Assembly: GCA_947494325.1 (NCBI GenBank)
Contig: CANLUS010000003.1
Span: 186,001 to 250,000 of the forward strand
DNA from: an uncultured Flavobacteriaceae bacterium
GTDB taxonomy: Bacteria; Bacteroidota; Bacteroidia; Flavobacteriales; Flavobacteriaceae
Reading direction: 5' to 3'
Length of the DNA: 64,000 nt
Shown here: piece after piece, positions 1 to 64,000 of the stretch
Layout of the letters: the number at the start of each line of letters is the position of its first letter
Numbering within the stretch: the first letter of the stretch is position 1
Notes under the pieces: model-generated
Database searches by the model: none
Seen by the model: only the letters and a program-made list of their open reading frames with translations
Told to the model about the DNA's origin: nothing
Position numbers and translations under genes: made by a program

Positions 1-2700
1 AAAGGTCAATTATTGTTTGGGACAATTGACAGTTGGTTGATTTATAAATTCACAAATGGCAAAAAACATGTAACCGATCATACCAATGCATCTCGTACTA
101 TGTTGTATAACATCAAAGATTTATGTTGGGATGACAAGATGTTAAAAGCGATGGACATTCCCAAAACTATGATGCCTCAAGTACAAAGTTCATCTTCTGA
201 TTTTGGATTCGTATCTTATAAAGATGAACAAATTCCTATTTATGGTGTTGCTGGTGATCAACAAGCATCTTTGTTTGGTCAAGGTGGTCATAAAGCAGGA
301 ATGGCCAAAAATACCTATGGCACGGGTTGTTTTTTATTACTAAATACTGGCAAAAAACAAGTTGTCTCTAAAAACGGCCTTTTAACCACTTTGACATGTA
401 GTTTAGAGAATGAAAAAATAAAATATGCACTTGAGGGTAGTGTTTTTGTTGGTGGAGCTTCGATACAATGGTTGCGAGACCAGATGCAATTGATTAGCAA
501 AGCATCCGAGACCGAAGCTATTTGTAATGAGATCCCGCCTTTAAAAGATCTATACGTAGTACCAGCTTTTGCAGGATTGGGTGCGCCGTACTGGGATGCA
601 AATGCGAAGGGTGCTATTTATGGATTAACCTTAGATAGCGGAAAGAAACATCTCATAAAGGCAACTGTAGAAGCGTTGGCTTATCAAACGAGAGATGTAC
701 TAGATGCAATGATTGAAGATAGTGGTAAACAAATGATTACCTTAAAAGTTGATGGAGGTGCTTCTGCCAATAATTACCTCATGCAGTTTCAATCTGATAT
801 TCTGAATGTAGCCGTTGATAGACCAAAGATGTTAGAGGTAACAGCATTAGGGGCAGCATTATTAGCCGGGATAAAAGCCGGAGTTTGGACTAAAGATGAC
901 ATCGATACTGTGCGAGAAGTGGATACGATTTTCGAACCAGAAATGGATCGAAAAATACGCAGGCAAAAGTATAAAGGATGGTTAAAGGCCATCGAAAGAA
1001 CCAAAACATCTGTGGCTAAGAAAAAAGATCGTGCCTTGCGTTTTTCAATTCTCGATCGTGAAAAACAACTTAAAAAATTAGCCGCTACGAAATTTGATCT
1101 GATTATCATTGGTGGAGGCGTAACTGGTGCAGGCATTGCTTTGGATGCCGCATCAAGAGGCCTAAAAACATGCTTAGTAGAAAAGAATGATTTTGCTTCT
1201 GGCACTAGTAATAAATCGACAAAACTGATTCATGGTGGGTTGCGTTACCTAAAACAAATGGAGATTGGTTTGGTAAAAGAGTCTGGTACTGAAAGAGCTA
1301 TTGTGCATAAATTAGCACCGCATCTGGTAGTACCAGAGAAAATGTTATTGCCTTTGATAGAAGGTGGGAACTATGGTAAAATGTTAACATCTATAGGTCT
1401 AAAAGTATATGACATTCTTGCAAATGTGGAGGGTGACGATAGGAGAAAAATGCTTGATACTAAAGAAACAATTCTCAAAGAACCATTGCTTGATGAAGCT
1501 TCTTTATTAGGCGGTGGATACTACGCAGAATATCGTACTGACGATGCTCGTTTAACCATAGAGCTCTTGAAAAAGGCCACAGAATTAGGCGCAACAATTA
1601 TCAATTATTGTGAAATGGAGGAGTTCGTTTATAACAATGAACGAAAAATACAAAGTGTTAATTGTGTTGATCATAATACAGGAGTTAAAGTCAATATAAC
1701 GGCTAGAAACGTAGTTTCTGCAGCTGGACCATGGGTAGATTTGCTACGTACAAAAGATGCTTCAATGAATAATAAACGTTTGCATCTTACAAAAGGAGTT
1801 CATATTGTTTTTCCAGCAGAAAAATTACCCATAAAACAATCTGTTTATTTTGATGTTGATGATGGGCGTATGATTTTTGCAATCCCAAGAGGAAGAGTTA
1901 CTTATGTGGGTACGACTGATACAAATTATACAGGAAATCTTGATAGAGTAGTAGCTACAAAAGATGATGTAAATTATTTATTAGATGCTGTGAACAAGAC
2001 TTTTCCAACAGTAAAAGCAACGATAAATGATGTTGAGTCAAATTGGGCAGGTTTACGTCCGTTAATTCATGAAGATAAAAAAGACCCATCAGAATTATCT
2101 CGTAAGGATGAAACATTTGTTTCTGATAGTGGCTTGATATCTATTGCAGGAGGAAAATTGACCGGATATCGTAAAATGGCACATCGTGTTATTGACGTAG
2201 TGCTTAAATCTATGAGTTCAAAACGCAGATCAAAATTTAAGAAGACTGATACCGAAAAAATAACATTGACTTCTCAGCCAATGGAAACAGTAAAAGAGGT
2301 TAGTAGCTATCAAAAAGAGCTCGAAAAGAGACTAAAAGCTGCAGGTGTTATCGATACATACCATGCATGGTATTTAACTACTACCTATGGAAAACAAGCC
2401 GATATAGTGTTGAAAAAAGCTGATTTCTTCGCTAATGAAACAATGACAGAAAGGTTAATTCGTGCGGAATTATGGTATTGTGTACATCATGAAATGACAA
2501 ATAGTTTGGCTGATTTCTTTGTACGACGTACAGGACGTCTTTATTTTAACATCGCAAGTGTATCTAAGTTTAAAAATCTTGTTATCAATGATATGATTGA
2601 ATATCTTGACTGGGATGATTCACGAATTGCTAAGGAAAAAGAAATGCTGTCTATTCTATTGGAAGATGCCACACATTATTATGAGAATGAATTAACATAG
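1..2700 (+). CDS. Glycerol kinase-glycerol-3-phosphate dehydrogenase fusion (5' end outside window)
   Basis: The frame is open from base 1, so roughly 175 N-terminal residues of glycerol kinase are missing. Window codons 1-335 are the rest of GlpK, which phosphorylates glycerol with ATP (FGTIDSWLIYK, DGGASANNYLMQ, ending near KGWLKAIERT). From about codon 345 a complete FAD-dependent glycerol-3-phosphate dehydrogenase (GlpD) follows, with the dinucleotide motif IIGGGVTGAGIALDAASRG, the STKLIHGGLRYL motif, AAGPWVDLLR and SIAGGKLTGYRKM. There is no stop and no ATG at the junction (bases 1015-1085), so one polypeptide would carry two consecutive steps of glycerol catabolism. In most bacteria these are separate genes. 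A TTG near 1036 could allow internal initiation of GlpD. The family calls are secure; the fusion is read directly from the sequence. Confidence 0.93.
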   Translation, partial: KGQLLFGTIDSWLIYKFTNGKKHVTDHTNASRTMLYNIKDLCWDDKMLKAMDIPKTMMPQVQSSSSDFGFVSYKDEQIPIYGVAGDQQASLFGQGGHKAGMAKNTYGTGCFLLLNTGKKQVVSKNGLLTTLTCSLENEKIKYALEGSVFVGGASIQWLRDQMQLISKASETEAICNEIPPLKDLYVVPAFAGLGAPYWDANAKGAIYGLTLDSGKKHLIKATVEALAYQTRDVLDAMIEDSGKQMITLKVDGGASANNYLMQFQSDILNVAVDRPKMLEVTALGAALLAGIKAGVWTKDDIDTVREVDTIFEPEMDRKIRRQKYKGWLKAIERTKTSVAKKKDRALRFSILDREKQLKKLAATKFDLIIIGGGVTGAGIALDAASRGLKTCLVEKNDFASGTSNKSTKLIHGGLRYLKQMEIGLVKESGTERAIVHKLAPHLVVPEKMLLPLIEGGNYGKMLTSIGLKVYDILANVEGDDRRKMLDTKETILKEPLLDEASLLGGGYYAEYRTDDARLTIELLKKATELGATIINYCEMEEFVYNNERKIQSVNCVDHNTGVKVNITARNVVSAAGPWVDLLRTKDASMNNKRLHLTKGVHIVFPAEKLPIKQSVYFDVDDGRMIFAIPRGRVTYVGTTDTNYTGNLDRVVATKDDVNYLLDAVNKTFPTVKATINDVESNWAGLRPLIHEDKKDPSELSRKDETFVSDSGLISIAGGKLTGYRKMAHRVIDVVLKSMSSKRRSKFKKTDTEKITLTSQPMETVKEVSSYQKELEKRLKAAGVIDTYHAWYLTTTYGKQADIVLKKADFFANETMTERLIRAELWYCVHHEMTNSLADFFVRRTGRLYFNIASVSKFKNLVINDMIEYLDWDDSRIAKEKEMLSILLEDATHYYENELT

Positions 2701-2722
2701 GGAGTTATAATAGATCAATACT

Positions 2723-2754
2723 AAAAAAAGAGGCCCGTAGAGGCCTCTTTTTTT
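2723..2754. terminator. Bidirectional intrinsic terminator
   Basis: Perfect 13-bp stem (2723-2735 with 2742-2754) and a 6-base loop, with an A-run on one side and a T-run on the other. It sits between the converging glycerol gene and the secreted-protein gene, so it can stop transcription from both sides. Confidence 0.9.
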
Positions 2755-2772
2755 ACTCGAAGTGTTTTGCTT

Positions 2773-5472
2773 CTATAGTTTTAAAATGTTCTTGTATATA
2801 GTTTTCGAATTTTCATCAGTAATCTTCAAATAATACATGCCAGATGTGAATTTCGAAGTATTTATTGAATGATTTTCGTTACTTTCTTTCTTTAGATCTT
2901 TTTTATAAACTAATCTACCGTTTTGATCAAATACTTGAAGCAAAAAATTTGATTTTAAATTAGGAACAATAGACAGACTATTTTCAAAAGGATTCGGAAA
3001 AGTTAGAAACTCTTTTTTGACAGACGTTTGTTCTAAGCTATTTCGAGGAGACTCATTTTCTTCACTATATGTTGTGACTTTCATTTCGGGCACTTCAATT
3101 GGTAATCCATCAAGAAGAGCAATGAAAACATCCGTACCTACATTATGTGCAAGATCTATAGTCTCTGGGTTGTCAAATTTGGCATCTTCAATGTAAGACC
3201 CACTAATATAAACTGAACCATCTGGAGCTTCAGAAGCATGTTCAATGGTAAACTTTTTACCTAAAACCTTAGACCAAACCTCGTTAAGGTTGATATCAAT
3301 CTTTTTAATAGTTCGACTGTTTCCACCTCTTACGAGCATTGAACCATCTTCGGGGTTTGTCTCGAATATTTCAAGTTTAGTAAAAGATAAACTATCTGTT
3401 TCGTTCAAGTTCGAATCTAATTTATAGATGTCGTTTTTGCGTTTCTTGAATAATGTTGATTGATTATATATGAGCTCTGTTGGGATTACCGAACCATTTT
3501 GACCTATCAATTTTGCCTGAGTGTATATATTATTTCTTATATCATAAGAAATCAACCATTCTCCATTCTTATGAGACTGACCGTCATTTAAATTTATCGT
3601 TGCTTTTTCTGTAAAAAGTCCTTCATCTCTAGAAGTAACGGTAAAGTAAAGTGTGTTTCCATCCCCAACTATTTTTGCAGGAAATGTAACTAAATCGGTC
3701 CCAGCAGTAGTATTTCTAGCCCATTTGTAATTCAATAATTCAATGACGTTAATAAGAGTTCCTGAATTATCAAAACGTGCTAGATTATACGTTTTAGTAA
3801 AGACAGTGCTATCTTGAGCGAAATTTTGAGTTGCACTTTTTGTCCAAGTTCTACCCGTACTTCCTACGATAGAAAAATCTTGATAAGATGACGTGGGAAA
3901 TAAAAGCAGCGTTTGTTCGCTAGTCGAGTCCTCAATTAAAGTTTCGTTAATATTAACAGTGGTAATTTCAAAATCAAGTGAATTGTTACTATTATATTTA
4001 CTCAATTTATAACTTTCATTGGGATTTCCGTTGAGATCTGAACTTGAAGTCATCAATGTGTCCCAAGCAAAAACATTTTCTTCTATATCAATGGGAGTTT
4101 CATATGGTATTTGTTGCATTTGAGAACTTAAAATATCATTTGTGCTATTGTATTCTGCAATAAAACCATCACCCAAACCGGGAAGATTATCTTCATTATC
4201 AGCGCCAATAATTCCAAATACCGTAACGCCCGACTCCGTCGCTTTTAATTTTGTAATTGTATCATTAGCAAAGGACGTATTATACACTTTTAATAATTTC
4301 ATAACCGGGCCCATTGGAGCCGGAATCAACTGTGGTAATTCCAATTCAGCATTTGCTGGACTCAAATCGATATTTTGATCTACGTAATTGGCCCCAGAAC
4401 CACTGATGTTGGGATTATTAACAGTACCGAGTTGACCGGTTGAACTTACTGAATAGATCTTGTCATCAATGCCCGATTGAAGTCCATAAATGAAGTTGGG
4501 TCCACTATACAATGTTGTTGGAATACTGCTTGTGTTTTTGTAGTCAACTTGTTGAAGCTGACCACCAGTGGCAGTAGTACTAGAAAAGTATAGCAAATTA
4601 CTGTCTGATGAAAACTCAACACCGTATGCAGAAGAATAAACCCCTAAGGTATATGCAGATTCTCTAGATGATACTATTCCGGTTACTTCGTCAAAGTCAA
4701 AAGTGAATAAGCTTGTTACAACATCAGTTCCTCCGCTGTTGTCAATGGTATTATGAACCATTGCGAGTGATTGGGTATCTGGAGAAACTTTTATTTGACC
4801 TTTTGTATTATCAGAATCCTCGGGAGAAAAAGTGAAAAAAGACTCGTTTACCAAATTGATACCGGTATTGTCTATTTTTAATGAATAGAACGTGTCATTT
4901 ATGGATGGATTGTCACTAGATCCAAATACTATGACCCAATACGAATCATCAATTTGACTTTTAGTAACGGTAAGTTTTTCACTCATACTTTCTTCTAATA
5001 ATTGAATATTTTTTTGAGTCTTATCTACGTCACCAAGTCCACTGTCGGCGGTAATATTTACGACCGTATAGTAGAGTCCAGATTGACCCATTGAATTCCC
5101 AGCATTGGTTATAATAAAATATTCATCAGAATTAGCTGGGTTAGGCACAATTACTACAGATTGACTGCTTTCAGGAGAACCTAATAAGTCCTCACCGTTG
5201 GGCATCACTTGATTATTGCTATTCCAAACATTAGAACTATTTGTGTAGAATAATAAATTACCCGCAGCGTCACTGACCGAGGCTGAACCACCTCGAGCGA
5301 TCATATTACTCGATGTAATTAATGTGGGAGGTAAACTTCCATCATTAAAATTGATCCCACCATTGGTGCCGAAATACCAGTTGGTATTCTCTAACTGAGC
5401 GAAAGAGTAATTCACAAATATTGTTAGTAAAATAGCGGTTAGTAATTTTTTGAGGAGCATAATTTTTTTCAT
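2773..5472 (-). CDS. Large secreted protein with type A T9SS sorting domain
   Basis: This 899-residue protein has an N-terminal signal peptide (MKKIMLLKKLLTAILLTIFVN, cut near SFAQ). The N-terminal half has repeated short beta-rich segments such as WYFGTNGGINF and SVSDAAGNLLFYTN, typical of propeller-like extracellular proteins in this phylum. The last ~80 residues are a type A Por secretion tail: FPNPFENSLSIVPN, then VFDQNGRLVYKKDL, then GMYYLKI near the end. It should therefore be exported by the type IX system and anchored at, or released from, the cell surface. No catalytic motif was recognised and the substrate is unknown. A palindromic element lies 64-93 bp upstream (5536-5565) and a weak -7 box, TAACTTTA, at 5509-5502. 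Start chosen at the first ATG, directly before the signal peptide. Confidence 0.88.
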   Translation of the reverse strand: MKKIMLLKKLLTAILLTIFVNYSFAQLENTNWYFGTNGGINFNDGSLPPTLITSSNMIARGGSASVSDAAGNLLFYTNSSNVWNSNNQVMPNGEDLLGSPESSQSVVIVPNPANSDEYFIITNAGNSMGQSGLYYTVVNITADSGLGDVDKTQKNIQLLEESMSEKLTVTKSQIDDSYWVIVFGSSDNPSINDTFYSLKIDNTGINLVNESFFTFSPEDSDNTKGQIKVSPDTQSLAMVHNTIDNSGGTDVVTSLFTFDFDEVTGIVSSRESAYTLGVYSSAYGVEFSSDSNLLYFSSTTATGGQLQQVDYKNTSSIPTTLYSGPNFIYGLQSGIDDKIYSVSSTGQLGTVNNPNISGSGANYVDQNIDLSPANAELELPQLIPAPMGPVMKLLKVYNTSFANDTITKLKATESGVTVFGIIGADNEDNLPGLGDGFIAEYNSTNDILSSQMQQIPYETPIDIEENVFAWDTLMTSSSDLNGNPNESYKLSKYNSNNSLDFEITTVNINETLIEDSTSEQTLLLFPTSSYQDFSIVGSTGRTWTKSATQNFAQDSTVFTKTYNLARFDNSGTLINVIELLNYKWARNTTAGTDLVTFPAKIVGDGNTLYFTVTSRDEGLFTEKATINLNDGQSHKNGEWLISYDIRNNIYTQAKLIGQNGSVIPTELIYNQSTLFKKRKNDIYKLDSNLNETDSLSFTKLEIFETNPEDGSMLVRGGNSRTIKKIDINLNEVWSKVLGKKFTIEHASEAPDGSVYISGSYIEDAKFDNPETIDLAHNVGTDVFIALLDGLPIEVPEMKVTTYSEENESPRNSLEQTSVKKEFLTFPNPFENSLSIVPNLKSNFLLQVFDQNGRLVYKKDLKKESNENHSINTSKFTSGMYYLKITDENSKTIYKNILKL

Positions 5473-5535
5473 AAGCTTTAGGATTTAAATTAATATTATC
5501 TTAAAGTTAACTATCTGTTTTTTAAATAGATGGTT

Positions 5536-5565
5536 GGTAAACCTCGTTTTTTTTGAGGTAAAACC
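5536..5565 (-). promoter_or_regulatory. Palindromic element (copy 1) upstream of the T9SS protein
   Basis: GGT and CCTC are mirrored by GAGG and ACC around a run of eight T. A near copy (about 26 of 30 positions, one gap) lies at 21417-21447. It sits 26 bp before a -7-like TAACTTTA, so it is probably an operator. The rest of the 317-bp gap 5473-5789 holds only this element and a terminator. Confidence 0.45.
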
Positions 5566-5621
5566 ACCTTGCTAAAAGACGGCTATGAATATTTGCTTTT
5601 CGATACGTTTAAGACAACAAA

Positions 5622-5644
5622 AAAGAGACTTGGGAGGTCTCTTT
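5622..5644 (-). terminator. Intrinsic terminator, minus strand
   Basis: An 8-bp stem (5622-5629 with 5637-5644) and 7-base loop, followed on the minus strand by a T-run. It lies about 145 bp after the stop of the secreted-protein gene at 5790-6752 and is its likely transcript end. Confidence 0.6.
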
Positions 5645-5789
5645 AATGAACTAAAAAATAATTGTTAATGCTATGAAAATTACCTAATAGTATTTGTTAC
5701 CTCTACCTAATGATTCGATGTGTAATAGTTGAAAATACCAGTGGAAAGTTTCTAAAATCATTAGGCATATTGGAGGTAATAAAATGTAT

Positions 5790-6752
5790 TCAATTTGATA
5801 TAGTGGCCAATCTTTTTGTTTCATCTTTACCCTTATCAGAAACATGAAATGATGCCGAAATTGATCTAAATAATGGATCGGAGGTTTTAGATAATACAGT
5901 TAAATTTTCATGCTGTTTTGCATAAATAGTACAAGCAATCACAAAGATGCTTTGAGATTTGATTAAATAGAACCGCGTAGTTTTTCTCTTTAAATTAGAA
6001 GTAACCGTTGCATTTATTTCTTCATACTCAATGGTGTTAACTGTTTCACCATTTAATGATTGTTTAGAGGTCTTAATATTAAAACTGTTTTTAGGAATAG
6101 AATTCAAGAGCATCTGATCTGTGAAAACTCCAATTTTATTTGAATTTGCAATTCTGTGAATTGAGATTAGTTTATGACCATGGCCAAAATTACTACGAAA
6201 CGCCTTGACAACGGAATTTGAAGATCCATCAATTTCCTTCCAGTTTTTAGGAACTTCGATACTGAGCTTGGTTTTTTCACCTTGAATAAAACTAGTTACC
6301 TCATACAGATTATTCAAATCAAATAAATCAATTTCATTTATATGGAACTCATTTAGGGTTTTATTGATTGGAGATTCTATAGATCCATTTGCTCGTTTAC
6401 GAACAAGATTGATATAGTTTTGTGCATCCATCTTAGTCATCTTATTTGCTAAGAAATATGATTTTAATTGAGTGTTTAAAGTAGCGGTGTAATTTGTAAA
6501 CTGATCTTTATATAGTTCTTCAACCTTAAGAGATAAATTTCGCTGAGCAATATCATAATTTTTATCAAAATGTGATTTTGCAATATTACATGCATCCTTC
6601 AAAGTTGGAAAATTGTCTTTAATGTACGCTAAGGTTTCTTTTTGATTGTTTAGATAATTGTATGCCATTAACACTTCTTGAGTTTCCGGAGAACCTATTT
6701 GTGAAAAACTGGTGATAGAAAAAAGATAAAAAAGTATGATGATCTTTTTCAT
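5790..6752 (-). CDS. Secreted protein of unknown function
   Basis: This 320-residue protein has a clear signal peptide (MKKIIILFYLFSITSFSQ). The first half is helical and charged; the second half (from about residue 165, starting near LSIEVPKNWKEIDGS) looks like a small beta-rich domain resembling PsbP/DUF1795-type folds, which is a weak impression rather than a firm match. There is no C-terminal sorting tail, so it is probably periplasmic or outer-membrane associated. It is transcribed alone and divergent from the LytTR gene at 6919. I do not recognise a function. Confidence 0.75.
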   Translation of the reverse strand: MKKIIILFYLFSITSFSQIGSPETQEVLMAYNYLNNQKETLAYIKDNFPTLKDACNIAKSHFDKNYDIAQRNLSLKVEELYKDQFTNYTATLNTQLKSYFLANKMTKMDAQNYINLVRKRANGSIESPINKTLNEFHINEIDLFDLNNLYEVTSFIQGEKTKLSIEVPKNWKEIDGSSNSVVKAFRSNFGHGHKLISIHRIANSNKIGVFTDQMLLNSIPKNSFNIKTSKQSLNGETVNTIEYEEINATVTSNLKRKTTRFYLIKSQSIFVIACTIYAKQHENLTVLSKTSDPLFRSISASFHVSDKGKDETKRLATISN

Positions 6753-6918
6753 GTACTCAATAGTTTAAATGTTAAGCGACGATTTGTAATTTATTAAACA
6801 AGCTAAAATTAGTCAGAAAGAGTCCAATAGCTTTATCAAAAAACCGCACTTTTTCGGTGTGATAACCGTAATACTTACTAAAGCTTCCTTGTTAATTTAG
6901 AAATCTAAATTAAATGCA

Positions 6919-7659
6919 ATGAATTTTAAGTATACAATCATAGATAGTGAAAAGTCTGTTGTAGATAAATTGAAGGAAAGGTTCCAATCTTTTTCAGATT
7001 TCATATGTGTAGGAAACTCTTTCTGCTATAAGGAATCAATGAATCTAATTCTACAACATGCTCCAGATGTGGTGTTTATAAACATCGATCGAAATAACGA
7101 TAACGGATGTTCAGAAGCTATTCATTTTGTAAACGAACTTTATAAATACGTAATGGAATTACCCAAATTCATTGCAATTTCTTCCACAAAAAATCACGCG
7201 TATGACTGTTTGAAAAACAACTTTTTCGACTATTTATTAAAGCCTCTAAATGAATTCGAATTGAGAAAGTCAGTCGCCAAAATGAATAAGAAAACAGATT
7301 TAAATGAACTCAACAAATTGTGTTTAAAATCATATAAAGATTATAGGTTTATCGAAATTGATGAAATCCTTTTTTTAAAAGCCGATAATAACGCAACAGA
7401 TTTTTTCATGAACGATGACAGAACTGTGAGTGCTTATAAAACCCTTAAATCGTTTGAACTAATCCTTCCAAAAAAGTTCATTCGTATTCACAATAGTTAT
7501 ATTATCAATAGTGATTATGTGTCGAGAATTCATTTCGGAAAATCAAAATGTAATATTAAGAACAATACTCATATCATACCCTTTTCGAAATCTTATAAAA
7601 GAAATGTTAATGATTTGGAAAAATCCCTTTCTAAAAGTGCTCTCAGTTCTTTGAATTGA
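6919..7659 (+). CDS. LytTR-family regulator with degenerate receiver domain
   Basis: A 246-residue cytoplasmic DNA-binding protein. Residues 1-120 follow the CheY-like receiver pattern and keep the distal Lys (FFDYLLKPLNEFEL), but the phospho-acceptor is Asn55 (DVVFINID, where active relatives have FLD), and the acidic pair is reduced to IIDSE. Residues ~140-240 are a LytTR DNA-binding domain (IDEILFLKADNNATDFF, FIRIHNSYIINSDYVSRI). It therefore probably acts without phosphorylation or as a constitutive regulator. It is a single gene, divergent from 6752, with a palindrome-like element between. It is one of two LytTR proteins in the window and could bind either repeat family described here. 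Confidence 0.88.
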   Translation: MNFKYTIIDSEKSVVDKLKERFQSFSDFICVGNSFCYKESMNLILQHAPDVVFINIDRNNDNGCSEAIHFVNELYKYVMELPKFIAISSTKNHAYDCLKNNFFDYLLKPLNEFELRKSVAKMNKKTDLNELNKLCLKSYKDYRFIEIDEILFLKADNNATDFFMNDDRTVSAYKTLKSFELILPKKFIRIHNSYIINSDYVSRIHFGKSKCNIKNNTHIIPFSKSYKRNVNDLEKSLSKSALSSLN

Positions 7660-7740
7660 GTAATAATATACCCATTTACCAGAAATTTAATAGCGAGGAC
7701 TCATAATTGCGGTGCATCTACTAAAACACTGTAAATATGA

Positions 7741-7771
7741 TTGTTATGTGCATTTTTCTATTCTATTTTTG
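7741..7771 (+). promoter_or_regulatory. Promoter of small lipoprotein gene
   Basis: TTG at 7741-7743, a 20-bp spacer, and TATTTTTG at 7764-7771 match the Bacteroidetes -33/-7 pattern. Transcription would start near 7777, leaving an unusually long leader of about 140 nt before the ATG at 7917. Confidence 0.55.
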
Positions 7772-7916
7772 AATTGAAATTGAAGCTTCACTTTTTACAT
7801 ATCGAGCTGTCTTACTAGTACACAACTTGGGTATGTATCTCTTTATATCCTATTGACGAATAGTGATTTAAAACTGAATTAAAGAAAACTTTTACTAACA
7901 TTTTAAATCAATAAAT

Positions 7917-8084
7917 ATGAAAAATATACGAAATATATGTGCTGTACTTTTAGTGTCATTAAGTTTTTATGCTTGTGACTCAGATGTCACTATTGATGAC
8001 CCTCAAAATGAAACAATTGAAGAGATTCATATGAAAACTGGCGAAGAAGGAAATGAAGGAGGGGATAGACCAGATGGTGATTGA
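7917..8084 (+). CDS. Small lipoprotein, 55 residues
   Basis: A short gene with a lipoprotein signal (MKNIRNICAVLLVSLSFYAC, Cys20 as lipidation site), followed by an acidic, Gly-rich tail (TGEEGNEGGDRPDGD). Predicted mature size is only 36 residues. It has its own promoter (7741-7771) and a strong terminator (8099-8135), so it makes a monocistronic RNA of about 360 nt. It lies just before the TPR histidine kinase, suggesting but not proving a signalling link. The function is not recognised. The gap 7660-8171 otherwise holds only the leader and regulatory elements. Confidence 0.7.
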   Translation: MKNIRNICAVLLVSLSFYACDSDVTIDDPQNETIEEIHMKTGEEGNEGGDRPDGD

Positions 8085-8098
8085 GAAATTAATATTTT

Positions 8099-8135
8099 AA
8101 ACAAAGAACCACCCAATTGGGATGGTTCTTTGTTT
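8099..8135 (+). terminator. Strong intrinsic terminator
   Basis: A 13-bp stem (8099-8111 with 8123-8135) extended by three G-C pairs and an AATT loop. It begins 15 bp after the small lipoprotein stop. Confidence 0.85.
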
Positions 8136-8151
8136 AATTTACATAACTTTG
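8117..8151 (+). promoter_or_regulatory. Promoter of TPR histidine kinase
   Basis: TAACTTTG at 8144-8151 with TTG at 8117-8119 (about 24-bp spacer, slightly long). A start near 8157 fits a TTG start codon at 8172. Confidence 0.45.
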
Positions 8152-8171
8152 AAATCGCTAAACCTATATAA

Positions 8172-10190
8172 TTGACCTATTTCCTATCACATATTTATTT
8201 GATCATTATTTTCCTTTTTTTTCATACTTCTGTAGTAACTCCAACTCATTTTCAGAACGATAAGGATAGTATTGAAATATACTTACGTGATGCTAAAAAT
8301 TCAGAATTTGATCTCGATACGAGGAAAGAATTTTTAGCGAAAGCCTATAGTTTAAATCTAGAACAAGGCATTGATTCTATAAGAAATAAGTACTTACTTA
8401 AAATTTCTTTTCGTTTTTATGCTCTGAATGATTCTCTAAATTTTAGACGAATAAATAAGGAGTCTATTTTGTTATCGGAACAGCTTAGAGATTCGTCAAG
8501 TCTCGCTGCAAATTATTGGGATTTAGCTGGGTTTTATTCTAGGAACGGGATCAAGGATAGTGCTTATTATGTGTATTCTAGAGCACAGAAAATATATGGG
8601 GGCATGGGGAATGATAATTTCGAAGGAAGAATGCTACTTGGGATGGCTATTATGCAATCTGATGTAAAAGATTTTACTGGGAGTGAAATAACCACTATTA
8701 AAGCTATTTCTAAGCTTAAACCTTTAAAAGATTATCGATCATTATATAGGTGTTATAATAATTTGGCAATTGGTTTTAATAATTTAGAAGAATATGATGA
8801 ATCCATCGAAAACCATCTAATAGCACTTGATTATCAAAAAAAAATAAAAGGAAAAAATACGTTTGAAGCTACTACCTTAAACAATATAGGAGTGGTCTAT
8901 AAAAATAAAGGAGATTATCAAAATGCTGTTTTAAATTATCGTTTGGCGCTGAAGACTCCAAATTTAAAATCAAGAAATACGAAACTGTATGCTATGTTGC
9001 TCGATAATTTAGCATACTGTGAGTTTAAAATGAATATTCATTTTGACCTTAAAGAACGATTTTACGAATCGCTAAAAATACGAGATAGTATCAATGATTT
9101 TATGGGTATTGCCATGAACAAATTGCATTTGGCAGAATACTACATATCTATTAAAGACTCTGCAAAGGCTAAGCAGTTCGCGTTTGAAGTGAGTGAGTTG
9201 TCAGAAAAAACCCAAAACTATCGTGAATTGCTTCCTTCATTACTTTTATTATCGAAATTAGATACTAAAAATAGTGCAAAGTATATTGATAAGTATGTTC
9301 GGCTTAATGATAGTTTAAATAGACAAGAGAGAACTATTCGAAATAAATTTGCGAGAATTCAATTTCAAACAGACGAGTTTATTGTTAAAAACAAAAAGTT
9401 AAGTCAAGCGAATGAAACTATTTTGATCGTATCTATTTTGACTATTTTGTTTGGAGTCTTATTATATATCATAAGATCTCAACGAGTAAGAAATAAAAAT
9501 CTATTATTAGAAAAAGAGCAGCAAAAAGCGAATGAAGATATTTACAATTTAATGATTGTACAACAAAATAAGTTAGATGAAGGAAGTAAGATAGAAAAGA
9601 AACGAATATCTGAAGAGTTACACGACGGTGTATTGGGAAAATTGTTTGGGACACGATTGATTCTCGGTAATTTGAATGCAAATACCGATAAAGAAACAGT
9701 ACAAAAGAGAGAGAAGTATATTAATGATCTTCAGGAAATTGAAGAAGAAATTAGAAATGTTTCTCATGAATTAAAAGGTGACTCTAAAATTGTAAACTCC
9801 AATATTGGATATGAAACTTTAATAGAAAACTTGTTGCTAGATCAGAGTGCCATAACATACTTTAATTTTGAATTTAAAAACGACAAGAATATTCTATGGA
9901 CTGAAAAAGAAGGACAGTTAAAAATGAATTTATATCGTATCATACAAGAGGCTACTCAAAATATTAATAAGTACGCAAAAGCGAAGAATGTATATGTCGA
10001 ATTTAGCATTGAAAATGAGCAATTGGTTTTGGTTATAAAAGATGATGGCGTTGGATTTAATCAACTATCTAAAACTAATGGTATTGGTTTACAAAACATT
10101 AAATCGAGAGCTGAAAAATTTAATGGAAAAGTTGAACTAATTTCTGTTTTAAATCAAGGAACATCCTTAAAAATAATCATTCCAAATTAG
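8172..10190 (+). CDS. TPR-containing sensor histidine kinase (NarL-partner type)
   Basis: A 672-residue membrane sensor. A hydrophobic signal segment comes first, then extracytoplasmic TPR-like helices (~95-380, with NNIGVVYKNKGDYQNAVLNY typical), a transmembrane helix near 417-437 (ETILIVSILTILFGVLLYII), a coiled coil, the phospho-acceptor helix EKKRISEELHDGVLGKL with His484, and a C-terminal ATPase domain (DDGVGFN, GIGLQNIKSRAEKFNG). The start is TTG: an in-frame TAA immediately precedes it, no ATG occurs before the signal segment, and the promoter places the RNA start just upstream. The partner is the NarL-type regulator 97 bp downstream. The signal is unknown; such TPR kinases in Bacteroidetes usually respond to envelope or nutrient cues. 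Confidence 0.9.
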   Translation: MTYFLSHIYLIIIFLFFHTSVVTPTHFQNDKDSIEIYLRDAKNSEFDLDTRKEFLAKAYSLNLEQGIDSIRNKYLLKISFRFYALNDSLNFRRINKESILLSEQLRDSSSLAANYWDLAGFYSRNGIKDSAYYVYSRAQKIYGGMGNDNFEGRMLLGMAIMQSDVKDFTGSEITTIKAISKLKPLKDYRSLYRCYNNLAIGFNNLEEYDESIENHLIALDYQKKIKGKNTFEATTLNNIGVVYKNKGDYQNAVLNYRLALKTPNLKSRNTKLYAMLLDNLAYCEFKMNIHFDLKERFYESLKIRDSINDFMGIAMNKLHLAEYYISIKDSAKAKQFAFEVSELSEKTQNYRELLPSLLLLSKLDTKNSAKYIDKYVRLNDSLNRQERTIRNKFARIQFQTDEFIVKNKKLSQANETILIVSILTILFGVLLYIIRSQRVRNKNLLLEKEQQKANEDIYNLMIVQQNKLDEGSKIEKKRISEELHDGVLGKLFGTRLILGNLNANTDKETVQKREKYINDLQEIEEEIRNVSHELKGDSKIVNSNIGYETLIENLLLDQSAITYFNFEFKNDKNILWTEKEGQLKMNLYRIIQEATQNINKYAKAKNVYVEFSIENEQLVLVIKDDGVGFNQLSKTNGIGLQNIKSRAEKFNGKVELISVLNQGTSLKIIIPN

Positions 10191-10287
10191 TAGAATGTCA
10201 TTATAATTTTTTCAGATTTATCTTTTTTTTGAATATATTTTTCTAATTTTAAGGAATCGCTAGTGTACATTTATAAATATATTCCCT

Positions 10288-10965
10288 ATGAAAAAGAAGC
10301 TGAAATTATTAATTGTAGATGATCACCCAATGATCGTCGAAGCCTATAAAAATATGCTTGAATCCAACAACTTCGATCAGTACGATTTTGTTATCGATAT
10401 AGCTCATGATTGCGATTCGGCAATTACTAAATTACAAGGTGCCACCAAGAAAGAACCCTATGATATTTTGTTTTCGGATATTAAATTGCCGGCATCTTCT
10501 GATGGTGAAATTATTTCAGGTGAAGGGCTTGCAGTTTATGCGAAAAAAATAGTACCCAAATTAAAGATCGTGATACTCACAATGTTCAATGAGAATCATA
10601 GAATTCACAATATTTTAAAAACAGTGAACCCTGACGGATTATTGATTAAAAATGATCTTACTCCAGATGAATTTTTAATTGCCTTTAATACTATTGTCAC
10701 CGACCCTCCGTACTATAGCAATACTGTTACTAAGTTCTTCAGAAATCAAACCATGAACTTTGGAGAGACGCTATTAGATGAGGTCAATAGAAAAATTATT
10801 TTCCACCTTTCCAAAGGTGTAAAAACTAAAAACTTAGTAAATTATATTAACCTGTCACTGAGTGCAATAGAAAAAAGGAAAATTCAAATTAAAAATTTAT
10901 TAGAGTTAGAAAAGGCAAATGATGAGGACATCATTGGAGAAGCCAGAAGAAGAGGTTTTATATAG
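10288..10965 (+). CDS. NarL/LuxR-type response regulator
   Basis: 225 residues: an N-terminal receiver with the acidic pair in LLIVDDHPM, phospho-acceptor Asp64 (ILFSDIKLP), the Thr in VILTMF and the Lys in LLIKND. A C-terminal helix-turn-helix follows (residues ~160-205, with KGVKTKNLVNYINLSLSAIE), shorter and more divergent than a classic GerE domain. It is the cognate regulator of the upstream TPR kinase. It ends 21 bp from the converging GT2 gene. Targets are unknown. Confidence 0.88.
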   Translation: MKKKLKLLIVDDHPMIVEAYKNMLESNNFDQYDFVIDIAHDCDSAITKLQGATKKEPYDILFSDIKLPASSDGEIISGEGLAVYAKKIVPKLKIVILTMFNENHRIHNILKTVNPDGLLIKNDLTPDEFLIAFNTIVTDPPYYSNTVTKFFRNQTMNFGETLLDEVNRKIIFHLSKGVKTKNLVNYINLSLSAIEKRKIQIKNLLELEKANDEDIIGEARRRGFI

Positions 10966-10986
10966 ATCTTAGTCTGGCTAATTTTC

Positions 10987-11610
10987 TTAGATAGTTACCA
11001 TATCTAACCTCATAATTTTTTCAGATCCGAAGTATTTTTTTATCCGCTTCATAAGCTCAATTTCTACTGACCACACTGAATTAAATTCGTTGTTGTATAA
11101 CTTAGGAATTGATGTTGTTCGATATACTTTTGTACTATATGGAAGATCCGTCATGATAAATCCTAGTAAAAAGAATGCAACAATTTTAGAAAGAAAACCG
11201 TTAAAGTAATTTCTTCCTATTTTTCCGTTTCCCAATTCTTTCGAACCGTATATGAGAGATAAGTCTTTATTTTCATGTATTGTTTGAACTAACCTTTCAA
11301 TATCACTAAAGTCTATGGATAGATCAGCTTCAATCGATCCGATATAGTCTACATCATGTCTGTTAAAAAAATAACGAGCACCAACTCTTACTGCGGCCGC
11401 CTTTCCTTTATTTTTCTTCATATCAATGATACTCACTTTTATTGTTCTTTGATTCTTAATATGATGCAGAACTTCTAAAGTATTGTCTTTACTGCCATTA
11501 TTCACGAAACACAAATGATAGTCATCATTTTTTTGTATAAAACTAATAAACGCTTCGACATTTAAGCTATTTGCTTCATTAAAGCAAGGTATAATAATTC
11601 CTGTTTTCAT
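10987..11610 (-). CDS. Family 2 glycosyltransferase, short paralogue
   Basis: This 207-residue protein has the GT2 start IIPCFNEANSL, the nucleotide-binding FVNNGSKDNTLEV and the metal-binding acidic motif as EADLSIDF (DAD in most relatives). It is clearly paralogous to the GT2 half of the receiver fusion at 20165-21310, but stops about 40 residues earlier and lacks the paralogue's EQPLKKWIHVDGSKLSM tail. A hydrophobic stretch (SKIVAFFLLGFIMTDL) may be a membrane anchor. It could be active, or an accessory/regulatory subunit. It is divergent from the GT-C operon, across a three-repeat phased operator. Probable role: glycosyl transfer onto a lipid carrier in exopolysaccharide synthesis. Confidence 0.85.
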   Translation of the reverse strand: MKTGIIIPCFNEANSLNVEAFISFIQKNDDYHLCFVNNGSKDNTLEVLHHIKNQRTIKVSIIDMKKNKGKAAAVRVGARYFFNRHDVDYIGSIEADLSIDFSDIERLVQTIHENKDLSLIYGSKELGNGKIGRNYFNGFLSKIVAFFLLGFIMTDLPYSTKVYRTTSIPKLYNNEFNSVWSVEIELMKRIKKYFGSEKIMRLDMVTI

Positions 11611-11632
11611 AACGTTTTGATTTATTTATGGT

Positions 11633-11721
11633 CAAATGTATCCGCAATTCGATGCTATTTCATGATATTTTCGATGAAAAGACGTTTTATGATGATGAAT
11701 GATATTTTCCTTTCGATAATT
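11633..11721 (-). promoter_or_regulatory. Phased-repeat operator and promoter (site A)
   Basis: Three 9-mers in plus-strand reading, TCGATGAAA (11671), ATGATGAAT (11692) and TCGATAATT (11713), are exactly 21 bp apart. The repeat nearest the short GT2 gene is 30 bp from TACATTTG (-7 box, minus strand 11640-11633). The start codon is 23 nt beyond. The geometry is that of a LytTR activator site. The plus-strand GT-C operon starts 62 bp away and may share it (weak -7 TATCTTTA at 11749). Confidence 0.65.
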
Positions 11722-11782
11722 ACTATCGACTGAAACCAAAGATTATTATATCTTTAAGAATTGTAAACATATTAAGTTATTG

Positions 11783-14700
11783 ATGAAACCGTCAACCAAT
11801 AAATATTTAATTTCTGCGCTGCTCATTGGTTTGGTCTTTCACGGTGCTTCGATGTTTTTTACACTTGAAAGTACTTATGATGCATTGATCCATTTATTTT
11901 TTGCTGATCATTATGCAACTTCTTGGTTCGAACCTTGGAATTTTAAATGGTATACTGGATTTACAGTAATGAGTTACCCGCCGTTGGTTCATCAAGTCAT
12001 TGGATTTTTGTCGCTATTAGGCGGTTTGAAATTTGGCCTTTTTACGGTTGCTATGATTTCGGTTATCTTATTTATTACGGGTGTTTATCGTTTTTCATTA
12101 CTTATAACTTCGAATAGAAAAGTAGCAGGGTATGCTGCCATACTTGCAGTGTTTTCTTCATCATTTGCAGAGACCTTACACTTGTTTGGTCAACTTCCGA
12201 GTATTGTTGGTGTTTCAATATTAATGCATGCGTTGCCCGAAATTTATTTATGGTTGAAACTTGGTAAACTGAAATACTTCTTCACTTCTTTATCATTTAT
12301 TGCGGTTACCGTTTGTTCACATCATGTAACTCCAATCTTTGGAATGATTTTCTTTATTTTCCCATTAATTGGAATGGTTCTTATGGATGATGCTGCAGAG
12401 CGTGTGAATTCAATTAAGGAAGTTACATTTAAACAGTTTTTTCAATCGTTTAAGAAGTTGTTTAAGCGAATAATAGGTTTCGGGATGTCTTCTTTGGTTA
12501 TCATTATTGTGTGTATTCTGCCTTATTGGATTAATACAAAGAACAATCCAATAACTCAGGTTCCAATACCACATGGCTCTAGGGATAATTTCATTGAAAT
12601 TGCTTCTTCAGGATTAGTATTCTTTTTAATTCCATGGGGTGTACTACTCATACTCTTACCATATATCTTTTATCGTTACTTCTCTAAACGATTTTTGTTT
12701 TATGGCATTTCGATGACCATTTTGTTTATTTTGGGGTCGGGAGGAACGACGCCTATTCCTAAACTATTCTTAGGAGAAAATGCTTTTAATATTTTAACAT
12801 TAGACCGTTTTACACTATGGGCATCTATTTTAGCGTTGCCACTTTTTGGAGAATTTGTTTTTAGAATGATCGAAGGAGATCTCAAAACGTTAATAGTAGC
12901 TAAACTCGGTAGCGTTTATTATCGATTATTCGGAGCTTTTTTAGGAGGATTACTACTGTTTATGACGATTTTCACCATCAATCTTGGCAATTTTAGACCT
13001 TCACAGCCCCAACCAATAAAAATGCTCCCGATTGTTAGTTTTTTGAATCAAGATCAACATGACCAGTGGCGTTATTTGACATTAGGTTTTGGTGATCAAA
13101 TGGCTTGGTTGTCTACACAAACAAAAGCAATGACAGTAGATGGCAATTACCATTCTGCGCGTCAGTTACCTGAATTAACAACCAAAGCTATTGAACGTTT
13201 AGAAAACTCTAAATTTAAAGGTATAGAAGGGATTGGATCGTTACAACAATTTTTAACGGTACCCGAAAAATATAATTTGAAATATATTTTTTCGAATGAT
13301 AAATTTTATGACCCAATATTATATTTTTCTGGTTGGCATCGCTTGCGTCAATTAGAGAATGGTATTATGGTTTGGGAACGCCTAAATATTCCTCCAGTAT
13401 CCTCTATTTTACCCAAGAATAATATCGCGACCTGGCAAAAAATTATGTGGGGAATTGTTCCGTTTCTAACGATCATTATCGCTGTTTTATTAAATATTCG
13501 GATTGTTTGGATACGAACTTTGAATAAGAAGTTACAGCCTTCACCAGTTTATTTGAATTTTAACAATACATATTCAAAATTTTCAAATACCCTATGTAAC
13601 ATTACGCACGTTTGGAGTTTTATTTTAATTATTATAACGTGCATTGGTCTTTATAGAAGTTATATTAAAAGTGATGCGCATCGAAGCCCAACAAATGCCT
13701 TGCTTTCGTATTATGATGCACTTGATTTTAAGGAGTTTGAAAAAGCCTTTAAACTGATAGACAAGGAAGCCAATCTATCTATTGCACAATACATGTTAGA
13801 AATATCTGTGACAGATGGACTCTTAAGCTCTTATGCAAAATTAGATGCAATAGATTGTGAAGTAGAGAAAATTAATGATACCATTGCGAATGCTAGGGTT
13901 ATGACAGAATGGATAACACCATTAGAGAAAATACAGAAAACCTTTTATAAATCGCTGATTAAAAGAAATAACAAATGGTTTATAAAACCTGAGAAGCTAG
14001 ATGCTGATTTGCCTCCAGATCAGTTGTATTCGCAAAATGCTAGCATTTATGTGAATCACGGAAGACGACGGATTACTACGGAGCAAACACATCATGAAGA
14101 TTTATTGAAACAGCCAGTCATTGAAATACTTTCAGCAAAATTGGTGAAAAAAGGAACGCAATATGCCATTATTGGTGAAATTCAAAACGTAGATAATGTG
14201 CCCGCCGATGTTATTTTAAAAGGTTCGCTGTATGCTGATGATAATACAGAATTAGCTAGTTATAACTCGAAATATCATGTGAAACATAAGTTAATGCCCA
14301 AAGAAGTGTCGAGCTTTAGAGTTAATTTTGAAGGAATTGCGTGGTCTGATATTACTGATGAAATACCGTCTACTTTTGATCCAGATGAATTTACCGACGT
14401 CGAATTTATAAAGGATCCGATGAAGTTTAATTTGCATATTGCAGGAAACGTCTCTGGAGAAGATTTATTTAAAGATCTTACCGTAAGCAATATTCAATTT
14501 GAAGAGAATACCATAACGGGTACCTTGTTCAATTCTGGCGTTCAAGAAGTCACAGTACCTCAATTACTTTTTAGTTATTATAACGCAGAAAAAGAATTAA
14601 TATGGGTAGATCATACCTTTATAGATGAAGGTATCCGTCAGCAACGAAAAAGAGGTTTTAAATATAGTTATCCAACAGATGAAATAATTGATGTTATTTC

Positions 14701-14872
14701 GACAGATATGTCGAATTGTTTGGTAAATGGTTTGCCAAATGAAGATATTTCCCAGAAAATAGTACCTAATAGAATCGTGAATCATTCACATGATCAGTTA
14801 CAAAACATAAACCATCGAACTTTTAAATATTTAAAGATAGAGCTGAACAGTTTTATAGGCAATCCAAACTAA
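11783..14872 (+). CDS. GT-C-like multispan membrane protein with extracytoplasmic domains
   Basis: About 1029 residues. Residues 1-400 contain roughly ten membrane spans, with an early acidic/His loop (STYDALIHLFFADHYATSW) reminiscent of GT-C lipid-linked-sugar transferases. A further membrane helix lies near 560 and another near 615. Then come an NTF2-like domain (~640-760, beginning NALLSYYDALDFKEFEKAF) and a beta-rich C-terminal region. It probably works at the outer face of the inner membrane on a lipid-linked sugar or polymer. ATG 11783 is preferred to the TTG just before it. Its stop overlaps the next start (TAATG), so translation is probably coupled with the Ig-like and hydrolase genes. 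The GT-C call is by topology, not by a verified catalytic motif. Confidence 0.72.
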   Translation: MKPSTNKYLISALLIGLVFHGASMFFTLESTYDALIHLFFADHYATSWFEPWNFKWYTGFTVMSYPPLVHQVIGFLSLLGGLKFGLFTVAMISVILFITGVYRFSLLITSNRKVAGYAAILAVFSSSFAETLHLFGQLPSIVGVSILMHALPEIYLWLKLGKLKYFFTSLSFIAVTVCSHHVTPIFGMIFFIFPLIGMVLMDDAAERVNSIKEVTFKQFFQSFKKLFKRIIGFGMSSLVIIIVCILPYWINTKNNPITQVPIPHGSRDNFIEIASSGLVFFLIPWGVLLILLPYIFYRYFSKRFLFYGISMTILFILGSGGTTPIPKLFLGENAFNILTLDRFTLWASILALPLFGEFVFRMIEGDLKTLIVAKLGSVYYRLFGAFLGGLLLFMTIFTINLGNFRPSQPQPIKMLPIVSFLNQDQHDQWRYLTLGFGDQMAWLSTQTKAMTVDGNYHSARQLPELTTKAIERLENSKFKGIEGIGSLQQFLTVPEKYNLKYIFSNDKFYDPILYFSGWHRLRQLENGIMVWERLNIPPVSSILPKNNIATWQKIMWGIVPFLTIIIAVLLNIRIVWIRTLNKKLQPSPVYLNFNNTYSKFSNTLCNITHVWSFILIIITCIGLYRSYIKSDAHRSPTNALLSYYDALDFKEFEKAFKLIDKEANLSIAQYMLEISVTDGLLSSYAKLDAIDCEVEKINDTIANARVMTEWITPLEKIQKTFYKSLIKRNNKWFIKPEKLDADLPPDQLYSQNASIYVNHGRRRITTEQTHHEDLLKQPVIEILSAKLVKKGTQYAIIGEIQNVDNVPADVILKGSLYADDNTELASYNSKYHVKHKLMPKEVSSFRVNFEGIAWSDITDEIPSTFDPDEFTDVEFIKDPMKFNLHIAGNVSGEDLFKDLTVSNIQFEENTITGTLFNSGVQEVTVPQLLFSYYNAEKELIWVDHTFIDEGIRQQRKRGFKYSYPTDEIIDVISTDMSNCLVNGLPNEDISQKIVPNRIVNHSHDQLQNINHRTFKYLKIELNSFIGNPN

Positions 14873-16086
14873 TGAATAAAACAAAAACATATATACTTCT
14901 GTTGTTGGTTATTCTAACCACTTCCTTTGTAATCATAACTGATAAAGAAGAATATGTTATAAAGTTGGAATCAACAAAGGAGGTTTTTAATGCTGGTGAA
15001 GAAATTGTGTTGACATTTACGTTCTCCGGAGAGAAAATGCCAGAATTATACTTTTCTAATAGTTATGGCTCCAGTATATCATCTCCAATAAAAAAAGAGA
15101 ATCGATTAGTATATGATCTTACGCAAGATCTAAATCATAGGACCGGATTTGTAAATTGGAAATTAACTCTTGATGATAAAAAGAGTATCGAAGGCTCTTT
15201 CGAAATTATTCCTGATAAAAAAGTCGATCAAATCGAATCTTATCTCGGGCCGAATAGTATTCAGGCAGGAGATAAAGATTTTGCAATGATGGTATTGTTA
15301 TTACATGATAAGTATGGGAATCCAGCAGCTGATAGCACCCAAGCTACGTTTAAAAGTCAATATCTAACGGACGAATCTTCCTTTATTGAGAGTTCTTTTA
15401 ACTTAATATCATACAGGAATTTCTACGCAACTAAGAAAGCAGGAAGAATATTAGTGAGTTCAGAAAGTGACAACACTTTTTCGAAAGAATATACCATTGA
15501 TGTTTTACCTAATATTCCGACTGATTTTACAATTTCAACAAGTAGAAACCATACCTATGCCGATGGCAATCAACTAACAAAATTTTCAACATCGATTATT
15601 AAAGATGTAAATGACAATATAGTTAGCGATGGGACTTTTGTAAATTTTTTCATTCGTAACAAGAAAGGGCATATTTTAAAAACGTCTGGAACAACGATTC
15701 GTGGGATTGCAACGGCCAGTATGATACATCCTGATAGTCCTGACGAATGGCAGGTTAAGGCCTATATTCCGGGCATGGCTGAAAGTGATGAAATTAAATT
15801 AGCGTACAAAAGAGCGATTCAAGATTTTCAGATTTCATTTGATATAGAAACAAGTACTTTAAATGTATTCGACCTCAAAAGTTTTATGAATCAATTTATT
15901 CCTGACGGACAGCGTGTCACTTTACATATAGTAAAAGATAAAAAACGCGTAGCAACCCTCTATGAAACCTCGAAAAACGGAGAAGCCTCATTTATGCTAA
16001 AAGAGAAAATTTTATCAAAAGGCAGTTATGAATTTGAAGTACATGTTGCAGGACTTTCAACCACTATATCTCATCAAAGTTTATGA
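14872..16086 (+). CDS. Secreted protein with bacterial Ig-like domains
   Basis: 404 residues. An N-terminal hydrophobic segment (TYILLLLVILTTSFVII) exports or anchors it. Several beta-sandwich segments follow: one around residues 25-120, a Big-1/invasin-like unit around 130-210 (LLLHDKYGNPAADSTQATF) and another around 215-320 (VNDNIVSDGTFVNFFIRNKK). No enzymatic motif is seen. It is the middle gene of a three-gene unit, overlapping its neighbours by 1 and 4 bp. It is probably a scaffold or polymer-binding partner of the GT-C protein and the GH5-like hydrolase; that role is inferred from context. Confidence 0.75.
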   Translation: MNKTKTYILLLLVILTTSFVIITDKEEYVIKLESTKEVFNAGEEIVLTFTFSGEKMPELYFSNSYGSSISSPIKKENRLVYDLTQDLNHRTGFVNWKLTLDDKKSIEGSFEIIPDKKVDQIESYLGPNSIQAGDKDFAMMVLLLHDKYGNPAADSTQATFKSQYLTDESSFIESSFNLISYRNFYATKKAGRILVSSESDNTFSKEYTIDVLPNIPTDFTISTSRNHTYADGNQLTKFSTSIIKDVNDNIVSDGTFVNFFIRNKKGHILKTSGTTIRGIATASMIHPDSPDEWQVKAYIPGMAESDEIKLAYKRAIQDFQISFDIETSTLNVFDLKSFMNQFIPDGQRVTLHIVKDKKRVATLYETSKNGEASFMLKEKILSKGSYEFEVHVAGLSTTISHQSL

Positions 16087-17606
16087 TTAATTTAAATAGA
16101 AATATTACTCGAAGTTTATTGCTCTTAGCATTCGTTGGAGTAAATATCTTGCTGATTTTTGGTATAGGGAAGGTGTTTAATTATTTAAACACTGGTGCTG
16201 ATAGAAGTAGCATGCTTCACTTAGAATTAAAAAAAGCCGAAAATTATACGCCTTCTTTAGAATGGTCTGAGAAAGTAAATGAAGGAAGAGTTATAGATCA
16301 ACAATCATTAAAAACGATAGAAAAAGACTACCTAAAAGCCTGGTATGTAAAACACGTTGCGTATAAGAATAATAACAAAACCGGCATAGAAGATTACTAT
16401 ACAGAAAGCGCACGAAAGAATATCTACAATTTTATTGAAACGAATAATCAGAAACAAGTATCGATAGAAGCTACTACCCTGGAGCATCATCCTACTTTAG
16501 AATTCTTTAGTGAAGATGGTCAGTTAGCTGTCATTACAGATGAAAATGTATCTGAGTACAAACGAATTTACAAGAAAGGTACCTTGGTAAATGAGGTAAA
16601 AGAAACAGCATCATATAAGGTTGTGCTCTTACTCGAAGATGGTTTTTGGCGTATTAGACATCTCTTAAAAACAGATGTGTCTAAGAAAGATGTAATTCAA
16701 AAATCAACCCAGGCATTACAAGACGATTTCAAGATTAAAGGAATCAATTATTACCCGCAAGCCACACCTTGGGACACTTTTGGAGAAGAATTTGATCTTG
16801 AAACTATTGGTGAAGACTTTGAAATTATCAAAAAAGCAGCATTAAATACGATAAGAATTTTTATACAATATGAAGATTTTGGAAAGGCAGAAGTAAAGGC
16901 TGAAAAAATAGAAAAATTAAAAAAAGTCCTTGACCTTGCAAATGACAAAGGTTTAAAGGTAATTGTTACCCTTTTTGATTTTTATGGGGATTATTCAGTT
17001 TTAGATTGGACTATGAATCAAAAGCATCTAGTAAAAATAGTTTCAACCTTTAAAGAGCACGAGGCAATTTTAGCCTGGGATGTGAAAAATGAACCTGATT
17101 TAGATTTTGATTCAAGAGGTAAATCAAACGTACTCGCTTGGTTAAATGAAATGATTGAGAATATTCGAAAAATCGATACAAAACATCTAGTAACTGTAGG
17201 TTGGGCGAAACATAAAAGTGTTTATTTATTGAAAGAAAAAGTTGATTTAATCTCATTTCATTATTATGAAGATATTGATGACTTTGAAGAAACGTATGTA
17301 AAAATTAGAACTGCTATTTCAGATAAGCCTCTCTTGTTAGGAGAGTTTGGGTATTCTTCATATGGAGGATTTTGGAAACCGTTTTCAGGTTCAAAAAACG
17401 GGCAACGCAATTTTTATAAAAAAATGCAAGATATGTTTAAAAAGAATGATGTTCATTTTATGTCTTGGACGTTATATGACTTCAAAAATGTTCCTAAAGA
17501 TGTCGTAGGAAGTTTGCCCTGGAGGCGAAGCCTCCAAAAAAGGTTCGGGTTTATTGATGTTAAAGGAAATCCCAAACCTGCTTTTGACTATATTTCTAGT
17601 AATTAA
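16083..17606 (+). CDS. Membrane-anchored GH5-like glycoside hydrolase
   Basis: 507 residues. An N-terminal membrane anchor (SLLLLAFVGVNILLIFGIGK) is followed by an NTF2-like domain (~75-205) and a TIM-barrel hydrolase from ~residue 218 (INYYPQATPWDTF). The putative acid/base is Glu337 in WDVKNEPDLD and the nucleophile Glu421 in LLLGEFGYSS, the two-glutamate retaining arrangement of clan GH-A. Polysaccharide export systems often carry such a trimming hydrolase (BcsZ, PelA and PgaB play this part), and its position in the locus suggests the same here. ATGA overlap with the upstream gene; the stop overlaps the converging GT4 gene by 11 bp. Substrate unknown. Confidence 0.82.
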   Translation: MINLNRNITRSLLLLAFVGVNILLIFGIGKVFNYLNTGADRSSMLHLELKKAENYTPSLEWSEKVNEGRVIDQQSLKTIEKDYLKAWYVKHVAYKNNNKTGIEDYYTESARKNIYNFIETNNQKQVSIEATTLEHHPTLEFFSEDGQLAVITDENVSEYKRIYKKGTLVNEVKETASYKVVLLLEDGFWRIRHLLKTDVSKKDVIQKSTQALQDDFKIKGINYYPQATPWDTFGEEFDLETIGEDFEIIKKAALNTIRIFIQYEDFGKAEVKAEKIEKLKKVLDLANDKGLKVIVTLFDFYGDYSVLDWTMNQKHLVKIVSTFKEHEAILAWDVKNEPDLDFDSRGKSNVLAWLNEMIENIRKIDTKHLVTVGWAKHKSVYLLKEKVDLISFHYYEDIDDFEETYVKIRTAISDKPLLLGEFGYSSYGGFWKPFSGSKNGQRNFYKKMQDMFKKNDVHFMSWTLYDFKNVPKDVVGSLPWRRSLQKRFGFIDVKGNPKPAFDYISSN

Positions 17607-18786
17607 AAAGAGTTTTTCTCGTGATATTATGAAAACTTTCCATATACAAATCGGTAATATGAGACATCGGTAAAGAAGTGGCAGCTTTATAATTAATCCT
17701 ACCCAGGTTTCTTCTATACTTGTCATTAGTTAAGATGTTTTCTATGGCCTCAGTTAAACTATCGACTGAGTTAGGTTCGAAAAACTCACCTTCATACCCT
17801 TCATCCTTAACTAAAAGTGCTAAATCTCCTAGATTAGGCATTACAACTGCTTTTCCATAGCTTCCTGCCTGATGCAAAACACCTGAACTCCCCGTTGTTG
17901 AGGTATATGGAAATACAACAACAGCACTCTCTTGAAAAATGCTGGCTACATCGCTTTCTTCAACATATCCTGTAAAAGTAATTTGAGGTACATTTTTATA
18001 TTTTTCTTCCACCTCTTTTAAATATCCCGGAACGTTTGGGTTATCTGTTCCTGCGATAACAACTTCTATGTTTAATTGAGACCTTTTACGTATCTTTTCA
18101 ATAGCCTCTATTAAAATTTCAACTTTTTTATAGGTACCGAATTTTCCAAAGGTCATTACTTTTAAAGGGCCAGGAGCTAGTTCATATGAAGGCTCTTCTG
18201 GAATTTCGAAAGTTCCATGTGGAATATTGATAACATTGGTTGCATTGTATTTTTCTTTTAAAATGTCTACATATTTTGGCATTGTTAACGCCACAACATC
18301 AGCTTTCAATATAAATTTAGTCAATAGTGTACCAATAGAATTATAGATCTTTTGTAAAAGCTTGTTTTTAGTGAACCCTGCCGTATTTAAGTCTACTTGC
18401 TCCAAAATATTATGAAGCAATACAATATTTGGTATCTTTTTTATACTACAAACCCATGGTAACAAAAGACCTAAGGCAGCTGCTATTTTCTTATCACCAA
18501 ATTTCATGAACTGAAGATTAAATAAAACAGCATCTGGTTTTGTTGAATTAATAGCTTTGGTGATGCTAAATAGGTTACTATAGCTATTAAAAGACCAGCA
18601 CTCTTGAACTGTTATTTTACAACCGTCTTCAACAAACGATAGATCTTTTTCTCCTTCAGTGGTGTCAGTGAGTAGAACAATTTCAGTTATTTCTGCTTTC
18701 TGTCTAAAGTATTTTACTAAATGGTAAGCGTATTCGTTTAATGTTACCTTACTCGGTGGATATGCTGTTACTAGGGCTAATTTCAT
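17596..18786 (-). CDS. Family 4-type glycosyltransferase
   Basis: 396 residues with the two-Rossmann GT-B fold. The N-terminal half has an acceptor-side region (MKLALVTAYPPSKVTLNEYA); the C-terminal half has the donor-binding region KVMTFGKFGTYKKVEILIEA, VIAGTDNPNVPGYL and the E-x7-E-like stretch around VVFPYTSTTGSSGVLHQAGS. It is cytoplasmic or peripheral and should add a nucleotide-activated sugar during exopolysaccharide building. It is downstream of the flippase with a 103-bp gap holding its own phased-repeat promoter (site C), so it can be transcribed separately. Confidence 0.88.
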   Translation of the reverse strand: MKLALVTAYPPSKVTLNEYAYHLVKYFRQKAEITEIVLLTDTTEGEKDLSFVEDGCKITVQECWSFNSYSNLFSITKAINSTKPDAVLFNLQFMKFGDKKIAAALGLLLPWVCSIKKIPNIVLLHNILEQVDLNTAGFTKNKLLQKIYNSIGTLLTKFILKADVVALTMPKYVDILKEKYNATNVINIPHGTFEIPEEPSYELAPGPLKVMTFGKFGTYKKVEILIEAIEKIRKRSQLNIEVVIAGTDNPNVPGYLKEVEEKYKNVPQITFTGYVEESDVASIFQESAVVVFPYTSTTGSSGVLHQAGSYGKAVVMPNLGDLALLVKDEGYEGEFFEPNSVDSLTEAIENILTNDKYRRNLGRINYKAATSLPMSHITDLYMESFHNITRKTLFNY

Positions 18787-18810
18787 AATTATTTAGTTTT
18801 GTTTGCTTCA

Positions 18811-18878
18811 CAAATTTCATTGTTTTAAGATCATTCTATAGTGAAAGTAAGGTAGAATGCTAATTACTGTCGGTGAAG
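18811..18878 (-). promoter_or_regulatory. Phased-repeat operator and promoter (site C)
   Basis: TCGGTGAAG at 18870 and AAGGTAGAA at 18849 are 21 bp apart. The 30-bp spacing to GAAATTTG (-7-like, minus strand 18818-18811) matches sites A, B, D and F. The stretch 18862-18877 is 15/16 identical to 21849-21864 (site B), and GGTAGAAT is shared with site E. It drives the GT4 gene. Confidence 0.55.
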
Positions 18879-18889
18879 GGTAGTTTTCT

Positions 18890-20149
18890 TTAGATAACGT
18901 TATTTTTTTTCTGGATGTGATCTTTAAAAAAGTAAAGTAGCTGCACCACAAGTAAGATGAGCATAGCCACAATCTGCATATGAACTACTTGCTCTAAAGT
19001 TTCATGAAATACAGTGATTAATACTATTTGTAACATACCTAGGATTCCAGATAGAATTACGGGGATATATTTATCTAACGACAAATAGTAATAAGCGAAA
19101 ATGTTAGAGATAGCAAATAAAGAGGTAGCAATGGCATATTTATATAATAGTGGAGCCATCGAAGTATAACTTCCTCCAAAAAGTAGTGTGATAATCAGCT
19201 CCGGAAATAGAAAGCAGGTGATCACAATAACGGCCGAAATTGAAACAATATAGCCTATATATTTAAACAAGACAGAAGCCGTTTCTTTTCCCTCTTTTTT
19301 TAAGCTTACTACAGTTGGTAATAGCAGCATTACAAACATCCAAGCGATAAAGTACACGACTCTACCAATAAGAGCCAAGGAAGCATACAAACCAGCCTCG
19401 AAGGATTCGAAATAATGCTTCACCATTAAAATATCACTATTGTTTATCAAAATCTGAGTTAATTCATAAAAAGCGGTTAAGATGAAAAAATTTCGAATGT
19501 TGGTATTTTCAATTTTATCAAGATGAAAAGCATTTTTAAAAGATATATATTTCACCTTTAACGGAAATAACCCAAACACAAATGATAGTAAGATACCAAT
19601 GGCAACTCCGATAGATGATTGAATATTCAGACTATAGAGAATCGCAATAGTGAATAGTAAACGACTCAACATTTCTGCCTGATAGGTAATAGAGAGTGAC
19701 TTATATTCTTTCTTCCCTTGGTATACGCCTCTGTTAACGCTCATAATAAAATAGAAGGGAACACCTAATCCGAAAATAATGAACATGGTACTCGAAATAG
19801 TATTGAACAATTGCTGTAATTGGCTAGAAAATAGAATAATTAGCATACCAAAAACAACCCCTGTTATTGCGCCAGATTTATACATATTGGCAACGAAACC
19901 AGGCAAAGACAATTGGTCTAGTAAAACCGAGAATTTAGCCGTCACTAGTTGGAAAGTCATGGCTAAAAATGACAATACTAATAAAAATGTGACCAATACT
20001 GCTGCATCTGCAAATTGTTCAGGTCCTAAGACCCTTCCTAAGATCAAATTATAAAGGTAGTTTCCGCCATTAACGAAAAGAACACTAACCATGAACAATT
20101 GTTCTGGAGAAATCTGTCTTGCTTTAATATTTGAAATTATTTTGATCAC
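18890..20149 (-). CDS. Polysaccharide flippase (MATE/Wzx-like)
   Basis: 419 residues and about 12 membrane spans, with the oligosaccharide-flippase pattern near the start (NGGNYLYNLILGRVLGPEQF). Members move lipid-linked saccharides across the inner membrane. It is 15 bp downstream of the receiver-GT2 gene, so the two are co-transcribed and the enzyme pair probably makes and then flips a lipid-linked intermediate. The gap before the GT4 gene contains a separate promoter. Confidence 0.87.
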   Translation of the reverse strand: MIKIISNIKARQISPEQLFMVSVLFVNGGNYLYNLILGRVLGPEQFADAAVLVTFLLVLSFLAMTFQLVTAKFSVLLDQLSLPGFVANMYKSGAITGVVFGMLIILFSSQLQQLFNTISSTMFIIFGLGVPFYFIMSVNRGVYQGKKEYKSLSITYQAEMLSRLLFTIAILYSLNIQSSIGVAIGILLSFVFGLFPLKVKYISFKNAFHLDKIENTNIRNFFILTAFYELTQILINNSDILMVKHYFESFEAGLYASLALIGRVVYFIAWMFVMLLLPTVVSLKKEGKETASVLFKYIGYIVSISAVIVITCFLFPELIITLLFGGSYTSMAPLLYKYAIATSLFAISNIFAYYYLSLDKYIPVILSGILGMLQIVLITVFHETLEQVVHMQIVAMLILLVVQLLYFFKDHIQKKNNVI

Positions 20150-20164
20150 TTTAAGTAGTGTTTA

Positions 20165-21310
20165 TTATCTGTAATGAATTGCAATTTGCGCTAACTGCCC
20201 TACAATTTTTACAGAATCTTTCATTGAAAGTTTTGAACCGTCTACGTGAATCCATTTTTTTAGTGGTTGTTCACATATCATAGAAATTGCATTTTTCACT
20301 CCGTATTTTTTACCCATTCTTTTGAATATTTCAACGTCAAATATCCAACGCGTTACAAATTTGTCGTTAAATATTTCTGGAACGATATCTCTGCGCATAA
20401 TTTTAGCACCACATTGTGTGTCGTTAAAACTCATACCAAGAATTTTTCTGATAAATAAATTAATAGTTTTGCTAATAACGCTTCGAGCTGAATCCTTAGA
20501 TATTTTTGCGCCCATTCGAGACATGCGAGATCCACTCACAATTTTAAAGTCTGAAGTGCTTATTGTTTTAACTAAATCGTCAAAGTCATTGAAGTCTGTA
20601 GATAAATCGGCATCGAGAAAACCTATATAGTCTAATTGTTTATCTTTTTCCAAGTGCAACATTCCTTGTCGTACGGCTTCACCTTTACCGCCGTTAACTT
20701 TACAGTCATAAATGCTTATATAATCTTCTCTCCCTTCCTTTAACTTTTCTAAAACTTCTAGTGTGTTATCTTTACTGCCATCATTTACAAAACATAAATG
20801 ATACCCTAAATTACTATCTATAAAGTCGATAAAATCCTTGCTCAAAAGACGCTCCTCTTCGTTATAACATGGGATGACAACCCCTACACAATTTTCTTGA
20901 AGCATTTTTGTTTTGAATTTATCTTTAGAGCTTTGAAAATTTGGATTATCAGGGACTCCGATTAATCTTTTAACACGAGCTGCAACTTCGTTTAGACTAA
21001 CAGGTTTTTTCATATAATCGTCGGCGCCTAAATGAAAACCACAAACAATAATATCTTCGCGTGTATTACCAGACATTACAAGAATAGGTATTTCCGATTT
21101 TTTTACATCTCTAACAATTTTTACCACGTCTAATCCTGACATCCCATCCATATTAATATCGACTATAATAAGATCTGGTTGGAAAGTATCGTAGATTTTT
21201 ATTCCTTCTAATCCGTTTTTTGCCGTCTTTACGATATATCCTAAATCACCTAAATGTTTTTCTAAGGATAGCGTTATAAGTTGTTGATCATCTATTGCTA
21301 AAATTTTCAT
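20165..21310 (-). CDS. Receiver domain fused to family 2 glycosyltransferase
   Basis: 381 residues. Residues 1-120 form a complete receiver domain: acidic pair in AIDDQQ, phospho-acceptor Asp51 (DLIIVDINMDG), Ser in LVMSGN and Lys in YMKKPVSL. Residues ~140-381 are a dolichyl-phosphate-type GT2: GVVIPCYNEEERL, FVNDGSKDNTLEV and the metal site FLDADLSTDF, then NDTQCGAKIMRRD. All receiver and transferase residues look intact, so sugar transfer may be switched directly by phosphorylation rather than through transcription. The STAS gene lies upstream and the flippase downstream. A palindromic element (21417-21447) precedes it. It is the paralogue of the shorter GT2 at 10987. The kinase is unknown; the orphan kinases of the 28-35 kb operon are candidates. 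Confidence 0.9.
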   Translation of the reverse strand: MKILAIDDQQLITLSLEKHLGDLGYIVKTAKNGLEGIKIYDTFQPDLIIVDINMDGMSGLDVVKIVRDVKKSEIPILVMSGNTREDIIVCGFHLGADDYMKKPVSLNEVAARVKRLIGVPDNPNFQSSKDKFKTKMLQENCVGVVIPCYNEEERLLSKDFIDFIDSNLGYHLCFVNDGSKDNTLEVLEKLKEGREDYISIYDCKVNGGKGEAVRQGMLHLEKDKQLDYIGFLDADLSTDFNDFDDLVKTISTSDFKIVSGSRMSRMGAKISKDSARSVISKTINLFIRKILGMSFNDTQCGAKIMRRDIVPEIFNDKFVTRWIFDVEIFKRMGKKYGVKNAISMICEQPLKKWIHVDGSKLSMKDSVKIVGQLAQIAIHYR

Positions 21311-21416
21311 AACTGTATTTTTTGATTTGTTTAACGAGTTAAATGAGATGTGTTGTAATCGTTTCTACAACGTAAGATTCTCATTTATAATATGTTGATT
21401 TGTTTGTTTTGCTTGC

Positions 21417-21447
21417 GGTTAAATCACGTATTTTTTGTGGTAAAACC
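21417..21447 (-). promoter_or_regulatory. Palindromic element (copy 2) upstream of receiver-GT2
   Basis: GGTT and CAC are mirrored by GTG and AACC around an AT-rich 9-bp core. It is closely similar to 5536-5565. It lies 107-137 bp upstream of the receiver-GT2 start, between it and the STAS gene; no clear -7 box follows. Confidence 0.4.
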
Positions 21448-21481
21448 GTAATATTCATTTTATGAGTTCTTAAATTTTTCT

Positions 21482-21760
21482 TTAAGCTACCAGTAAGGAA
21501 GTTCCTTGATTTCGAAGTTGATTGAATTTTAATCCGGTAATACAAAGTCTTTGATTCATACAAGAAATCTGCTCATATAATTCTTCTAATCCTTTCATTC
21601 CAGCAAGATCAATTTTCTTGATTCCTGCGATGTTTAGTATGATATTCGGGCCTAAATCAATGGTATAGTTAAAATGACTTTTTAAATGCGATAAGGTTTT
21701 GTTATTTAAAACTCCTGTTAAATAAAATACGTCTTTGATTCTTTTAATTTCTAAATCCAT
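21482..21760 (-). CDS. STAS-domain protein lacking the phospho-site
   Basis: 92 residues, essentially one STAS domain of the SpoIIAA/anti-anti-sigma fold. The loop that normally reads D-S-S-G reads IKKIDLAGMKGL, so the Ser/Thr that is phosphorylated in SpoIIAA-type proteins is Ala here. It may be a constitutive binding partner rather than a kinase-switched one. It is first in the STAS/receiver-GT2/flippase set and is driven by site B. In other bacteria STAS proteins control anti-sigma factors or polysaccharide output; no matching anti-sigma kinase is seen nearby. Confidence 0.8.
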   Translation of the reverse strand: MDLEIKRIKDVFYLTGVLNNKTLSHLKSHFNYTIDLGPNIILNIAGIKKIDLAGMKGLEELYEQISCMNQRLCITGLKFNQLRNQGTSLLVA

Positions 21761-21797
21761 AGCTTGTTTTTTTAAATTGTTTTTCTTTTTCTTACTT

Positions 21798-21865
21798 CAA
21801 AATTGCAAAGATCTTGTTGATTTGATGCCAGTCTTTCGATGAATCGCCAATTGCTGTCGGTGAAT
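21798..21865 (-). promoter_or_regulatory. Phased-repeat operator and promoter (site B)
   Basis: TCGATGAAT (21836) and TCGGTGAAT (21857) are exactly 21 bp apart. CAATTTTG (-7-like) on the minus strand at 21805-21798 is 30 bp from the proximal repeat. It is placed to drive the STAS/receiver-GT2/flippase genes, and lies 45 bp from the plus-strand TPR/beta-barrel gene, which has TAAATTTG at 21897-21904. Confidence 0.65.
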
Positions 21866-21909
21866 GATTCCATTTATATACTTAACTTGCAGTAATTAAA
21901 TTTGTCGCT

Positions 21910-23970
21910 ATGAAGAATCGATTTTTAGTATGGGTATTAATGCTATGTTTTGCACATTTGAATGCGCAAGACATGAAAGAAGGTTTCACGTATCTAGAAA
22001 CTGGAAAATATAAAGATGCAGAAACCTACTTTTTTAAAATACTTGTTGATTATCCAGATAATAAAACGGCCAGATTATGTTATGGTAGGGCAGTAGGTTT
22101 AAATGGAGATTCGAAAAAGGCGGTAAGTATTTTTACAGATTTATTGGAAGCCTATCCTTCTGACTATGAAATTAAACTAAACTATGCAGAGTCTTTATTG
22201 TGGAATAAAGAATTTAACAAGGCGAAACCTTATTATAAAGGTCTTGTAGATGAAAACCTCCAAAGTTTTCCTGCCTTATTAGGCTACGCGAACACCTTGT
22301 CTAATTTAGAAGAGTTTGATGCAGCTTTAAAATATGTAAATAAGGCGCTCGAAGTATCCCCAGGAAATAACAATGCGTTAATTTCGAAGAAGTACATCCG
22401 ATTGGGATTCGCCAATCAGTATATGAAAAAGCAAAATTATACTGAGGCCGTTACGATTTTAGAGAAAAATTTAGAAGAATTTAAGAATGATAAAGAAAGT
22501 TTATTGAGTATGGCGAATGTTTATCTCAATTCAAATGAACTCGCAAAAGCTAAGAAAACATACCAATTACTATCAAATACTGACGAAGGTAAAATTATTG
22601 CACTAAATGGTCAAGCTCTTGTACATCATTTGGATGGTAAAGAGAAAGATGCTTTACTAGTAAGCGAACAGGCCTATAAACAACTGAATGAAATATCGAA
22701 TCAAAATTTAATAAACCAAACAAAAGAACGGTACGCACAAGCATTGATATGGAATAAAAAGTATGTTCCAGCGAAAAGATTGATTGATGACATTAATAAA
22801 GATCATCCTGATGAAAATTGGGCCTTAGCTTTAAGGGCTACCTTAAATATATATAAGAGTAACTTTAAGGAAAGTATCGATGACTATGACCTTATTTTAA
22901 AGAATGATATTACCTCTTTTGATGGTAATTTGGGAAAAGCGAATGCTTTAAAAGCCACCAATGCATTTAGGCAAGCATATGATGCAGCTAAAAAGACATT
23001 GAAGTATCATGATAATCAAAAAGACGCGTTAAGTTTTATAAAAATGCTCGAAGAAAATTTTACACCTTTTGCAGAGCATAAGGTGGCCTATAGTTTTGAT
23101 AATGGTGATAATTCGGCGTGGTCTATTACAAATACAATTCAGTACCCATTATCGACGAAGTTAAGTTTACACGGAGATTATACCTACCGCACAACACGTA
23201 ATTCAAATAGCAACAATAAGGCAACTGCGAACACTTTTAATGTTGGGTTTTCTTATCGATTACATCCATCAATTTTATTCAAAGGTCAAGCTGGATTAAG
23301 CGCTACATCTTCAGAAATAAACGATTTTAATCGTTTTTTATCTGATTTATCTTTTAAAATAAAGCCATATAAGCTTCAGGATTTAGAAGTTGGTTATAAG
23401 AGAACAATTGAAAGTTTTAATGCCGACCTATTAGCTAGAGAAATAGTTCAGGATAATTTTTATGCAAATTATAATGTTAGTTCCAATTTTAATCTTGGTT
23501 GGTTTACACAGTACTACTATACTTCACAGAATGACGAAAACACAAGGAATTTACTCTTTACGTCGTTGTATTACAATATATTGAGTAAACCGGTTTTAAA
23601 AGCTGGGGTGAATTATCAATATATTACGTTTAAAAATCAAGTGCCGACTATTTATTTTAGTCCAGAAAAATTTAATGCCGTTGAAATTTTCGTTGATCTG
23701 CTTAAAGATGAGAACATAGTGAAAGAATCGGAGTGGTTTTATGGGGTGAATTTGGCTACGGGCTATCAATTTATCAATGATGATGAAAAACAAAGTACGT
23801 ATAGAGTTCAAGGAAAATTTGGCTATAAGTTTAAAGGAGGAGCTTTATTAAACTTCTATGGAACAAATAGTAATATCGCGTCTGTAACTGCCGCAGGGTT
23901 TAAATATACTGAGTTAGGGCTTAGATTCAAATGGTTCATTCCAACAAAAAAGAACGTTTTTACTAAATAG
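21910..23970 (+). CDS. TPR protein with C-terminal outer-membrane beta-barrel (exporter type)
   Basis: 686 residues with a signal peptide (MKNRFLVWVLMLCFAHLNAQ). Residues ~20-390 are consecutive TPR-like units (for example YLETGKYKDAETYFFKIL, EEFDAALKYVNKALEVSPGN). Residues ~395-686 are amphipathic strands of a YaiO-type beta-barrel ending in ELGLRFKWFIP. TPR plus barrel is the layout of polysaccharide exporters such as BcsC and PgaA, and with the adjoining transferases and GH5-like hydrolase this makes an export role likely. It is transcribed away from the STAS operon across site B. The -7 box TAAATTTG at 21897 would give an almost leaderless RNA. The sugar polymer is unknown. Confidence 0.83.
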   Translation: MKNRFLVWVLMLCFAHLNAQDMKEGFTYLETGKYKDAETYFFKILVDYPDNKTARLCYGRAVGLNGDSKKAVSIFTDLLEAYPSDYEIKLNYAESLLWNKEFNKAKPYYKGLVDENLQSFPALLGYANTLSNLEEFDAALKYVNKALEVSPGNNNALISKKYIRLGFANQYMKKQNYTEAVTILEKNLEEFKNDKESLLSMANVYLNSNELAKAKKTYQLLSNTDEGKIIALNGQALVHHLDGKEKDALLVSEQAYKQLNEISNQNLINQTKERYAQALIWNKKYVPAKRLIDDINKDHPDENWALALRATLNIYKSNFKESIDDYDLILKNDITSFDGNLGKANALKATNAFRQAYDAAKKTLKYHDNQKDALSFIKMLEENFTPFAEHKVAYSFDNGDNSAWSITNTIQYPLSTKLSLHGDYTYRTTRNSNSNNKATANTFNVGFSYRLHPSILFKGQAGLSATSSEINDFNRFLSDLSFKIKPYKLQDLEVGYKRTIESFNADLLAREIVQDNFYANYNVSSNFNLGWFTQYYYTSQNDENTRNLLFTSLYYNILSKPVLKAGVNYQYITFKNQVPTIYFSPEKFNAVEIFVDLLKDENIVKESEWFYGVNLATGYQFINDDEKQSTYRVQGKFGYKFKGGALLNFYGTNSNIASVTAAGFKYTELGLRFKWFIPTKKNVFTK

Positions 23971-24023
23971 AATTTGATTCATGCCATATATCTTAAGATT
24001 GGTGTGTATAACATAAAAACCTT

Positions 24024-25064
24024 TTAATACCCTAAAATACTCTTAATTTCATCAGAAATATCAATAACGTTTTTACGTTTTCGATTTGCCTGAACAATAA
24101 TGATTAAAACATCTTTTCCATCATAAAATCTTTTTACGACACATTCAAAATTACCCGCTTCACCATGATGCCAATGCTCTTTTATCCTACCATTCTTCCA
24201 AGTAACATTACCCAAAGGAGATTGTATATTGCCCCAAAAATCTGCCTTTTCAGACAAAAATTTTAAAGACTCTTTTTTAATAATCTTAAAGGCATGTAGA
24301 TTTGTAATCCAGTTTTGTAAGTCTTTTGCAGATAAACTAAATATTACACCTGAAATGGTTGCTTTATAGGCGTCTTCTTTGTAATTTTCATCAAAAGGAA
24401 TTGCCATCAGGCTCCGGTCTGAATACGGTACTTTTGGATGGATTATAGCACTTTTCAATCCAAAAGGAAGAAATAAATTCTCCTTCACATATTCAGAAAA
24501 AGGTTGTTTTGTAATACTTGCAACAATTTGTCCCAATAGTATCGGGCTATAATTGGTATATAAATAATCAGAGCCAGGTTTAAATTCTAATTCTTCCAGG
24601 TTTAATAAGTCGTTTTTTAGTTTTTGATCAGTTACACTTTCTCCTTTTCCAAAATATTTATCCCATGATACCTTTGGCAAACCACTTGTATATTGTAACA
24701 GGTTTTTTATCGTAATTTCAGAAGACCAATTTGGTAAGTCTTTCAAATAAATATCAATTGTATCATCTATATGTAACAATCCTTTTTCTTGTAGTTGCAT
24801 AATGGAAACTGCAGGAAATTCTTTATAGACCGAGCCTAAATCGAACCTAAATTGATTGGTTAATTTTATAGACTTAGAACCATCCGAAAAACCAAAAGAG
24901 TTTTCATAAATAGTTTCTCCGTTTTTAACGACTAAAACATTTCCATTAAATTTTCCTTTTTGAGCTTTTTCCTGTAAAAATGAATCTATAGAAGAATATT
25001 TTTTACAACTAAAGAAGGTGACGATAAAAGCTAGTATTGTAAGTTTGATAATATTTTGGTTCAT
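24024..25064 (-). CDS. Serine beta-lactamase-like lipoprotein hydrolase
   Basis: 346 residues. A lipoprotein signal (ILAFIVTFFSC, Cys20) is followed by the class C/PBP-like hydrolase fold: SxxK as FDLGSVYKEF, YxN as YTNYSPILLG and the third-box HHGEAG. Such enzymes hydrolyse esters or peptides and are not necessarily resistance enzymes. It is anchored in the envelope. It converges on the TPR/beta-barrel gene. There is no obvious link to the polysaccharide genes. The 364-bp gap behind it (25065-25428) holds only a terminator. Confidence 0.87.
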   Translation of the reverse strand: MNQNIIKLTILAFIVTFFSCKKYSSIDSFLQEKAQKGKFNGNVLVVKNGETIYENSFGFSDGSKSIKLTNQFRFDLGSVYKEFPAVSIMQLQEKGLLHIDDTIDIYLKDLPNWSSEITIKNLLQYTSGLPKVSWDKYFGKGESVTDQKLKNDLLNLEELEFKPGSDYLYTNYSPILLGQIVASITKQPFSEYVKENLFLPFGLKSAIIHPKVPYSDRSLMAIPFDENYKEDAYKATISGVIFSLSAKDLQNWITNLHAFKIIKKESLKFLSEKADFWGNIQSPLGNVTWKNGRIKEHWHHGEAGNFECVVKRFYDGKDVLIIIVQANRKRKNVIDISDEIKSILGY

Positions 25065-25319
25065 AAATATAAGATGCTAGTTCTATTTTTCAACGATTCA
25101 AAAGAGAAATCGTTACAATGCTAAATGCAAATAAATATGCCGAGTTGTAGTTAACTTCGTAAACTTATCGTAATCTGGCTTTTAAAACCAATTGTTTTCT
25201 TAACTAGGCTTATGTATATATATCGAAACAAACTTGTTTTCGCTTGTAACAACTGTTTCTAAGACCATTCTAAACATTACTATACCAAACACTATAATTA
25301 GATAAAAGGTTTAAAAAAG

Positions 25320-25362
25320 AGAGGTGTATAAAAATCTTCACTAAGATTATTTATACACCTCT
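25320..25362 (-). terminator. Long bulged terminator, minus strand
   Basis: An outer stem (25320-25332 with 25350-25362), a one-base bulge and an inner 6-bp stem with a CACT loop, then a T-run on the minus strand. It ends the 25429-28035 gene. Related long stems occur at 28183 and 28371. Confidence 0.75.
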
Positions 25363-25428
25363 TCAATTGCTATGAAAAAATTACTTTATTTACTAATTAT
25401 AATAGTATTATAGATGTTATTAAAATGA

Positions 25429-28035
25429 TTAGTTTATGAGTAGCTTCATGGTTTCGTAACTGTGAAATGGGCTTCCAATCTTACAGAAATATAAGCCTGA
25501 AGTTAATAGAGTTCGATCAATTACAATCTCATTGATCCCTACTACTACATCAAAGTTTAACTGTTTTACCAATTTGCCACTTACACTATAGATAAATAGA
25601 TTGGCAATGTGGTTTTTAGATGCGGTAAATGTAACTGTAGCTCGTTCTGACATTGGATTTGGAGACAACGTTGGATTGATAGACGCTACTGCTTCCTCAT
25701 TTTCTGTTGAAAGCGTCTTATTCGACGAAAAGCTTAGATCTTTTAATGATAGATTTTTAGTCTCTAATGCACCGTTTTCTGATTTCATAGTAAATACAAT
25801 AGACACAATATCATTTAATTCAAGTTTATCAACAGTTGGCGATGCAAAATCATCTAAAGAAATCTCGTGATCTCTAAGGTTTTCGTCTAAAGAAATAGAA
25901 GTGCTAAATTGATTTTCCCAACTTGAAATACTCTTTTTAATAAGTCTAATTTCTAATTGTCCCGTACCTTTCGCCGTTAATTTTAAGTTATTATAATCAG
26001 AAAGGTTTACCGGTTTAAACCTCGGTGTTAACGCACGGTATACAGATACATACTCTTTGGTGTCAGCCGTGATAGATACATTTCTTTCTATTGGAAAATC
26101 CGATGCATCTCGTGTATTTGTATTTTTTTCAATTACGTAGTTGTTAACCACGGTACTTTGCGCTGCATCATCGATACCCCAAGGACCATCAGACATGAAT
26201 AAATCATCTGGAGTTTCTGTACCATCTCCAATTCTGAATCCAATATCAAATAAATTTCCAGTTTCTAATTTTAAAGTACTAATGTATTTCTTTTCTAAAT
26301 TTATAGAAGCACTTACATATTCTATTGCACTTGTTTCTGTTGCTCTAATTCCTGCATCAAAAATAATCTCTTCGCTACCATTAGTATTAACAATGTCTAA
26401 TTCTAATCCACCATCTACATATTTACCTTTTTTTACAAAAACCGTAGGTGGTTTAGATAAATTATATGATGCAATTGGATTCTGAACTTCTAATAATGTA
26501 AGAACTTCTGTACCTAACAATAATAAATCATCTATCGAATTCGACCAAATTTGAAAATTGTAAAATTGTTGATCTGCACTATACTTATCAAGATTCCAAT
26601 GACTTTCTATTGAAAACTTGTTGGTTGTTTTATCTCTGTTTGCAGAAAAACTCAGCACATATTCTATTGAATTGTCAGTGTTTTTTATGATAGACTTTAT
26701 AAAACTTTGTCCGTTGATTTCCATCGTCGAAACAGATATTAATTCAGCACCCAATAGACGATCACAGATATATTTCGTGTGTTCATATACTCCTTTTTCA
26801 GTTTCTAAGGCCAAAATCGAAGCAATAATATTACCTCCGTTCATATAATCAACAGAATATAAATCTGTTGCATTTGTTATGTTTAACAAATCCATGGGAG
26901 ATGATTCAACAATATAATCTTCATTAATCGTTCCGATAGGAATAAAATCTTTTATTTTAACAGAAGCAGGAGCTGTTTTTTTAGCGTACGAAAATGATCT
27001 ACGTACTCTTTTAGCTTTTTTCTCATCGAATTTATAATTGGTCTTTACTCTGTTAAAGTTTCTTTTATTTATTTGATCAGACAATCTGTTGTTACTTTCA
27101 AGGCCACCATTATTTCCACCACTCGTTGGTGCTTCTATTACCGGACAAGCAGCTACTCCAGAACATGATGGATCATCACAATCAACCAGTCCATCTCCGT
27201 CATCATCAACACCATTAATACAATCTTCTTGAGGAACAGGAGCTGTTGGACATCTAGCACCATCATTACTGTTACTTGAAGGTCCGAATGCAAAAATGTT
27301 AGAAGACATTGAACTCGAATTATTGACGTTTTGTACACTGTTTATACGATAAACAGTACCAGTTTGGTTTGCAGAAACGTAAAAACTACCTGTTACATCA
27401 AAGTAAACTGCACCATAGGTATAATTTAAACCAGATAAAATAGGAACTTCTCCTAAACTTTCAACAACACCAGTACCCGCAATTACTCTATAAAGGATGT
27501 TGGTCTGTTTTTCAACGGTGTATAAATTTCCATCAACGGCGTTAAAGGCCCAATCATGAATGTTGATGTTTAGAGACAATTGTTCAGTCGAAATGTACTT
27601 TCCATAATTCGCTGAATCTGGGTTTAAATCGACTTTATAATAAGTTGTTCCACCTCCTTTTAGGTAATAGATGCCATCAGCATTAATGCCACCAACATAT
27701 CTGTTACTCGTAGGTAATTCATCAATATAGAACGTCGTTGTTTGAAAATCTTTACCAATTCTCACGATTGATTTTTCAGGAGAGGTTAAAGAGCCCCAAA
27801 TGAATCCATCTGCTGGGTTGTAGGCGGCTGCATTGATGTTGCCAGGTGTAACATCGGTAGCGACAGCATACGAATTACCAGAGGCTAAATCGATTGCATA
27901 AATGTCATTATATTGAAATAAATATGCGTTGTAATCACAATTAAAAGGTTGGTCTTGTGCTGATATCCCTAAACAATAGATACCGAATAGACATCTAAAA
28001 AAATGTTTTTTCATATTGTATTTTAATCGTTTCAT
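25429..28035 (-). CDS. Secreted propeller/carbohydrate-binding-like protein with T9SS tail
   Basis: 868 residues. A signal peptide ends near GISAQ (the ATG at 28014 would give a tidier one). Residues ~30-255 are a beta-propeller-like domain (NDIYAIDLASGNSYAV). There is a Ca-binding-like acidic repeat (NGVDDDGDGLVDCDDPSCSG) at ~272-292, then a basic linker. A beta-sandwich around 660-770 resembles carbohydrate-binding modules. The tail is a type A Por sorting domain (SPNPMSERATVTF, GLYFCKI). It should be displayed at the cell surface. Its promoter (site D) has three phased repeats, placing it in the same predicted regulon as the exopolysaccharide genes. It is probably a matrix or adhesion protein; that role is inferred. 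Confidence 0.85.
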   Translation of the reverse strand: MKRLKYNMKKHFFRCLFGIYCLGISAQDQPFNCDYNAYLFQYNDIYAIDLASGNSYAVATDVTPGNINAAAYNPADGFIWGSLTSPEKSIVRIGKDFQTTTFYIDELPTSNRYVGGINADGIYYLKGGGTTYYKVDLNPDSANYGKYISTEQLSLNINIHDWAFNAVDGNLYTVEKQTNILYRVIAGTGVVESLGEVPILSGLNYTYGAVYFDVTGSFYVSANQTGTVYRINSVQNVNNSSSMSSNIFAFGPSSNSNDGARCPTAPVPQEDCINGVDDDGDGLVDCDDPSCSGVAACPVIEAPTSGGNNGGLESNNRLSDQINKRNFNRVKTNYKFDEKKAKRVRRSFSYAKKTAPASVKIKDFIPIGTINEDYIVESSPMDLLNITNATDLYSVDYMNGGNIIASILALETEKGVYEHTKYICDRLLGAELISVSTMEINGQSFIKSIIKNTDNSIEYVLSFSANRDKTTNKFSIESHWNLDKYSADQQFYNFQIWSNSIDDLLLLGTEVLTLLEVQNPIASYNLSKPPTVFVKKGKYVDGGLELDIVNTNGSEEIIFDAGIRATETSAIEYVSASINLEKKYISTLKLETGNLFDIGFRIGDGTETPDDLFMSDGPWGIDDAAQSTVVNNYVIEKNTNTRDASDFPIERNVSITADTKEYVSVYRALTPRFKPVNLSDYNNLKLTAKGTGQLEIRLIKKSISSWENQFSTSISLDENLRDHEISLDDFASPTVDKLELNDIVSIVFTMKSENGALETKNLSLKDLSFSSNKTLSTENEEAVASINPTLSPNPMSERATVTFTASKNHIANLFIYSVSGKLVKQLNFDVVVGINEIVIDRTLLTSGLYFCKIGSPFHSYETMKLLIN

Positions 28036-28049
28036 AACTTTTTTTTTGA

Positions 28050-28138
28050 CAAAGATATTGGCATTTGAAGTGTAGCTTAGATCAAATTAGATAAGTAAGC
28101 TATCTCTTTAGATGAATGGTAATTTAATATCGATGAGT
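28050..28138 (-). promoter_or_regulatory. Phased-repeat operator and promoter (site D)
   Basis: TAGATAAGT (28088), TAGATGAAT (28109) and TCGATGAGT (28130) are spaced 21 bp. The proximal repeat is exactly 30 bp from a perfect -7 box, TATCTTTG, on the minus strand (28057-28050). It drives the sorted secreted-protein gene. Confidence 0.72.
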
Positions 28139-28182
28139 TGAAAAGTTAGCAAGGAAGCAACCATAATGTGTAAAAAATGAAA

Positions 28183-28231
28183 AGGAGTGTTATGAGTTAA
28201 GATTTTACTTAACTTTTATCATAACACTCCT
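28183..28231 (-). terminator. Long bulged stem-loop, minus strand
   Basis: A 13-bp outer stem (28183-28195 with 28219-28231) and a 6-bp inner stem, followed on the minus strand by a T-rich run. It is probably a second stop downstream of the 28371 terminator. The gap 28036-28663 holds two operator sites, two terminators and a predicted small RNA; no convincing protein gene. Confidence 0.55.
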
Positions 28232-28365
28232 ATCGTCCCTATGTTATTCGAATATGACAGTTTTAGAAAAAGAGGGAATAGTTATTCGTGATATGAACAC
28301 ATCCTATTTCCTCTAAAAAAAGCCACCTCATTACTATGCATTATTTGCTTTTAATCTGGTGTCGT

Positions 28366-28505
28366 TTAAAAAAGAGGTGTGGGTTAAACTCATATTTAAC
28401 ACATGTTCACACCTCTTTATACTCCCCAGTATATTCTTCGATTCGGTATGCTTTCGAATACTTAAAGTTTCTATTTGCATTCGCATCTTCAGTTATTACA
28501 TTTTG
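28366..28505 (-). ncRNA. Predicted small RNA from phased-repeat promoter
   Basis: The promoter at site F (perfect -7 box at 28518-28511) and the terminator at 28371-28418 bracket a transcript of about 135-140 nt in a stretch without a known gene. A 50-codon open frame (ATG at 28486, stop near 28334) runs through the terminator stem and past it, so the product is more likely an RNA than a protein. No family was recognised. Confidence 0.4.
28371..28418 (-). terminator. Intrinsic terminator of predicted small RNA
   Basis: An 11-bp outer stem (28371-28381 with 28408-28418), an inner 6-bp stem, then six T on the minus strand. Also a likely end for read-through from the signalling operon. Confidence 0.7.
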
Positions 28506-28510
28506 ATATT

Positions 28511-28578
28511 CAAAGATACTTTAGAAGAAAGGTCGAAATAAGAGATTTTCGTTGAGTATCCATTTTATCTAGACGAAT
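28511..28578 (-). promoter_or_regulatory. Phased-repeat operator and promoter (site F)
   Basis: TCGTTGAGT (28549) and TAGACGAAT (28570) are 21 bp apart, and the proximal repeat is exactly 30 bp from a perfect TATCTTTG -7 box on the minus strand (28518-28511). It lies just after the end of the signalling operon and points into the gap. Confidence 0.65.
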
Positions 28579-28663
28579 GGAAGTATCGCATAGATAATTG
28601 AATTTAAGTATGAAAAATAAAGTGGTGTTTTGCTAATAAAAAATGAAAAATATGGAGTATTTC

Positions 28664-29374
28664 TTAGAGTAAGTTTAATCGCTTCATTAATTCTGGACGA
28701 TTAGAACGACTCACAGGAATAACGTCTTTTTTGATAAGAACACTATTATCTTCAATATCGATAATTTGCTTTACATTAATAATATACGATCGATGCACTT
28801 TCAGAAACAAATTGTCAGGTAATTTTTCTTCAATTTTTTTAAGTGTAGAATGCACCGTATAATTTTTTTCTTCGGTTTTTACCAAGATATAATCACCTTT
28901 TGCTTCTATTAGATAAATACTTGCAATATTTATTTTAATTAATCGTCTATCAATGTTTACATATAGCTCCTTGTCTGTAGAAGATTGGTTGGTGTCATTC
29001 GTATCTGATATTTGCTCTGTGTATCCTGAAGATTTCGCTTTTTGAACAGCCTTCTCAAAACGAGGTAGTAAAACCGGTTTCACCAGGTAATCTACAATAC
29101 AATCATATTCGAACGCTTCAATTGCAAAATTCGCGTCCGAGGTTGTTAAAACAATTTTAGGAGGATTTTTTAACGTTTGAATAAAATCAAAACCTGTAAA
29201 ATCAGGCATATGAATATCTAAAAATATGAGATCTACTTCATTTTGATTTAAAAACTTTATGGCCTCTATGGCATTCGGAAATTCATCAAGAACAATAAGA
29301 TCATCCAGTTTACTGCATAACTGATTAATTATGGCTCTTGCGGTAGATTCATCATCAATAATAATACACTTCAT
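28664..29374 (-). CDS. LytTR-family response regulator
   Basis: 236 residues. A full receiver (IIIDDES, phospho-acceptor Asp53 in LIFLDIHMPD, Thr in VLTTSD, Lys in YLVKPVLL) is followed by a linker and a LytTR DNA-binding domain at ~140-236 (IASIYLIEAKGDYILVKTEE, FLKVHRSYIINVKQI). It is the last gene of the seven-gene signalling operon, 9 bp after the HPt gene, and so the likely output of the relay. LytTR proteins bind 9-bp direct repeats about 21 bp apart, the pattern at sites A-F. One of those sites precedes its own operon, suggesting autoregulation. Confidence 0.93.
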   Translation of the reverse strand: MKCIIIDDESTARAIINQLCSKLDDLIVLDEFPNAIEAIKFLNQNEVDLIFLDIHMPDFTGFDFIQTLKNPPKIVLTTSDANFAIEAFEYDCIVDYLVKPVLLPRFEKAVQKAKSSGYTEQISDTNDTNQSSTDKELYVNIDRRLIKINIASIYLIEAKGDYILVKTEEKNYTVHSTLKKIEEKLPDNLFLKVHRSYIINVKQIIDIEDNSVLIKKDVIPVSRSNRPELMKRLNLL

Positions 29375-29383
29375 AAAGGCTCG

Positions 29384-29701
29384 TTATAGGTTTTCGAGAT
29401 AATTTGTTATGGTCTGCAAAATTGATTCAAATTCTGATGAAAGAGCTGTGCTGCCTTCTCTTAAATTATCTTCATACGCTACTGCAATCTCATAACTTTT
29501 ATCAAGCCCTAAAATACTAATTTTATGTTTAAGTTTATGAACGTTATCCGCGGTTAGTTCAAAATTACCAGAATTTAAATTTGTCTGATATGATTTTTTC
29601 TCTTCTGGAAACTCTTCTTTTAGGATGTCAAGAATTTTAGTTTTAAAGGATTCATCACCTCCAGAAAGTTCTTCTATATAAGAGATATTAGGTTTTTCCA
29701 T
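29384..29701 (-). CDS. HPt phosphotransfer protein
   Basis: 105 residues, a stand-alone histidine phosphotransfer domain with His55 in NVHKLKHKISILGL, the helical-bundle motif of HPt proteins. It carries phosphoryl groups between receivers. It sits between the second histidine kinase (3 bp) and the LytTR gene (9 bp), which suggests a multistep relay, perhaps also reaching the CheY-like receiver at the operon start or the receiver-GT2 fusion. Confidence 0.85.
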   Translation of the reverse strand: MEKPNISYIEELSGGDESFKTKILDILKEEFPEEKKSYQTNLNSGNFELTADNVHKLKHKISILGLDKSYEIAVAYEDNLREGSTALSSEFESILQTITNYLENL

Positions 29702-29704
29702 ATT

Positions 29705-30853
29705 CTATTTTTTTAAGGTAAAATGAAATGTTGTTCCTTTACCAGGTTCAGATGTCAACCAAATATCCCCTTCATAAAGATGAACTATTTTTTTTACAAT
29801 TGATAGACCCATTCCTGTTGATTTTAAATTGTTCTCAAGAGATTCAAAGGTCTTAAATATTTTGTTAAAATACACGTTTTCAATCCCTTTGCCGTTATCT
29901 TGAACATAAAACTCCCAAAACTCATCTTTTTCTAAAGCACCAATTTCGATATATCCATTGGCTTTGTCATTAAAATTAATTGCATTGTCAATTAAATTTT
30001 GAAATAGTTGTTGCAATCTATATCGATCACCTTTAACAACCGGTAAGAACTTTCTGATTATTGCTATATGCTCAGGGATTTTTAAGACACTCAGTGTATC
30101 GTCAATCAACACATTAATGTCAACATCGTACGTATCTACTTGATTTTTATCTATTGTTGAATATTCAAGAATACCACTAATCAAAGTATCCATTTTATCC
30201 ACATTACTTCTAATTAGTCTAAGTTGTTGTTTTCCATAATCATCAAATTTATCTTTATAATCTTCATGGAGCCACATGGTTAAACCATCAATACTCCGTA
30301 AAGGTGATTTTAAATCATGAGATACCATATGTGCATAATCACTTAGTTCTTGGTTTTGAATTTCAAGATTACTCAGTAAATTATGTTGTTCAGCAAAAAC
30401 TTTGCATGCTTTTAAGTTAATAGAAAATGTATCAATCACAGATTGTAATTGGAGTAAATCCTTTGTGCGTAAATTGTTTTTTTTTGAAAATAAGAATAAG
30501 AACCCTTGATCCTTTAAAGTAAAGATTGCCAGATTTCCATCTTTTATTTCAATAGGAGCGAGGTCCTCATAACGATCATCGTATTTAATAAGTTTGGTGC
30601 TTTTAATAGTACTTAATAACCAATCAATCTCTTTCGATGATTTTATGTTGATTTCCTTACCTCTAGGTATTGAATATTTAGAAATGAGCCTCTTTTCTTT
30701 AGTTTCTATAATCCAGGCTGCATTGAGGTTTTTACGCTTTAAAACTAATTTCAAAAAAGAATCACAACTCTTTTTATAATCAAGAGATTTCCCTATTGCC
30801 ATGGAAAATTCATAGAGTTGGAGAATATCTGATATATGCGTTTGTGTATTCAT
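29705..30853 (-). CDS. Soluble sensor histidine kinase (partner of FIST sensor)
   Basis: 382 residues with no membrane span. The N-terminal ~160 residues look like a GAF-type sensory domain. The dimerisation helix is YAHMVSHDLKSPLRSIDGL (phospho-acceptor His), followed by an ATPase domain (NLIDNAINFND, DNGKGIENVYF, GMGLSIVKKIV). The kinase core closely resembles that of the PAS kinase at 31953, so the two are paralogues. It directly follows the FIST gene with no gap, as NosP-associated kinases do in other bacteria. It probably feeds the HPt and LytTR proteins downstream. Confidence 0.9.
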   Translation of the reverse strand: MNTQTHISDILQLYEFSMAIGKSLDYKKSCDSFLKLVLKRKNLNAAWIIETKEKRLISKYSIPRGKEINIKSSKEIDWLLSTIKSTKLIKYDDRYEDLAPIEIKDGNLAIFTLKDQGFLFLFSKKNNLRTKDLLQLQSVIDTFSINLKACKVFAEQHNLLSNLEIQNQELSDYAHMVSHDLKSPLRSIDGLTMWLHEDYKDKFDDYGKQQLRLIRSNVDKMDTLISGILEYSTIDKNQVDTYDVDINVLIDDTLSVLKIPEHIAIIRKFLPVVKGDRYRLQQLFQNLIDNAINFNDKANGYIEIGALEKDEFWEFYVQDNGKGIENVYFNKIFKTFESLENNLKSTGMGLSIVKKIVHLYEGDIWLTSEPGKGTTFHFTLKK

Positions 30854-31951
30854 CTATTCAAATAAACCGACAACAACGGTTTTATTATAAAAATCAAGAA
30901 ACCCCTCTCCATAAGATGAAATTTCACCTAGAGTTAATGCACCACTTATAGATATGTTAGGGTGTTTTTCTTTTATTGTTTGAGTAATTGCATTTAGTTC
31001 TTGGTCAAAATTGTCTTCTAAGAACAGAACACGAGAGATACAATCAATAATGATCGCTTTTGTCGGTGAAATAGCTTGTTCTAGACTTTCTTCAGCAGCC
31101 AATTTAGACGCTTGGATTAAAGAATTTTCGTTTCCATTTAAGATGTCTACAAGTGTATTATCTTCTAGTTCTCCAACACAAATAATCTCACCTAAATCGT
31201 TAACCATTAACGGGTCTCTTACGATACATTCTGCATTATCTTTAACAATTCCAAATGGATAACCTTTAGCAATATCGAAAAAATTGTTATTGGTGAACTG
31301 TTTGTTAGCATGTAATTCAACAACTTCTTTATACACCTTGAATGGATTTTCCCAATTAATTTCTTTAATAATATTGCCTTCTGCTTTTGTTACAATAAAC
31401 GGTCCGGCAACTTTATTCCACCCATGTCGTACACCAATTTGAGATTGCATTCTCATTACACAAAATACCGCAGCGTCTTGATAAAAACCTTCATTAGAGA
31501 AAACACATGGCTTTTGTTCTAATGTAAGACTTCCAGCTCCACCACCGAAATAGTTGGTTCGCATTCCGTAAGTTTCATAGAGCTCACTTAGGTAATATGA
31601 AATATTTGAAGTTAATCCGTCGACATAGGTAAAAAGACTATATGGCTCATTTTTGTCAAAATTCACCTGAGGAATGCGATACTCCTTTTTACTAACATTA
31701 TGCACTAAAAATAAGTTTTCGACATTGTGAAGTCGATTAATCACAATCCCTTTCTCCAAAATGGAATTCTCATGAACAACCTTTGGAAATAGGCCTCCTA
31801 TAAACTTTAAATTTACAGAGTTTAGGGCTATAATTAATTCATTAATATCAACTTCAGTGTGCTCTCCAATTGATATTAAAACAGCTTCGTCTTTTGCATG
31901 TTGTGATATCAGATTAACGATTTCGATAATTCTTACAGTTGTAATTAGCAT
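30854..31951 (-). CDS. FIST-domain sensor (NosP-like)
   Basis: 365 residues covering both FIST halves: the N-terminal part (to ~residue 200, with TYGMRTNYFGGGAGSLTLEQ) and the C-terminal part (VVELHANKQFTNNNFFDIAK, FGIVKDNAECIVRDPLMVND, GALTLGEISSYG). FIST proteins sense small ligands; the NosP subgroup binds haem and nitric oxide and controls a neighbouring kinase. Haem binding cannot be proven from the sequence, but an adjoining kinase and an H-NOX protein in the same operon support a NosP role. Start 1 bp after the PAS kinase stop. Confidence 0.85.
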   Translation of the reverse strand: MLITTVRIIEIVNLISQHAKDEAVLISIGEHTEVDINELIIALNSVNLKFIGGLFPKVVHENSILEKGIVINRLHNVENLFLVHNVSKKEYRIPQVNFDKNEPYSLFTYVDGLTSNISYYLSELYETYGMRTNYFGGGAGSLTLEQKPCVFSNEGFYQDAAVFCVMRMQSQIGVRHGWNKVAGPFIVTKAEGNIIKEINWENPFKVYKEVVELHANKQFTNNNFFDIAKGYPFGIVKDNAECIVRDPLMVNDLGEIICVGELEDNTLVDILNGNENSLIQASKLAAEESLEQAISPTKAIIIDCISRVLFLEDNFDQELNAITQTIKEKHPNISISGALTLGEISSYGEGFLDFYNKTVVVGLFE

Positions 31952-31952
31952 A

Positions 31953-33911
31953 TCACTTTTTTAGTGTAAAATAAAACTTTGAACCTTTTTCTAGTTCACT
32001 TTCCAACCATATACTTCCTTCATGTAAATTGACAATTTTCTTAACAATAGACAGGCCAATACCTGTGGAATCTTTATTTTTATTTAAAGCATGAAAGATT
32101 TTAAATATTTTATTGTGAAATTTTTGATCAATTCCGATTCCATTATCACTTATTGAAAACTGAAAATATCCTTTTTTATCTTCAACATCAATTTGAATCT
32201 GACCTTTATCTTTATTATTAAATTTAATGGCGTTACTCATTAAGTTTTGAAACACCTGTTGTAGTTTTGTTTTATCACCAACAACTATTGGCAATTTTTT
32301 TACTATAGTTACATTGATGTGGTCTGGTATATATAGTATATTAATTAAATCTGTAACTATTTGATTTGTATCTACTTCGGTAATTTTTGAATTATCTGCC
32401 CCGACGCTCGAATAGTTTAGAATATCGGAAATTAATAACTCCATTTTTTCAAGTGTCATTTCAATAAGATCTAAATTTTGAATACTTGTTTCGTCTAGCT
32501 TATCTTTATTATCTTCTTTTAACCAGCTTACTAAGGCATCTATGCTTCTTAATGGCGATTTTAAATCATGCGATACAATATGTGCGTACTCTTGAAGTTC
32601 ATCATTGCTCTTTTCTAGTTCCAAAAGAAGACTTTCTTTCTGTAATTCTAAGATTTTATTATTGGTAATATCTAAATGGATACCTATTGAACCCACTACA
32701 TTGCCATTTATATCATAATTCGGAGCACCACTAATCAACCAATGTTTTTTGGCCCCTGACTTCGTTTTCACCTCAAGTTCATAAGAATTTGATTGTCCTC
32801 TTTCACGTTTCTTATTTTCATTTTTTATTTTGTCTTCTTGAGCAGTTTCCAAAAAAATGTCACCCGCCTTTTTGCCGATTAATTCCGTTTCGGTATACCC
32901 AGACATTTCAGTGAAACTCTGATTCACCAGTAAAATTTCATCTTCGGTATTAACTTCCATTAACCCTAAATTCATATTGGCAATAATACTGCTGTATTTT
33001 TGCTTCTGAGATTCTAAACTCTTTCTGTAGGTTCTGTTTAGGGTTACATCTCTATAGGTCCATAGATGACCACGATACACATTATTCTTTAAAATAGGTA
33101 TAAAATCACGTTCTAGAACAGTGCCGTTTTTCATGGTCAACTCATCAGCTAAGACCGTCTCCTTTTTTTCTAGAATTTCGTCAATTCGTTTCACAAATTC
33201 ATTTTCATTTTCAAAAAGGCTTTTGCTTTTTTCTGCAGCGTCTGAGCAATCTTCTCCTTTGAGGGATTCGGCATCTACAGGAATACTAAATAACTCACAG
33301 AATTTTTTATTTGTAAGGACTATTTTTCGATGTTCATCTTCTAAGAGAACACCACTATCAAGATTTAAGATGAGAGAAGATAAACGACTTTCAGATTTAA
33401 TGAGTCGTTCTTCAGACGCCTTTTGAGCCGATATATCTCTAACAATTCCTTGAGCGGCAATCGGTTCATTTTTTTTGTTAAAAACGACACTTGCATTAAT
33501 ATGAACCCATTTTAAATTACCAGATTTGGTATGTACCCTTGCCTCATAATTTTTGAAAAATCCGTTTTTTCGCAACGCTGCAAAAGAAGTCATGGCGTAT
33601 TTATAATCTTCTTTATAGATTAAGTCGACCACATTTAACGATTCTTTTTCAATATCAAAACCAAATAGCGTAACGGCTGCATCATTAAAACGAATCACAT
33701 TACCGCTTAAATCCATAACAACATAGGCATCTACGATATTTTCAAAAATACCTTGTAGTTGCGAGGATTTTTCATCTAATAAATGTTCTAATTTTTGAGA
33801 GGTTTCATATAAAACCCTAGATTTATCTTCTAGAATTTTTTCTGCTGCTTTGCGAGCTGCTTTTTCTCTTTTTAGAGCTCTTTGTAGTATGTCAATTTGC
33901 TCTTGACTCAT
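31953..33911 (-). CDS. Multi-PAS sensor histidine kinase
   Basis: 652 residues, cytoplasmic. An N-terminal coiled coil (1-50) is followed by three PAS modules at ~55-165 (VDAYVVMDLSGNVIRFNDAA), ~175-295 and ~305-425 (NMNLGLMEVNTEDEILLVNQ), the phospho-acceptor helix EYAHIVSHDLKSPLRSIDAL (~440) and an ATPase domain (NLMSNAIKFNN, DNGIGIDQKF, GIGLSIVKKIV). Its start overlaps the H-NOX stop by 1 bp, so the H-NOX protein is the expected ligand-sensing partner, as with other H-NOX-associated kinases. The PAS domains may add redox or other inputs. Confidence 0.92.
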   Translation of the reverse strand: MSQEQIDILQRALKREKAARKAAEKILEDKSRVLYETSQKLEHLLDEKSSQLQGIFENIVDAYVVMDLSGNVIRFNDAAVTLFGFDIEKESLNVVDLIYKEDYKYAMTSFAALRKNGFFKNYEARVHTKSGNLKWVHINASVVFNKKNEPIAAQGIVRDISAQKASEERLIKSESRLSSLILNLDSGVLLEDEHRKIVLTNKKFCELFSIPVDAESLKGEDCSDAAEKSKSLFENENEFVKRIDEILEKKETVLADELTMKNGTVLERDFIPILKNNVYRGHLWTYRDVTLNRTYRKSLESQKQKYSSIIANMNLGLMEVNTEDEILLVNQSFTEMSGYTETELIGKKAGDIFLETAQEDKIKNENKKRERGQSNSYELEVKTKSGAKKHWLISGAPNYDINGNVVGSIGIHLDITNNKILELQKESLLLELEKSNDELQEYAHIVSHDLKSPLRSIDALVSWLKEDNKDKLDETSIQNLDLIEMTLEKMELLISDILNYSSVGADNSKITEVDTNQIVTDLINILYIPDHINVTIVKKLPIVVGDKTKLQQVFQNLMSNAIKFNNKDKGQIQIDVEDKKGYFQFSISDNGIGIDQKFHNKIFKIFHALNKNKDSTGIGLSIVKKIVNLHEGSIWLESELEKGSKFYFTLKK

Positions 33912-34450
33912 TAATTCTTGTTGACGATGAATTTTACTTCGGTACCATCATCTTTGATTTTTTCAAGTTCAATTGTCGCCGTGCTATTAAAGTGTTCGAA
34001 TGTTTTATTCATCAACCCTAGACCAAAATGATGCATAGCTCTACTCGATTTATAGATCATCACAAGTGAGTTTTCTGTTTTCTCTAAAACGTCAAAAGTT
34101 GGTAATTCAGCATCAGGATAAATCTTACGCACTTCAACATGAATATGATCTTCAATAGAAGCTAACATTTCAATTGGATCAGAATAGGTTGCTAGTAAAC
34201 CAGGATAACTTTCCTCAAGTACACTAAAAAAATGCTCTGCATAAACTAGCAGTAAATCATCAATCGAGATCCCTGTATCAGCACTTAAATGTTGCAATAA
34301 TTGAAGCATTTCAGAAAACTTATAGGTACCAATAGAAGTATAAACACCTCCGGATTCTAAGGTTGATTTTTGAATAATGGCGTCTACCATTTCTAATCCG
34401 AATTTATCCTCAACTAGGTCTAAAAATTCTGTAAATACAATTCCTTTCAT
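33911..34450 (-). CDS. H-NOX haem sensor protein
   Basis: 179 residues, one complete H-NOX (HNOB) domain. Proximal haem ligand His104 lies in DHIHVEVRKIYPDAELP, and the haem-carboxylate motif Y-x-S-x-R is Tyr133, Ser135, Arg137 (MIYKSSRAMHHF). H-NOX proteins bind NO (some also O2) and regulate a neighbouring histidine kinase, here the PAS kinase that overlaps its stop. All key residues are intact. It sits 1 bp after the CheY-like receiver. In other bacteria such systems control biofilm formation, which fits the nearby polysaccharide locus. Confidence 0.94.
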   Translation of the reverse strand: MKGIVFTEFLDLVEDKFGLEMVDAIIQKSTLESGGVYTSIGTYKFSEMLQLLQHLSADTGISIDDLLLVYAEHFFSVLEESYPGLLATYSDPIEMLASIEDHIHVEVRKIYPDAELPTFDVLEKTENSLVMIYKSSRAMHHFGLGLMNKTFEHFNSTATIELEKIKDDGTEVKFIVNKN

Positions 34451-34864
34451 TTATATTTTTTTTAATTCATTGATACTCCAATAGGCTAACACTTTTTCAA
34501 TTTTATTGACGTAATCTTCATATTTTAATGGTTTTAAAACGTATCCAGCGATGCCTAACTTATAACATTCCAGTAAGTCTTTCTCGTTACTAGATGTGGT
34601 TAATATAATCGTAGGAATATACCTCAAAACAGCATCATTTTTCAAAATGCCTAAGAATTCAATTCCATTAATTTTTGGCATATTTAAATCTAATAAAATA
34701 ATATCGGGTAATACCGCTTTTTCCTTTAACAAATCTAGAGCTTCCTCACCATTATTTGCTTCAATTATATCATGACCAACTCCTAATTTATCGATTACAC
34801 GATTCAATTTCATGACCTCTATTTTGTCATCTTCGATTAAAAGTACTTTTAAATTGTTTTTCAT
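34451..34864 (-). CDS. CheY-like single-domain response regulator
   Basis: 137 residues, receiver only: acidic pair LLIEDDKIE, phospho-acceptor Asp59 in IILLDLNMPKING, Thr in IILTTSS, Lys in VLKPLKYEDY. No output domain. It is the first gene of the signalling operon, so it probably serves as a phosphate sink, intermediate or protein-interacting output. The promoter region is site E. Confidence 0.9.
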   Translation of the reverse strand: MKNNLKVLLIEDDKIEVMKLNRVIDKLGVGHDIIEANNGEEALDLLKEKAVLPDIILLDLNMPKINGIEFLGILKNDAVLRYIPTIILTTSSNEKDLLECYKLGIAGYVLKPLKYEDYVNKIEKVLAYWSINELKKI

Positions 34865-34890
34865 ACGGACGTTTCATCTAATTAAGCTAC

Positions 34891-34977
34891 CAAAATATTT
34901 AAAATATGGCAACGACTAGATTTCATTCGTTTAAAGGTAATCTTTAATCGGTAGAATAACAATAAGTGTCGACGAAT
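34891..34977 (-). promoter_or_regulatory. Phased-repeat operator of signalling operon (site E)
   Basis: TCGTTTAAA (34927), TCGGTAGAA (34948) and TCGACGAAT (34969) are at 21-bp steps, 63-113 bp before the operon's first gene. The -7 box is weaker than at the other sites: ATATTTTG at 34898-34891, 28 bp from the proximal repeat. GGTAGAAT is shared with site C. Confidence 0.5.
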
Positions 34978-35051
34978 GGTATAACAATTCGTACTATGAT
35001 TTTATAATTAAAAGCTTAAAGATACCTAATTAAGATAATTATGTTTACGGA

Positions 35052-35076
35052 AAAACCACCATTTAATGGTGGTTTT
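35052..35076 (-). terminator. Intrinsic terminator
   Basis: A perfect 11-bp stem (35052-35062 with 35066-35076) and a 3-base loop, 51 bp after the stop of the isomerase-like lipoprotein on the minus strand. Confidence 0.75.
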
Positions 35077-35126
35077 GCTATAAATTAAAATCAGATTTTA
35101 TAGTCCAGGAACAAGCGAAATGTGAT

Positions 35127-36152
35127 TTAGAGCTCCTTGAACACTTTTTCTAGTAGCGCCTTTGTAGCTTTAATACCCTCATCTTCTGACAGTTCTTTTC
35201 CTTCATATTCTATACCTACATACCCTTTGAAACCAGAGGCTTTTACAATTTTCATAATTTTTAAAAAGTCAGAATTGACTTCATTTCCCTCGGCATCAAA
35301 AATATGTGATTTTGCACTCACACCTTTTGCAAAAGGCATTAATTCGGTCATTCCTTGGTATCGATCATACTCATTAGCGCAACCATCAGCACTTTTCTCA
35401 ATACAGAAATTTCCAAAATCTGGCAGCGTTCCAACATTATCCATATTTACTTTTTCCATAACTCCAGCGAGCCATTTGCCATTAGATGAATAACCGCCAT
35501 GATTTTCAACAATAATATTGATTCCTTTCGAAGCACCATAGGTGCCTAGTTTTGAAAGTCCGTCTATAGCATTTTCCGCAACTTCTTCACTGGTTCCTTT
35601 GCCTGCGGCGTTCACGCGAATAGAATGTGCCCCCAATAGTTTTGCTATATCTACCCATTTATGATGATTTTCTACTGCAGCTTGTCGCGCAGTAGCATCA
35701 GCGTTACCTAAATCACCTAAGGCGTCACACATGATAAGACCCACAGAAACACCTGCATCGTCACAGCGCTGTTTGAATTTGGTCCAGTAATCCATATCAT
35801 TCGCCTTACTATAATAGAAAGTATTCACTAGTTCTATCGAATTCACGCCATATCCTGCTGCAATTTTTGGGAAATCGTCTGGGTTTAGCTTTCCTTGAAG
35901 TAAAGAATCAGGATTTGTCATTAGCATTTTTCCAAACCATTGCCAATCATTCTTTAATTCGCCAAAAAAAGATTTATGAAGTGACCATTGCGCCAATGAA
36001 ATTTGATAATCCGAAGTAACTTCCGCTATGGCAGTAGAATCAACTGCAGCTGTATCTTCTGTTGTATTTTTGCTGTCATTTTTACAAGATAAGGTAAAAA
36101 TAAGGAGAGCTAATACTGAAAGTACTTTCGGGAATAGGTATTTAGTTTTCAT
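35127..36152 (-). CDS. Lipoprotein with xylose-isomerase-like TIM barrel
   Basis: 341 residues. A lipoprotein signal (VLSVLALLIFTLSC, Cys23), a Thr/Glu/Ala-rich linker, then a sugar phosphate isomerase/epimerase-type barrel from ~residue 50 (ISLAQWSLHKSFF), with metal-site-type acidic and His residues in IIVENHGGYSSNG, LPDFGNFCIE and VGIEYEGKEL. These barrels isomerise or epimerise sugars; this one is exported and membrane anchored, as is common in Bacteroidetes. The substrate is unknown. It is a single gene. Confidence 0.87.
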   Translation of the reverse strand: MKTKYLFPKVLSVLALLIFTLSCKNDSKNTTEDTAAVDSTAIAEVTSDYQISLAQWSLHKSFFGELKNDWQWFGKMLMTNPDSLLQGKLNPDDFPKIAAGYGVNSIELVNTFYYSKANDMDYWTKFKQRCDDAGVSVGLIMCDALGDLGNADATARQAAVENHHKWVDIAKLLGAHSIRVNAAGKGTSEEVAENAIDGLSKLGTYGASKGINIIVENHGGYSSNGKWLAGVMEKVNMDNVGTLPDFGNFCIEKSADGCANEYDRYQGMTELMPFAKGVSAKSHIFDAEGNEVNSDFLKIMKIVKASGFKGYVGIEYEGKELSEDEGIKATKALLEKVFKEL

Positions 36153-36368
36153 AATTTTAGAATAAATAGAGTTTTTAATCGATAAGAAGTAAAGATATAA
36201 AATATGATGAATATTGAGTCCGATTAAATTAGAACTTTACGCACTCAACGCTTCCTTGAATTTTATAGATTAATATTTTCACTCATCCAAAAGGACACTT
36301 CCCTCATTATTACTTTTATATGTTATGCTTTATATTGAGTTTTACTGTAAATTATAAAGAAATCTACC

Positions 36369-39300
36369 ATGAAAAAACCGTTCCTTTTTATTTTTCTAGC
36401 GATAAGTATGTATTCATATTCGCAAAATGCACCTACAGTTCGACTTAAAGATTCTAGTAATTTAAGGTTAACTAACTTAAAAGTTGATGTTAGTATTACT
36501 GGTAATTTTGCTACAACCACATATGACATGAAATTTTATAATGGACTTGACAGAACTCTGGAAGGGGAATTGGAATTTCCACTTGGAGAAGGTCAATCTG
36601 TATCGAAGTTTGCAATGGACGTAAATAAAAAACTTAGTGAGGCTGTTGTTGTCGAAAAAGAGTTAGCAAGAGTTGCTTTTGAAAGTACTGTGAGACAGAA
36701 TATTGATCCAGGACTTCTAGAAAAAACAGAAGGAAATAATTATAAAGCAAGAGTATATCCTATACTACCAAAAGCCTATAAGCATATTGTAATTACTTAC
36801 GAACAAGAATTATCTACTTTAAATGATCTTTTGATATATGAATTGCCTTTAAGTATCACCGAAACGCTTGATGAGTTCTCTCTGAATATAAATATTTATG
36901 AAGGAGACGATAATTCCATAATTAAAAATAACCCATACAAAGGTTTCTATTTCAGAAACAATAATAATGTTTATCAAGCAAGTGTAATAAAAAAGAATCA
37001 TACACCTAATGCTCCAGTAGTAGTTCAACTACCGAATACTTCTCTTGACGGTAAAGTATTAACCTATAGAGATTATTTCTATGCTTATAAAACATTAAAA
37101 CCAAATACAAGATTAAAAACAAAACCAAAAAAAGTAACAATATTATGGGACGTTTCTTATTCTTTGAGACTTAGAAATTTAGAAGGTGAATTAAGGCTAT
37201 TGAAAAATTATTTTGAGTACTTGCAAAATGTAGAGATTCAGTTTATTTCCTTTAGTAATAGAATCCATCAAAATAAAAAACTTTCAATAAATTCTGAGAA
37301 CTGGAAAGTTCTTGAACAACTAATAAGAAATACAAATTATGATGGAGGAACTTCTTTGAATTTATTTGATAATTTAAAAATAAACTCAGATGAAACATTA
37401 TTGTTTACAGATGGTCTTTCAAATTTAGGTGACTTTATAGCTTATAATAAGAACGCCGTCTATGCCATAAACTCTACCGTTTCTGCAAATCATGAAGCTC
37501 TGGGTAATATATCAACAAATTCAGGTGGAAATTATTTAAACTTAGTAAGGTTAACATATAAGGATGCATTAAAATTATTGAAACAAGAAACGTATCAGTT
37601 TTTAGGAGTTGAACATGATGATACAGTTGAAGAGGTGTATCCATTTCAGAATACCAATGTAACAACTGATTTCTCGATAACGGGAAAATTTTCTGATGAC
37701 GCATCTCTTGAATTGCTTTTTGGATACGGAGGTAAATTAACAAATCGTATACCAATAAGAATAAAAAAATCACGAGAGACAAAATTGGTGAAACGTTTAT
37801 GGGCAAAGGAGAAGCTTAATTTTTTGAAAAAGAAAAAAGAAAAAAATAGAGATATTATAATAGAGTTGGCAAAACAAAATCACTTAATAACCGATTTCAC
37901 TTCGATGTTGATATTGGATAGAGTTGAAGACTATGTGCGTTATAGAATTGAACCTCCTCAAGAACTTAAGGAAGAATACAAAGATAGAGTTAAGGAAATA
38001 GAGGAAGAGGAAGCTGATAAACAAGATGATTTTGAAGATATAAAGGAAGATCTATTTGATGAATACAAAGATATTCGAGACTGGTATCACTTGAAGTTTC
38101 CTTTAAAAGAGGTTAAAAAAGAAAAACAAGATAATACGGATACCTCTAATCAAAGAAATGTATCGAGTCCAAATAATATTGTACCGAACAATACATCTAT
38201 AATTCTCAATAGACAAAATTCAACCGCGGTTGATAGAAATGGAGCTCGTAACTTAGATAATACTAAAAGAGTCATATCTGGTATTGTCAGTGATGAGAAC
38301 GGACAACCTCTTCCTGGTGTTAGTGTAAGGTTAGCAGGAACATTAAATGGAACATCAACGGATTTTGATGGTCATTATGCACTAAATGCCGAAGAAAATG
38401 ATAGATTAGAGTTTTCCTTCATCGGCTTCCATGCAAAGAGCATTTTGATTAGAAATGACAATAATGTTAACGTATCATTGCATGAAGATGCCTCCGTACT
38501 AGATGAGGTAGTGGTTGTTGCGTTAGCGTCAAAACGAGAAGTGAGAACTACTTCGTATTCGGTAACATCTGTTGTTTCTGAATCCTTAGCAGGAAAAGTT
38601 TCGGGCGTTCAGGTAACTGAAACTCCTGGTGCCGATTCGACTGTTAGTGTGAGAGGTATTACATCATTTTCTAATAATTCTAAACCGTTATATATTGTAG
38701 ATGGCATCATAGTATCCTATAACCCGACAACCTCTTTGAAACCAGAAGATATTGATGCTATGTCAATACTTGATGCTGAAAATGCTTCAAAAATTTATGG
38801 ATCACGAGCGGCTAATGGTATTATTATGATTACCACTAAAAATGGGAAAGAAACAAATCAAGAAGCAATTAATAACCTGAATAAAAAGATTGTAGAAAAA
38901 ATAGAATTAAAATCTTGGAATCCAGATACACCATATATAAAGGTTTTGGAAAAAGAATTAACCGTTGAAGCAGCCTACAAAAAGTATCTAGAAATAAGGA
39001 ATGAATACTCTAATAGTCCTTCGTTTTATCTAGATGTTGCAGATTTCTTTGACAAAAATAAAAGCTCACAATTAGCAATTACTATTCTTACAAATTTAAT
39101 AGAAATCAAATTAGATAATCATGAATTGATGAAAGCTTTGGCTTATAAATTAGAATATTTTAAGCAATATGATCTAGCGGCTATTGTGTATGAAAAAGTG
39201 TTGGAAATTAGACCAGAAGAGCCACAATCTTATAGGGATTTAGCATTAGCATATGAACTTTCTGGTGAATTTCAAAAGAGCTTCGACTTACTATTCAAAA

Positions 39301-39815
39301 TTTACAATGGAGAGTTACTACATAAAGATGAAGACGAACGTTACTATGGAATTGAACACATTGTTTATGTCGAATTGACCCGATTAGTATCTAAATATGG
39401 AAAGAAACTTAAATTAAATAAAACTCAGAAGACTAGCTTTACGGAAATTCCTGTAGATGTAAGAGTTGTTATAGATTGGAATCATAATGATACAGATATA
39501 GATTTATGGGTAATCGATCCGAATGGCGAGAAGGCATACTATAGCAATAAAAAAACAAAAATTGGGGGTAGAATGTCAGAGGACTTAACAGAGGGTTATG
39601 GACCGGAGGAGTTTATGCTTAAAAAAGCAATCAAGGGGAATTATAAGATTATGGTAGATTACTATTCTGATAATGTTCAAAAAATTTCTGGACCAACAAT
39701 TTTAAAAGTAAATTTATTTACCAATTATGGTAGGAAGAATGAACAGAAGGAAGTGATTATTATAAGACTAGATAAAGAAGAGGATGAAATTGAAGTTGGA
39801 AATTTGAGATTCTAA
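36369..39815 (+). CDS. VIT/vWA/TonB-plug/DUF2135 multidomain secreted protein
   Basis: 1148 residues with a signal peptide (MKKPFLFIFLAISMYSYSQ). Domains in order: VIT (~25-150); von Willebrand A with intact metal site (WDVSYSL, DGGTSL, LLFTDGLSNLG) at ~250-400; a charged Glu/Lys region; a carboxypeptidase-regulatory-like sandwich (VISGIVSDENGQPLPGVSV) at ~635-710; a TonB-receptor plug-like domain (VSGVQVTETPGADSTVSVRG, GSRAANGIIMITTKNGKE) at ~720-840; TPR-like helices; and a C-terminal DUF2135 sandwich (WNHNDTDIDLWVIDPNGEKA). There is no beta-barrel after the plug, so it is not a receptor. It probably mediates surface protein contacts. It is a single gene with a terminator after it. Confidence 0.85.
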   Translation: MKKPFLFIFLAISMYSYSQNAPTVRLKDSSNLRLTNLKVDVSITGNFATTTYDMKFYNGLDRTLEGELEFPLGEGQSVSKFAMDVNKKLSEAVVVEKELARVAFESTVRQNIDPGLLEKTEGNNYKARVYPILPKAYKHIVITYEQELSTLNDLLIYELPLSITETLDEFSLNINIYEGDDNSIIKNNPYKGFYFRNNNNVYQASVIKKNHTPNAPVVVQLPNTSLDGKVLTYRDYFYAYKTLKPNTRLKTKPKKVTILWDVSYSLRLRNLEGELRLLKNYFEYLQNVEIQFISFSNRIHQNKKLSINSENWKVLEQLIRNTNYDGGTSLNLFDNLKINSDETLLFTDGLSNLGDFIAYNKNAVYAINSTVSANHEALGNISTNSGGNYLNLVRLTYKDALKLLKQETYQFLGVEHDDTVEEVYPFQNTNVTTDFSITGKFSDDASLELLFGYGGKLTNRIPIRIKKSRETKLVKRLWAKEKLNFLKKKKEKNRDIIIELAKQNHLITDFTSMLILDRVEDYVRYRIEPPQELKEEYKDRVKEIEEEEADKQDDFEDIKEDLFDEYKDIRDWYHLKFPLKEVKKEKQDNTDTSNQRNVSSPNNIVPNNTSIILNRQNSTAVDRNGARNLDNTKRVISGIVSDENGQPLPGVSVRLAGTLNGTSTDFDGHYALNAEENDRLEFSFIGFHAKSILIRNDNNVNVSLHEDASVLDEVVVVALASKREVRTTSYSVTSVVSESLAGKVSGVQVTETPGADSTVSVRGITSFSNNSKPLYIVDGIIVSYNPTTSLKPEDIDAMSILDAENASKIYGSRAANGIIMITTKNGKETNQEAINNLNKKIVEKIELKSWNPDTPYIKVLEKELTVEAAYKKYLEIRNEYSNSPSFYLDVADFFDKNKSSQLAITILTNLIEIKLDNHELMKALAYKLEYFKQYDLAAIVYEKVLEIRPEEPQSYRDLALAYELSGEFQKSFDLLFKIYNGELLHKDEDERYYGIEHIVYVELTRLVSKYGKKLKLNKTQKTSFTEIPVDVRVVIDWNHNDTDIDLWVIDPNGEKAYYSNKKTKIGGRMSEDLTEGYGPEEFMLKKAIKGNYKIMVDYYSDNVQKISGPTILKVNLFTNYGRKNEQKEVIIIRLDKEEDEIEVGNLRF

Positions 39816-39885
39816 TTTTTGAGAGCTATTTAACGAAGATCTAGCTGGCCCGCTGACTTGGGAGAACCCAATATTTCTAACAAAA

Positions 39886-39910
39886 AAATCCAGTCATAAT
39901 GACTGGATTT
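39886..39910 (+). terminator. Terminator-like hairpin
   Basis: A 10-bp perfect stem (39886-39895 with 39901-39910) and a 5-base loop, 70 bp after the VIT-protein stop. Confidence 0.55.
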
Positions 39911-40016
39911 AAATTTTAGCCAACGCACCGACTCGCTCCTCACTGTCAAAGGTCTACTAGAGCTTCGACGATCACTCGGCCGCCCCTTGGGCTCTTCTCG
40001 CCCAAAAGTGTAAAAA
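39911..40016. repeat. GC-rich intergenic patch, possible dispersed repeat
   Basis: About 100 bp, visibly richer in G and C than its surroundings, including a small hairpin (39987-39992 with 40000-40005). It sits between the VIT-protein terminator and tRNA-Asn and encodes no supported gene. The composition suggests a repeat element or a remnant; only one copy is visible here. Confidence 0.3.
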
Positions 40017-40050
40017 TTAAAAAAGCCACACATATGTGCAGCTTTTTTAA
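40017..40050 (-). terminator. Terminator of tRNA-Asn
   Basis: A 10-bp outer stem (40017-40026 with 40041-40050) with an inner palindrome, beginning 6 bp after the tRNA 3' end on the minus strand and followed by T residues. Confidence 0.75.
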
Positions 40051-40056
40051 TTTTTG

Positions 40057-40130
40057 CTCCCCCTCTTGGGCTCGAACCAAGGACCCTCTGATTAACAGTC
40101 AGATGCTCTAACCAACTGAGCTAAGGAGGA
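40057..40130 (-). tRNA. tRNA-Asn (GTT)
   Basis: 74 nt fold into a full cloverleaf on the minus strand: a 7-bp acceptor stem, D arm GCTC/GAGC, anticodon loop CTGTTAA giving GTT, and T arm with TTCGAGC. CCA is not encoded. It stands alone. Confidence 0.96.
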
Positions 40131-40274
40131 GTTTAGAAAACACCATCTGGTGTTTTGCGAGTGCAAATATAATCGTTTTTATAATTTCTACAAGCTTTAT
40201 AAAATATTTTTTTAATCGATTTGAATAAATAATAATTCCTACTTTTTTGCGATTAATATTAACGCAATTAATTG

Positions 40275-40282
40275 TATTTTTG
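40275..40282 (+). promoter_or_regulatory. -7 box of sucA promoter
   Basis: TATTTTTG, 39 bp before the start codon. A TTTG at 40246-40249 is 25 bp upstream, rather far for a -33 element. The gap 39816-40320 otherwise holds terminators, the GC-rich patch and tRNA-Asn. Confidence 0.45.
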
Positions 40283-40320
40283 TTTAATTAAATTACAAAC
40301 TACCAATCACAAGACATATA

Positions 40321-43053
40321 ATGGATAGGTTTTCGTTTTTAAACGCTGCACATACTGGCTTTATCGCCGATTTATACGAAAAATATTTAGTGAATCCAGA
40401 TGCTGTTGAGCCAAGCTGGAGAAGCTTTTTTCAAGGATATGATTTAGCGAATGCTAACTATTCTATAAATGGGGAAGAAACTTTTGAAGGATTAGAAGTT
40501 CCTGCCCATGTTCACAAAGAATTTCAAGTCATTGAATTAATCAATGGTTATCGCTCTAGAGGCCACTTGTTTACGAAGACAAACCCCGTTCGTGAACGTA
40601 GAAGTTATGAACCTTCACTAGCCCTTGAAAATTTTGGATTAGCAACTGAAGATCTTGGCACTGTATTTAGTGCTGGTGAGATCTTAGGTATTGGTAGTAG
40701 ATCACTACAAGAAATCGTAAAGCATTTAGAAGCTATTTATTGTGATTCGATAGGAGTAGAGTATATGTATATTCGTGAACCTGAAGAGATTAAATGGTGG
40801 CAAAACCGATTGAATGAAAATGACAATCATCCGAGCTTCTCTGTTGACAAAAAAAAATACATTCTTTCTAAATTAAACCAAGCAGTAACTTTCGAACAGT
40901 TTTTGCAAACTAAATATGTAGGCCAAAAACGATTCTCTCTTGAAGGTGGAGAAGCGCTGATACCCGCAATTAGTAATGTATTGTATAAAGCAGTAAACGA
41001 ATTTGATCTCGAAGAATGTGTTCTCGGGATGGCACATCGTGGTCGTTTAAGTACGTTGATTAATGTATTTAGAAAAAGTCCAAGAGATTTGTTTAGTGAA
41101 TTTGAAGGTAAAGATTTTGAAGATGACGAAATTGATGGTGATGTAAAATACCATTTAGGATTGACTTTAGATAAGACCTACCAAAATGGTAAGAATATAA
41201 AAATGAATTTATGTCCGAATCCATCACATTTAGAAACGGTAGATGCTGTAGTTGAGGGGATTACGCGGGCTAAAATTGATAAACATTATGATGGAAATTC
41301 TTCAAAAGTAGTGCCCATTTTAGTACATGGTGATGCGGCTATTGCCGGACAAGGAGTTGTATATGAAGTGATTCAAATGAGTCAACTTAATGGATATAAA
41401 ACAGGAGGTACTATTCATATTGTAGTTAATAATCAAATAGGATTTACAACGAATTATTTAGATGCTCGATCAAGTACCTATTGTACAGATGTGGGCAAAG
41501 TAACGTTATCACCAGTATTACATGTGAACGCTGATGATGCCGAAGCTGTGGTGCATGCAACCGAAATGGCCTTAGAATTTAGAATGCGTTTTAAACGCGA
41601 TGTCTTTATCGATTTACTCGGATATCGAAAATATGGTCATAATGAAGGTGATGAACCTCGTTTTACACAACCAAAGCTATATAAGGTCATATCTAAACAT
41701 CAAAACCCACGAGATATTTACGCACAGCAGTTGATAGATCAAGGAGTGATTGATGAAAACTATAAGAAAAAAATCATTGCAGATTTTAAGGCCAAATTAG
41801 AAGAAGATTATGAAAAGTCGAAGCAAGATACGACTTCGAAGGTTGTGCCATTCATGCAAGATACCTGGGAAGGATTTGAAAGAGCAGGTGTAGAAGCCAT
41901 GCTGTCAAATGAGAATACTACGTATGCTGCAAAAAACTTGAAGGAAATTGCTAAAGTGGTTTCGACCGTACCCGAAGGAGTGAAATTTTTAAGAAAGGCA
42001 GAACGTATATTAGGCGATCGTGCAAAAATGATCGATAAGAATATATTGGATTGGGGAATGGCAGAAACTTTGGCCTACGGAAGTCTGCTAGAAGAAGGTT
42101 TTGATATACGTATTTCTGGTCAAGATGTAGAACGAGGTACTTTTAGTCATCGACACGCTATTTTGAGAGATGAAATTTCTGAAGAACGTATCAATTTATT
42201 GAATACCAACCCTAAGAATAAAGGAGAAATGTTCATCTATAATTCCTTATTGTCTGAATATGGCGTCTTAGGATTTGATTATGGATATGCCATGGCGCAC
42301 CCAAATGCTTTGACAATTTGGGAAGCACAATTTGGTGATTTTAGTAATGGTGCTCAAATAATGTTCGATCAGTATATTTCGGCAGCTGAAGATAAATGGA
42401 AGCTCCAAAACGGAATTGTGATTTTATTACCACATGGTTATGAAGGACAAGGTTCAGAACATTCTTCAGCGCGTATGGAGCGGTATTTACAGCTATGTGC
42501 GATTGATAACATGATCGTAGCTAACTGCTCAACACCTTCAAACATATATCATATATTACGTAGACAGATGAAACGTAATTATAGGAAACCATTAGTTGTT
42601 TTTACACCTAAAAGTTTATTACGTCATCCTAAAGCTGTATCCACATTAGATGATCTGGCAAAAGGTACTTTCGAAGAAGTAATTGATGATACGATTAATC
42701 CTGAAAAGGTTCAAAAACTGGTATTTTGTACGGGTAAATTCTATTATGATCTATTAGCGGAGCGTGAGAAATTAGAAAGAGATGATGTGGCCTTAGTACG
42801 TATAGAACAGCTATTCCCATTAGATGAAGAGAAATTAACGGCGATCATAGCAAGGTACAAGAACGTGAAAACGTATGTTTGGGCGCAAGAAGAACCTCAA
42901 AACATGGGGGCATGGAGTTATATGCTGCAACGTTTTAATTTGGTAAAATTAGAAGTTGCTTCAAGACCATTTTATGCAGTACCCGCGGCTGGGTCGAGTG
43001 CGCGCTTTAAAAGAAGACATCAAAGAGTGATAGATAAAGTTTTTGAAAAATAG
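40321..43053 (+). CDS. sucA: 2-oxoglutarate dehydrogenase E1 component
   Basis: 910 residues, the thiamine-diphosphate-dependent decarboxylase of the TCA-cycle 2-oxoglutarate dehydrogenase complex. Recognisable segments: N-terminal SFLNAAHTGFIADLYEKYL, active-site region VLGMAHRGRLSTLINVF, NPSHLETVDAVVEG, VHGDAAIAGQGVVYE, GDEPRFTQP and C-terminal EEPQNMGAWSYM. Length and motifs are those of a complete enzyme. It is followed by an M23-type gene (2-bp gap) and then odhB, so all three are probably co-transcribed. Confidence 0.97.
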   Translation: MDRFSFLNAAHTGFIADLYEKYLVNPDAVEPSWRSFFQGYDLANANYSINGEETFEGLEVPAHVHKEFQVIELINGYRSRGHLFTKTNPVRERRSYEPSLALENFGLATEDLGTVFSAGEILGIGSRSLQEIVKHLEAIYCDSIGVEYMYIREPEEIKWWQNRLNENDNHPSFSVDKKKYILSKLNQAVTFEQFLQTKYVGQKRFSLEGGEALIPAISNVLYKAVNEFDLEECVLGMAHRGRLSTLINVFRKSPRDLFSEFEGKDFEDDEIDGDVKYHLGLTLDKTYQNGKNIKMNLCPNPSHLETVDAVVEGITRAKIDKHYDGNSSKVVPILVHGDAAIAGQGVVYEVIQMSQLNGYKTGGTIHIVVNNQIGFTTNYLDARSSTYCTDVGKVTLSPVLHVNADDAEAVVHATEMALEFRMRFKRDVFIDLLGYRKYGHNEGDEPRFTQPKLYKVISKHQNPRDIYAQQLIDQGVIDENYKKKIIADFKAKLEEDYEKSKQDTTSKVVPFMQDTWEGFERAGVEAMLSNENTTYAAKNLKEIAKVVSTVPEGVKFLRKAERILGDRAKMIDKNILDWGMAETLAYGSLLEEGFDIRISGQDVERGTFSHRHAILRDEISEERINLLNTNPKNKGEMFIYNSLLSEYGVLGFDYGYAMAHPNALTIWEAQFGDFSNGAQIMFDQYISAAEDKWKLQNGIVILLPHGYEGQGSEHSSARMERYLQLCAIDNMIVANCSTPSNIYHILRRQMKRNYRKPLVVFTPKSLLRHPKAVSTLDDLAKGTFEEVIDDTINPEKVQKLVFCTGKFYYDLLAEREKLERDDVALVRIEQLFPLDEEKLTAIIARYKNVKTYVWAQEEPQNMGAWSYMLQRFNLVKLEVASRPFYAVPAAGSSARFKRRHQRVIDKVFEK

Positions 43054-43054
43054 A

Positions 43055-44023
43055 ATGAAGCGAATATTAATCATAATATTATTTCTTAATATCTCAGTTC
43101 TTTCTGCGCAAGAAGAAAAAGAGAATTATAAAAATGCTGCACTAAAATTTACGAATTTTTATAATGCTAAGAATTATGATTCTATTTTTTCAATGTTCAA
43201 TGTAGATATGAAAAAGGCCTTGCCTTTAGATAAAACCAACGCTTTTTTTAAGAGTATTGAAACCAGTATTGGAGCAATCAAAAAGCATGAGTTTTTAAAG
43301 ATAAAAGACCTTTCTCACATCTATAAAATGACATTTGATAATGGTGTCAGGGATGTGTTAATTTACTTGAATCAAGCGAATGAAATTGGCGGTATGTTTG
43401 TTTCGGTACATCGACCAATTGATTTGCCAAAACTTGCAAGAAATACAACAAAAATGATTTGGCCTTTCAAAGAGAAGTCTTTTGTTTTTTGGGGAGGTGA
43501 GACGGTCGCACAAAATTATCATATGGCTCAAGAAGTTCAGCAATATGCTTATGACATCTTAATGGTAGCTAATGGTTCTTCCCATAAGGGAGATGCGAAA
43601 AAGAATGAAAGTTATTTTGTTTTTGGTAAGGATATAATGGCTCCGTGTGATGCGAAAGTAGTTAAGGTGATACAAGGGGTTATAGATAATGTTCCAGGGG
43701 AATTAAATCCAAAACAACTTACAGGTAACACCATAGTGCTGGAGACCAGTCAAAAAGAATTTATCTTATTTGCACACCTAAAGCAAAATTCAATTTTAGT
43801 AAAAGTGGGTGATGAGGTGAAGCAGGGTCAAGTCATGGCAAAGTGCGGTAATTCGGGAAATTCAACCGAAGCTCATTTGCACTTGCAATTGCAGAATGTC
43901 GCTGATTTTTTTCAAGCTACTGGGGCAAAGTTGTATTTTGATAAGATTATGGTGAATGGTAAGTTAAAGGAAGATTATATACCAGTTAAAGAAGATTTTG
44001 TAAAAAATATTGATAAAAATTAA
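43055..44023 (+). CDS. M23-family metallopeptidase-like secreted protein
   Basis: 322 residues from ATG 43055 (a TTG 12 bp earlier overlaps sucA and would spoil the signal peptide MKRILIIILFLNISVLSAQ). Residues ~20-100 form a small DUF3887-like domain. The C-terminal half is a LytM/M23 domain with zinc-ligand positions: His in QNYHMAQEVQQYAYD and its Asp, and the HxH of EAHLHLQLQ. It therefore probably cleaves peptidoglycan peptides or a similar substrate outside the cell. Its place between sucA and odhB is unexpected and suggests shared transcription only. Confidence 0.88.
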   Translation: MKRILIIILFLNISVLSAQEEKENYKNAALKFTNFYNAKNYDSIFSMFNVDMKKALPLDKTNAFFKSIETSIGAIKKHEFLKIKDLSHIYKMTFDNGVRDVLIYLNQANEIGGMFVSVHRPIDLPKLARNTTKMIWPFKEKSFVFWGGETVAQNYHMAQEVQQYAYDILMVANGSSHKGDAKKNESYFVFGKDIMAPCDAKVVKVIQGVIDNVPGELNPKQLTGNTIVLETSQKEFILFAHLKQNSILVKVGDEVKQGQVMAKCGNSGNSTEAHLHLQLQNVADFFQATGAKLYFDKIMVNGKLKEDYIPVKEDFVKNIDKN

Positions 44024-44044
44024 CCAAATTAAAAAGTATAAATA

Positions 44045-45256
44045 ATGGTTTTAGAAATGAAAGTCCCTTCTCCGGGGGAATCGATTACCGAAGTAGAAAT
44101 CGCAACATGGTTAGTTGAAGATGGAGATTATGTAGAAAAAGATCAGGCTATTGCTGAAGTAGATTCGGATAAGGCAACCTTAGAATTGCCTGCTGAAGAG
44201 AGTGGTATTATTACGCTCAAGGCAGAAGAAGGAGATGCGGTAGAAGTGGGTGCTGTTGTATGTCACATAGATACCAGTGCTGCTAAGCCTGCAGGCGATG
44301 CTGCTCCAGCTAAAGAAGAGAAGAAAACTAAAGCCCCTGCGAAAGAAGAAAAGCCAGCAGCAACAAAGACTACGTATGCTAGTGGTACGGCTTCGCCAGC
44401 TGCGAAAAAGATATTAGATGAAAAAGGTATTGCTTCAGCTGCTGTAAAAGGTACTGGTCGCGATGGTAGAATTACCAAAGATGACGCAGTAAAGGCTTCA
44501 CCAAGTATGGGTACGCCAACCTCAGGAGGCGCACGCGGAAGTGAGCGTAAAAAACTATCGATGTTACGTCGTAAAGTTGCAGAGCGTTTGGTCTCGGTGA
44601 AGAATGAAACAGCCATGTTAACGACATTTAATGAAGTGAACATGCAACCTATTTTTGATTTACGAAAGGATTTTAAAGAAGATTTCAAATCAAAACACGG
44701 TGTAAGTTTAGGTTTTATGAGTTTCTTTACGAAAGCGGTTGTAAGAGCCTTGCAAATGTATCCTGAAGTGAATTCTATGATCGATGGAGATTTTAAAGTA
44801 TCATACGACTTTCAGGATATTTCAATTGCCGTTTCTGGCCCAAAGGGATTAATGGTTCCAGTTATAAGAAATGCAGAAAACCTAAGTTTTAGAGGCGTAG
44901 AATCAGAAGTAAAGCGCTTGGCTATTAGAGCAAGAGATGGTGAAATTACAATCGATGAAATGACAGGCGGTACGTTTACAATTACGAATGGTGGTGTTTT
45001 TGGTTCGATGTTATCGACGCCTATTATAAATCCTCCACAGAGTGCAATCCTTGGAATGCATAATATTGTAAACAGACCAATGGCAGTTGATGGGCAAGTG
45101 GTGATACAACCAATAATGTATGTGGCATTGTCATACGATCATAGAATTATTGATGGTCGTGAATCAGTTGGATTTTTAGTGGCAGTGAAAGAAGCTTTAG
45201 AGAATCCAGTTGAAATTTTAATGGATAATAATCCTAAGAAAGCATTAGAAATGTAG
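44045..45256 (+). CDS. odhB: 2-oxoglutarate dehydrogenase E2 (dihydrolipoyl succinyltransferase)
   Basis: 403 residues. A lipoyl domain (1-75) with modified Lys43 in [12 protein letters not shown], an Ala/Lys/Pro-rich linker, an E1/E3-binding domain ([24 protein letters not shown]) and the catalytic acyltransferase domain with [12 protein letters not shown] (His and Asp of the active site). It transfers succinyl from lipoate to CoA. It is 21 bp after the M23 gene. A terminator follows at 45281. Confidence 0.97.
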
Positions 45257-45280
45257 TAGTTTTTATTGTGATAAAATATG

Positions 45281-45311
45281 AAGCCCATAATTCGACTAGA
45301 ACTATGGGCTT
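45281..45311 (+). terminator. Terminator of sucA-odhB operon
   Basis: A 9-bp stem (45281-45289 with 45303-45311) and a 13-base loop, then a T-run, 25 bp after the odhB stop. Confidence 0.75.
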
Positions 45312-45329
45312 TTTTATATGCGAGAAAGT

Positions 45330-45932
45330 TTAGTCTTCTATTTCTTTTAAAATAGTTTCCGCCGAATTCGTAATATTTTTATAACATCCATAGCCCCATC
45401 TTGAGACAAAGATCATTGCTATTGCTACAACGGCTATAAAGCCATATTTCCATAGACTTCCGCCAGTCACGAAAATATCTTTACCTCCCATTAGTTTAGA
45501 CGTTACCGGTATAATGGCTAAGAATAAAATGAAGTTTATGTATATACCCAACTTCTGAATCAGTAATAACTGTTTTTTTGCCTTTGCAAAACCAACTATA
45601 GTTTCTTTATAACTGTTGGTGCTAATATTTAGGTTTCTTATTGTTTTTAGTGATCGCAACACAATGATCGGCAATGTGAAAAGGTAACCCATGGTAAAAA
45701 TTCCACAAGCAGCTAAATACCATGTGTCTAATTTTTCGAAGTTCAGAAGTAATAGAATAGCACTAATGAAACAGATAACAGCACCAATAGTTTCATACGT
45801 GCTTATTTTACTGAATTTTTGAGTATATTTTTGTTGTGTCATATCCATAATTATAGTATCTGTTAATTGTTTTTGCTGTTCCATTTTTTCACTCATCTTT
45901 TCCCAGAGTGCTTGCATTTCATCTAGTTCCAT
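45330..45932 (-). CDS. Membrane protein, putative anti-sigma factor
   Basis: 200 residues. A soluble N-terminal segment (MELDEMQALWEKMSEKMEQQ) is followed by four membrane spans (~45-65, 70-95, 125-145, 160-180). It starts 3 bp after the ECF sigma-factor gene, the usual place for a membrane anti-sigma factor, but no zinc or anti-sigma motif is visible. Function inferred from position only. Confidence 0.7.
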   Translation of the reverse strand: MELDEMQALWEKMSEKMEQQKQLTDTIIMDMTQQKYTQKFSKISTYETIGAVICFISAILLLLNFEKLDTWYLAACGIFTMGYLFTLPIIVLRSLKTIRNLNISTNSYKETIVGFAKAKKQLLLIQKLGIYINFILFLAIIPVTSKLMGGKDIFVTGGSLWKYGFIAVVAIAMIFVSRWGYGCYKNITNSAETILKEIED

Positions 45933-45935
45933 ATG

Positions 45936-46424
45936 CTATATTTTTTTGACATTTTCTTTTAATTTTTTCTTAATTCTTGAAAGCCGAGTACCTACATTAG
46001 AACTTGAAAATCCGGTTATTGTGGCGATCTCATCATATGATTTTCCTTCTAAAAGCAATAGGATTAATCCTTTTTCTATCACATTTAATTGCTTAATCAT
46101 GGCATACAAAATCCCGAGTTGTTTTTCCGTGGTACCATCGTTTTCATCAATTGGATGCGATAACTCAAATTCTAAATGAACCTGAGGTACTTTTTTCTTA
46201 CTTTTATTTAGATATGCAATGGCAGTATTCAACGCAATGCGATACATCCAAGTACTTATTTTTGAATTTCCTTTAAAAGAGTCGAAAGATTTCCATAACT
46301 GATACACTATTTCCTGATACAGATCTTTTTGATCTTCTTGGGTATCAGTATAGACTCGGGTTACTTTATATAGTAACCCTTCGTTTTCTTTAACAATCGC
46401 TACGAAAGTCGCTTTATCTTGCAT
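45936..46424 (-). CDS. ECF-type RNA polymerase sigma factor
   Basis: 162 residues: sigma region 2 (DLYQEIVYQLWKSFDSFKGN, STWMYRIALNTAIAYL) and region 4 (EKGLILLLLEGKSYDEIATI, SSSNVGTRLSRIKKKLKENV). It directs polymerase to alternative promoters, probably held by the downstream membrane protein. A compact two-gene unit; the targets are unknown. Confidence 0.93.
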   Translation of the reverse strand: MQDKATFVAIVKENEGLLYKVTRVYTDTQEDQKDLYQEIVYQLWKSFDSFKGNSKISTWMYRIALNTAIAYLNKSKKKVPQVHLEFELSHPIDENDGTTEKQLGILYAMIKQLNVIEKGLILLLLEGKSYDEIATITGFSSSNVGTRLSRIKKKLKENVKKI

Positions 46425-46553
46425 TTAAAATCGATTACATTTCATTAGTATGGAATCTGTCAAAAAAATCACACAAAAATGAAATTATTTTCCAATTGAT
46501 TTCTTGTACTAGCAGCATACGCTCATCTTTTGTTAAGTCATAAAAAGCTATAG

Positions 46554-47207
46554 CTAAAAAAACTTACGGTATTGTAATACTCTAAAATCAAAAGTTGTAA
46601 AATTAGGATTCTTAGTCTTCATTTTTTTATAGAGATCCATGCTACCCACGGCACGATTTGCAGCGCCCGAAGGAGCCGTTAATGAAACTGTCTCTATGGT
46701 TCTATCATGAACTGTAAATTGATGTATGCGAGGCACTTCACTGGAAATTACGTTTAGTTTTAAATCACATTCTTTAAGATGTTTTCTAAAAAAATATTCA
46801 GGTCCGTTTTTGCTATTTCCACCCGTAAATAATAAGGTTGTTACTGTGGGATGTTTTTTTAAATAATCGATTAGGTTCCTCAGTTTAACGTTCTGCATGC
46901 CCAAGTCGGAAGCATCAATTTTTTCTCGATTACAACTCTCCACAATATCACAAATACCAATGGCTTGTTCGATTAAAAAATCTTTTCGTTGTTTAATGGC
47001 CTTCTCGGAAGTTTTATAGTCTAGTTGTAAATTAAAAATACGATCAATTATTTTCCATAGTTGACCGTTTTTACTTCCATAACAAAAATCAATATCTCCT
47101 TCGACTAAAGCATTCATCGAAAAGCGAGGAGGAGGTAAAGTACCTACAATTAGTTTAGTGGCATCTTTTGGAATAAAAGGTTGATATGGGTGTTTGTGCA
47201 AAAACAT
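46554..47207 (-). CDS. Uracil-DNA-glycosylase-superfamily protein
   Basis: 217 residues with the superfamily's two end motifs: LIVGTLPPPRF near residue 20 (substrate-loop side) and SLTAPSGAANRA near 175 (His/Ser-Pro-Ser-type loop), plus YGSKNGQLWKII. Members excise uracil or mismatched bases; the active-site polar residue differs from classic UDG, so the substrate is uncertain. Monocistronic. Confidence 0.78.
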   Translation of the reverse strand: MFLHKHPYQPFIPKDATKLIVGTLPPPRFSMNALVEGDIDFCYGSKNGQLWKIIDRIFNLQLDYKTSEKAIKQRKDFLIEQAIGICDIVESCNREKIDASDLGMQNVKLRNLIDYLKKHPTVTTLLFTGGNSKNGPEYFFRKHLKECDLKLNVISSEVPRIHQFTVHDRTIETVSLTAPSGAANRAVGSMDLYKKMKTKNPNFTTFDFRVLQYRKFF

Positions 47208-47285
47208 GAGATATAAAAATAGGGACTTTGTAAATTGTTTTAGGGTAATATCTTAAAAAATCTAAAAAGTACCTAAAAAATAAAA

Positions 47286-47308
47286 GCCCGAGCAAAAAAT
47301 GCTCAGGC
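47286..47308 (-). terminator. Intrinsic terminator, minus strand
   Basis: An 8-bp stem with one mismatch (47286-47293 with 47301-47308) and a T-rich tail on the minus strand. It ends the lipoprotein/FadL/peptide transcript. Confidence 0.7.
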
Positions 47309-47334
47309 CTCAGTTACTGTATAAAAACTCTAAA

Positions 47335-47400
47335 TTACAATCCAATAACCATAATTGCCGTAATAATTACGGTATTAACACCTACGTTAAACATAGACAT
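47335..47400 (-). CDS. Possible 21-residue hydrophobic peptide
   Basis: A short frame encodes MSMFNVGVNTVIITAIMVIG plus a final Leu, a single membrane-helix-like peptide. It lies 78 bp after the FadL stop and 26 bp before the terminator, so it would be on the same mRNA. No Shine-Dalgarno is visible, as is usual in this phylum. It could be chance. Confidence 0.3.
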   Translation of the reverse strand: MSMFNVGVNTVIITAIMVIGL

Positions 47401-47478
47401 ATACTTTAACTGCAAATCGCTCTTTTTTATTGTACCGCAAAAGAAAAAATTTAGTTAAAATTTTAAAATAGTTTTTTC

Positions 47479-48819
47479 TTAGAAGGTAAATACTAAAGTT
47501 GCGGTAATTTTATCGTTGTTGATATCCAATTCTACTGGGTCAGCGCCATCCGTGTTTAAGAAATTATAAACGTCGGTATTGGTTCTATTTTGATAGGCCA
47601 AATCTACTTTCATACCTCCATTTAATTTAAAACCTACTCCGAAAGAATAACCTGTAATATGATCGGTATCAATTGCATCTTCATACGGACTTTCTTCAAA
47701 CAGATATCCACCTCTTAAACTTACATTATCAATACGCCATTCAGCACCTACCTTGAATTGAGAAGTCGCTCTTAAATCATTTGTGAAATTTTGATTCTCA
47801 TTTACAAATTCATTACCCGGTCGTAATTCGATATTTTTAAAATTCTTGTAAGTGTAGTCAAAACTAATCAACCCTTCTTTTCCGAATAGATAGGCAAAAC
47901 TACCTGTTAATCTAGATGGTGTTGTTAATCTATAATCGAAGACACTTCGCGACGCTGAACCTGTCGATGGATCTAATTGATCATTGAAAAATAACTGATC
48001 TTCCTGAACAATTGATTCTTCAGACAGCTCATACCAAGTTGGCGACTGATACGCCACGCCGAGTCTTACTTCTTGAGATGGTTTTGCAATCAAACCAACG
48101 TTAAAAGAAACTCCATTTCCAACAATTGCTAATTCTTCCGCTGCATTCACATCAAATGTGTTACCGTCATTATCACTGTTAAATTCTTCAGCCACAGTAG
48201 ACTGATAAAAATCTAAATTGTGAGTTGTTACAGCGGCTCCAATGTATAGTTTATCATTAGGTTGAGAGGCAAATGTAATCACAAGTTTATCGTTACTTCC
48301 GCTTGTGAAGTTTCGAAAAGTTTGTTCTTCGGCATTCGGATATAATAGATCTGGATCATAAAAGTCCGTTATCGGAGCAAAACCACTGCTACCTCTTGAA
48401 GACCAGCTACTATCAAAATCTTTACTTCTTGAATAATTGAAACCAACGGCAACTTTTCTTGCACCAGCATGACGACTTCCATTTAAAACGAGCACGCCTC
48501 CAAATTGAGTTAGGTCTAATTTACTGTCATTAGTTTCAATTGAATTACCATAAAAATTTGAGATAATATCATTATTGAAAACACCTAAAGTACCACTAAA
48601 TTGTGTTTTTTTAAATACCGCCAATCCGGCAGGGTTAATGTCGACACCAGAGATATCTCCACCTAGAGCTCCAAACGCTCCACCCATTGCATTATAGCGG
48701 GCTGTACCGTTATTATCATCGCTTGTAAATAAGATACCTGCTTGATTGTAATTTAAAACTTGGGCATTAATTGCCAGGGAGGATAAAATTCCTCCTATTA
48801 GGAAAACTAACTTTTTCAT
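47479..48819 (-). CDS. OmpP1/FadL-family outer-membrane porin
   Basis: 446 residues with a signal peptide (MKKLVFLIGGILSSLAINAQ), the N-terminal hatch region (YNAMGGAFGALGGDISGVDI, NPAGLAVFKKTQFSG) and repeated amphipathic strands to a C-terminal aromatic (TATLVFTF), the pattern of FadL-like barrels for hydrophobic compounds. It follows the Arg/Ser-rich lipoprotein gene with a 19-bp gap, so the two are probably co-transcribed. Confidence 0.9.
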   Translation of the reverse strand: MKKLVFLIGGILSSLAINAQVLNYNQAGILFTSDDNNGTARYNAMGGAFGALGGDISGVDINPAGLAVFKKTQFSGTLGVFNNDIISNFYGNSIETNDSKLDLTQFGGVLVLNGSRHAGARKVAVGFNYSRSKDFDSSWSSRGSSGFAPITDFYDPDLLYPNAEEQTFRNFTSGSNDKLVITFASQPNDKLYIGAAVTTHNLDFYQSTVAEEFNSDNDGNTFDVNAAEELAIVGNGVSFNVGLIAKPSQEVRLGVAYQSPTWYELSEESIVQEDQLFFNDQLDPSTGSASRSVFDYRLTTPSRLTGSFAYLFGKEGLISFDYTYKNFKNIELRPGNEFVNENQNFTNDLRATSQFKVGAEWRIDNVSLRGGYLFEESPYEDAIDTDHITGYSFGVGFKLNGGMKVDLAYQNRTNTDVYNFLNTDGADPVELDINNDKITATLVFTF

Positions 48820-48838
48820 AAAATATGTTGTTTAATTT

Positions 48839-50176
48839 TTATCTTCTATTTGAACGTCTTGAACTACTTCTGGAGGTTGTTGATCTTGATGAACTTCTTG
48901 ACGAAGATGATGAAGCGCGGCTGCTGCTTCTACTTCTCGAAGGAGAAGAAGATCTTGCACTGCTTCGGTTGCTACTCGATCTACTTCTAGCATTGTAATT
49001 TCTACTTGGAGAACTACTTCTGCTTCTCGAGTTATAATTTCTGGTACGATTGCTCGTGCCACTATAATTTCTTCTTGTTGTTGAGCTACCTCTAGTGGCG
49101 CTACTATTTCTATTGGAATAGTTTACTCTACTTCTTGTTTGTGGACTTCTAGCACCTCTGTATGCATTATCTCGATTGCCGGAATAAGCTCTCGATCCAC
49201 TTCTTGTGACACCATATCTAGAGGCAGCATTCGCTCTTGTTCCTCCTCGACGAATTGCACTACTTGTAGAACGTCTAACTCCGTTATTACTTCTGATTGA
49301 AGAACCTCTGGTACCTCTATTGATACTAGATGAAGATCTTCGCACGCCAGTGGTTGTCGAACCTCTTCTTACACCTGTTGTACCTCTTCGAGCAATTGAA
49401 GATGAACTTCTACGTGAGGATAAATTTCCATTTCTATTAATCGTGCTTGTTGCTCTCCTATTTGAGATTCCACTCGCATTTCTTCTATTTGTATCATATC
49501 GTCGACCGTAAGTAGTCCTTAAACCTCTATTGAAATAATTACCTCTTCCATAAAAATTACCGTATCCACGATATCTTGAATAAAAAGGTCTATAACCATA
49601 ATATCCACCACCATACCAATTGTTATAAAATCCACCGTAACCCCAGCGATTAAATCCGTAAGGGTTGCCCCATCCGTAGCCATAGTCCCATCCGAAACCA
49701 TTACCCCAGCCAAGACCCCAGCCATTATAACCGCCCCATCCAAGGCCCCAACGATTAAAACCACGACCCCAGCCTAAGCCAAAGCCACCGCCCCAACCAA
49801 CGTTGGTATTAATGATCACATCAGTACGATCGGTATATTCCCAAGGTGAATTTCCACCCGCATATTGCTCGTCTTCATAATATTCATCATCTCCATATCC
49901 CAAAGAGTCAATATCTGTGATGATATCGGCGTCTTCGATATTATCATATCTTTCTGCTTCTTTTTTGAAATAATCTTGATATTTAGATCCGTTTTGTTCT
50001 GTGACAACGGCAACTTGTTTTTGAACTCTTCTGGTATCATCAGAAGCGTAAATGCCATCATCTTCAGTCGAAGTTGTATCGCGATAAACGATACATGATG
50101 TGGTAGAGCTTAATAGTATTGCCGCGATTAATACGAACAATACTTTCTTTGTGGTGGTGTAATAATTAAATTTCAT
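48839..50176 (-). CDS. Lipoprotein with Gly/Trp/Tyr-rich core and long Arg/Ser-rich tail
   Basis: 445 residues. A lipoprotein signal (LFVLIAAILLSSTTSC, Cys28), an acidic segment to ~110, a Gly/Trp/Tyr/Asn-rich low-complexity region at ~125-215 (WGGGFGLGWGRGFNRWGLGW), then more than 200 residues dominated by Arg, Ser, Thr and Asn (SRSSSRASSSSSRSSSRS). The high positive charge of the tail suggests binding to acidic polymers (LPS, nucleic acids or exopolysaccharide), but no family was recognised. It is upstream of, and probably co-transcribed with, the FadL porin, and divergent from proS. Confidence 0.8.
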   Translation of the reverse strand: MKFNYYTTTKKVLFVLIAAILLSSTTSCIVYRDTTSTEDDGIYASDDTRRVQKQVAVVTEQNGSKYQDYFKKEAERYDNIEDADIITDIDSLGYGDDEYYEDEQYAGGNSPWEYTDRTDVIINTNVGWGGGFGLGWGRGFNRWGLGWGGYNGWGLGWGNGFGWDYGYGWGNPYGFNRWGYGGFYNNWYGGGYYGYRPFYSRYRGYGNFYGRGNYFNRGLRTTYGRRYDTNRRNASGISNRRATSTINRNGNLSSRRSSSSIARRGTTGVRRGSTTTGVRRSSSSINRGTRGSSIRSNNGVRRSTSSAIRRGGTRANAASRYGVTRSGSRAYSGNRDNAYRGARSPQTRSRVNYSNRNSSATRGSSTTRRNYSGTSNRTRNYNSRSRSSSPSRNYNARSRSSSNRSSARSSSPSRSRSSSRASSSSSRSSSRSTTSRSSSRRSNRR

Positions 50177-50279
50177 AATCCAATGGCTTTTTACTGTTGT
50201 AAATTACAAATTATAATTAGTTTTGCACTGATAATAATTTGTGAAAGATTTAACACAACATTTGTGCCAAACATACAAT

Positions 50280-51755
50280 ATGGGTAAAAATTTAACGAAA
50301 AGGAGCGAAGATTATTCTAAATGGTATAATGAATTAGTGGTAAAAGCTGATTTAGCCGAAAATTCGGGCGTAAGAGGTTGTATGGTTATAAAACCGTACG
50401 GATTTGCTATTTGGGAAAAAATGCAAGCTGAATTAGATAGAATGTTTAAGGAGACTGGACACGAGAATGCGTATTTTCCATTATTTATTCCTAAATCTTA
50501 TTTTAGTAAAGAGGCAAGTCACGTCGATGGGTTTGCAAAAGAATGTGCAGTAGTTACGCATTATAGATTGAAGAATGCAGAAGATGGTAGTGGTGTTGTT
50601 GTTGACGAAGATGCTAAATTAGAAGAAGAGCTCATAGTAAGACCTACGTCTGAAACGATAATATGGGATACCTATAGAAAATGGATACAATCATATAGAG
50701 ATTTACCAATTTTGGTAAATCAATGGGCCAATGTGGTTCGATGGGAAATGAGAACAAGATTATTTTTAAGAACATCTGAATTTCTTTGGCAGGAAGGTCA
50801 TACTGCACATGCAACAGAAAGTGAGGCCATTGCTGAATCTGAACAAATGCAACGTGTTTATGCTGATTTTGCTGAGAATTTCATGGCGATGCCTGTTATT
50901 AAAGGAGTTAAAAACGAGAGTGAACGATTCGCCGGGGCTTTAGAAACCTATACTATTGAAGCATTAATGCAAGATGGAAAGGCATTGCAAGCAGGAACTT
51001 CACATTTTTTAGGACAAAATTTCGCAAAGGCATTTGATGTTAAATTTACATCGAAAGAAGGAAAACAAGAATATGTATGGGCTACTTCATGGGGAGCATC
51101 AACACGTTTAATGGGCGCCTTAGTAATGACACATTCAGACGATAGCGGATTGGTTTTACCTCCAAATTTAGCACCAATACAGGTTGTCATAGTGCCTATC
51201 TATAAAGGAGAAGAACAATTAGAGCAAATCTCATCGAAGGCTCAGGAAATTATGAAAACTCTTCGTGCTAAAGGCATCTCTGTAAAGTTTGATAATAGAG
51301 ACACACATAAGCCGGGATGGAAGTTTGCAGAGTACGAACTAAAAGGAGTGCCACTGCGTATCGCAATGGGGCCACGTGATCTTGAAAACGGAACTGTCGA
51401 ATTAGCTAGAAGAGATACCTTGATTAAAGAAGTAGTTGGTCAAGAAGTACTAGTAGATACTATTGAGAATTTATTAAAAGAAATTCAAGAAAGCTTATTC
51501 TCTAAGGCCTTAGCATATAGAGATGATCATATTACTAAGGTAGATACTTTTGAAGAGTTTAAAGAAGTTTTAAACACGAAGGGAGGTTTTGTGTCGGCAC
51601 ATTGGGATGGTACGATTGAGACGGAGGATAAAATTAAACAACAAACAAAGGCGACAATACGATGTATACCCTTGGATGCTCAAAATGAAGATGGCGTTTG
51701 TGTGTATTCTGGTCATAAATCAACAAAAAGAGTGCTTTTTGCAAAAGCATATTAA
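50280..51755 (+). CDS. proS: Prolyl-tRNA synthetase
   Basis: 491 residues from ATG 50280; a GTG 39 bp upstream would add residues (MKDLTQHLC) not expected in the family. Class II synthetase motifs are visible: motif 2 region [35 protein letters not shown], and motif 3 [18 protein letters not shown]; also the anticodon-binding domain ([19 protein letters not shown]). It is the shorter archaeal/eukaryotic-like ProS form without the editing insertion. It charges tRNA-Pro. Followed by tRNA-Glu and rpsT. Confidence 0.96.
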
Positions 51756-51773
51756 TTTTTTTTAAAAAGTACT

Positions 51774-51802
51774 TGCAGAGTTCTAAAAATGTTTTATTTT
51801 TG
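51774..51802 (+). promoter_or_regulatory. Strong promoter of tRNA-Glu/rpsT
   Basis: TTG at 51774-51776 and TATTTTTG at 51795-51802 with an 18-bp spacer, in the ACTTGCAGAG context typical of stable-RNA promoters in this phylum. The start is expected near 51808, before the tRNA. Confidence 0.8.
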
Positions 51803-51833
51803 CACTCGCTTTACAAAGTTAAAGTTAATTAAT

Positions 51834-51905
51834 GGTCCGTTCGTCTAGGGGTTAGGACGCCAGGTTTTCATCCTGGTAACAGGGGTTCGATTCCCCTACG
51901 GACTA
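51834..51905 (+). tRNA. tRNA-Glu (TTC)
   Basis: 72 nt fold into a complete cloverleaf: acceptor GGTCCGT/ACGGACT (one G-T pair), anticodon loop TTTTCAT giving TTC, T arm with TTCGATT. CCA is not encoded. It shares a promoter with rpsT. Confidence 0.96.
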
Positions 51906-51922
51906 CAAAAAAAATAAATTAA

Positions 51923-52174
51923 ATGGCAAATCATAAGTCAGCATTAAAGAGAGTAAGAAGTAACGAAACAAAACGTTTAAGAAACAAGTTTCAGCATAAA
52001 ACAACAAGAAATGCTATTAAAACGTTGCGTGGTACTGAGAAGAAGAAAGATGCAGAAGCTCAACTTCCATTAGTGGTTGCAATGGTTGATAAATTGGCAA
52101 AGAACAATATTATTCACAAGAATAAGGCGGCCAACATCAAATCAAAGTTGACTAAATTCGTTGCTGCACTTTAA
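51923..52174 (+). CDS. rpsT: 30S ribosomal protein S20
   Basis: 83 residues, basic and helical, with the S20 start MANHKSALKRVRSNETKRLR and RNAIKTLRGT, ending IHKNKAANIKSKLTKFVAAL. It binds 16S rRNA early in 30S assembly. Full family length. Starts 18 bp after tRNA-Glu; terminator at 52196. Confidence 0.97.
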   Translation: MANHKSALKRVRSNETKRLRNKFQHKTTRNAIKTLRGTEKKKDAEAQLPLVVAMVDKLAKNNIIHKNKAANIKSKLTKFVAAL

Positions 52175-52195
52175 TGTATTCAATTTTAAACTTAT

Positions 52196-52221
52196 AAAGG
52201 CTATCTGAAAAGATAGCCTTT
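52196..52221 (+). terminator. Terminator of rpsT
   Basis: An 11-bp stem (52196-52206 with 52211-52221) with a GAAA tetraloop and T-run, 22 bp after the rpsT stop. Confidence 0.9.
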
Positions 52222-52291
52222 TTTGTTTTATGGTATTTTGGTACTGGGAGTTTATCACTTTTAATTGTTATATACAAAAAAAGCTAAAGTG

Positions 52292-52597
52292 ATGAAAATT
52301 GTTACAGATAGTGAATATACTTATATATTGTTCGGAAAGGAAGCAGTTGACTTATATAATGTTTCCCTAAAGTTGTTATTATCTTCTACAAGTTACGTAG
52401 AGTATAAAGTAGGTGCATATAATGATGTAAAACGTTTTATGCAAGAGCAGAAAAATTGGGATGTTTTTGTTGAAATACCAGAGAATGACTATTTATATCT
52501 TAAAAAGCATGCGTTCAAATCCCCCCTGTTAGATCCTACATTGACGAGGTCAAGGTCCAAGAGAAGGTTTTCTATCCTAGATATATTCAAGTCCTAA
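52292..52597 (+). CDS. Small protein of unknown function
   Basis: 101 residues from ATG 52292 (a TTG 27 bp earlier is less likely). Cytoplasmic, mixed alpha/beta, with a basic C-terminus (TRSRSKRRFSILDIFKS). No motif recognised. It stands alone, converging on rodA. Confidence 0.6.
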   Translation: MKIVTDSEYTYILFGKEAVDLYNVSLKLLLSSTSYVEYKVGAYNDVKRFMQEQKNWDVFVEIPENDYLYLKKHAFKSPLLDPTLTRSRSKRRFSILDIFKS

Positions 52598-52604
52598 TTT
52601 GAGA

Positions 52605-53882
52605 TTACCATTCATAAGTTTTATCCGCATCGAGTCGAATAAAAATAAAAACTAAGAGCGTAAATCCCCATAAAGAAGACCCTCCATAACTAAAAAAGGG
52701 TAGCGGAATACCAATAGTTGGGAGTAGTCCAATTACCATTCCGACATTTATCATAAAATGAAAAAAGAAAATGATAGCTGTAGCGTAGCCAAAAATTCTA
52801 CTAAACGACGATTTTTGCCTTTCTGCCAGTGTCAATATTCGAAGTATAAAGGCTGTGAATAATAAGATCACTGCCGTTGTTCCTAAAAATCCCCATTCTT
52901 CTCCTACCGTACTAAATATATAATCTGTATGCTGTTCAGGTACAAATTTACCTTGTGTTCTATCGCCTTCTAAAAACCCTTTTCCAGTCAGTCCACCAGA
53001 GCCAATGGTAATCATTGATTGATCAGTATTATAACCAATACCTTGAGTATCGGCAGTTTTACCGAGTAAGATATTGAAACGATCCTGATGTCTCTTTTCG
53101 AAGACATTGTTGTAAATATAGTCTACGCTAAAAATAAATAGACCTACACATAGATAAAAGGCGATAAGCTTGGGCCATTCTCTTTTGATGGAGAGATGGT
53201 TATTTTTAATTAAATAGATAAAGAATACAGCTATTAAACCAAAAACAGAGAGCATCGTTATTTTTAAGCCTAGTGCCAAGGTTACAACGAAAAGCACGAT
53301 GGCAGATATGCCTATAACAATATAATAAGCTGGTAAGCCTTCTCTATACATTACAAAAACTAGAGAGGCATATATCAGCGCAGAACCAGCATCAGGCTGA
53401 AGCGTAATTAATATGGCAGGTATGAGTAAAATTGCAAAAGCATTGAGTTGTGATTTCAAATTGCTTAAATCACGGTTCGGTTCTGATAGAAAATTCGCAA
53501 GAGCCAATGCAGCTCCTACTTTTGCGAACTCCGATGGCTGCAAGGTAAAACTACCTATTCTATACCAAGAGGTGGCCCCATTAATATTGGCACCAAAAAG
53601 AAATAGTCCTACCAGTGCGACTATTGTAAGAATATATATGACTCCTGAAAATCGTTCATAAAATTTAGAATCAATAGAAATGGCTATAATTGCCAAAATA
53701 AATCCAAAACCAATCTTCTGAATGTGCTTGCCATAAAGTGTTGAGAAATCTAAAATCTGAGTGTCAAGCGGTGAAACGGTGGCTGCATAAATACTAACCC
53801 AACCTAAGAACACAAGTGTTAAGTATAATAATATCAATACCCAATCAATTCCAGCAAATATATTATTCTCCCTTTTGCGCAA
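52605..53882 (-). CDS. rodA: SEDS peptidoglycan polymerase RodA
   Basis: 425 residues and about ten membrane spans, with conserved SEDS segments: NGATSWYRIGSFTLQPSEFA, LITLQPDAGSALIY and PEQHTDYIFSTVGEEWGFLG, ending with PLPFFSYGGSS. It polymerises glycan strands for side-wall growth with PBP2, whose gene end overlaps its start by 20 bp. Last gene of the elongation cluster. Confidence 0.95.
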   Translation of the reverse strand: MRKRENNIFAGIDWVLILLYLTLVFLGWVSIYAATVSPLDTQILDFSTLYGKHIQKIGFGFILAIIAISIDSKFYERFSGVIYILTIVALVGLFLFGANINGATSWYRIGSFTLQPSEFAKVGAALALANFLSEPNRDLSNLKSQLNAFAILLIPAILITLQPDAGSALIYASLVFVMYREGLPAYYIVIGISAIVLFVVTLALGLKITMLSVFGLIAVFFIYLIKNNHLSIKREWPKLIAFYLCVGLFIFSVDYIYNNVFEKRHQDRFNILLGKTADTQGIGYNTDQSMITIGSGGLTGKGFLEGDRTQGKFVPEQHTDYIFSTVGEEWGFLGTTAVILLFTAFILRILTLAERQKSSFSRIFGYATAIIFFFHFMINVGMVIGLLPTIGIPLPFFSYGGSSLWGFTLLVFIFIRLDADKTYEW

Positions 53883-55800
53883 GTTGTTGTTGTTCTTTTA
53901 AAAGTTGTTGTTCTTTTGCATATGCCGCTCTAGCTTCGATTTCAACGGCTAGTTGTTCATCATATTCGCTTTGAAGACTTCCCTCCAACATTCGTTTTTC
54001 TAGCCAAGCCCGTTTCGTCTCGCCGTTGAGATATTTTTCAATCATAAGTGTTGCAATTGGGCCAGCCCAACGAGACCCCCAATAGCCATTTTCTACGAAA
54101 ACGGCAATGGCAATTTTAGGATTTTCTATTGGAGCAAAAGCAACAAATACCGAATGATCTTTAAATTGAAATCGTTTGCCATTAAAGCTTGCAAAGTTTT
54201 CAGCAGTTCCAGTTTTACCACCTATGGTAATTCCTTTTACTCTAGAACCTTGTGCAGTTCCCTTTTCGAAAACATTAAACATACCTTGAACTATAGGTTC
54301 AAAATGTTGAGGGGCTATAGTTGTATGTTTAGGTTTTGTATATGCCTCTATCTCAATAGCTTTATTATCAACTTTTTTTAAGATATGAGGGGTGTAAAAG
54401 TGACCTCTGTTGGCAATAGCGGCTGTCATATTTGCCAATTGTATAGGTGTAGTTAACACTTCCCCTTGGCCTATCGCATTCGAAATAATTGTCGGTGCTC
54501 TCCAACCACCTCCAGGGTAATATTTATCATACATTTTTGAATCTGGCACAAGCCCTTTTTTACCTGTTGGTAAATCGGTTCCTAAAAAATTTCCTAAACC
54601 AAAACTTTCAACATGTTTGTTCCAAACATCCGTACCTTTAGAAGCCTTCCCATATTTTTCAATAGTTCTTCGATAAACATTGGCAAAATAGGCGTTGCAC
54701 GATTTATAAATCCCGCGATCGAGTTTTATTGGAGAGCCATAAACACCGCAATGACATCCCATAAAGTTATTAGCTGCTCTTCCATACTTATACCCTCCAT
54801 AACAGTAAAAATGAGTATCAGGAGTTATAACTTCTTCTTGCAAGCCAATTAAGGCATTGATAATTTTAAACGGAGAGCCGGGTGGATACTGAGCGAGTAA
54901 TCCTCTATCGAACATAGGTCGATTGATCGTGTCTCCAAACAGTTCTACTGAATTTTTTGAACGCTTTCTCCCTACCATTCTATTTGGATCATAAGTTGGC
55001 ATCGATACTAAGGATAAAATTTCTCCAGTAGAAGGTTCTATAGCGACAATACCTCCACGTTTATTGGCCATTAACTGTTCACCATATTGTTGTAATTTAC
55101 TATCTATGGTAAGAGTTAGATCTTTACCGATGATAGGTACCGTGTCATATTTTCCTTCCTTGTAAGGACCAATTTCTTTATTGAACCTGTTTTTTTGGAT
55201 AAATTTTACACCTTTTACGCCTCTTAATAATTCCTCATATTGTTTTTCGATGCCATTAACACCAAATATTTCACCAAGTTGATAATAAGGATTCTTTTTT
55301 AGGTCATTTTCATTGACTTCTCCAAGATATCCTAAGACATTAGGAGCGCTTTTTACTGGATATTGTCGTAACAAACGTTTTTGAATGTAAAAGCCTTTGT
55401 ATTTATACATTTTTTCTTGTAAGAATGCGTAGTTCTCTTTTGATAATTGTGTTAAGAATACTGAAGGAATTCGAGGTGAATAAGTACGGGCCCTCTTATA
55501 CCTTTTTGTTAAATCTTCCTTTGATATTTTTAAAAGGTCACAGAATTCAAGTGTATCTAGTTCTCTAACATCTTGCGGAATTATCATTATGTCATAAGAT
55601 GGCTGATTTGCCACCAACAAAATGCCGTTTCTATCATAAATATATCCCCTTTTAGGGTAATCATATTTAACGGCTACGGCCGAATTATTTAATGGGGAAT
55701 TTCGATATGAAGTATCTACGACTTGTAAATAAAATAGGCGCAGAATAAATAGGACGCTAATTCCAATGATTGAAAAGAAGGCCAAATATTTTCGTTCCAT
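53863..55800 (-). CDS. mrdA: Penicillin-binding protein 2 (elongation transpeptidase)
   Basis: 645 residues with one N-terminal membrane span, a pedestal domain, and a transpeptidase domain with SxxK as GSPFKI, SxN as KSCNAYF and KTG as GGKTGTAENF. It cross-links peptidoglycan during elongation with RodA. It ends with a Gln-rich tail (KEQQLLKEQQQLAQKGE). Start 2 bp before the mreD stop. Confidence 0.95.
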   Translation of the reverse strand: MERKYLAFFSIIGISVLFILRLFYLQVVDTSYRNSPLNNSAVAVKYDYPKRGYIYDRNGILLVANQPSYDIMIIPQDVRELDTLEFCDLLKISKEDLTKRYKRARTYSPRIPSVFLTQLSKENYAFLQEKMYKYKGFYIQKRLLRQYPVKSAPNVLGYLGEVNENDLKKNPYYQLGEIFGVNGIEKQYEELLRGVKGVKFIQKNRFNKEIGPYKEGKYDTVPIIGKDLTLTIDSKLQQYGEQLMANKRGGIVAIEPSTGEILSLVSMPTYDPNRMVGRKRSKNSVELFGDTINRPMFDRGLLAQYPPGSPFKIINALIGLQEEVITPDTHFYCYGGYKYGRAANNFMGCHCGVYGSPIKLDRGIYKSCNAYFANVYRRTIEKYGKASKGTDVWNKHVESFGLGNFLGTDLPTGKKGLVPDSKMYDKYYPGGGWRAPTIISNAIGQGEVLTTPIQLANMTAAIANRGHFYTPHILKKVDNKAIEIEAYTKPKHTTIAPQHFEPIVQGMFNVFEKGTAQGSRVKGITIGGKTGTAENFASFNGKRFQFKDHSVFVAFAPIENPKIAIAVFVENGYWGSRWAGPIATLMIEKYLNGETKRAWLEKRMLEGSLQSEYDEQLAVEIEARAAYAKEQQLLKEQQQLAQKGE

Positions 55801-55802
55801 TT

Positions 55803-56309
55803 TTATTTTTTTCTGGTTAACAAGATAAGACTAAAAATTGTTAAAACAATGGTAAAAATGCTTGTTAACAAAGTCCTATATAGTATCGTGTCGATATCAG
55901 AAAATTTAAAATATTCTAAGCTAAATATGATGAAACTATGTACGAAGGCTAAAATAGATACAAATGATAAAATTTTTAGAAAAGGCTGTTTTGTAATATT
56001 AAAAACTACAAAGTCAATTTCGCTTTTTCTAAGAATTAATTTAAGTAAAGGCAAACGTATAAAGGCTATAAAAAGCGTAGCTGCTGCGTTTGTACCTCCC
56101 GAATTAGAAAACATATCTATAATAAGACCTAGTAGAAAACAAAAAAACAAGATCGGCGTTCTATCCTTTCTAAAAGGAAAGATGATCACAAATAAAATAT
56201 ATAAATAAGGATCTATAAATCCGAAAAGATCTACATTATTTAAAATAGTAACCTGCAATAAGATCAAACCAATAAAAAAGATAATATTTTGAAGAATATT
56301 GTTATTCAT
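55803..56309 (-). CDS. mreD: Rod-shape protein MreD
   Basis: 168 residues from ATG 56309, whose start overlaps the mreC stop by 8 bp (a longer frame would run far into mreC). About five membrane spans with the MreD-type FIDPYLYILFVIIFPFR near the start and LLGLIIDMFSNSGG. It is the membrane partner in the Rod complex. Confidence 0.88.
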   Translation of the reverse strand: MNNNILQNIIFFIGLILLQVTILNNVDLFGFIDPYLYILFVIIFPFRKDRTPILFFCFLLGLIIDMFSNSGGTNAAATLFIAFIRLPLLKLILRKSEIDFVVFNITKQPFLKILSFVSILAFVHSFIIFSLEYFKFSDIDTILYRTLLTSIFTIVLTIFSLILLTRKK

Positions 56310-57132
56310 TAGTCGTAGATTCTTGTAATTGCTCGATTTCTTTTTTATCAATATTAGAAATAATATAAACTGGACCTATTGCACTCATATCATTAAAAAG
56401 TTTGATATCGATTGAACTGTAATCGTTATTCTGGACTTTAAAATTTCGTACCGTACCTACAGGAATTCCTTCTGGAAAAATGACAGATCGACCACCGGTA
56501 ATAAGCGTATCTCCAACTTTAATATTAGCTTGAATCGGTAAATCTGTTAATTGCAATACATTATAATTTTGTCCATTCCACTCTAAAGTTCCGAAATGCG
56601 GACTTTTAGAAAGCTTTACATTTATTTTCGCGTTTTCATTTAAAATTGATAAAACAGTGGTATATCCATTCGACAGATTTGTAGTAATGCCAATTATACC
56701 TTTACTGTTAGCCACTCCCATTTCGGAAGTGAGCCCATGACGTATTCCTTTATCAATAGTGAGATAATTGTATTTTTTTTGATATTGATTCTCAATCACT
56801 TTCGCTGTTGTGTACCTATATTTTTGAAAATACTTGATAGTGTCAATGACCTGAATTAAACTGCTATCACTTGTTCTTAATTCCTGCGCCAAGATGTTTT
56901 TTAAATGAGCATTTTCTTGGAGCAATTGATCATTGTGTTTCCTTAAATCTCCATACTCTTTAATACGATTGACTCTTTTATGAATACCTCCTGATAAAAA
57001 ATTGGCAGAATTACTAAAGGCACTATTGTGATAGGAATGATTTTGTATCGTGAAGGAAATAGCGATAATTTCTAACAACAAAAAGAACAAAAAGTATTTG
57101 TATTTAAGTATAAAATTTACAATTTGCTGCAT
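56302..57132 (-). CDS. mreC: Rod-shape protein MreC
   Basis: 276 residues: a single N-terminal membrane span (YFLFFLLLEIIAISFTI), a coiled coil (~75-100) and the periplasmic double beta-barrel (NYLTIDKGIRHGLTSEMGVA, GDTLITGGRSVIFPEGIPVG). It links MreB to the peptidoglycan enzymes. It starts 18 bp after mreB. Confidence 0.93.
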   Translation of the reverse strand: MQQIVNFILKYKYFLFFLLLEIIAISFTIQNHSYHNSAFSNSANFLSGGIHKRVNRIKEYGDLRKHNDQLLQENAHLKNILAQELRTSDSSLIQVIDTIKYFQKYRYTTAKVIENQYQKKYNYLTIDKGIRHGLTSEMGVANSKGIIGITTNLSNGYTTVLSILNENAKINVKLSKSPHFGTLEWNGQNYNVLQLTDLPIQANIKVGDTLITGGRSVIFPEGIPVGTVRNFKVQNNDYSSIDIKLFNDMSAIGPVYIISNIDKKEIEQLQESTTNE

Positions 57133-57150
57133 AGAAAGAAAGCGAATTTA

Positions 57151-58182
57151 CTATTTCATCAATACACTTTTGTACTTTTCCAAGTCTTTTAGTGCGATAC
57201 CGGTTCCACGTACAACTGCTCTTAAAGGATCTTCTGCAACATACACAGGTAAATCAGTTTTACGAGATAAACGTTTGTCTAACCCTCGTAACATTGAACC
57301 ACCACCAGCTAAATAAATTCCAGTATTGTAAATGTCGGCAGCCAATTCAGGAGGAGTTTGAGATAAGGTCTCCATTACAGCATCTTCGATACGTAAAATC
57401 GATTTGTCTAAGGCTTTCGCAATTTCTCTATAGGAGATTTTTATTTGTTTCGGTTTACCACTCAACAAATCTCTTCCCTGCACGAGTATATCTTCTGGGG
57501 CTTCTTCTATTTCTTCTGTAGCTGCACCAACATCAATTTTGATTTTTTCAGCAGTTGTTTCACCAACATATAAATTGTGCTGTGTGCGCATATAGTATGC
57601 AATATCATTTGTAAACACATCACCTGCAACTTTAATTGATTTGTCACAAACAATACCTCCTAATGCAATAACTGCAATTTCAGTGGTACCACCACCTATA
57701 TCGATAATCATATTTCCTTTCGGCTGCATAATATCAATACCAATACCAATAGAAGCGGCCATAGGCTCATGAATTAAGTAGATATCTTTGGCATTCATGT
57801 GTTCAGCCGAATCACGTACCGCTCTTTTTTCAACCTCAGTAATACCAGAAGGAATACAAATAACCATTCGTAAAGAAGGAGGAAACAAAAAGCGTTTTTT
57901 GATGGAAGGAATTTGTTTAATAAATTCTTTGATCATCTGTTCAGAAGCCTCAAAATCGGCAATTACACCATCTTTTAAAGGTCTAATAGTTTTTATATTC
58001 TCATGCGTTTTACCCTGCATGAGATTGGCTTTTTTACCAATAGCAATTATTTTGCCGGTTGTACGATCTCGGGCTACAATTGAAGGACTATCAATAACAA
58101 CTTTACCATTATGAATGATAAGTGTATTTGCTGTGCCCAAATCAATCGCAACGTCTTCTGTCATGAAGTCGAAAAATCCCAT
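57151..58182 (-). CDS. mreB: Rod-shape actin homologue MreB
   Basis: 343 residues with the actin-fold nucleotide motifs: IDLGTANTLI (phosphate 1), DIGGGTTEIAVI (phosphate 2) and YLAGGGSMLRGLD (adenosine). It polymerises under the inner membrane and directs cell elongation. First gene of the mreBCD-mrdA-rodA cluster, with a promoter at 58225-58232. Confidence 0.97.
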   Translation of the reverse strand: MGFFDFMTEDVAIDLGTANTLIIHNGKVVIDSPSIVARDRTTGKIIAIGKKANLMQGKTHENIKTIRPLKDGVIADFEASEQMIKEFIKQIPSIKKRFLFPPSLRMVICIPSGITEVEKRAVRDSAEHMNAKDIYLIHEPMAASIGIGIDIMQPKGNMIIDIGGGTTEIAVIALGGIVCDKSIKVAGDVFTNDIAYYMRTQHNLYVGETTAEKIKIDVGAATEEIEEAPEDILVQGRDLLSGKPKQIKISYREIAKALDKSILRIEDAVMETLSQTPPELAADIYNTGIYLAGGGSMLRGLDKRLSRKTDLPVYVAEDPLRAVVRGTGIALKDLEKYKSVLMK

Positions 58183-58224
58183 AGGAGTTATTTGATTAGA
58201 GTTAGATTAATTTTGCGAATTTGC

Positions 58225-58232
58225 CAAAGTTA
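58225..58232 (-). promoter_or_regulatory. -7 box of mreB operon
   Basis: TAACTTTG on the minus strand, 43 bp before the mreB start codon. No good TTG -33 box is found; it touches the purH 3' end. Confidence 0.5.
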
Positions 58233-58238
58233 ATAAAA

Positions 58239-59771
58239 TTAATGTTTAAAATGACGCGTACCTGTAAATACCATCGACATTTTATTTTCATCACAAAAAT
58301 CAATAGATAATTGATCTTTAATAGAACCACCTGGTTGAATAACTGCGTTTACTCCAGCTTTGTTCGCAATCTCAACACAATCTGGAAATGGAAAGAAGGC
58401 ATCGCTTGCCATTACAGCGCCATTTAAATCAAAATTAAAATGACGTGCTTTGGTAATGGCCTGATTTAAGGCATCTACTCTAGAAGTTTGACCCGTACCA
58501 CTTGCGCATAGCTGATTGTTTTTCACTAATACGATCGTATTTGACTTCGTATGTTTACAGATTTTTGAGGCAAAAATAAGATCGCTAGTTTCTTTATCAG
58601 AAGGAGCTAATTTTGTAGCATTTTTTAAATCGGACGTGGTATCTGTCTTAGAATCTCTTTCTTGAACCAAGGAACCATTCAGACAAGACCTGACCGTTGT
58701 ATGTGGTAATTCGACCTCTTTAAGAACTAGTATGATTCTATTTTTTTTGCCTTGTAAAATCTCTAAAGCTTCGTCAGTGTACGATGGGGCAATCACTACT
58801 TCACAAAATAGTTTATGAATTTCTTGAGCTGTAGCTACGTCAATTTCTTTATTTGCTATTAAAACACCACCAAATGCAGAAGTTGGGTCTCCTGCTAAGG
58901 CGTCAATATAGGCTTGATGTAAGGTACTTCTTTGTGCCAAACCGCAAGCATTATTATGCTTTAATATGGCAAACGTAGGTGGATCATTTTTAAATTCATT
59001 CATCAATGTTACAGCAGCATCTACATCTAGTAAATTATTGTAACTTAATTCTTTACCGTGCAATTTGGTAAACATTTCGTCAAAATCACCAAAAAAGAAC
59101 CCTTTTTGATGCGGATTTTCCCCATATCTCAAAACTTTACCATTTGTAGCACTTATTTTAAGAGCGGGTATAGCATGATCGGCATTGAAATAATTAAAAA
59201 TAGCACTATCGTAATGTGATGATATATTAAAAGATTTCGCCGCAAACTGCTTCCGTTGTTCAATAGTTGTAGCACCATCTTGCTCACTTATAATTTCTAA
59301 AAAATCATTGTATTGATCCATAGAAGAAACGCAGACAACATCTTTGAAATTCTTTGCTGCTGCGCGGATAAGGGAAATACCTCCAATATCAATCTTTTCG
59401 ATAATATCTTGTTCTTCGGCACCTGAAGCGACAGTTTTTTCAAAGGGATATAAATCAACAATAACAATGTCAATTTCTGGAATCTCAAATTCACGAAGTT
59501 GAGAAGCGTCATTGTCGTTTTCTCTCCTTGATAAAATTCCACCAAATACTTTTGGATGTAAAGTTTTAACTCTTCCGCCTAAGATAGATGGATATGAAGT
59601 AATATCTTCAACAGGAATGACATCTATTCCCAGTTCTTTGATAAATTTTTCAGTACCACCTGTAGAATAAATAGTGATACCTAGTTCATTTAGTTTTTTT
59701 GCTATTGGGGCTAACCCATCTTTGTGAAATACCGAAATTAATGCGGAAGTTGCTTTTTTAGTAGCGCTCAT
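58239..59771 (-). CDS. purH: Bifunctional AICAR formyltransferase/IMP cyclohydrolase
   Basis: 510 residues from ATG 59771. N-terminal IMP cyclohydrolase domain (LISVFHKDGLAPIAKKLNEL, YSTGGTEKFI); C-terminal formyltransferase with LKHNNACGLAQRS, GDPTSAFGGV and VIQPGGSIKDQ. It catalyses the last two steps of purine synthesis. An upstream TTG (59795) lies before the predicted RNA start and is rejected. Monocistronic with its own promoter. Confidence 0.96.
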   Translation of the reverse strand: MSATKKATSALISVFHKDGLAPIAKKLNELGITIYSTGGTEKFIKELGIDVIPVEDITSYPSILGGRVKTLHPKVFGGILSRRENDNDASQLREFEIPEIDIVIVDLYPFEKTVASGAEEQDIIEKIDIGGISLIRAAAKNFKDVVCVSSMDQYNDFLEIISEQDGATTIEQRKQFAAKSFNISSHYDSAIFNYFNADHAIPALKISATNGKVLRYGENPHQKGFFFGDFDEMFTKLHGKELSYNNLLDVDAAVTLMNEFKNDPPTFAILKHNNACGLAQRSTLHQAYIDALAGDPTSAFGGVLIANKEIDVATAQEIHKLFCEVVIAPSYTDEALEILQGKKNRIILVLKEVELPHTTVRSCLNGSLVQERDSKTDTTSDLKNATKLAPSDKETSDLIFASKICKHTKSNTIVLVKNNQLCASGTGQTSRVDALNQAITKARHFNFDLNGAVMASDAFFPFPDCVEIANKAGVNAVIQPGGSIKDQLSIDFCDENKMSMVFTGTRHFKH

Positions 59772-59792
59772 TTTGTTTAGTTGTGTTTCGCG

Positions 59793-59823
59793 CAAAGCTA
59801 CTAAAACAACCCCCTTACTACAA
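59793..59823 (-). promoter_or_regulatory. purH promoter
   Basis: On the minus strand, TTG at 59823-59821, a 20-bp spacer and TAGCTTTG at 59800-59793. The RNA should start near 59786, 15 nt before the ATG. Confidence 0.65.
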
Positions 59824-59855
59824 TAAAAAAACAGGTATTATTAATGAACATTTTA

Positions 59856-60302
59856 TCAACATCCATCTAGAAGACGTCGATGGTAATTGATTTGTCCTAA
59901 ATGGTAATTTAAATGACCATAAAGATGTATCAAAAATTGCTCAACAGTCATTCCTTCTTTGCGAATATGTATCGGATACGTGGTCGTCAAATCGTTATCT
60001 GTCAACTTTAAAATAGTGCTTTCTATCATCTCTTTTACTTCATCTATTTGATCTAAAAGTTGCTTTCGCGGAATATCAGTATCGTTAAATTCTTTTTCTC
60101 GTTCACGAATATAGCCAGTATTCCCTAAAACAGCTCCAATAAAATGATTCAAATTACCGATGAGATGAGTTGTTAAATTACCTGCAGTATTTTGAATGTC
60201 TTTATCAATCTTCCATAGATTTGAAGCGTCGTGGTACAGTTGAATTTCTGTCTGTAATCTTTCAAGATCTCTTACAAATAATTGAGCGATAGAATTTTTC
60301 AT
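59856..60302 (-). CDS. DinB-family protein
   Basis: 148 residues, a four-helix bundle of the DinB/YfiT type with the metal-binding His pattern HLIGNLNHFI near the start and YGHLNYHLGQINYHRR at the end. Such proteins are often thiol transferases of unknown substrate. ATGA overlap with the upstream GAF gene indicates co-translation. Confidence 0.82.
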   Translation of the reverse strand: MKNSIAQLFVRDLERLQTEIQLYHDASNLWKIDKDIQNTAGNLTTHLIGNLNHFIGAVLGNTGYIREREKEFNDTDIPRKQLLDQIDEVKEMIESTILKLTDNDLTTTYPIHIRKEGMTVEQFLIHLYGHLNYHLGQINYHRRLLDGC

Positions 60303-60766
60303 ACAACCGGTAATTTAATATGCTTGGCCACTTCAACACAAACGAACTCTAACAGCTGGGTGTCCTTTTCTGTAAAAGGACTCGACGTATGAGAATCGAT
60401 ATCAATCTGTCCAATGTTCTGACCATCGACAAAAATTGGAATAACAATTTCACTTTTTACATTCAGACCGCATGATATATAATTATCTTGTTCAGTAACG
60501 TCTTGAACAATAAAGTTTTCATTACTCACCGCAACCTGACCGCAAATGCCTTTTCCAAAAGGAATAATAACATGCTCTGTGTCCTCTCCAGTATATTGAG
60601 CTAATTTTAATTCCTCTTTGTCACCATTTTTAAAGTAAAATCCAACCCAATCATAATAACTTATTGTTTCTTCTAAATAGTCGCAAATAGCTTGTAATTT
60701 CTCTTCAAAACTACTTTTGTTATCTATTATGTTAATAATTTTATTCTTGTGAATGTCCAGTTGCAT
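60299..60766 (-). CDS. GAF-domain protein, probable free methionine-R-sulfoxide reductase
   Basis: 155 residues from ATG 60766 (a TTG 6 bp upstream is not favoured). A single GAF domain with two conserved cysteines, IPFGKGICGQVAV and NYISCGLNVKSEIVIP, in the arrangement of fRMsr enzymes that reduce free methionine-R-sulfoxide. Co-transcribed with the DinB gene. The enzymatic call rests on these motifs. Confidence 0.78.
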   Translation of the reverse strand: MQLDIHKNKIINIIDNKSSFEEKLQAICDYLEETISYYDWVGFYFKNGDKEELKLAQYTGEDTEHVIIPFGKGICGQVAVSNENFIVQDVTEQDNYISCGLNVKSEIVIPIFVDGQNIGQIDIDSHTSSPFTEKDTQLLEFVCVEVAKHIKLPVV

Positions 60767-60824
60767 TAGCAATACGTAAATTTGAATTTAACAATTAGTA
60801 CGTACAAAATTAAACTACTTTCAT

Positions 60825-61367
60825 TTGAAAAAGAAAAAAACAATCATAAAGTTTTTAGCAAAATTTTTCATTACATATTTCGTTTTGTTGGGCGCGTATT
60901 CAATTTACTTAAAGCAAACGCAGCAGAGAACACCTGCTTTTTCTTGTTCACCAATTACAAGAACTGTTGCTGAACATACAAAAGTATTTGCAGAAACGTT
61001 TGGATACCCGGCAAGAACTATACAACATGAGGCCGAATTGTCAATGAAATTCTATATTGGAAATATTTATTCTTTAAGAATTGTTGAAGGTTGCAACGCC
61101 GTGAGTATTCTTATTTTGTTTTTGTCATTTATAATAGCATTTTCTGGTAGTTTGAAGGCTACGGTTTTGTTTGGGTTATTTGGGAGTTTCGTAATTTACA
61201 TAGCCAATATAATAAGGATATTATTACTTAGTAAATTGATTTATATCTATCCTGAGTACTTAGACATTTTACATGATTTGTTTTTTCCTGCAGTGATTTA
61301 TGGCACCGTGTTTATCTTGTGGGTAATTTGGGTAAATAAATTCTCATATTTAAAAAAGAGAAAATGA
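60825..61367 (+). CDS. xrtF: Exosortase F
   Basis: 180 residues and several membrane spans, with the exosortase catalytic triad: Cys90 (VEGCNAVSILIL), Arg131 (NIIRILLL) and His150 (DILHDLFFP). It cleaves a C-terminal sorting signal and attaches surface proteins, the Bacteroidetes counterpart of the PEP-CTERM system. The start is TTG 60825; no ATG occurs before the first membrane helix. It overlaps its partner gene by 4 bp. No obvious substrate is encoded here. Confidence 0.92.
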   Translation: MKKKKTIIKFLAKFFITYFVLLGAYSIYLKQTQQRTPAFSCSPITRTVAEHTKVFAETFGYPARTIQHEAELSMKFYIGNIYSLRIVEGCNAVSILILFLSFIIAFSGSLKATVLFGLFGSFVIYIANIIRILLLSKLIYIYPEYLDILHDLFFPAVIYGTVFILWVIWVNKFSYLKKRK

Positions 61368-61801
61368 GTAGAACGTTAAGAATACTTATCATAATTGGAT
61401 TGTTCGGTCTATTAATTTTAGTAAGAGCCTTTGGAACCAAAATTTTCTATGACCCCTTCATACTTTATTTTAAAAATGATTATTTGGATACTTCAATACC
61501 TGATTATGAAGGTTTAAAACTCTGGGTAAGTATCTTTTTTAGATATGTGTTAAATGCAATAATCTCATTAGCGATTATTTATGTTGCCTTTCAGAAAAGA
61601 GGTTTGGTTCGGTTTTCGGTGAAATTTTATGTCGCCGCTTTTGGTGTTCTTGGGATCCTCTATTTTATTTTACTACAATTTGAAATGATTAACGGTCATC
61701 TGTTCGCCTTTTATGTTCGTCGCTTCTTGATTCACCCTATTTTTGTACTCATTTTATTGCCCGCATTTTATTATCAAAAAAAGTTAGTAAGAGCGCGTTA
61801 A
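61364..61801 (+). CDS. Exosortase F-associated membrane protein
   Basis: 145 residues and four membrane spans. It always accompanies XrtF in Flavobacteriaceae (a recognised exosortase F-associated family): RAFGTKIFYDPFILYFK and VRRFLIHPIFVLILLPAFYY. ATGA overlap with xrtF makes the pair co-translated. Its role in the system is not known. Confidence 0.85.
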   Translation: MSRTLRILIIIGLFGLLILVRAFGTKIFYDPFILYFKNDYLDTSIPDYEGLKLWVSIFFRYVLNAIISLAIIYVAFQKRGLVRFSVKFYVAAFGVLGILYFILLQFEMINGHLFAFYVRRFLIHPIFVLILLPAFYYQKKLVRAR

Positions 61802-61858
61802 AAGTTGTAATTTTATTGTTGTTATAACGACTAATTTAGTAGTTAAAATAATAGTAAT

Positions 61859-63148
61859 ATGGAGCATACAAAAAACGTCTATATTCCTGATAGTCAGAAT
61901 CCTAGAATTCTTATCATTGGCGCTGGGTTTGCTGGTGTTCATCTTGCGAAGGCAATGAAGAACTTACCCTTTCAAGTTGTAATCTTAGACAAGAATAATT
62001 TTCATCAATTTCAGCCTTTATTGTATCAGGTAGCAACAAGTGGATTAGAGCCTGATTCTATCGTTTTTCCTGTGAGAAAAGTATTTAGAGGGTATAAGAA
62101 TTTGATTTTTAGAATGGCCGATGTGATGGCAATTCAAACTAAAGATAAATATGTTCAAACAGACATCGGTAACATTTCGTATGATTATTTAGTTATTGCG
62201 ACTGGTAGTACAAATAATTTTTATGGTATGTCAGATGTTGAAGCACATAGTATTGGATTAAAATCAATTCAGGAAGCCTTGGATGTGCGCAGTAATATGT
62301 TGCAAAATATTGAGAAAGCCGCACAGTCGAACGACCCAATTGTAAAGGAAAAAAACACCTCCATTGTGATTGTTGGAGCAGGACCCGCTGGTGTTGAAAT
62401 GGCTGGAGCTTTCGCTGAATTTAGAAAATATATTTATAAAAAAGATTATCCTGAATTGGTAGACTTCCCATTATCTATTCACTTAATTGAAGCGGGTGAT
62501 CAAGTGCTGTCTGCGATGACTGAAAAATCATCAAGAGATACACTGAAAGATTTAAAAAAATTAAAAGTCAAACTTCATCTAGAAACGGCTGTGAACTCAT
62601 ATGACGGAGATAAAGTTGAATTATCGAACGGGGAGGTAATATTAAGTACATCATTAATTTGGACAGCAGGTGTAAAAGGGCAATATCCAAAAGGCATAGA
62701 GCCGGATGTTGTGGTAAAGGGAAATAGAATTGATGTTGACGAATTTAATAGGGTTAAAGGTACCACAAATGTGTTTGCAATAGGTGATATTGCTTTTATG
62801 CATACTGACGCATATCCAAACGGGCATCCTATGGTGGCGCCAACAGCTATTCAACAAGGTGAACATCTGGCAAAAAATTTAAAATTGAAAATAAATGAAT
62901 GGAAACCCTTTAAATATATCGACAAAGGATCTCTAGCAACTATAGGTAAAAAAAGGGCCGTCGCCGATATTGGAAAATTTCATTTTCGCGGCATGTTTGC
63001 TTGGTTAATTTGGTCTACAGTACATTTGATGTCAATTAGTGGATTTAAAAACAAATTACGAGTAGGGTTAAATTGGTTGAACAGTTATTTTTCATATGAC
63101 AAAGGAAATCGTTTAATCATAAGAAAGTACAAACGGATAAAAGCATAA
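61859..63148 (+). CDS. Type II NADH dehydrogenase (NDH-2)
   Basis: 429 residues with two Rossmann motifs, ILIIGAGFAGVHLAKAM (FAD) and IVIVGAGPAGVEMAGAF (NAD), the FAD-distal VFAIGDIAFMHTD and a C-terminal membrane-associating region. It oxidises NADH and passes electrons to quinone without pumping protons. It precedes the metal-binding MauE-like gene by 5 bp. Confidence 0.92.
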   Translation: MEHTKNVYIPDSQNPRILIIGAGFAGVHLAKAMKNLPFQVVILDKNNFHQFQPLLYQVATSGLEPDSIVFPVRKVFRGYKNLIFRMADVMAIQTKDKYVQTDIGNISYDYLVIATGSTNNFYGMSDVEAHSIGLKSIQEALDVRSNMLQNIEKAAQSNDPIVKEKNTSIVIVGAGPAGVEMAGAFAEFRKYIYKKDYPELVDFPLSIHLIEAGDQVLSAMTEKSSRDTLKDLKKLKVKLHLETAVNSYDGDKVELSNGEVILSTSLIWTAGVKGQYPKGIEPDVVVKGNRIDVDEFNRVKGTTNVFAIGDIAFMHTDAYPNGHPMVAPTAIQQGEHLAKNLKLKINEWKPFKYIDKGSLATIGKKRAVADIGKFHFRGMFAWLIWSTVHLMSISGFKNKLRVGLNWLNSYFSYDKGNRLIIRKYKRIKA

Positions 63149-63153
63149 GATTT

Positions 63154-63864
63154 ATGAAAAGTACGTATTTGATAACAGGTATGACTTGCAACGGTTGTAG
63201 AACGAGTGTTGAAGATAAATTGAATGGCATAGAAGCTATACTAAGAGCTGAAGTTAACTTAGAAGAGGGGACAGCGATTATTGAAACTAATGATCCACTT
63301 TCAATAAATACAGTACAACAGAAATTGGGTCCGAAATATACAATATCCAGAAAAGAGGAACCTATAAATATGGCAAAGGGTACGGATGAAAAGTCAGAAT
63401 TACAGCAGTTATTCCCGCTGTTTTTAATCTTTTTTTATATTATTGGAGGGGCTTTGTTATTAAATTATAGGTGGAAAGATTTTTCTGGATTTATGCTAGA
63501 CTTTATGGGCTTATTTTATATTGTGTTTAGCTTTTTTAAATTCTTGGATCTTAAAGGGTTTCCAGATTCTTTCAGAATGTACGACCCAATTGCAAAGCGT
63601 ATACCAATTTATGGTTGGGTGTATCCATTTATAGAGCTAAGTCTTGGATTATTATTTTTGACGCGAACACAGCTTAACGTCGCTTTGGTACTTACAATTG
63701 TAATTCTAGGAATTACGACTATTGGTGTAACAAAAGTACTCTTAGATAAGAAAAGTATTCAGTGCGCATGTTTAGGTACGGCCTTAAAATTACCGATGAC
63801 CAAGGCAACATTTATTGAGAATTCCGTTATGTTAATAATGGCAATTTCTATGTTAGTCTTATAG
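63154..63864 (+). CDS. Heavy-metal-binding domain plus MauE-like membrane protein
   Basis: 236 residues. Residues 1-70 are an HMA metal-binding domain (MTCNGC, Cys12 and Cys15). Then come four to five membrane spans ending with the MauE/DoxX-like CACLGTALKLPM cysteine segment. This pairing is found next to small HYC_CC_PP-type proteins and copper genes; it may handle copper or a thiol relay. It starts 5 bp after NDH-2. Confidence 0.82.
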   Translation: MKSTYLITGMTCNGCRTSVEDKLNGIEAILRAEVNLEEGTAIIETNDPLSINTVQQKLGPKYTISRKEEPINMAKGTDEKSELQQLFPLFLIFFYIIGGALLLNYRWKDFSGFMLDFMGLFYIVFSFFKFLDLKGFPDSFRMYDPIAKRIPIYGWVYPFIELSLGLLFLTRTQLNVALVLTIVILGITTIGVTKVLLDKKSIQCACLGTALKLPMTKATFIENSVMLIMAISMLVL

Positions 63865-63909
63865 TTTAATATTTAACAATTTGTTTAGAATTTTATCGTT
63901 GAAATATCT

Positions 63910-63917
63910 TAATTTTG
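63910..63917 (+). promoter_or_regulatory. -7 box upstream of last gene
   Basis: TAATTTTG just before the GTG start at 63922 would give an almost leaderless transcript. No -33 box at normal distance was found. Confidence 0.35.
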
Positions 63918-63921
63918 CAAT

Positions 63922-64000
63922 GTGAAAAGAGTTTTCAAACATATAGGATCGTTTTTTTTAGCTTTGATAGTGTTGTTTTCAACATTTTCATTTACAGTTG
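63922..64000 (+). CDS. Start of HYC_CC_PP-type small secreted protein (3' end outside window)
   Basis: A GTG start gives VKRVFKHIGSFFLALIVLFS, a signal peptide continuing to FSFTV, the N-terminus typical of the HYC_CC_PP family that follows HMA/MauE genes in Flavobacteriaceae. Only 26 codons are in the window, so the Cys motifs cannot be checked. An ATG 2 bp upstream is out of frame and followed at once by TGA. Confidence 0.6.
   Translation, partial: MKRVFKHIGSFFLALIVLFSTFSFTV

Follow-up and report, generated by a model that had tools for sequence, protein, structure and literature searches.

A predicted NO-sensing phosphorelay with a LytTR output beside a polysaccharide locus in Flavobacteriaceae

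The biofilm circuits described so far for the nitric oxide (NO) sensors H-NOX and NosP run mostly through c-di-GMP or quorum sensing (PMC8738867). In the systems covered by PMC6769237 and PMC8738867 the NO-bound sensor often inhibits its kinase, and the NosP of Legionella is reported to stimulate its own (PMC8738867); FIST homologues in Proteobacteria are described as haem NO sensors (PMC12570481). Bacteroidota H-NOX proteins were noted earlier in passages of PMC5563961, which place them alongside NO synthase in bins of Microscilla and describe no circuit, and the parts of PMC7356049 that treat the Kordia algicida H-NOX (6bdd) deal with structural and simulation work, again with no circuit described.

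The closest precedent is that of Vibrio fischeri, in which hnoX-hahK acts through SypF (HPt) or LuxU on SypG and so on syp (PMC12369376, PMC8738867). The window (the whole 64-kb stretch of DNA that was analysed, from a marine bacterium) contains a sensor and relay operon beside a polysaccharide locus, and as in V. fischeri there is an H-NOX-controlled kinase, an HPt step, a response regulator and transcription of a polysaccharide locus, here as predicted from sequence. By analogy the circuit would work like the V. fischeri H-NOX/HahK route, using other parts: unlike that route, as these sources give it, it has a LytTR output, its own free receiver and HPt within the operon, a FIST protein as second candidate sensor, targets that adjoin the operon and include a secreted T9SS protein as well as a predicted RNA, and a site before the operon itself. 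The hno system of Shewanella oneidensis, as outlined in PMC8738867, shares an H-NOX, a kinase, more than one receiver protein and feedback on its own regulon (through HnoC); however, its HnoB arm acts on c-di-GMP whereas the genome of the window lacks a GGDEF match, and phosphorylation of HnoC relieves repression whereas the promoter geometry here suggests activation. In the NosP/NosK systems, too, a FIST protein adjoins a kinase in which no sensor domain is recognised (PMC12570481, PMC6769237), but here the FIST protein is joined by an H-NOX in one operon and the output is no c-di-GMP enzyme. In the open-access PMC literature we found no description of this circuit, nor a paper describing LytTR operators or regulons in this bacterial group.

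The Spo0 phosphorelay consists of a kinase, a free receiver, a phosphotransferase and a DNA-binding receiver as four separate proteins. This four-protein layout is shared here, with the differences that an HPt domain replaces Spo0B, that the output is a LytTR protein, and that candidate gas sensors are present. We consider it likely, at a probability of roughly 80%, that the genes described below form one self-amplifying signal-to-matrix circuit in which a putative NO-sensing phosphorelay acts through a LytTR regulator on matrix genes. What is new in it is the LytTR output, two candidate NO sensors per operon, the linkage to the targets, a candidate small RNA and, probably, the absence of c-di-GMP; it would represent a conserved alternative to the c-di-GMP and quorum-sensing routes in a large group whose sampled genomes are almost without GGDEF enzymes.

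Sensor and relay genes

The operon comprises seven genes in the order REC, H-NOX, PAS-kinase, FIST, kinase, HPt and REC-LytTR (minus strand, 34864-28664), with junctions that range from an overlap of 1 nt to a gap of 9 nt. Pfam domains and gene spacing bear out the tightly packed H-NOX/FIST/two-kinase/HPt/LytTR operon that an earlier sequence-only reading of the window had described. The first gene encodes a stand-alone receiver, REC1 (34451-34864; Response_reg, 5.7e-23), with an Asp-59 conserved in 91 of 92 aligned related ORFs, and it is predicted to be the first phospho-acceptor of the relay. It is followed by the predicted haem sensor H-NOX (33911-34450; HNOB, 9.7e-40). The haem hallmark of H-NOX proteins is a proximal His, a Pro and a YxSxR motif, and the corresponding residues His-104, Pro-117, Tyr-133 and Ser-135 are kept in 86 of 86 aligned sequences, position 137 being Arg in 76 of these and Lys in 10. 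The protein shares 154 of 179 residues with PDB 6bdd, which we take to be the Kordia algicida H-NOX (the PDB label of the entry reads aldolase), and both have Ala at position 71. A haem-free H-NOX, which would have counted against the sequence-only reading, is unlikely because of this identity and the invariant His, Pro, Tyr and Ser.

The PAS histidine kinase (31953-33911; PAS, HisKA and HATPase by Pfam) retains its His-448 in 32 of 32 aligned sequences and is the predicted partner of H-NOX. Next is the NosP-like FIST protein (30854-31951; FIST, 6.2e-26, and FIST_C, 7.4e-21), whose His-176 is retained in nine of nine relatives; it has the FIST and FIST_C domains and the neighbouring kinase gene of a NosP-type arrangement, and is a possible second NO or haem sensor. 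The second histidine kinase (29705-30853; HisKA and HATPase_c) has no sensor domain recognised by Pfam, and its phospho-His is assigned by the Pfam HisKA match only. Neither kinase has an attached receiver, and directly 5' of each is a sensor-type gene, H-NOX before the PAS-kinase and FIST before the second kinase. The HPt phosphotransfer protein (29384-29701; Hpt, 2e-6) keeps His-55 in 92 of 92 sequences, and the REC-LytTR response regulator (28664-29374; REC and LytTR by Pfam), the predicted activator, keeps Asp-53 in 100 of 100. The residues of a four-step relay (kinase His, receiver Asp, HPt His and output Asp) are therefore present in the first kinase, REC1, HPt and the LytTR protein.

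Phosphate would pass from kinase to REC1, then to HPt and to the LytTR protein, in a Spo0-type path, and the phosphorylated LytTR protein would bind the repeats described below and activate its targets, among them the operon that encodes it. Kinase activity would be altered by NO bound to H-NOX and possibly also to FIST; by the closest precedents NO may lower it, in which case expression of the matrix genes would fall. A receiver fused to a GT2 glycosyltransferase may be a second, post-translational output of the relay.

Polysaccharide locus, operator sites and promoters

On the lytTR side of the locus is the gene of a secreted DUF6923 protein with a T9SS C-terminal domain (25429-28035, minus strand; DUF6923, 5.2e-24; Por_Secre_tail, 2.3e-7). 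A syntenic TPR protein gene (21910-23970, plus strand) is divergent from that of a STAS-domain protein (21482-21760, minus; Pfam STAS, 1.6e-5), which is followed on the minus strand by the receiver-GT2 fusion glycosyltransferase (20165-21310; Pfam), with its receiver Asp-51 present in nine of 11 aligned sequences and falling in a gap in two, a MOP-type flippase (18890-20149) and a GT4 glycosyltransferase (17596-18786; Glycos_transf_1, 3.1e-22). The plus-strand interval 11780-17606 holds the syntenic genes of a 1030-aa multi-TM protein, a Big_1-like protein (below the Pfam cut-off) and a GH5 protein; the 1030-aa protein has about ten hydrophobic segments and a poor predicted structure (pLDDT 56.2). 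A GT2 glycosyltransferase (10987-11610, minus; Pfam, 4.7e-18) ends the locus. The flippase was so named in the sequence-only reading, and while its Pfam match (Polysacc_synt) is below threshold, the AlphaFold model (pLDDT 84.8) has a MOP-type, WzxE-like predicted fold, matching WzxE (9g9p) by Foldseek at TM 0.74/0.76 and E 3.5e-7. MATE transporters rank equally high, and since MATE and MurJ also match the fold, a Wzx function would follow from the neighbourhood.

LytTR proteins are known to bind direct repeats about two helix turns apart. We trained a position weight matrix on the sequence upstream of the receiver gene in 79 related loci, with the window's own genome left out, and obtained a model of 44 nt and 49.8 bits, a direct repeat with two copies of CCATTCGTCGACACTTAA and a 21-bp period; the sites of the training set start 105-143 nt upstream of the REC1 start codon. 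Half-site pairs with 20-22 bp spacing and a score of at least 6 were sought on both strands of the whole 64 kb, and the scan returned nine matches, which merge into six sites when overlaps are joined (0.53 matches expected, from 15 simulated windows). All lie on the minus strand between 11664 and 34999, upstream of five named transcription units, and there is no match of this score elsewhere in the window on either strand. The best is upstream of the secreted-protein gene (28102-28140, score 23.1), followed by those upstream of STAS/REC-GT2/flippase (21829-21867, 19.6), the sensor operon (34941-34979, 14.3), GT4 (18843-18880, 14.0, with 20-bp spacing) and, weakly, GT2 (11664-11702, 8.0); a further set of repeats lies 3' of lytTR (28542-28601, 11.2 and 7.4). 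The second repeat is weak in several of the sites, and none of them faces the plus-strand genes of the locus (TPR at 21910, and 11780-17606). The out-of-sample matrix thus confirms the repeats that had been described before all the named units, with the correction that those near the secreted-protein gene are two separate sites. The regulator combines REC and LytTR domains, and its proposed targets have direct repeats of about 21 bp, as expected of LytTR operators.

The promoters support the same picture. In Bacteroidota promoters the -7 element is TAnnTTTG, an element that played no part in building the site model. Among the 269 sites whose repeats are spaced by 21 bp, 213 have it, with at most one mismatch, at offset 61-63 or 82-84 counted from the start of the site; four control sets of six offsets gave 17, 14, 10 and 8 of 269. 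Of the 97 exact matches found at offsets 40-150, 94 sit at these same positions; the two offsets are about one repeat apart. Each of the six window sites has the element at 62 or 82, three of them without mismatch: the predicted short-RNA promoter (TATCTTTG, 28511-28518, offset 62), the secreted-protein promoter (TATCTTTG, 28050-28057) and the GT2 promoter (TACATTTG, 11633-11640, offset 62). Those of the sensor operon (34890-34897, offset 82), STAS (offset 62 from the site at 21829-21867) and GT4 (offset 62 from that at 18843-18880) have one mismatch each. Repeats locked to a promoter element would place an activator beside RNA polymerase, and the fixed distance points to activation. It is improbable that the repeats instead serve a repressor, or are promoter elements that have nothing to do with LytTR, as their form is typical of LytTR operators, they keep a fixed distance upstream of the -7 element, and they co-occur with the LytTR orthologue. 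With operator and promoter geometry defined, the predicted regulator, targets and signal are directly testable.

The window encodes a second LytTR protein (6919-7659, with a TPR-kinase at 8172 and a receiver at 10288) that is nearer to the GT2 end of the locus and could in principle regulate the sites. We rejected it as the regulator, and consider this alternative very improbable: its surroundings contain no site scoring 6 or more, among 20 stretches read it is found beside the multi-TM gene only in two genomes of the same genus (G003 and G004), and the sites span many genera that have the orthologue of the 28664 gene.

Distribution among relatives

The LytTR protein at 28664 was used as query, and the best 80 of 562 confirmed loci, from named genomes and at 74-81% identity, were compared with the window, so that the sample is biased towards close orthologues. 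Tblastn searches of these loci with the window proteins (E 1e-6, query coverage of 30% or more) identified HPt in 80, REC1 in 79, H-NOX in 76, TPR in 60, FIST in 45, flippase in 43 and GT4 in 34; secreted-protein homologues are present in 66, some of them distant. FIST is optional, in that only nine of the 45 found at this loose cut-off are close (at least 45% identity). Sites scoring at least 10 number 289 in the 80 loci and seven in one simulated set of equal size, and by locus they precede REC1 in 79 (the training set), the secreted-protein gene in 55, STAS in 33 and GT4 in 25, with minor positions before the flippase (six) and REC-GT2 (two) and inside genes (three). A further 74 lie upstream of other ORFs or without a close ORF; judged by eye, they include sites that precede small ORFs 5' of REC1 or unlabelled STAS and flippase equivalents, sites past the flippase gene towards the end of the locus or immediately 3' of lytTR, and sites within a polysaccharide locus of a different kind.

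At least one gene of the polysaccharide locus is found within the flank in 62 of the 80 loci, and none in 18, of which 13 have a full 10-kb flank and five have flanks below 7 kb. These 18 could be taken to mean that the sensor operon and the polysaccharide locus are separate neighbours sharing sites by accident, but some of them carry a different site-bearing polysaccharide locus instead, and the synteny of the other 62 together with the repeat-promoter geometry makes a chance neighbourhood hardly credible. In a second comparison, of 60 genomes around and including that of the window, the LytTR orthologue (E ≤1e-60) is present in 18, H-NOX in 18 and both in 16; sites are present in 17, of which 16 have the LytTR orthologue. 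Polysaccharide genes are within the stretches read in 12 of the 17 other genomes carrying the orthologue, so that the side-by-side conservation proposed as a check in the sequence-only reading is seen in both samples. Sites before the same genes in relatives, and this synteny, support one conserved signal-to-matrix circuit, as that reading had predicted. The block is patchy within the genus, with the orthologue in five of the 16 other genomes, and the sites there are weak; G003 has no REC1 match and a best site score of 10.4, and in-locus sites of G004 score 20.6, 11.7 and 9.2. Under model R1, the single match in G003 and two of the three in G004 lie outside the locus.

A sequence-only site model built from 68 sites was used for genome-wide searches. 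In the window's own genome (3.64 Mb; 150 of 1599 candidates scored) it gives at least six matches at E ≤0.01, and we reject the idea that the sites are a general feature of the genome. Four of them are in the locus (STAS, REC1, secreted protein and GT4), and two, both on another contig, lie upstream of a gene for an ECF sigma factor and of a 97-aa ORF, likewise with an in-register -7 element. Of the 25 LytTR proteins matched in this genome, one is now offered a predicted regulon.

A family sample of 249 genomes from 235 genera provides the broadest comparison. The LytTR orthologue is present in 98, sites (E ≤0.005) in 100 and both in 93: sites are found in 93 of the 98 genomes with the orthologue and in seven of the 151 without it (Fisher 6e-53, kinship uncorrected), the remaining five of the 98 having an orthologue but no site match. 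The filters of this search were stricter, and in each genome only 25 candidates were scored from a pool of several hundred to about 2,300, which may leave the sites undercounted. As the model derives from genomes that carry the orthologue, what is informative is the lack of sites in genomes without it. Taken with the promoter geometry, this distribution makes the LytTR regulator at 28664 a well-supported, though not proven, candidate activator of all these promoters, the role it was given in the sequence-only reading.

H-NOX is present in 93 of the 249 genomes, including 87 of the 98 with the LytTR orthologue, and in 81 of these 87 the two genes are no more than 8 kb apart. Eleven of the 98 have no H-NOX match, five of them being at least 90% complete, and three loci (L031, L075 and L076) keep REC1, HPt, LytTR and the REC1 site with H-NOX not found. 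These cases speak for a reading in which NO is auxiliary and the main signal enters by the first kinase's PAS domains or by another ligand, a reading that overlaps with the preferred circuit. We hold it to be unlikely, though by no means negligible, as H-NOX directly precedes the kinase in the window and is retained in the great majority of the genomes and in all but four loci, one of which (L064) is cut short.

GGDEF enzymes are almost absent from the same sample, so the NO-to-LytTR circuit probably bypasses c-di-GMP. The window's own genome has no GGDEF match in a search that was positive in eight of 14 control genomes; matches are present in five of the 249 family genomes, three of the five above cut-off, and the 98 LytTR-orthologue genomes have one, below cut-off. 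A GGDEF enzyme as output, as in c-di-GMP-linked H-NOX systems, was not found here.

Variant loci and a candidate short RNA

One relative (L043) has a different polysaccharide locus after its sensor operon. This locus encodes a UDP-sugar dehydrogenase, an epimerase, a free receiver, a fusion of a receiver-like part with an initiating sugar transferase, an outer-membrane protein, a protein containing a CbiA-type region and a Polysacc_synt protein. Sites lie before the dehydrogenase (11013), before the outer-membrane protein (15273) and near the end of the locus (20049), and L020, L066 and L072 resemble L043 in the order of their genes and in how the dehydrogenase begins. By eye, the receiver-like part of the L043 fusion appears to lack the Asp and the adjoining free receiver to have it. 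That sugar transferases carry receivers in two such dissimilar loci suggests a post-translational output branch of the relay. A wider claim, of a Flavobacteriaceae-wide NO switch free of c-di-GMP in which one phosphorelay has three outputs, namely transcription of interchangeable polysaccharide loci, an NO-responsive small RNA from a LytTR promoter immediately 3' of lytTR and direct phosphorylation of REC-GT2, is put forward as speculative and on balance rather doubtful.

The farther of the two sites on the secreted-protein side (28542-28601) seems to drive a short RNA. The predicted RNA (28366-28505, minus strand) ends in a hairpin and T-run and folds at -29 kcal/mol (z -2.68); a simple terminator scan of 28030-28700 returned none, and the hairpin was recognised by folding. 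Across the 80 loci there are 20 sites with an in-register -7 element followed by a strong hairpin and T-run. Three of the 20 were left out, those of L021 (14548) and L043 (20049) for their position elsewhere and that of L072 because its hairpin is in coding sequence. In 15 of the 80 loci a site and hairpin terminator follow lytTR at a distance of 0-600 nt, the T-run being at +56 to +127, and a similar site-to-terminator arrangement spans 28580-28366 in the window. Such hairpins with T-runs follow none of 95 REC1, GT4 and STAS sites, and were found at ten of 400 random, mostly coding, positions. The element could alternatively be the terminator of the lytTR operon with an internal promoter, or an attenuator. 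Known RNA families gave no match beyond one by chance, far below the gathering score. Thirteen short RNAs picked by eye (from 11 of the 15 loci plus L013 and L044) have the terminator hairpin as their sole common structure when aligned, and we therefore claim no RNA family. The region is absent from L174, and in L175, of the same genus as the window, a U-A pair in the stem has changed to C-G on both sides.

Variation of the sensor operon among relatives

In three of the loci with a LytTR protein (L031, L075 and L076), REC1, the kinase, HPt, LytTR and the sites (direct repeats of the LytTR type) are all present, and a search for H-NOX found none. Several other loci, L027, L036 and L053 among them, encode an ORF of about 90–130 aa with a site of its own upstream of REC1; the window contains no ORF of at least 80 aa upstream of REC1. 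At the corresponding locus of the same-genus relative G003 (L174), REC1 was sought with no match, and no strong site was found ahead of the operon. We also note that PDB entries 6bdd and 6bde are H-NOX proteins by sequence, yet carry "aldolase" in the label of the PDB file used.

LytTR-type sites at other genes

Another contig of the window's own genome (contig 2, locus L120) carries two more sites, at 9110–9148 and 6501–6539, both with the -7 element in register. One of them precedes a 194-aa ECF sigma gene, the other an ORF of 97 aa for which a Pfam search gave no match. Sites of the sensor-operon type also accompany a polysaccharide locus of another kind in two of the fetched loci (L043:11115–19931 and, judged by gene order and the start of its dehydrogenase, L072:10784–19457), and that of L043 includes an initiating sugar transferase with a fused receiver-like domain.

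Further elements of the window

Between lytTR and the secreted-protein gene there is a predicted short RNA on the minus strand (window 28366–28505), for which the sequence predicts a LytTR-type promoter as the driver. A second LytTR gene, with a TPR-kinase and a receiver (window 6919–10965), adjoins the membrane-protein gene of the polysaccharide locus, and among the genome stretches compared this arrangement occurs in only two same-genus genomes.
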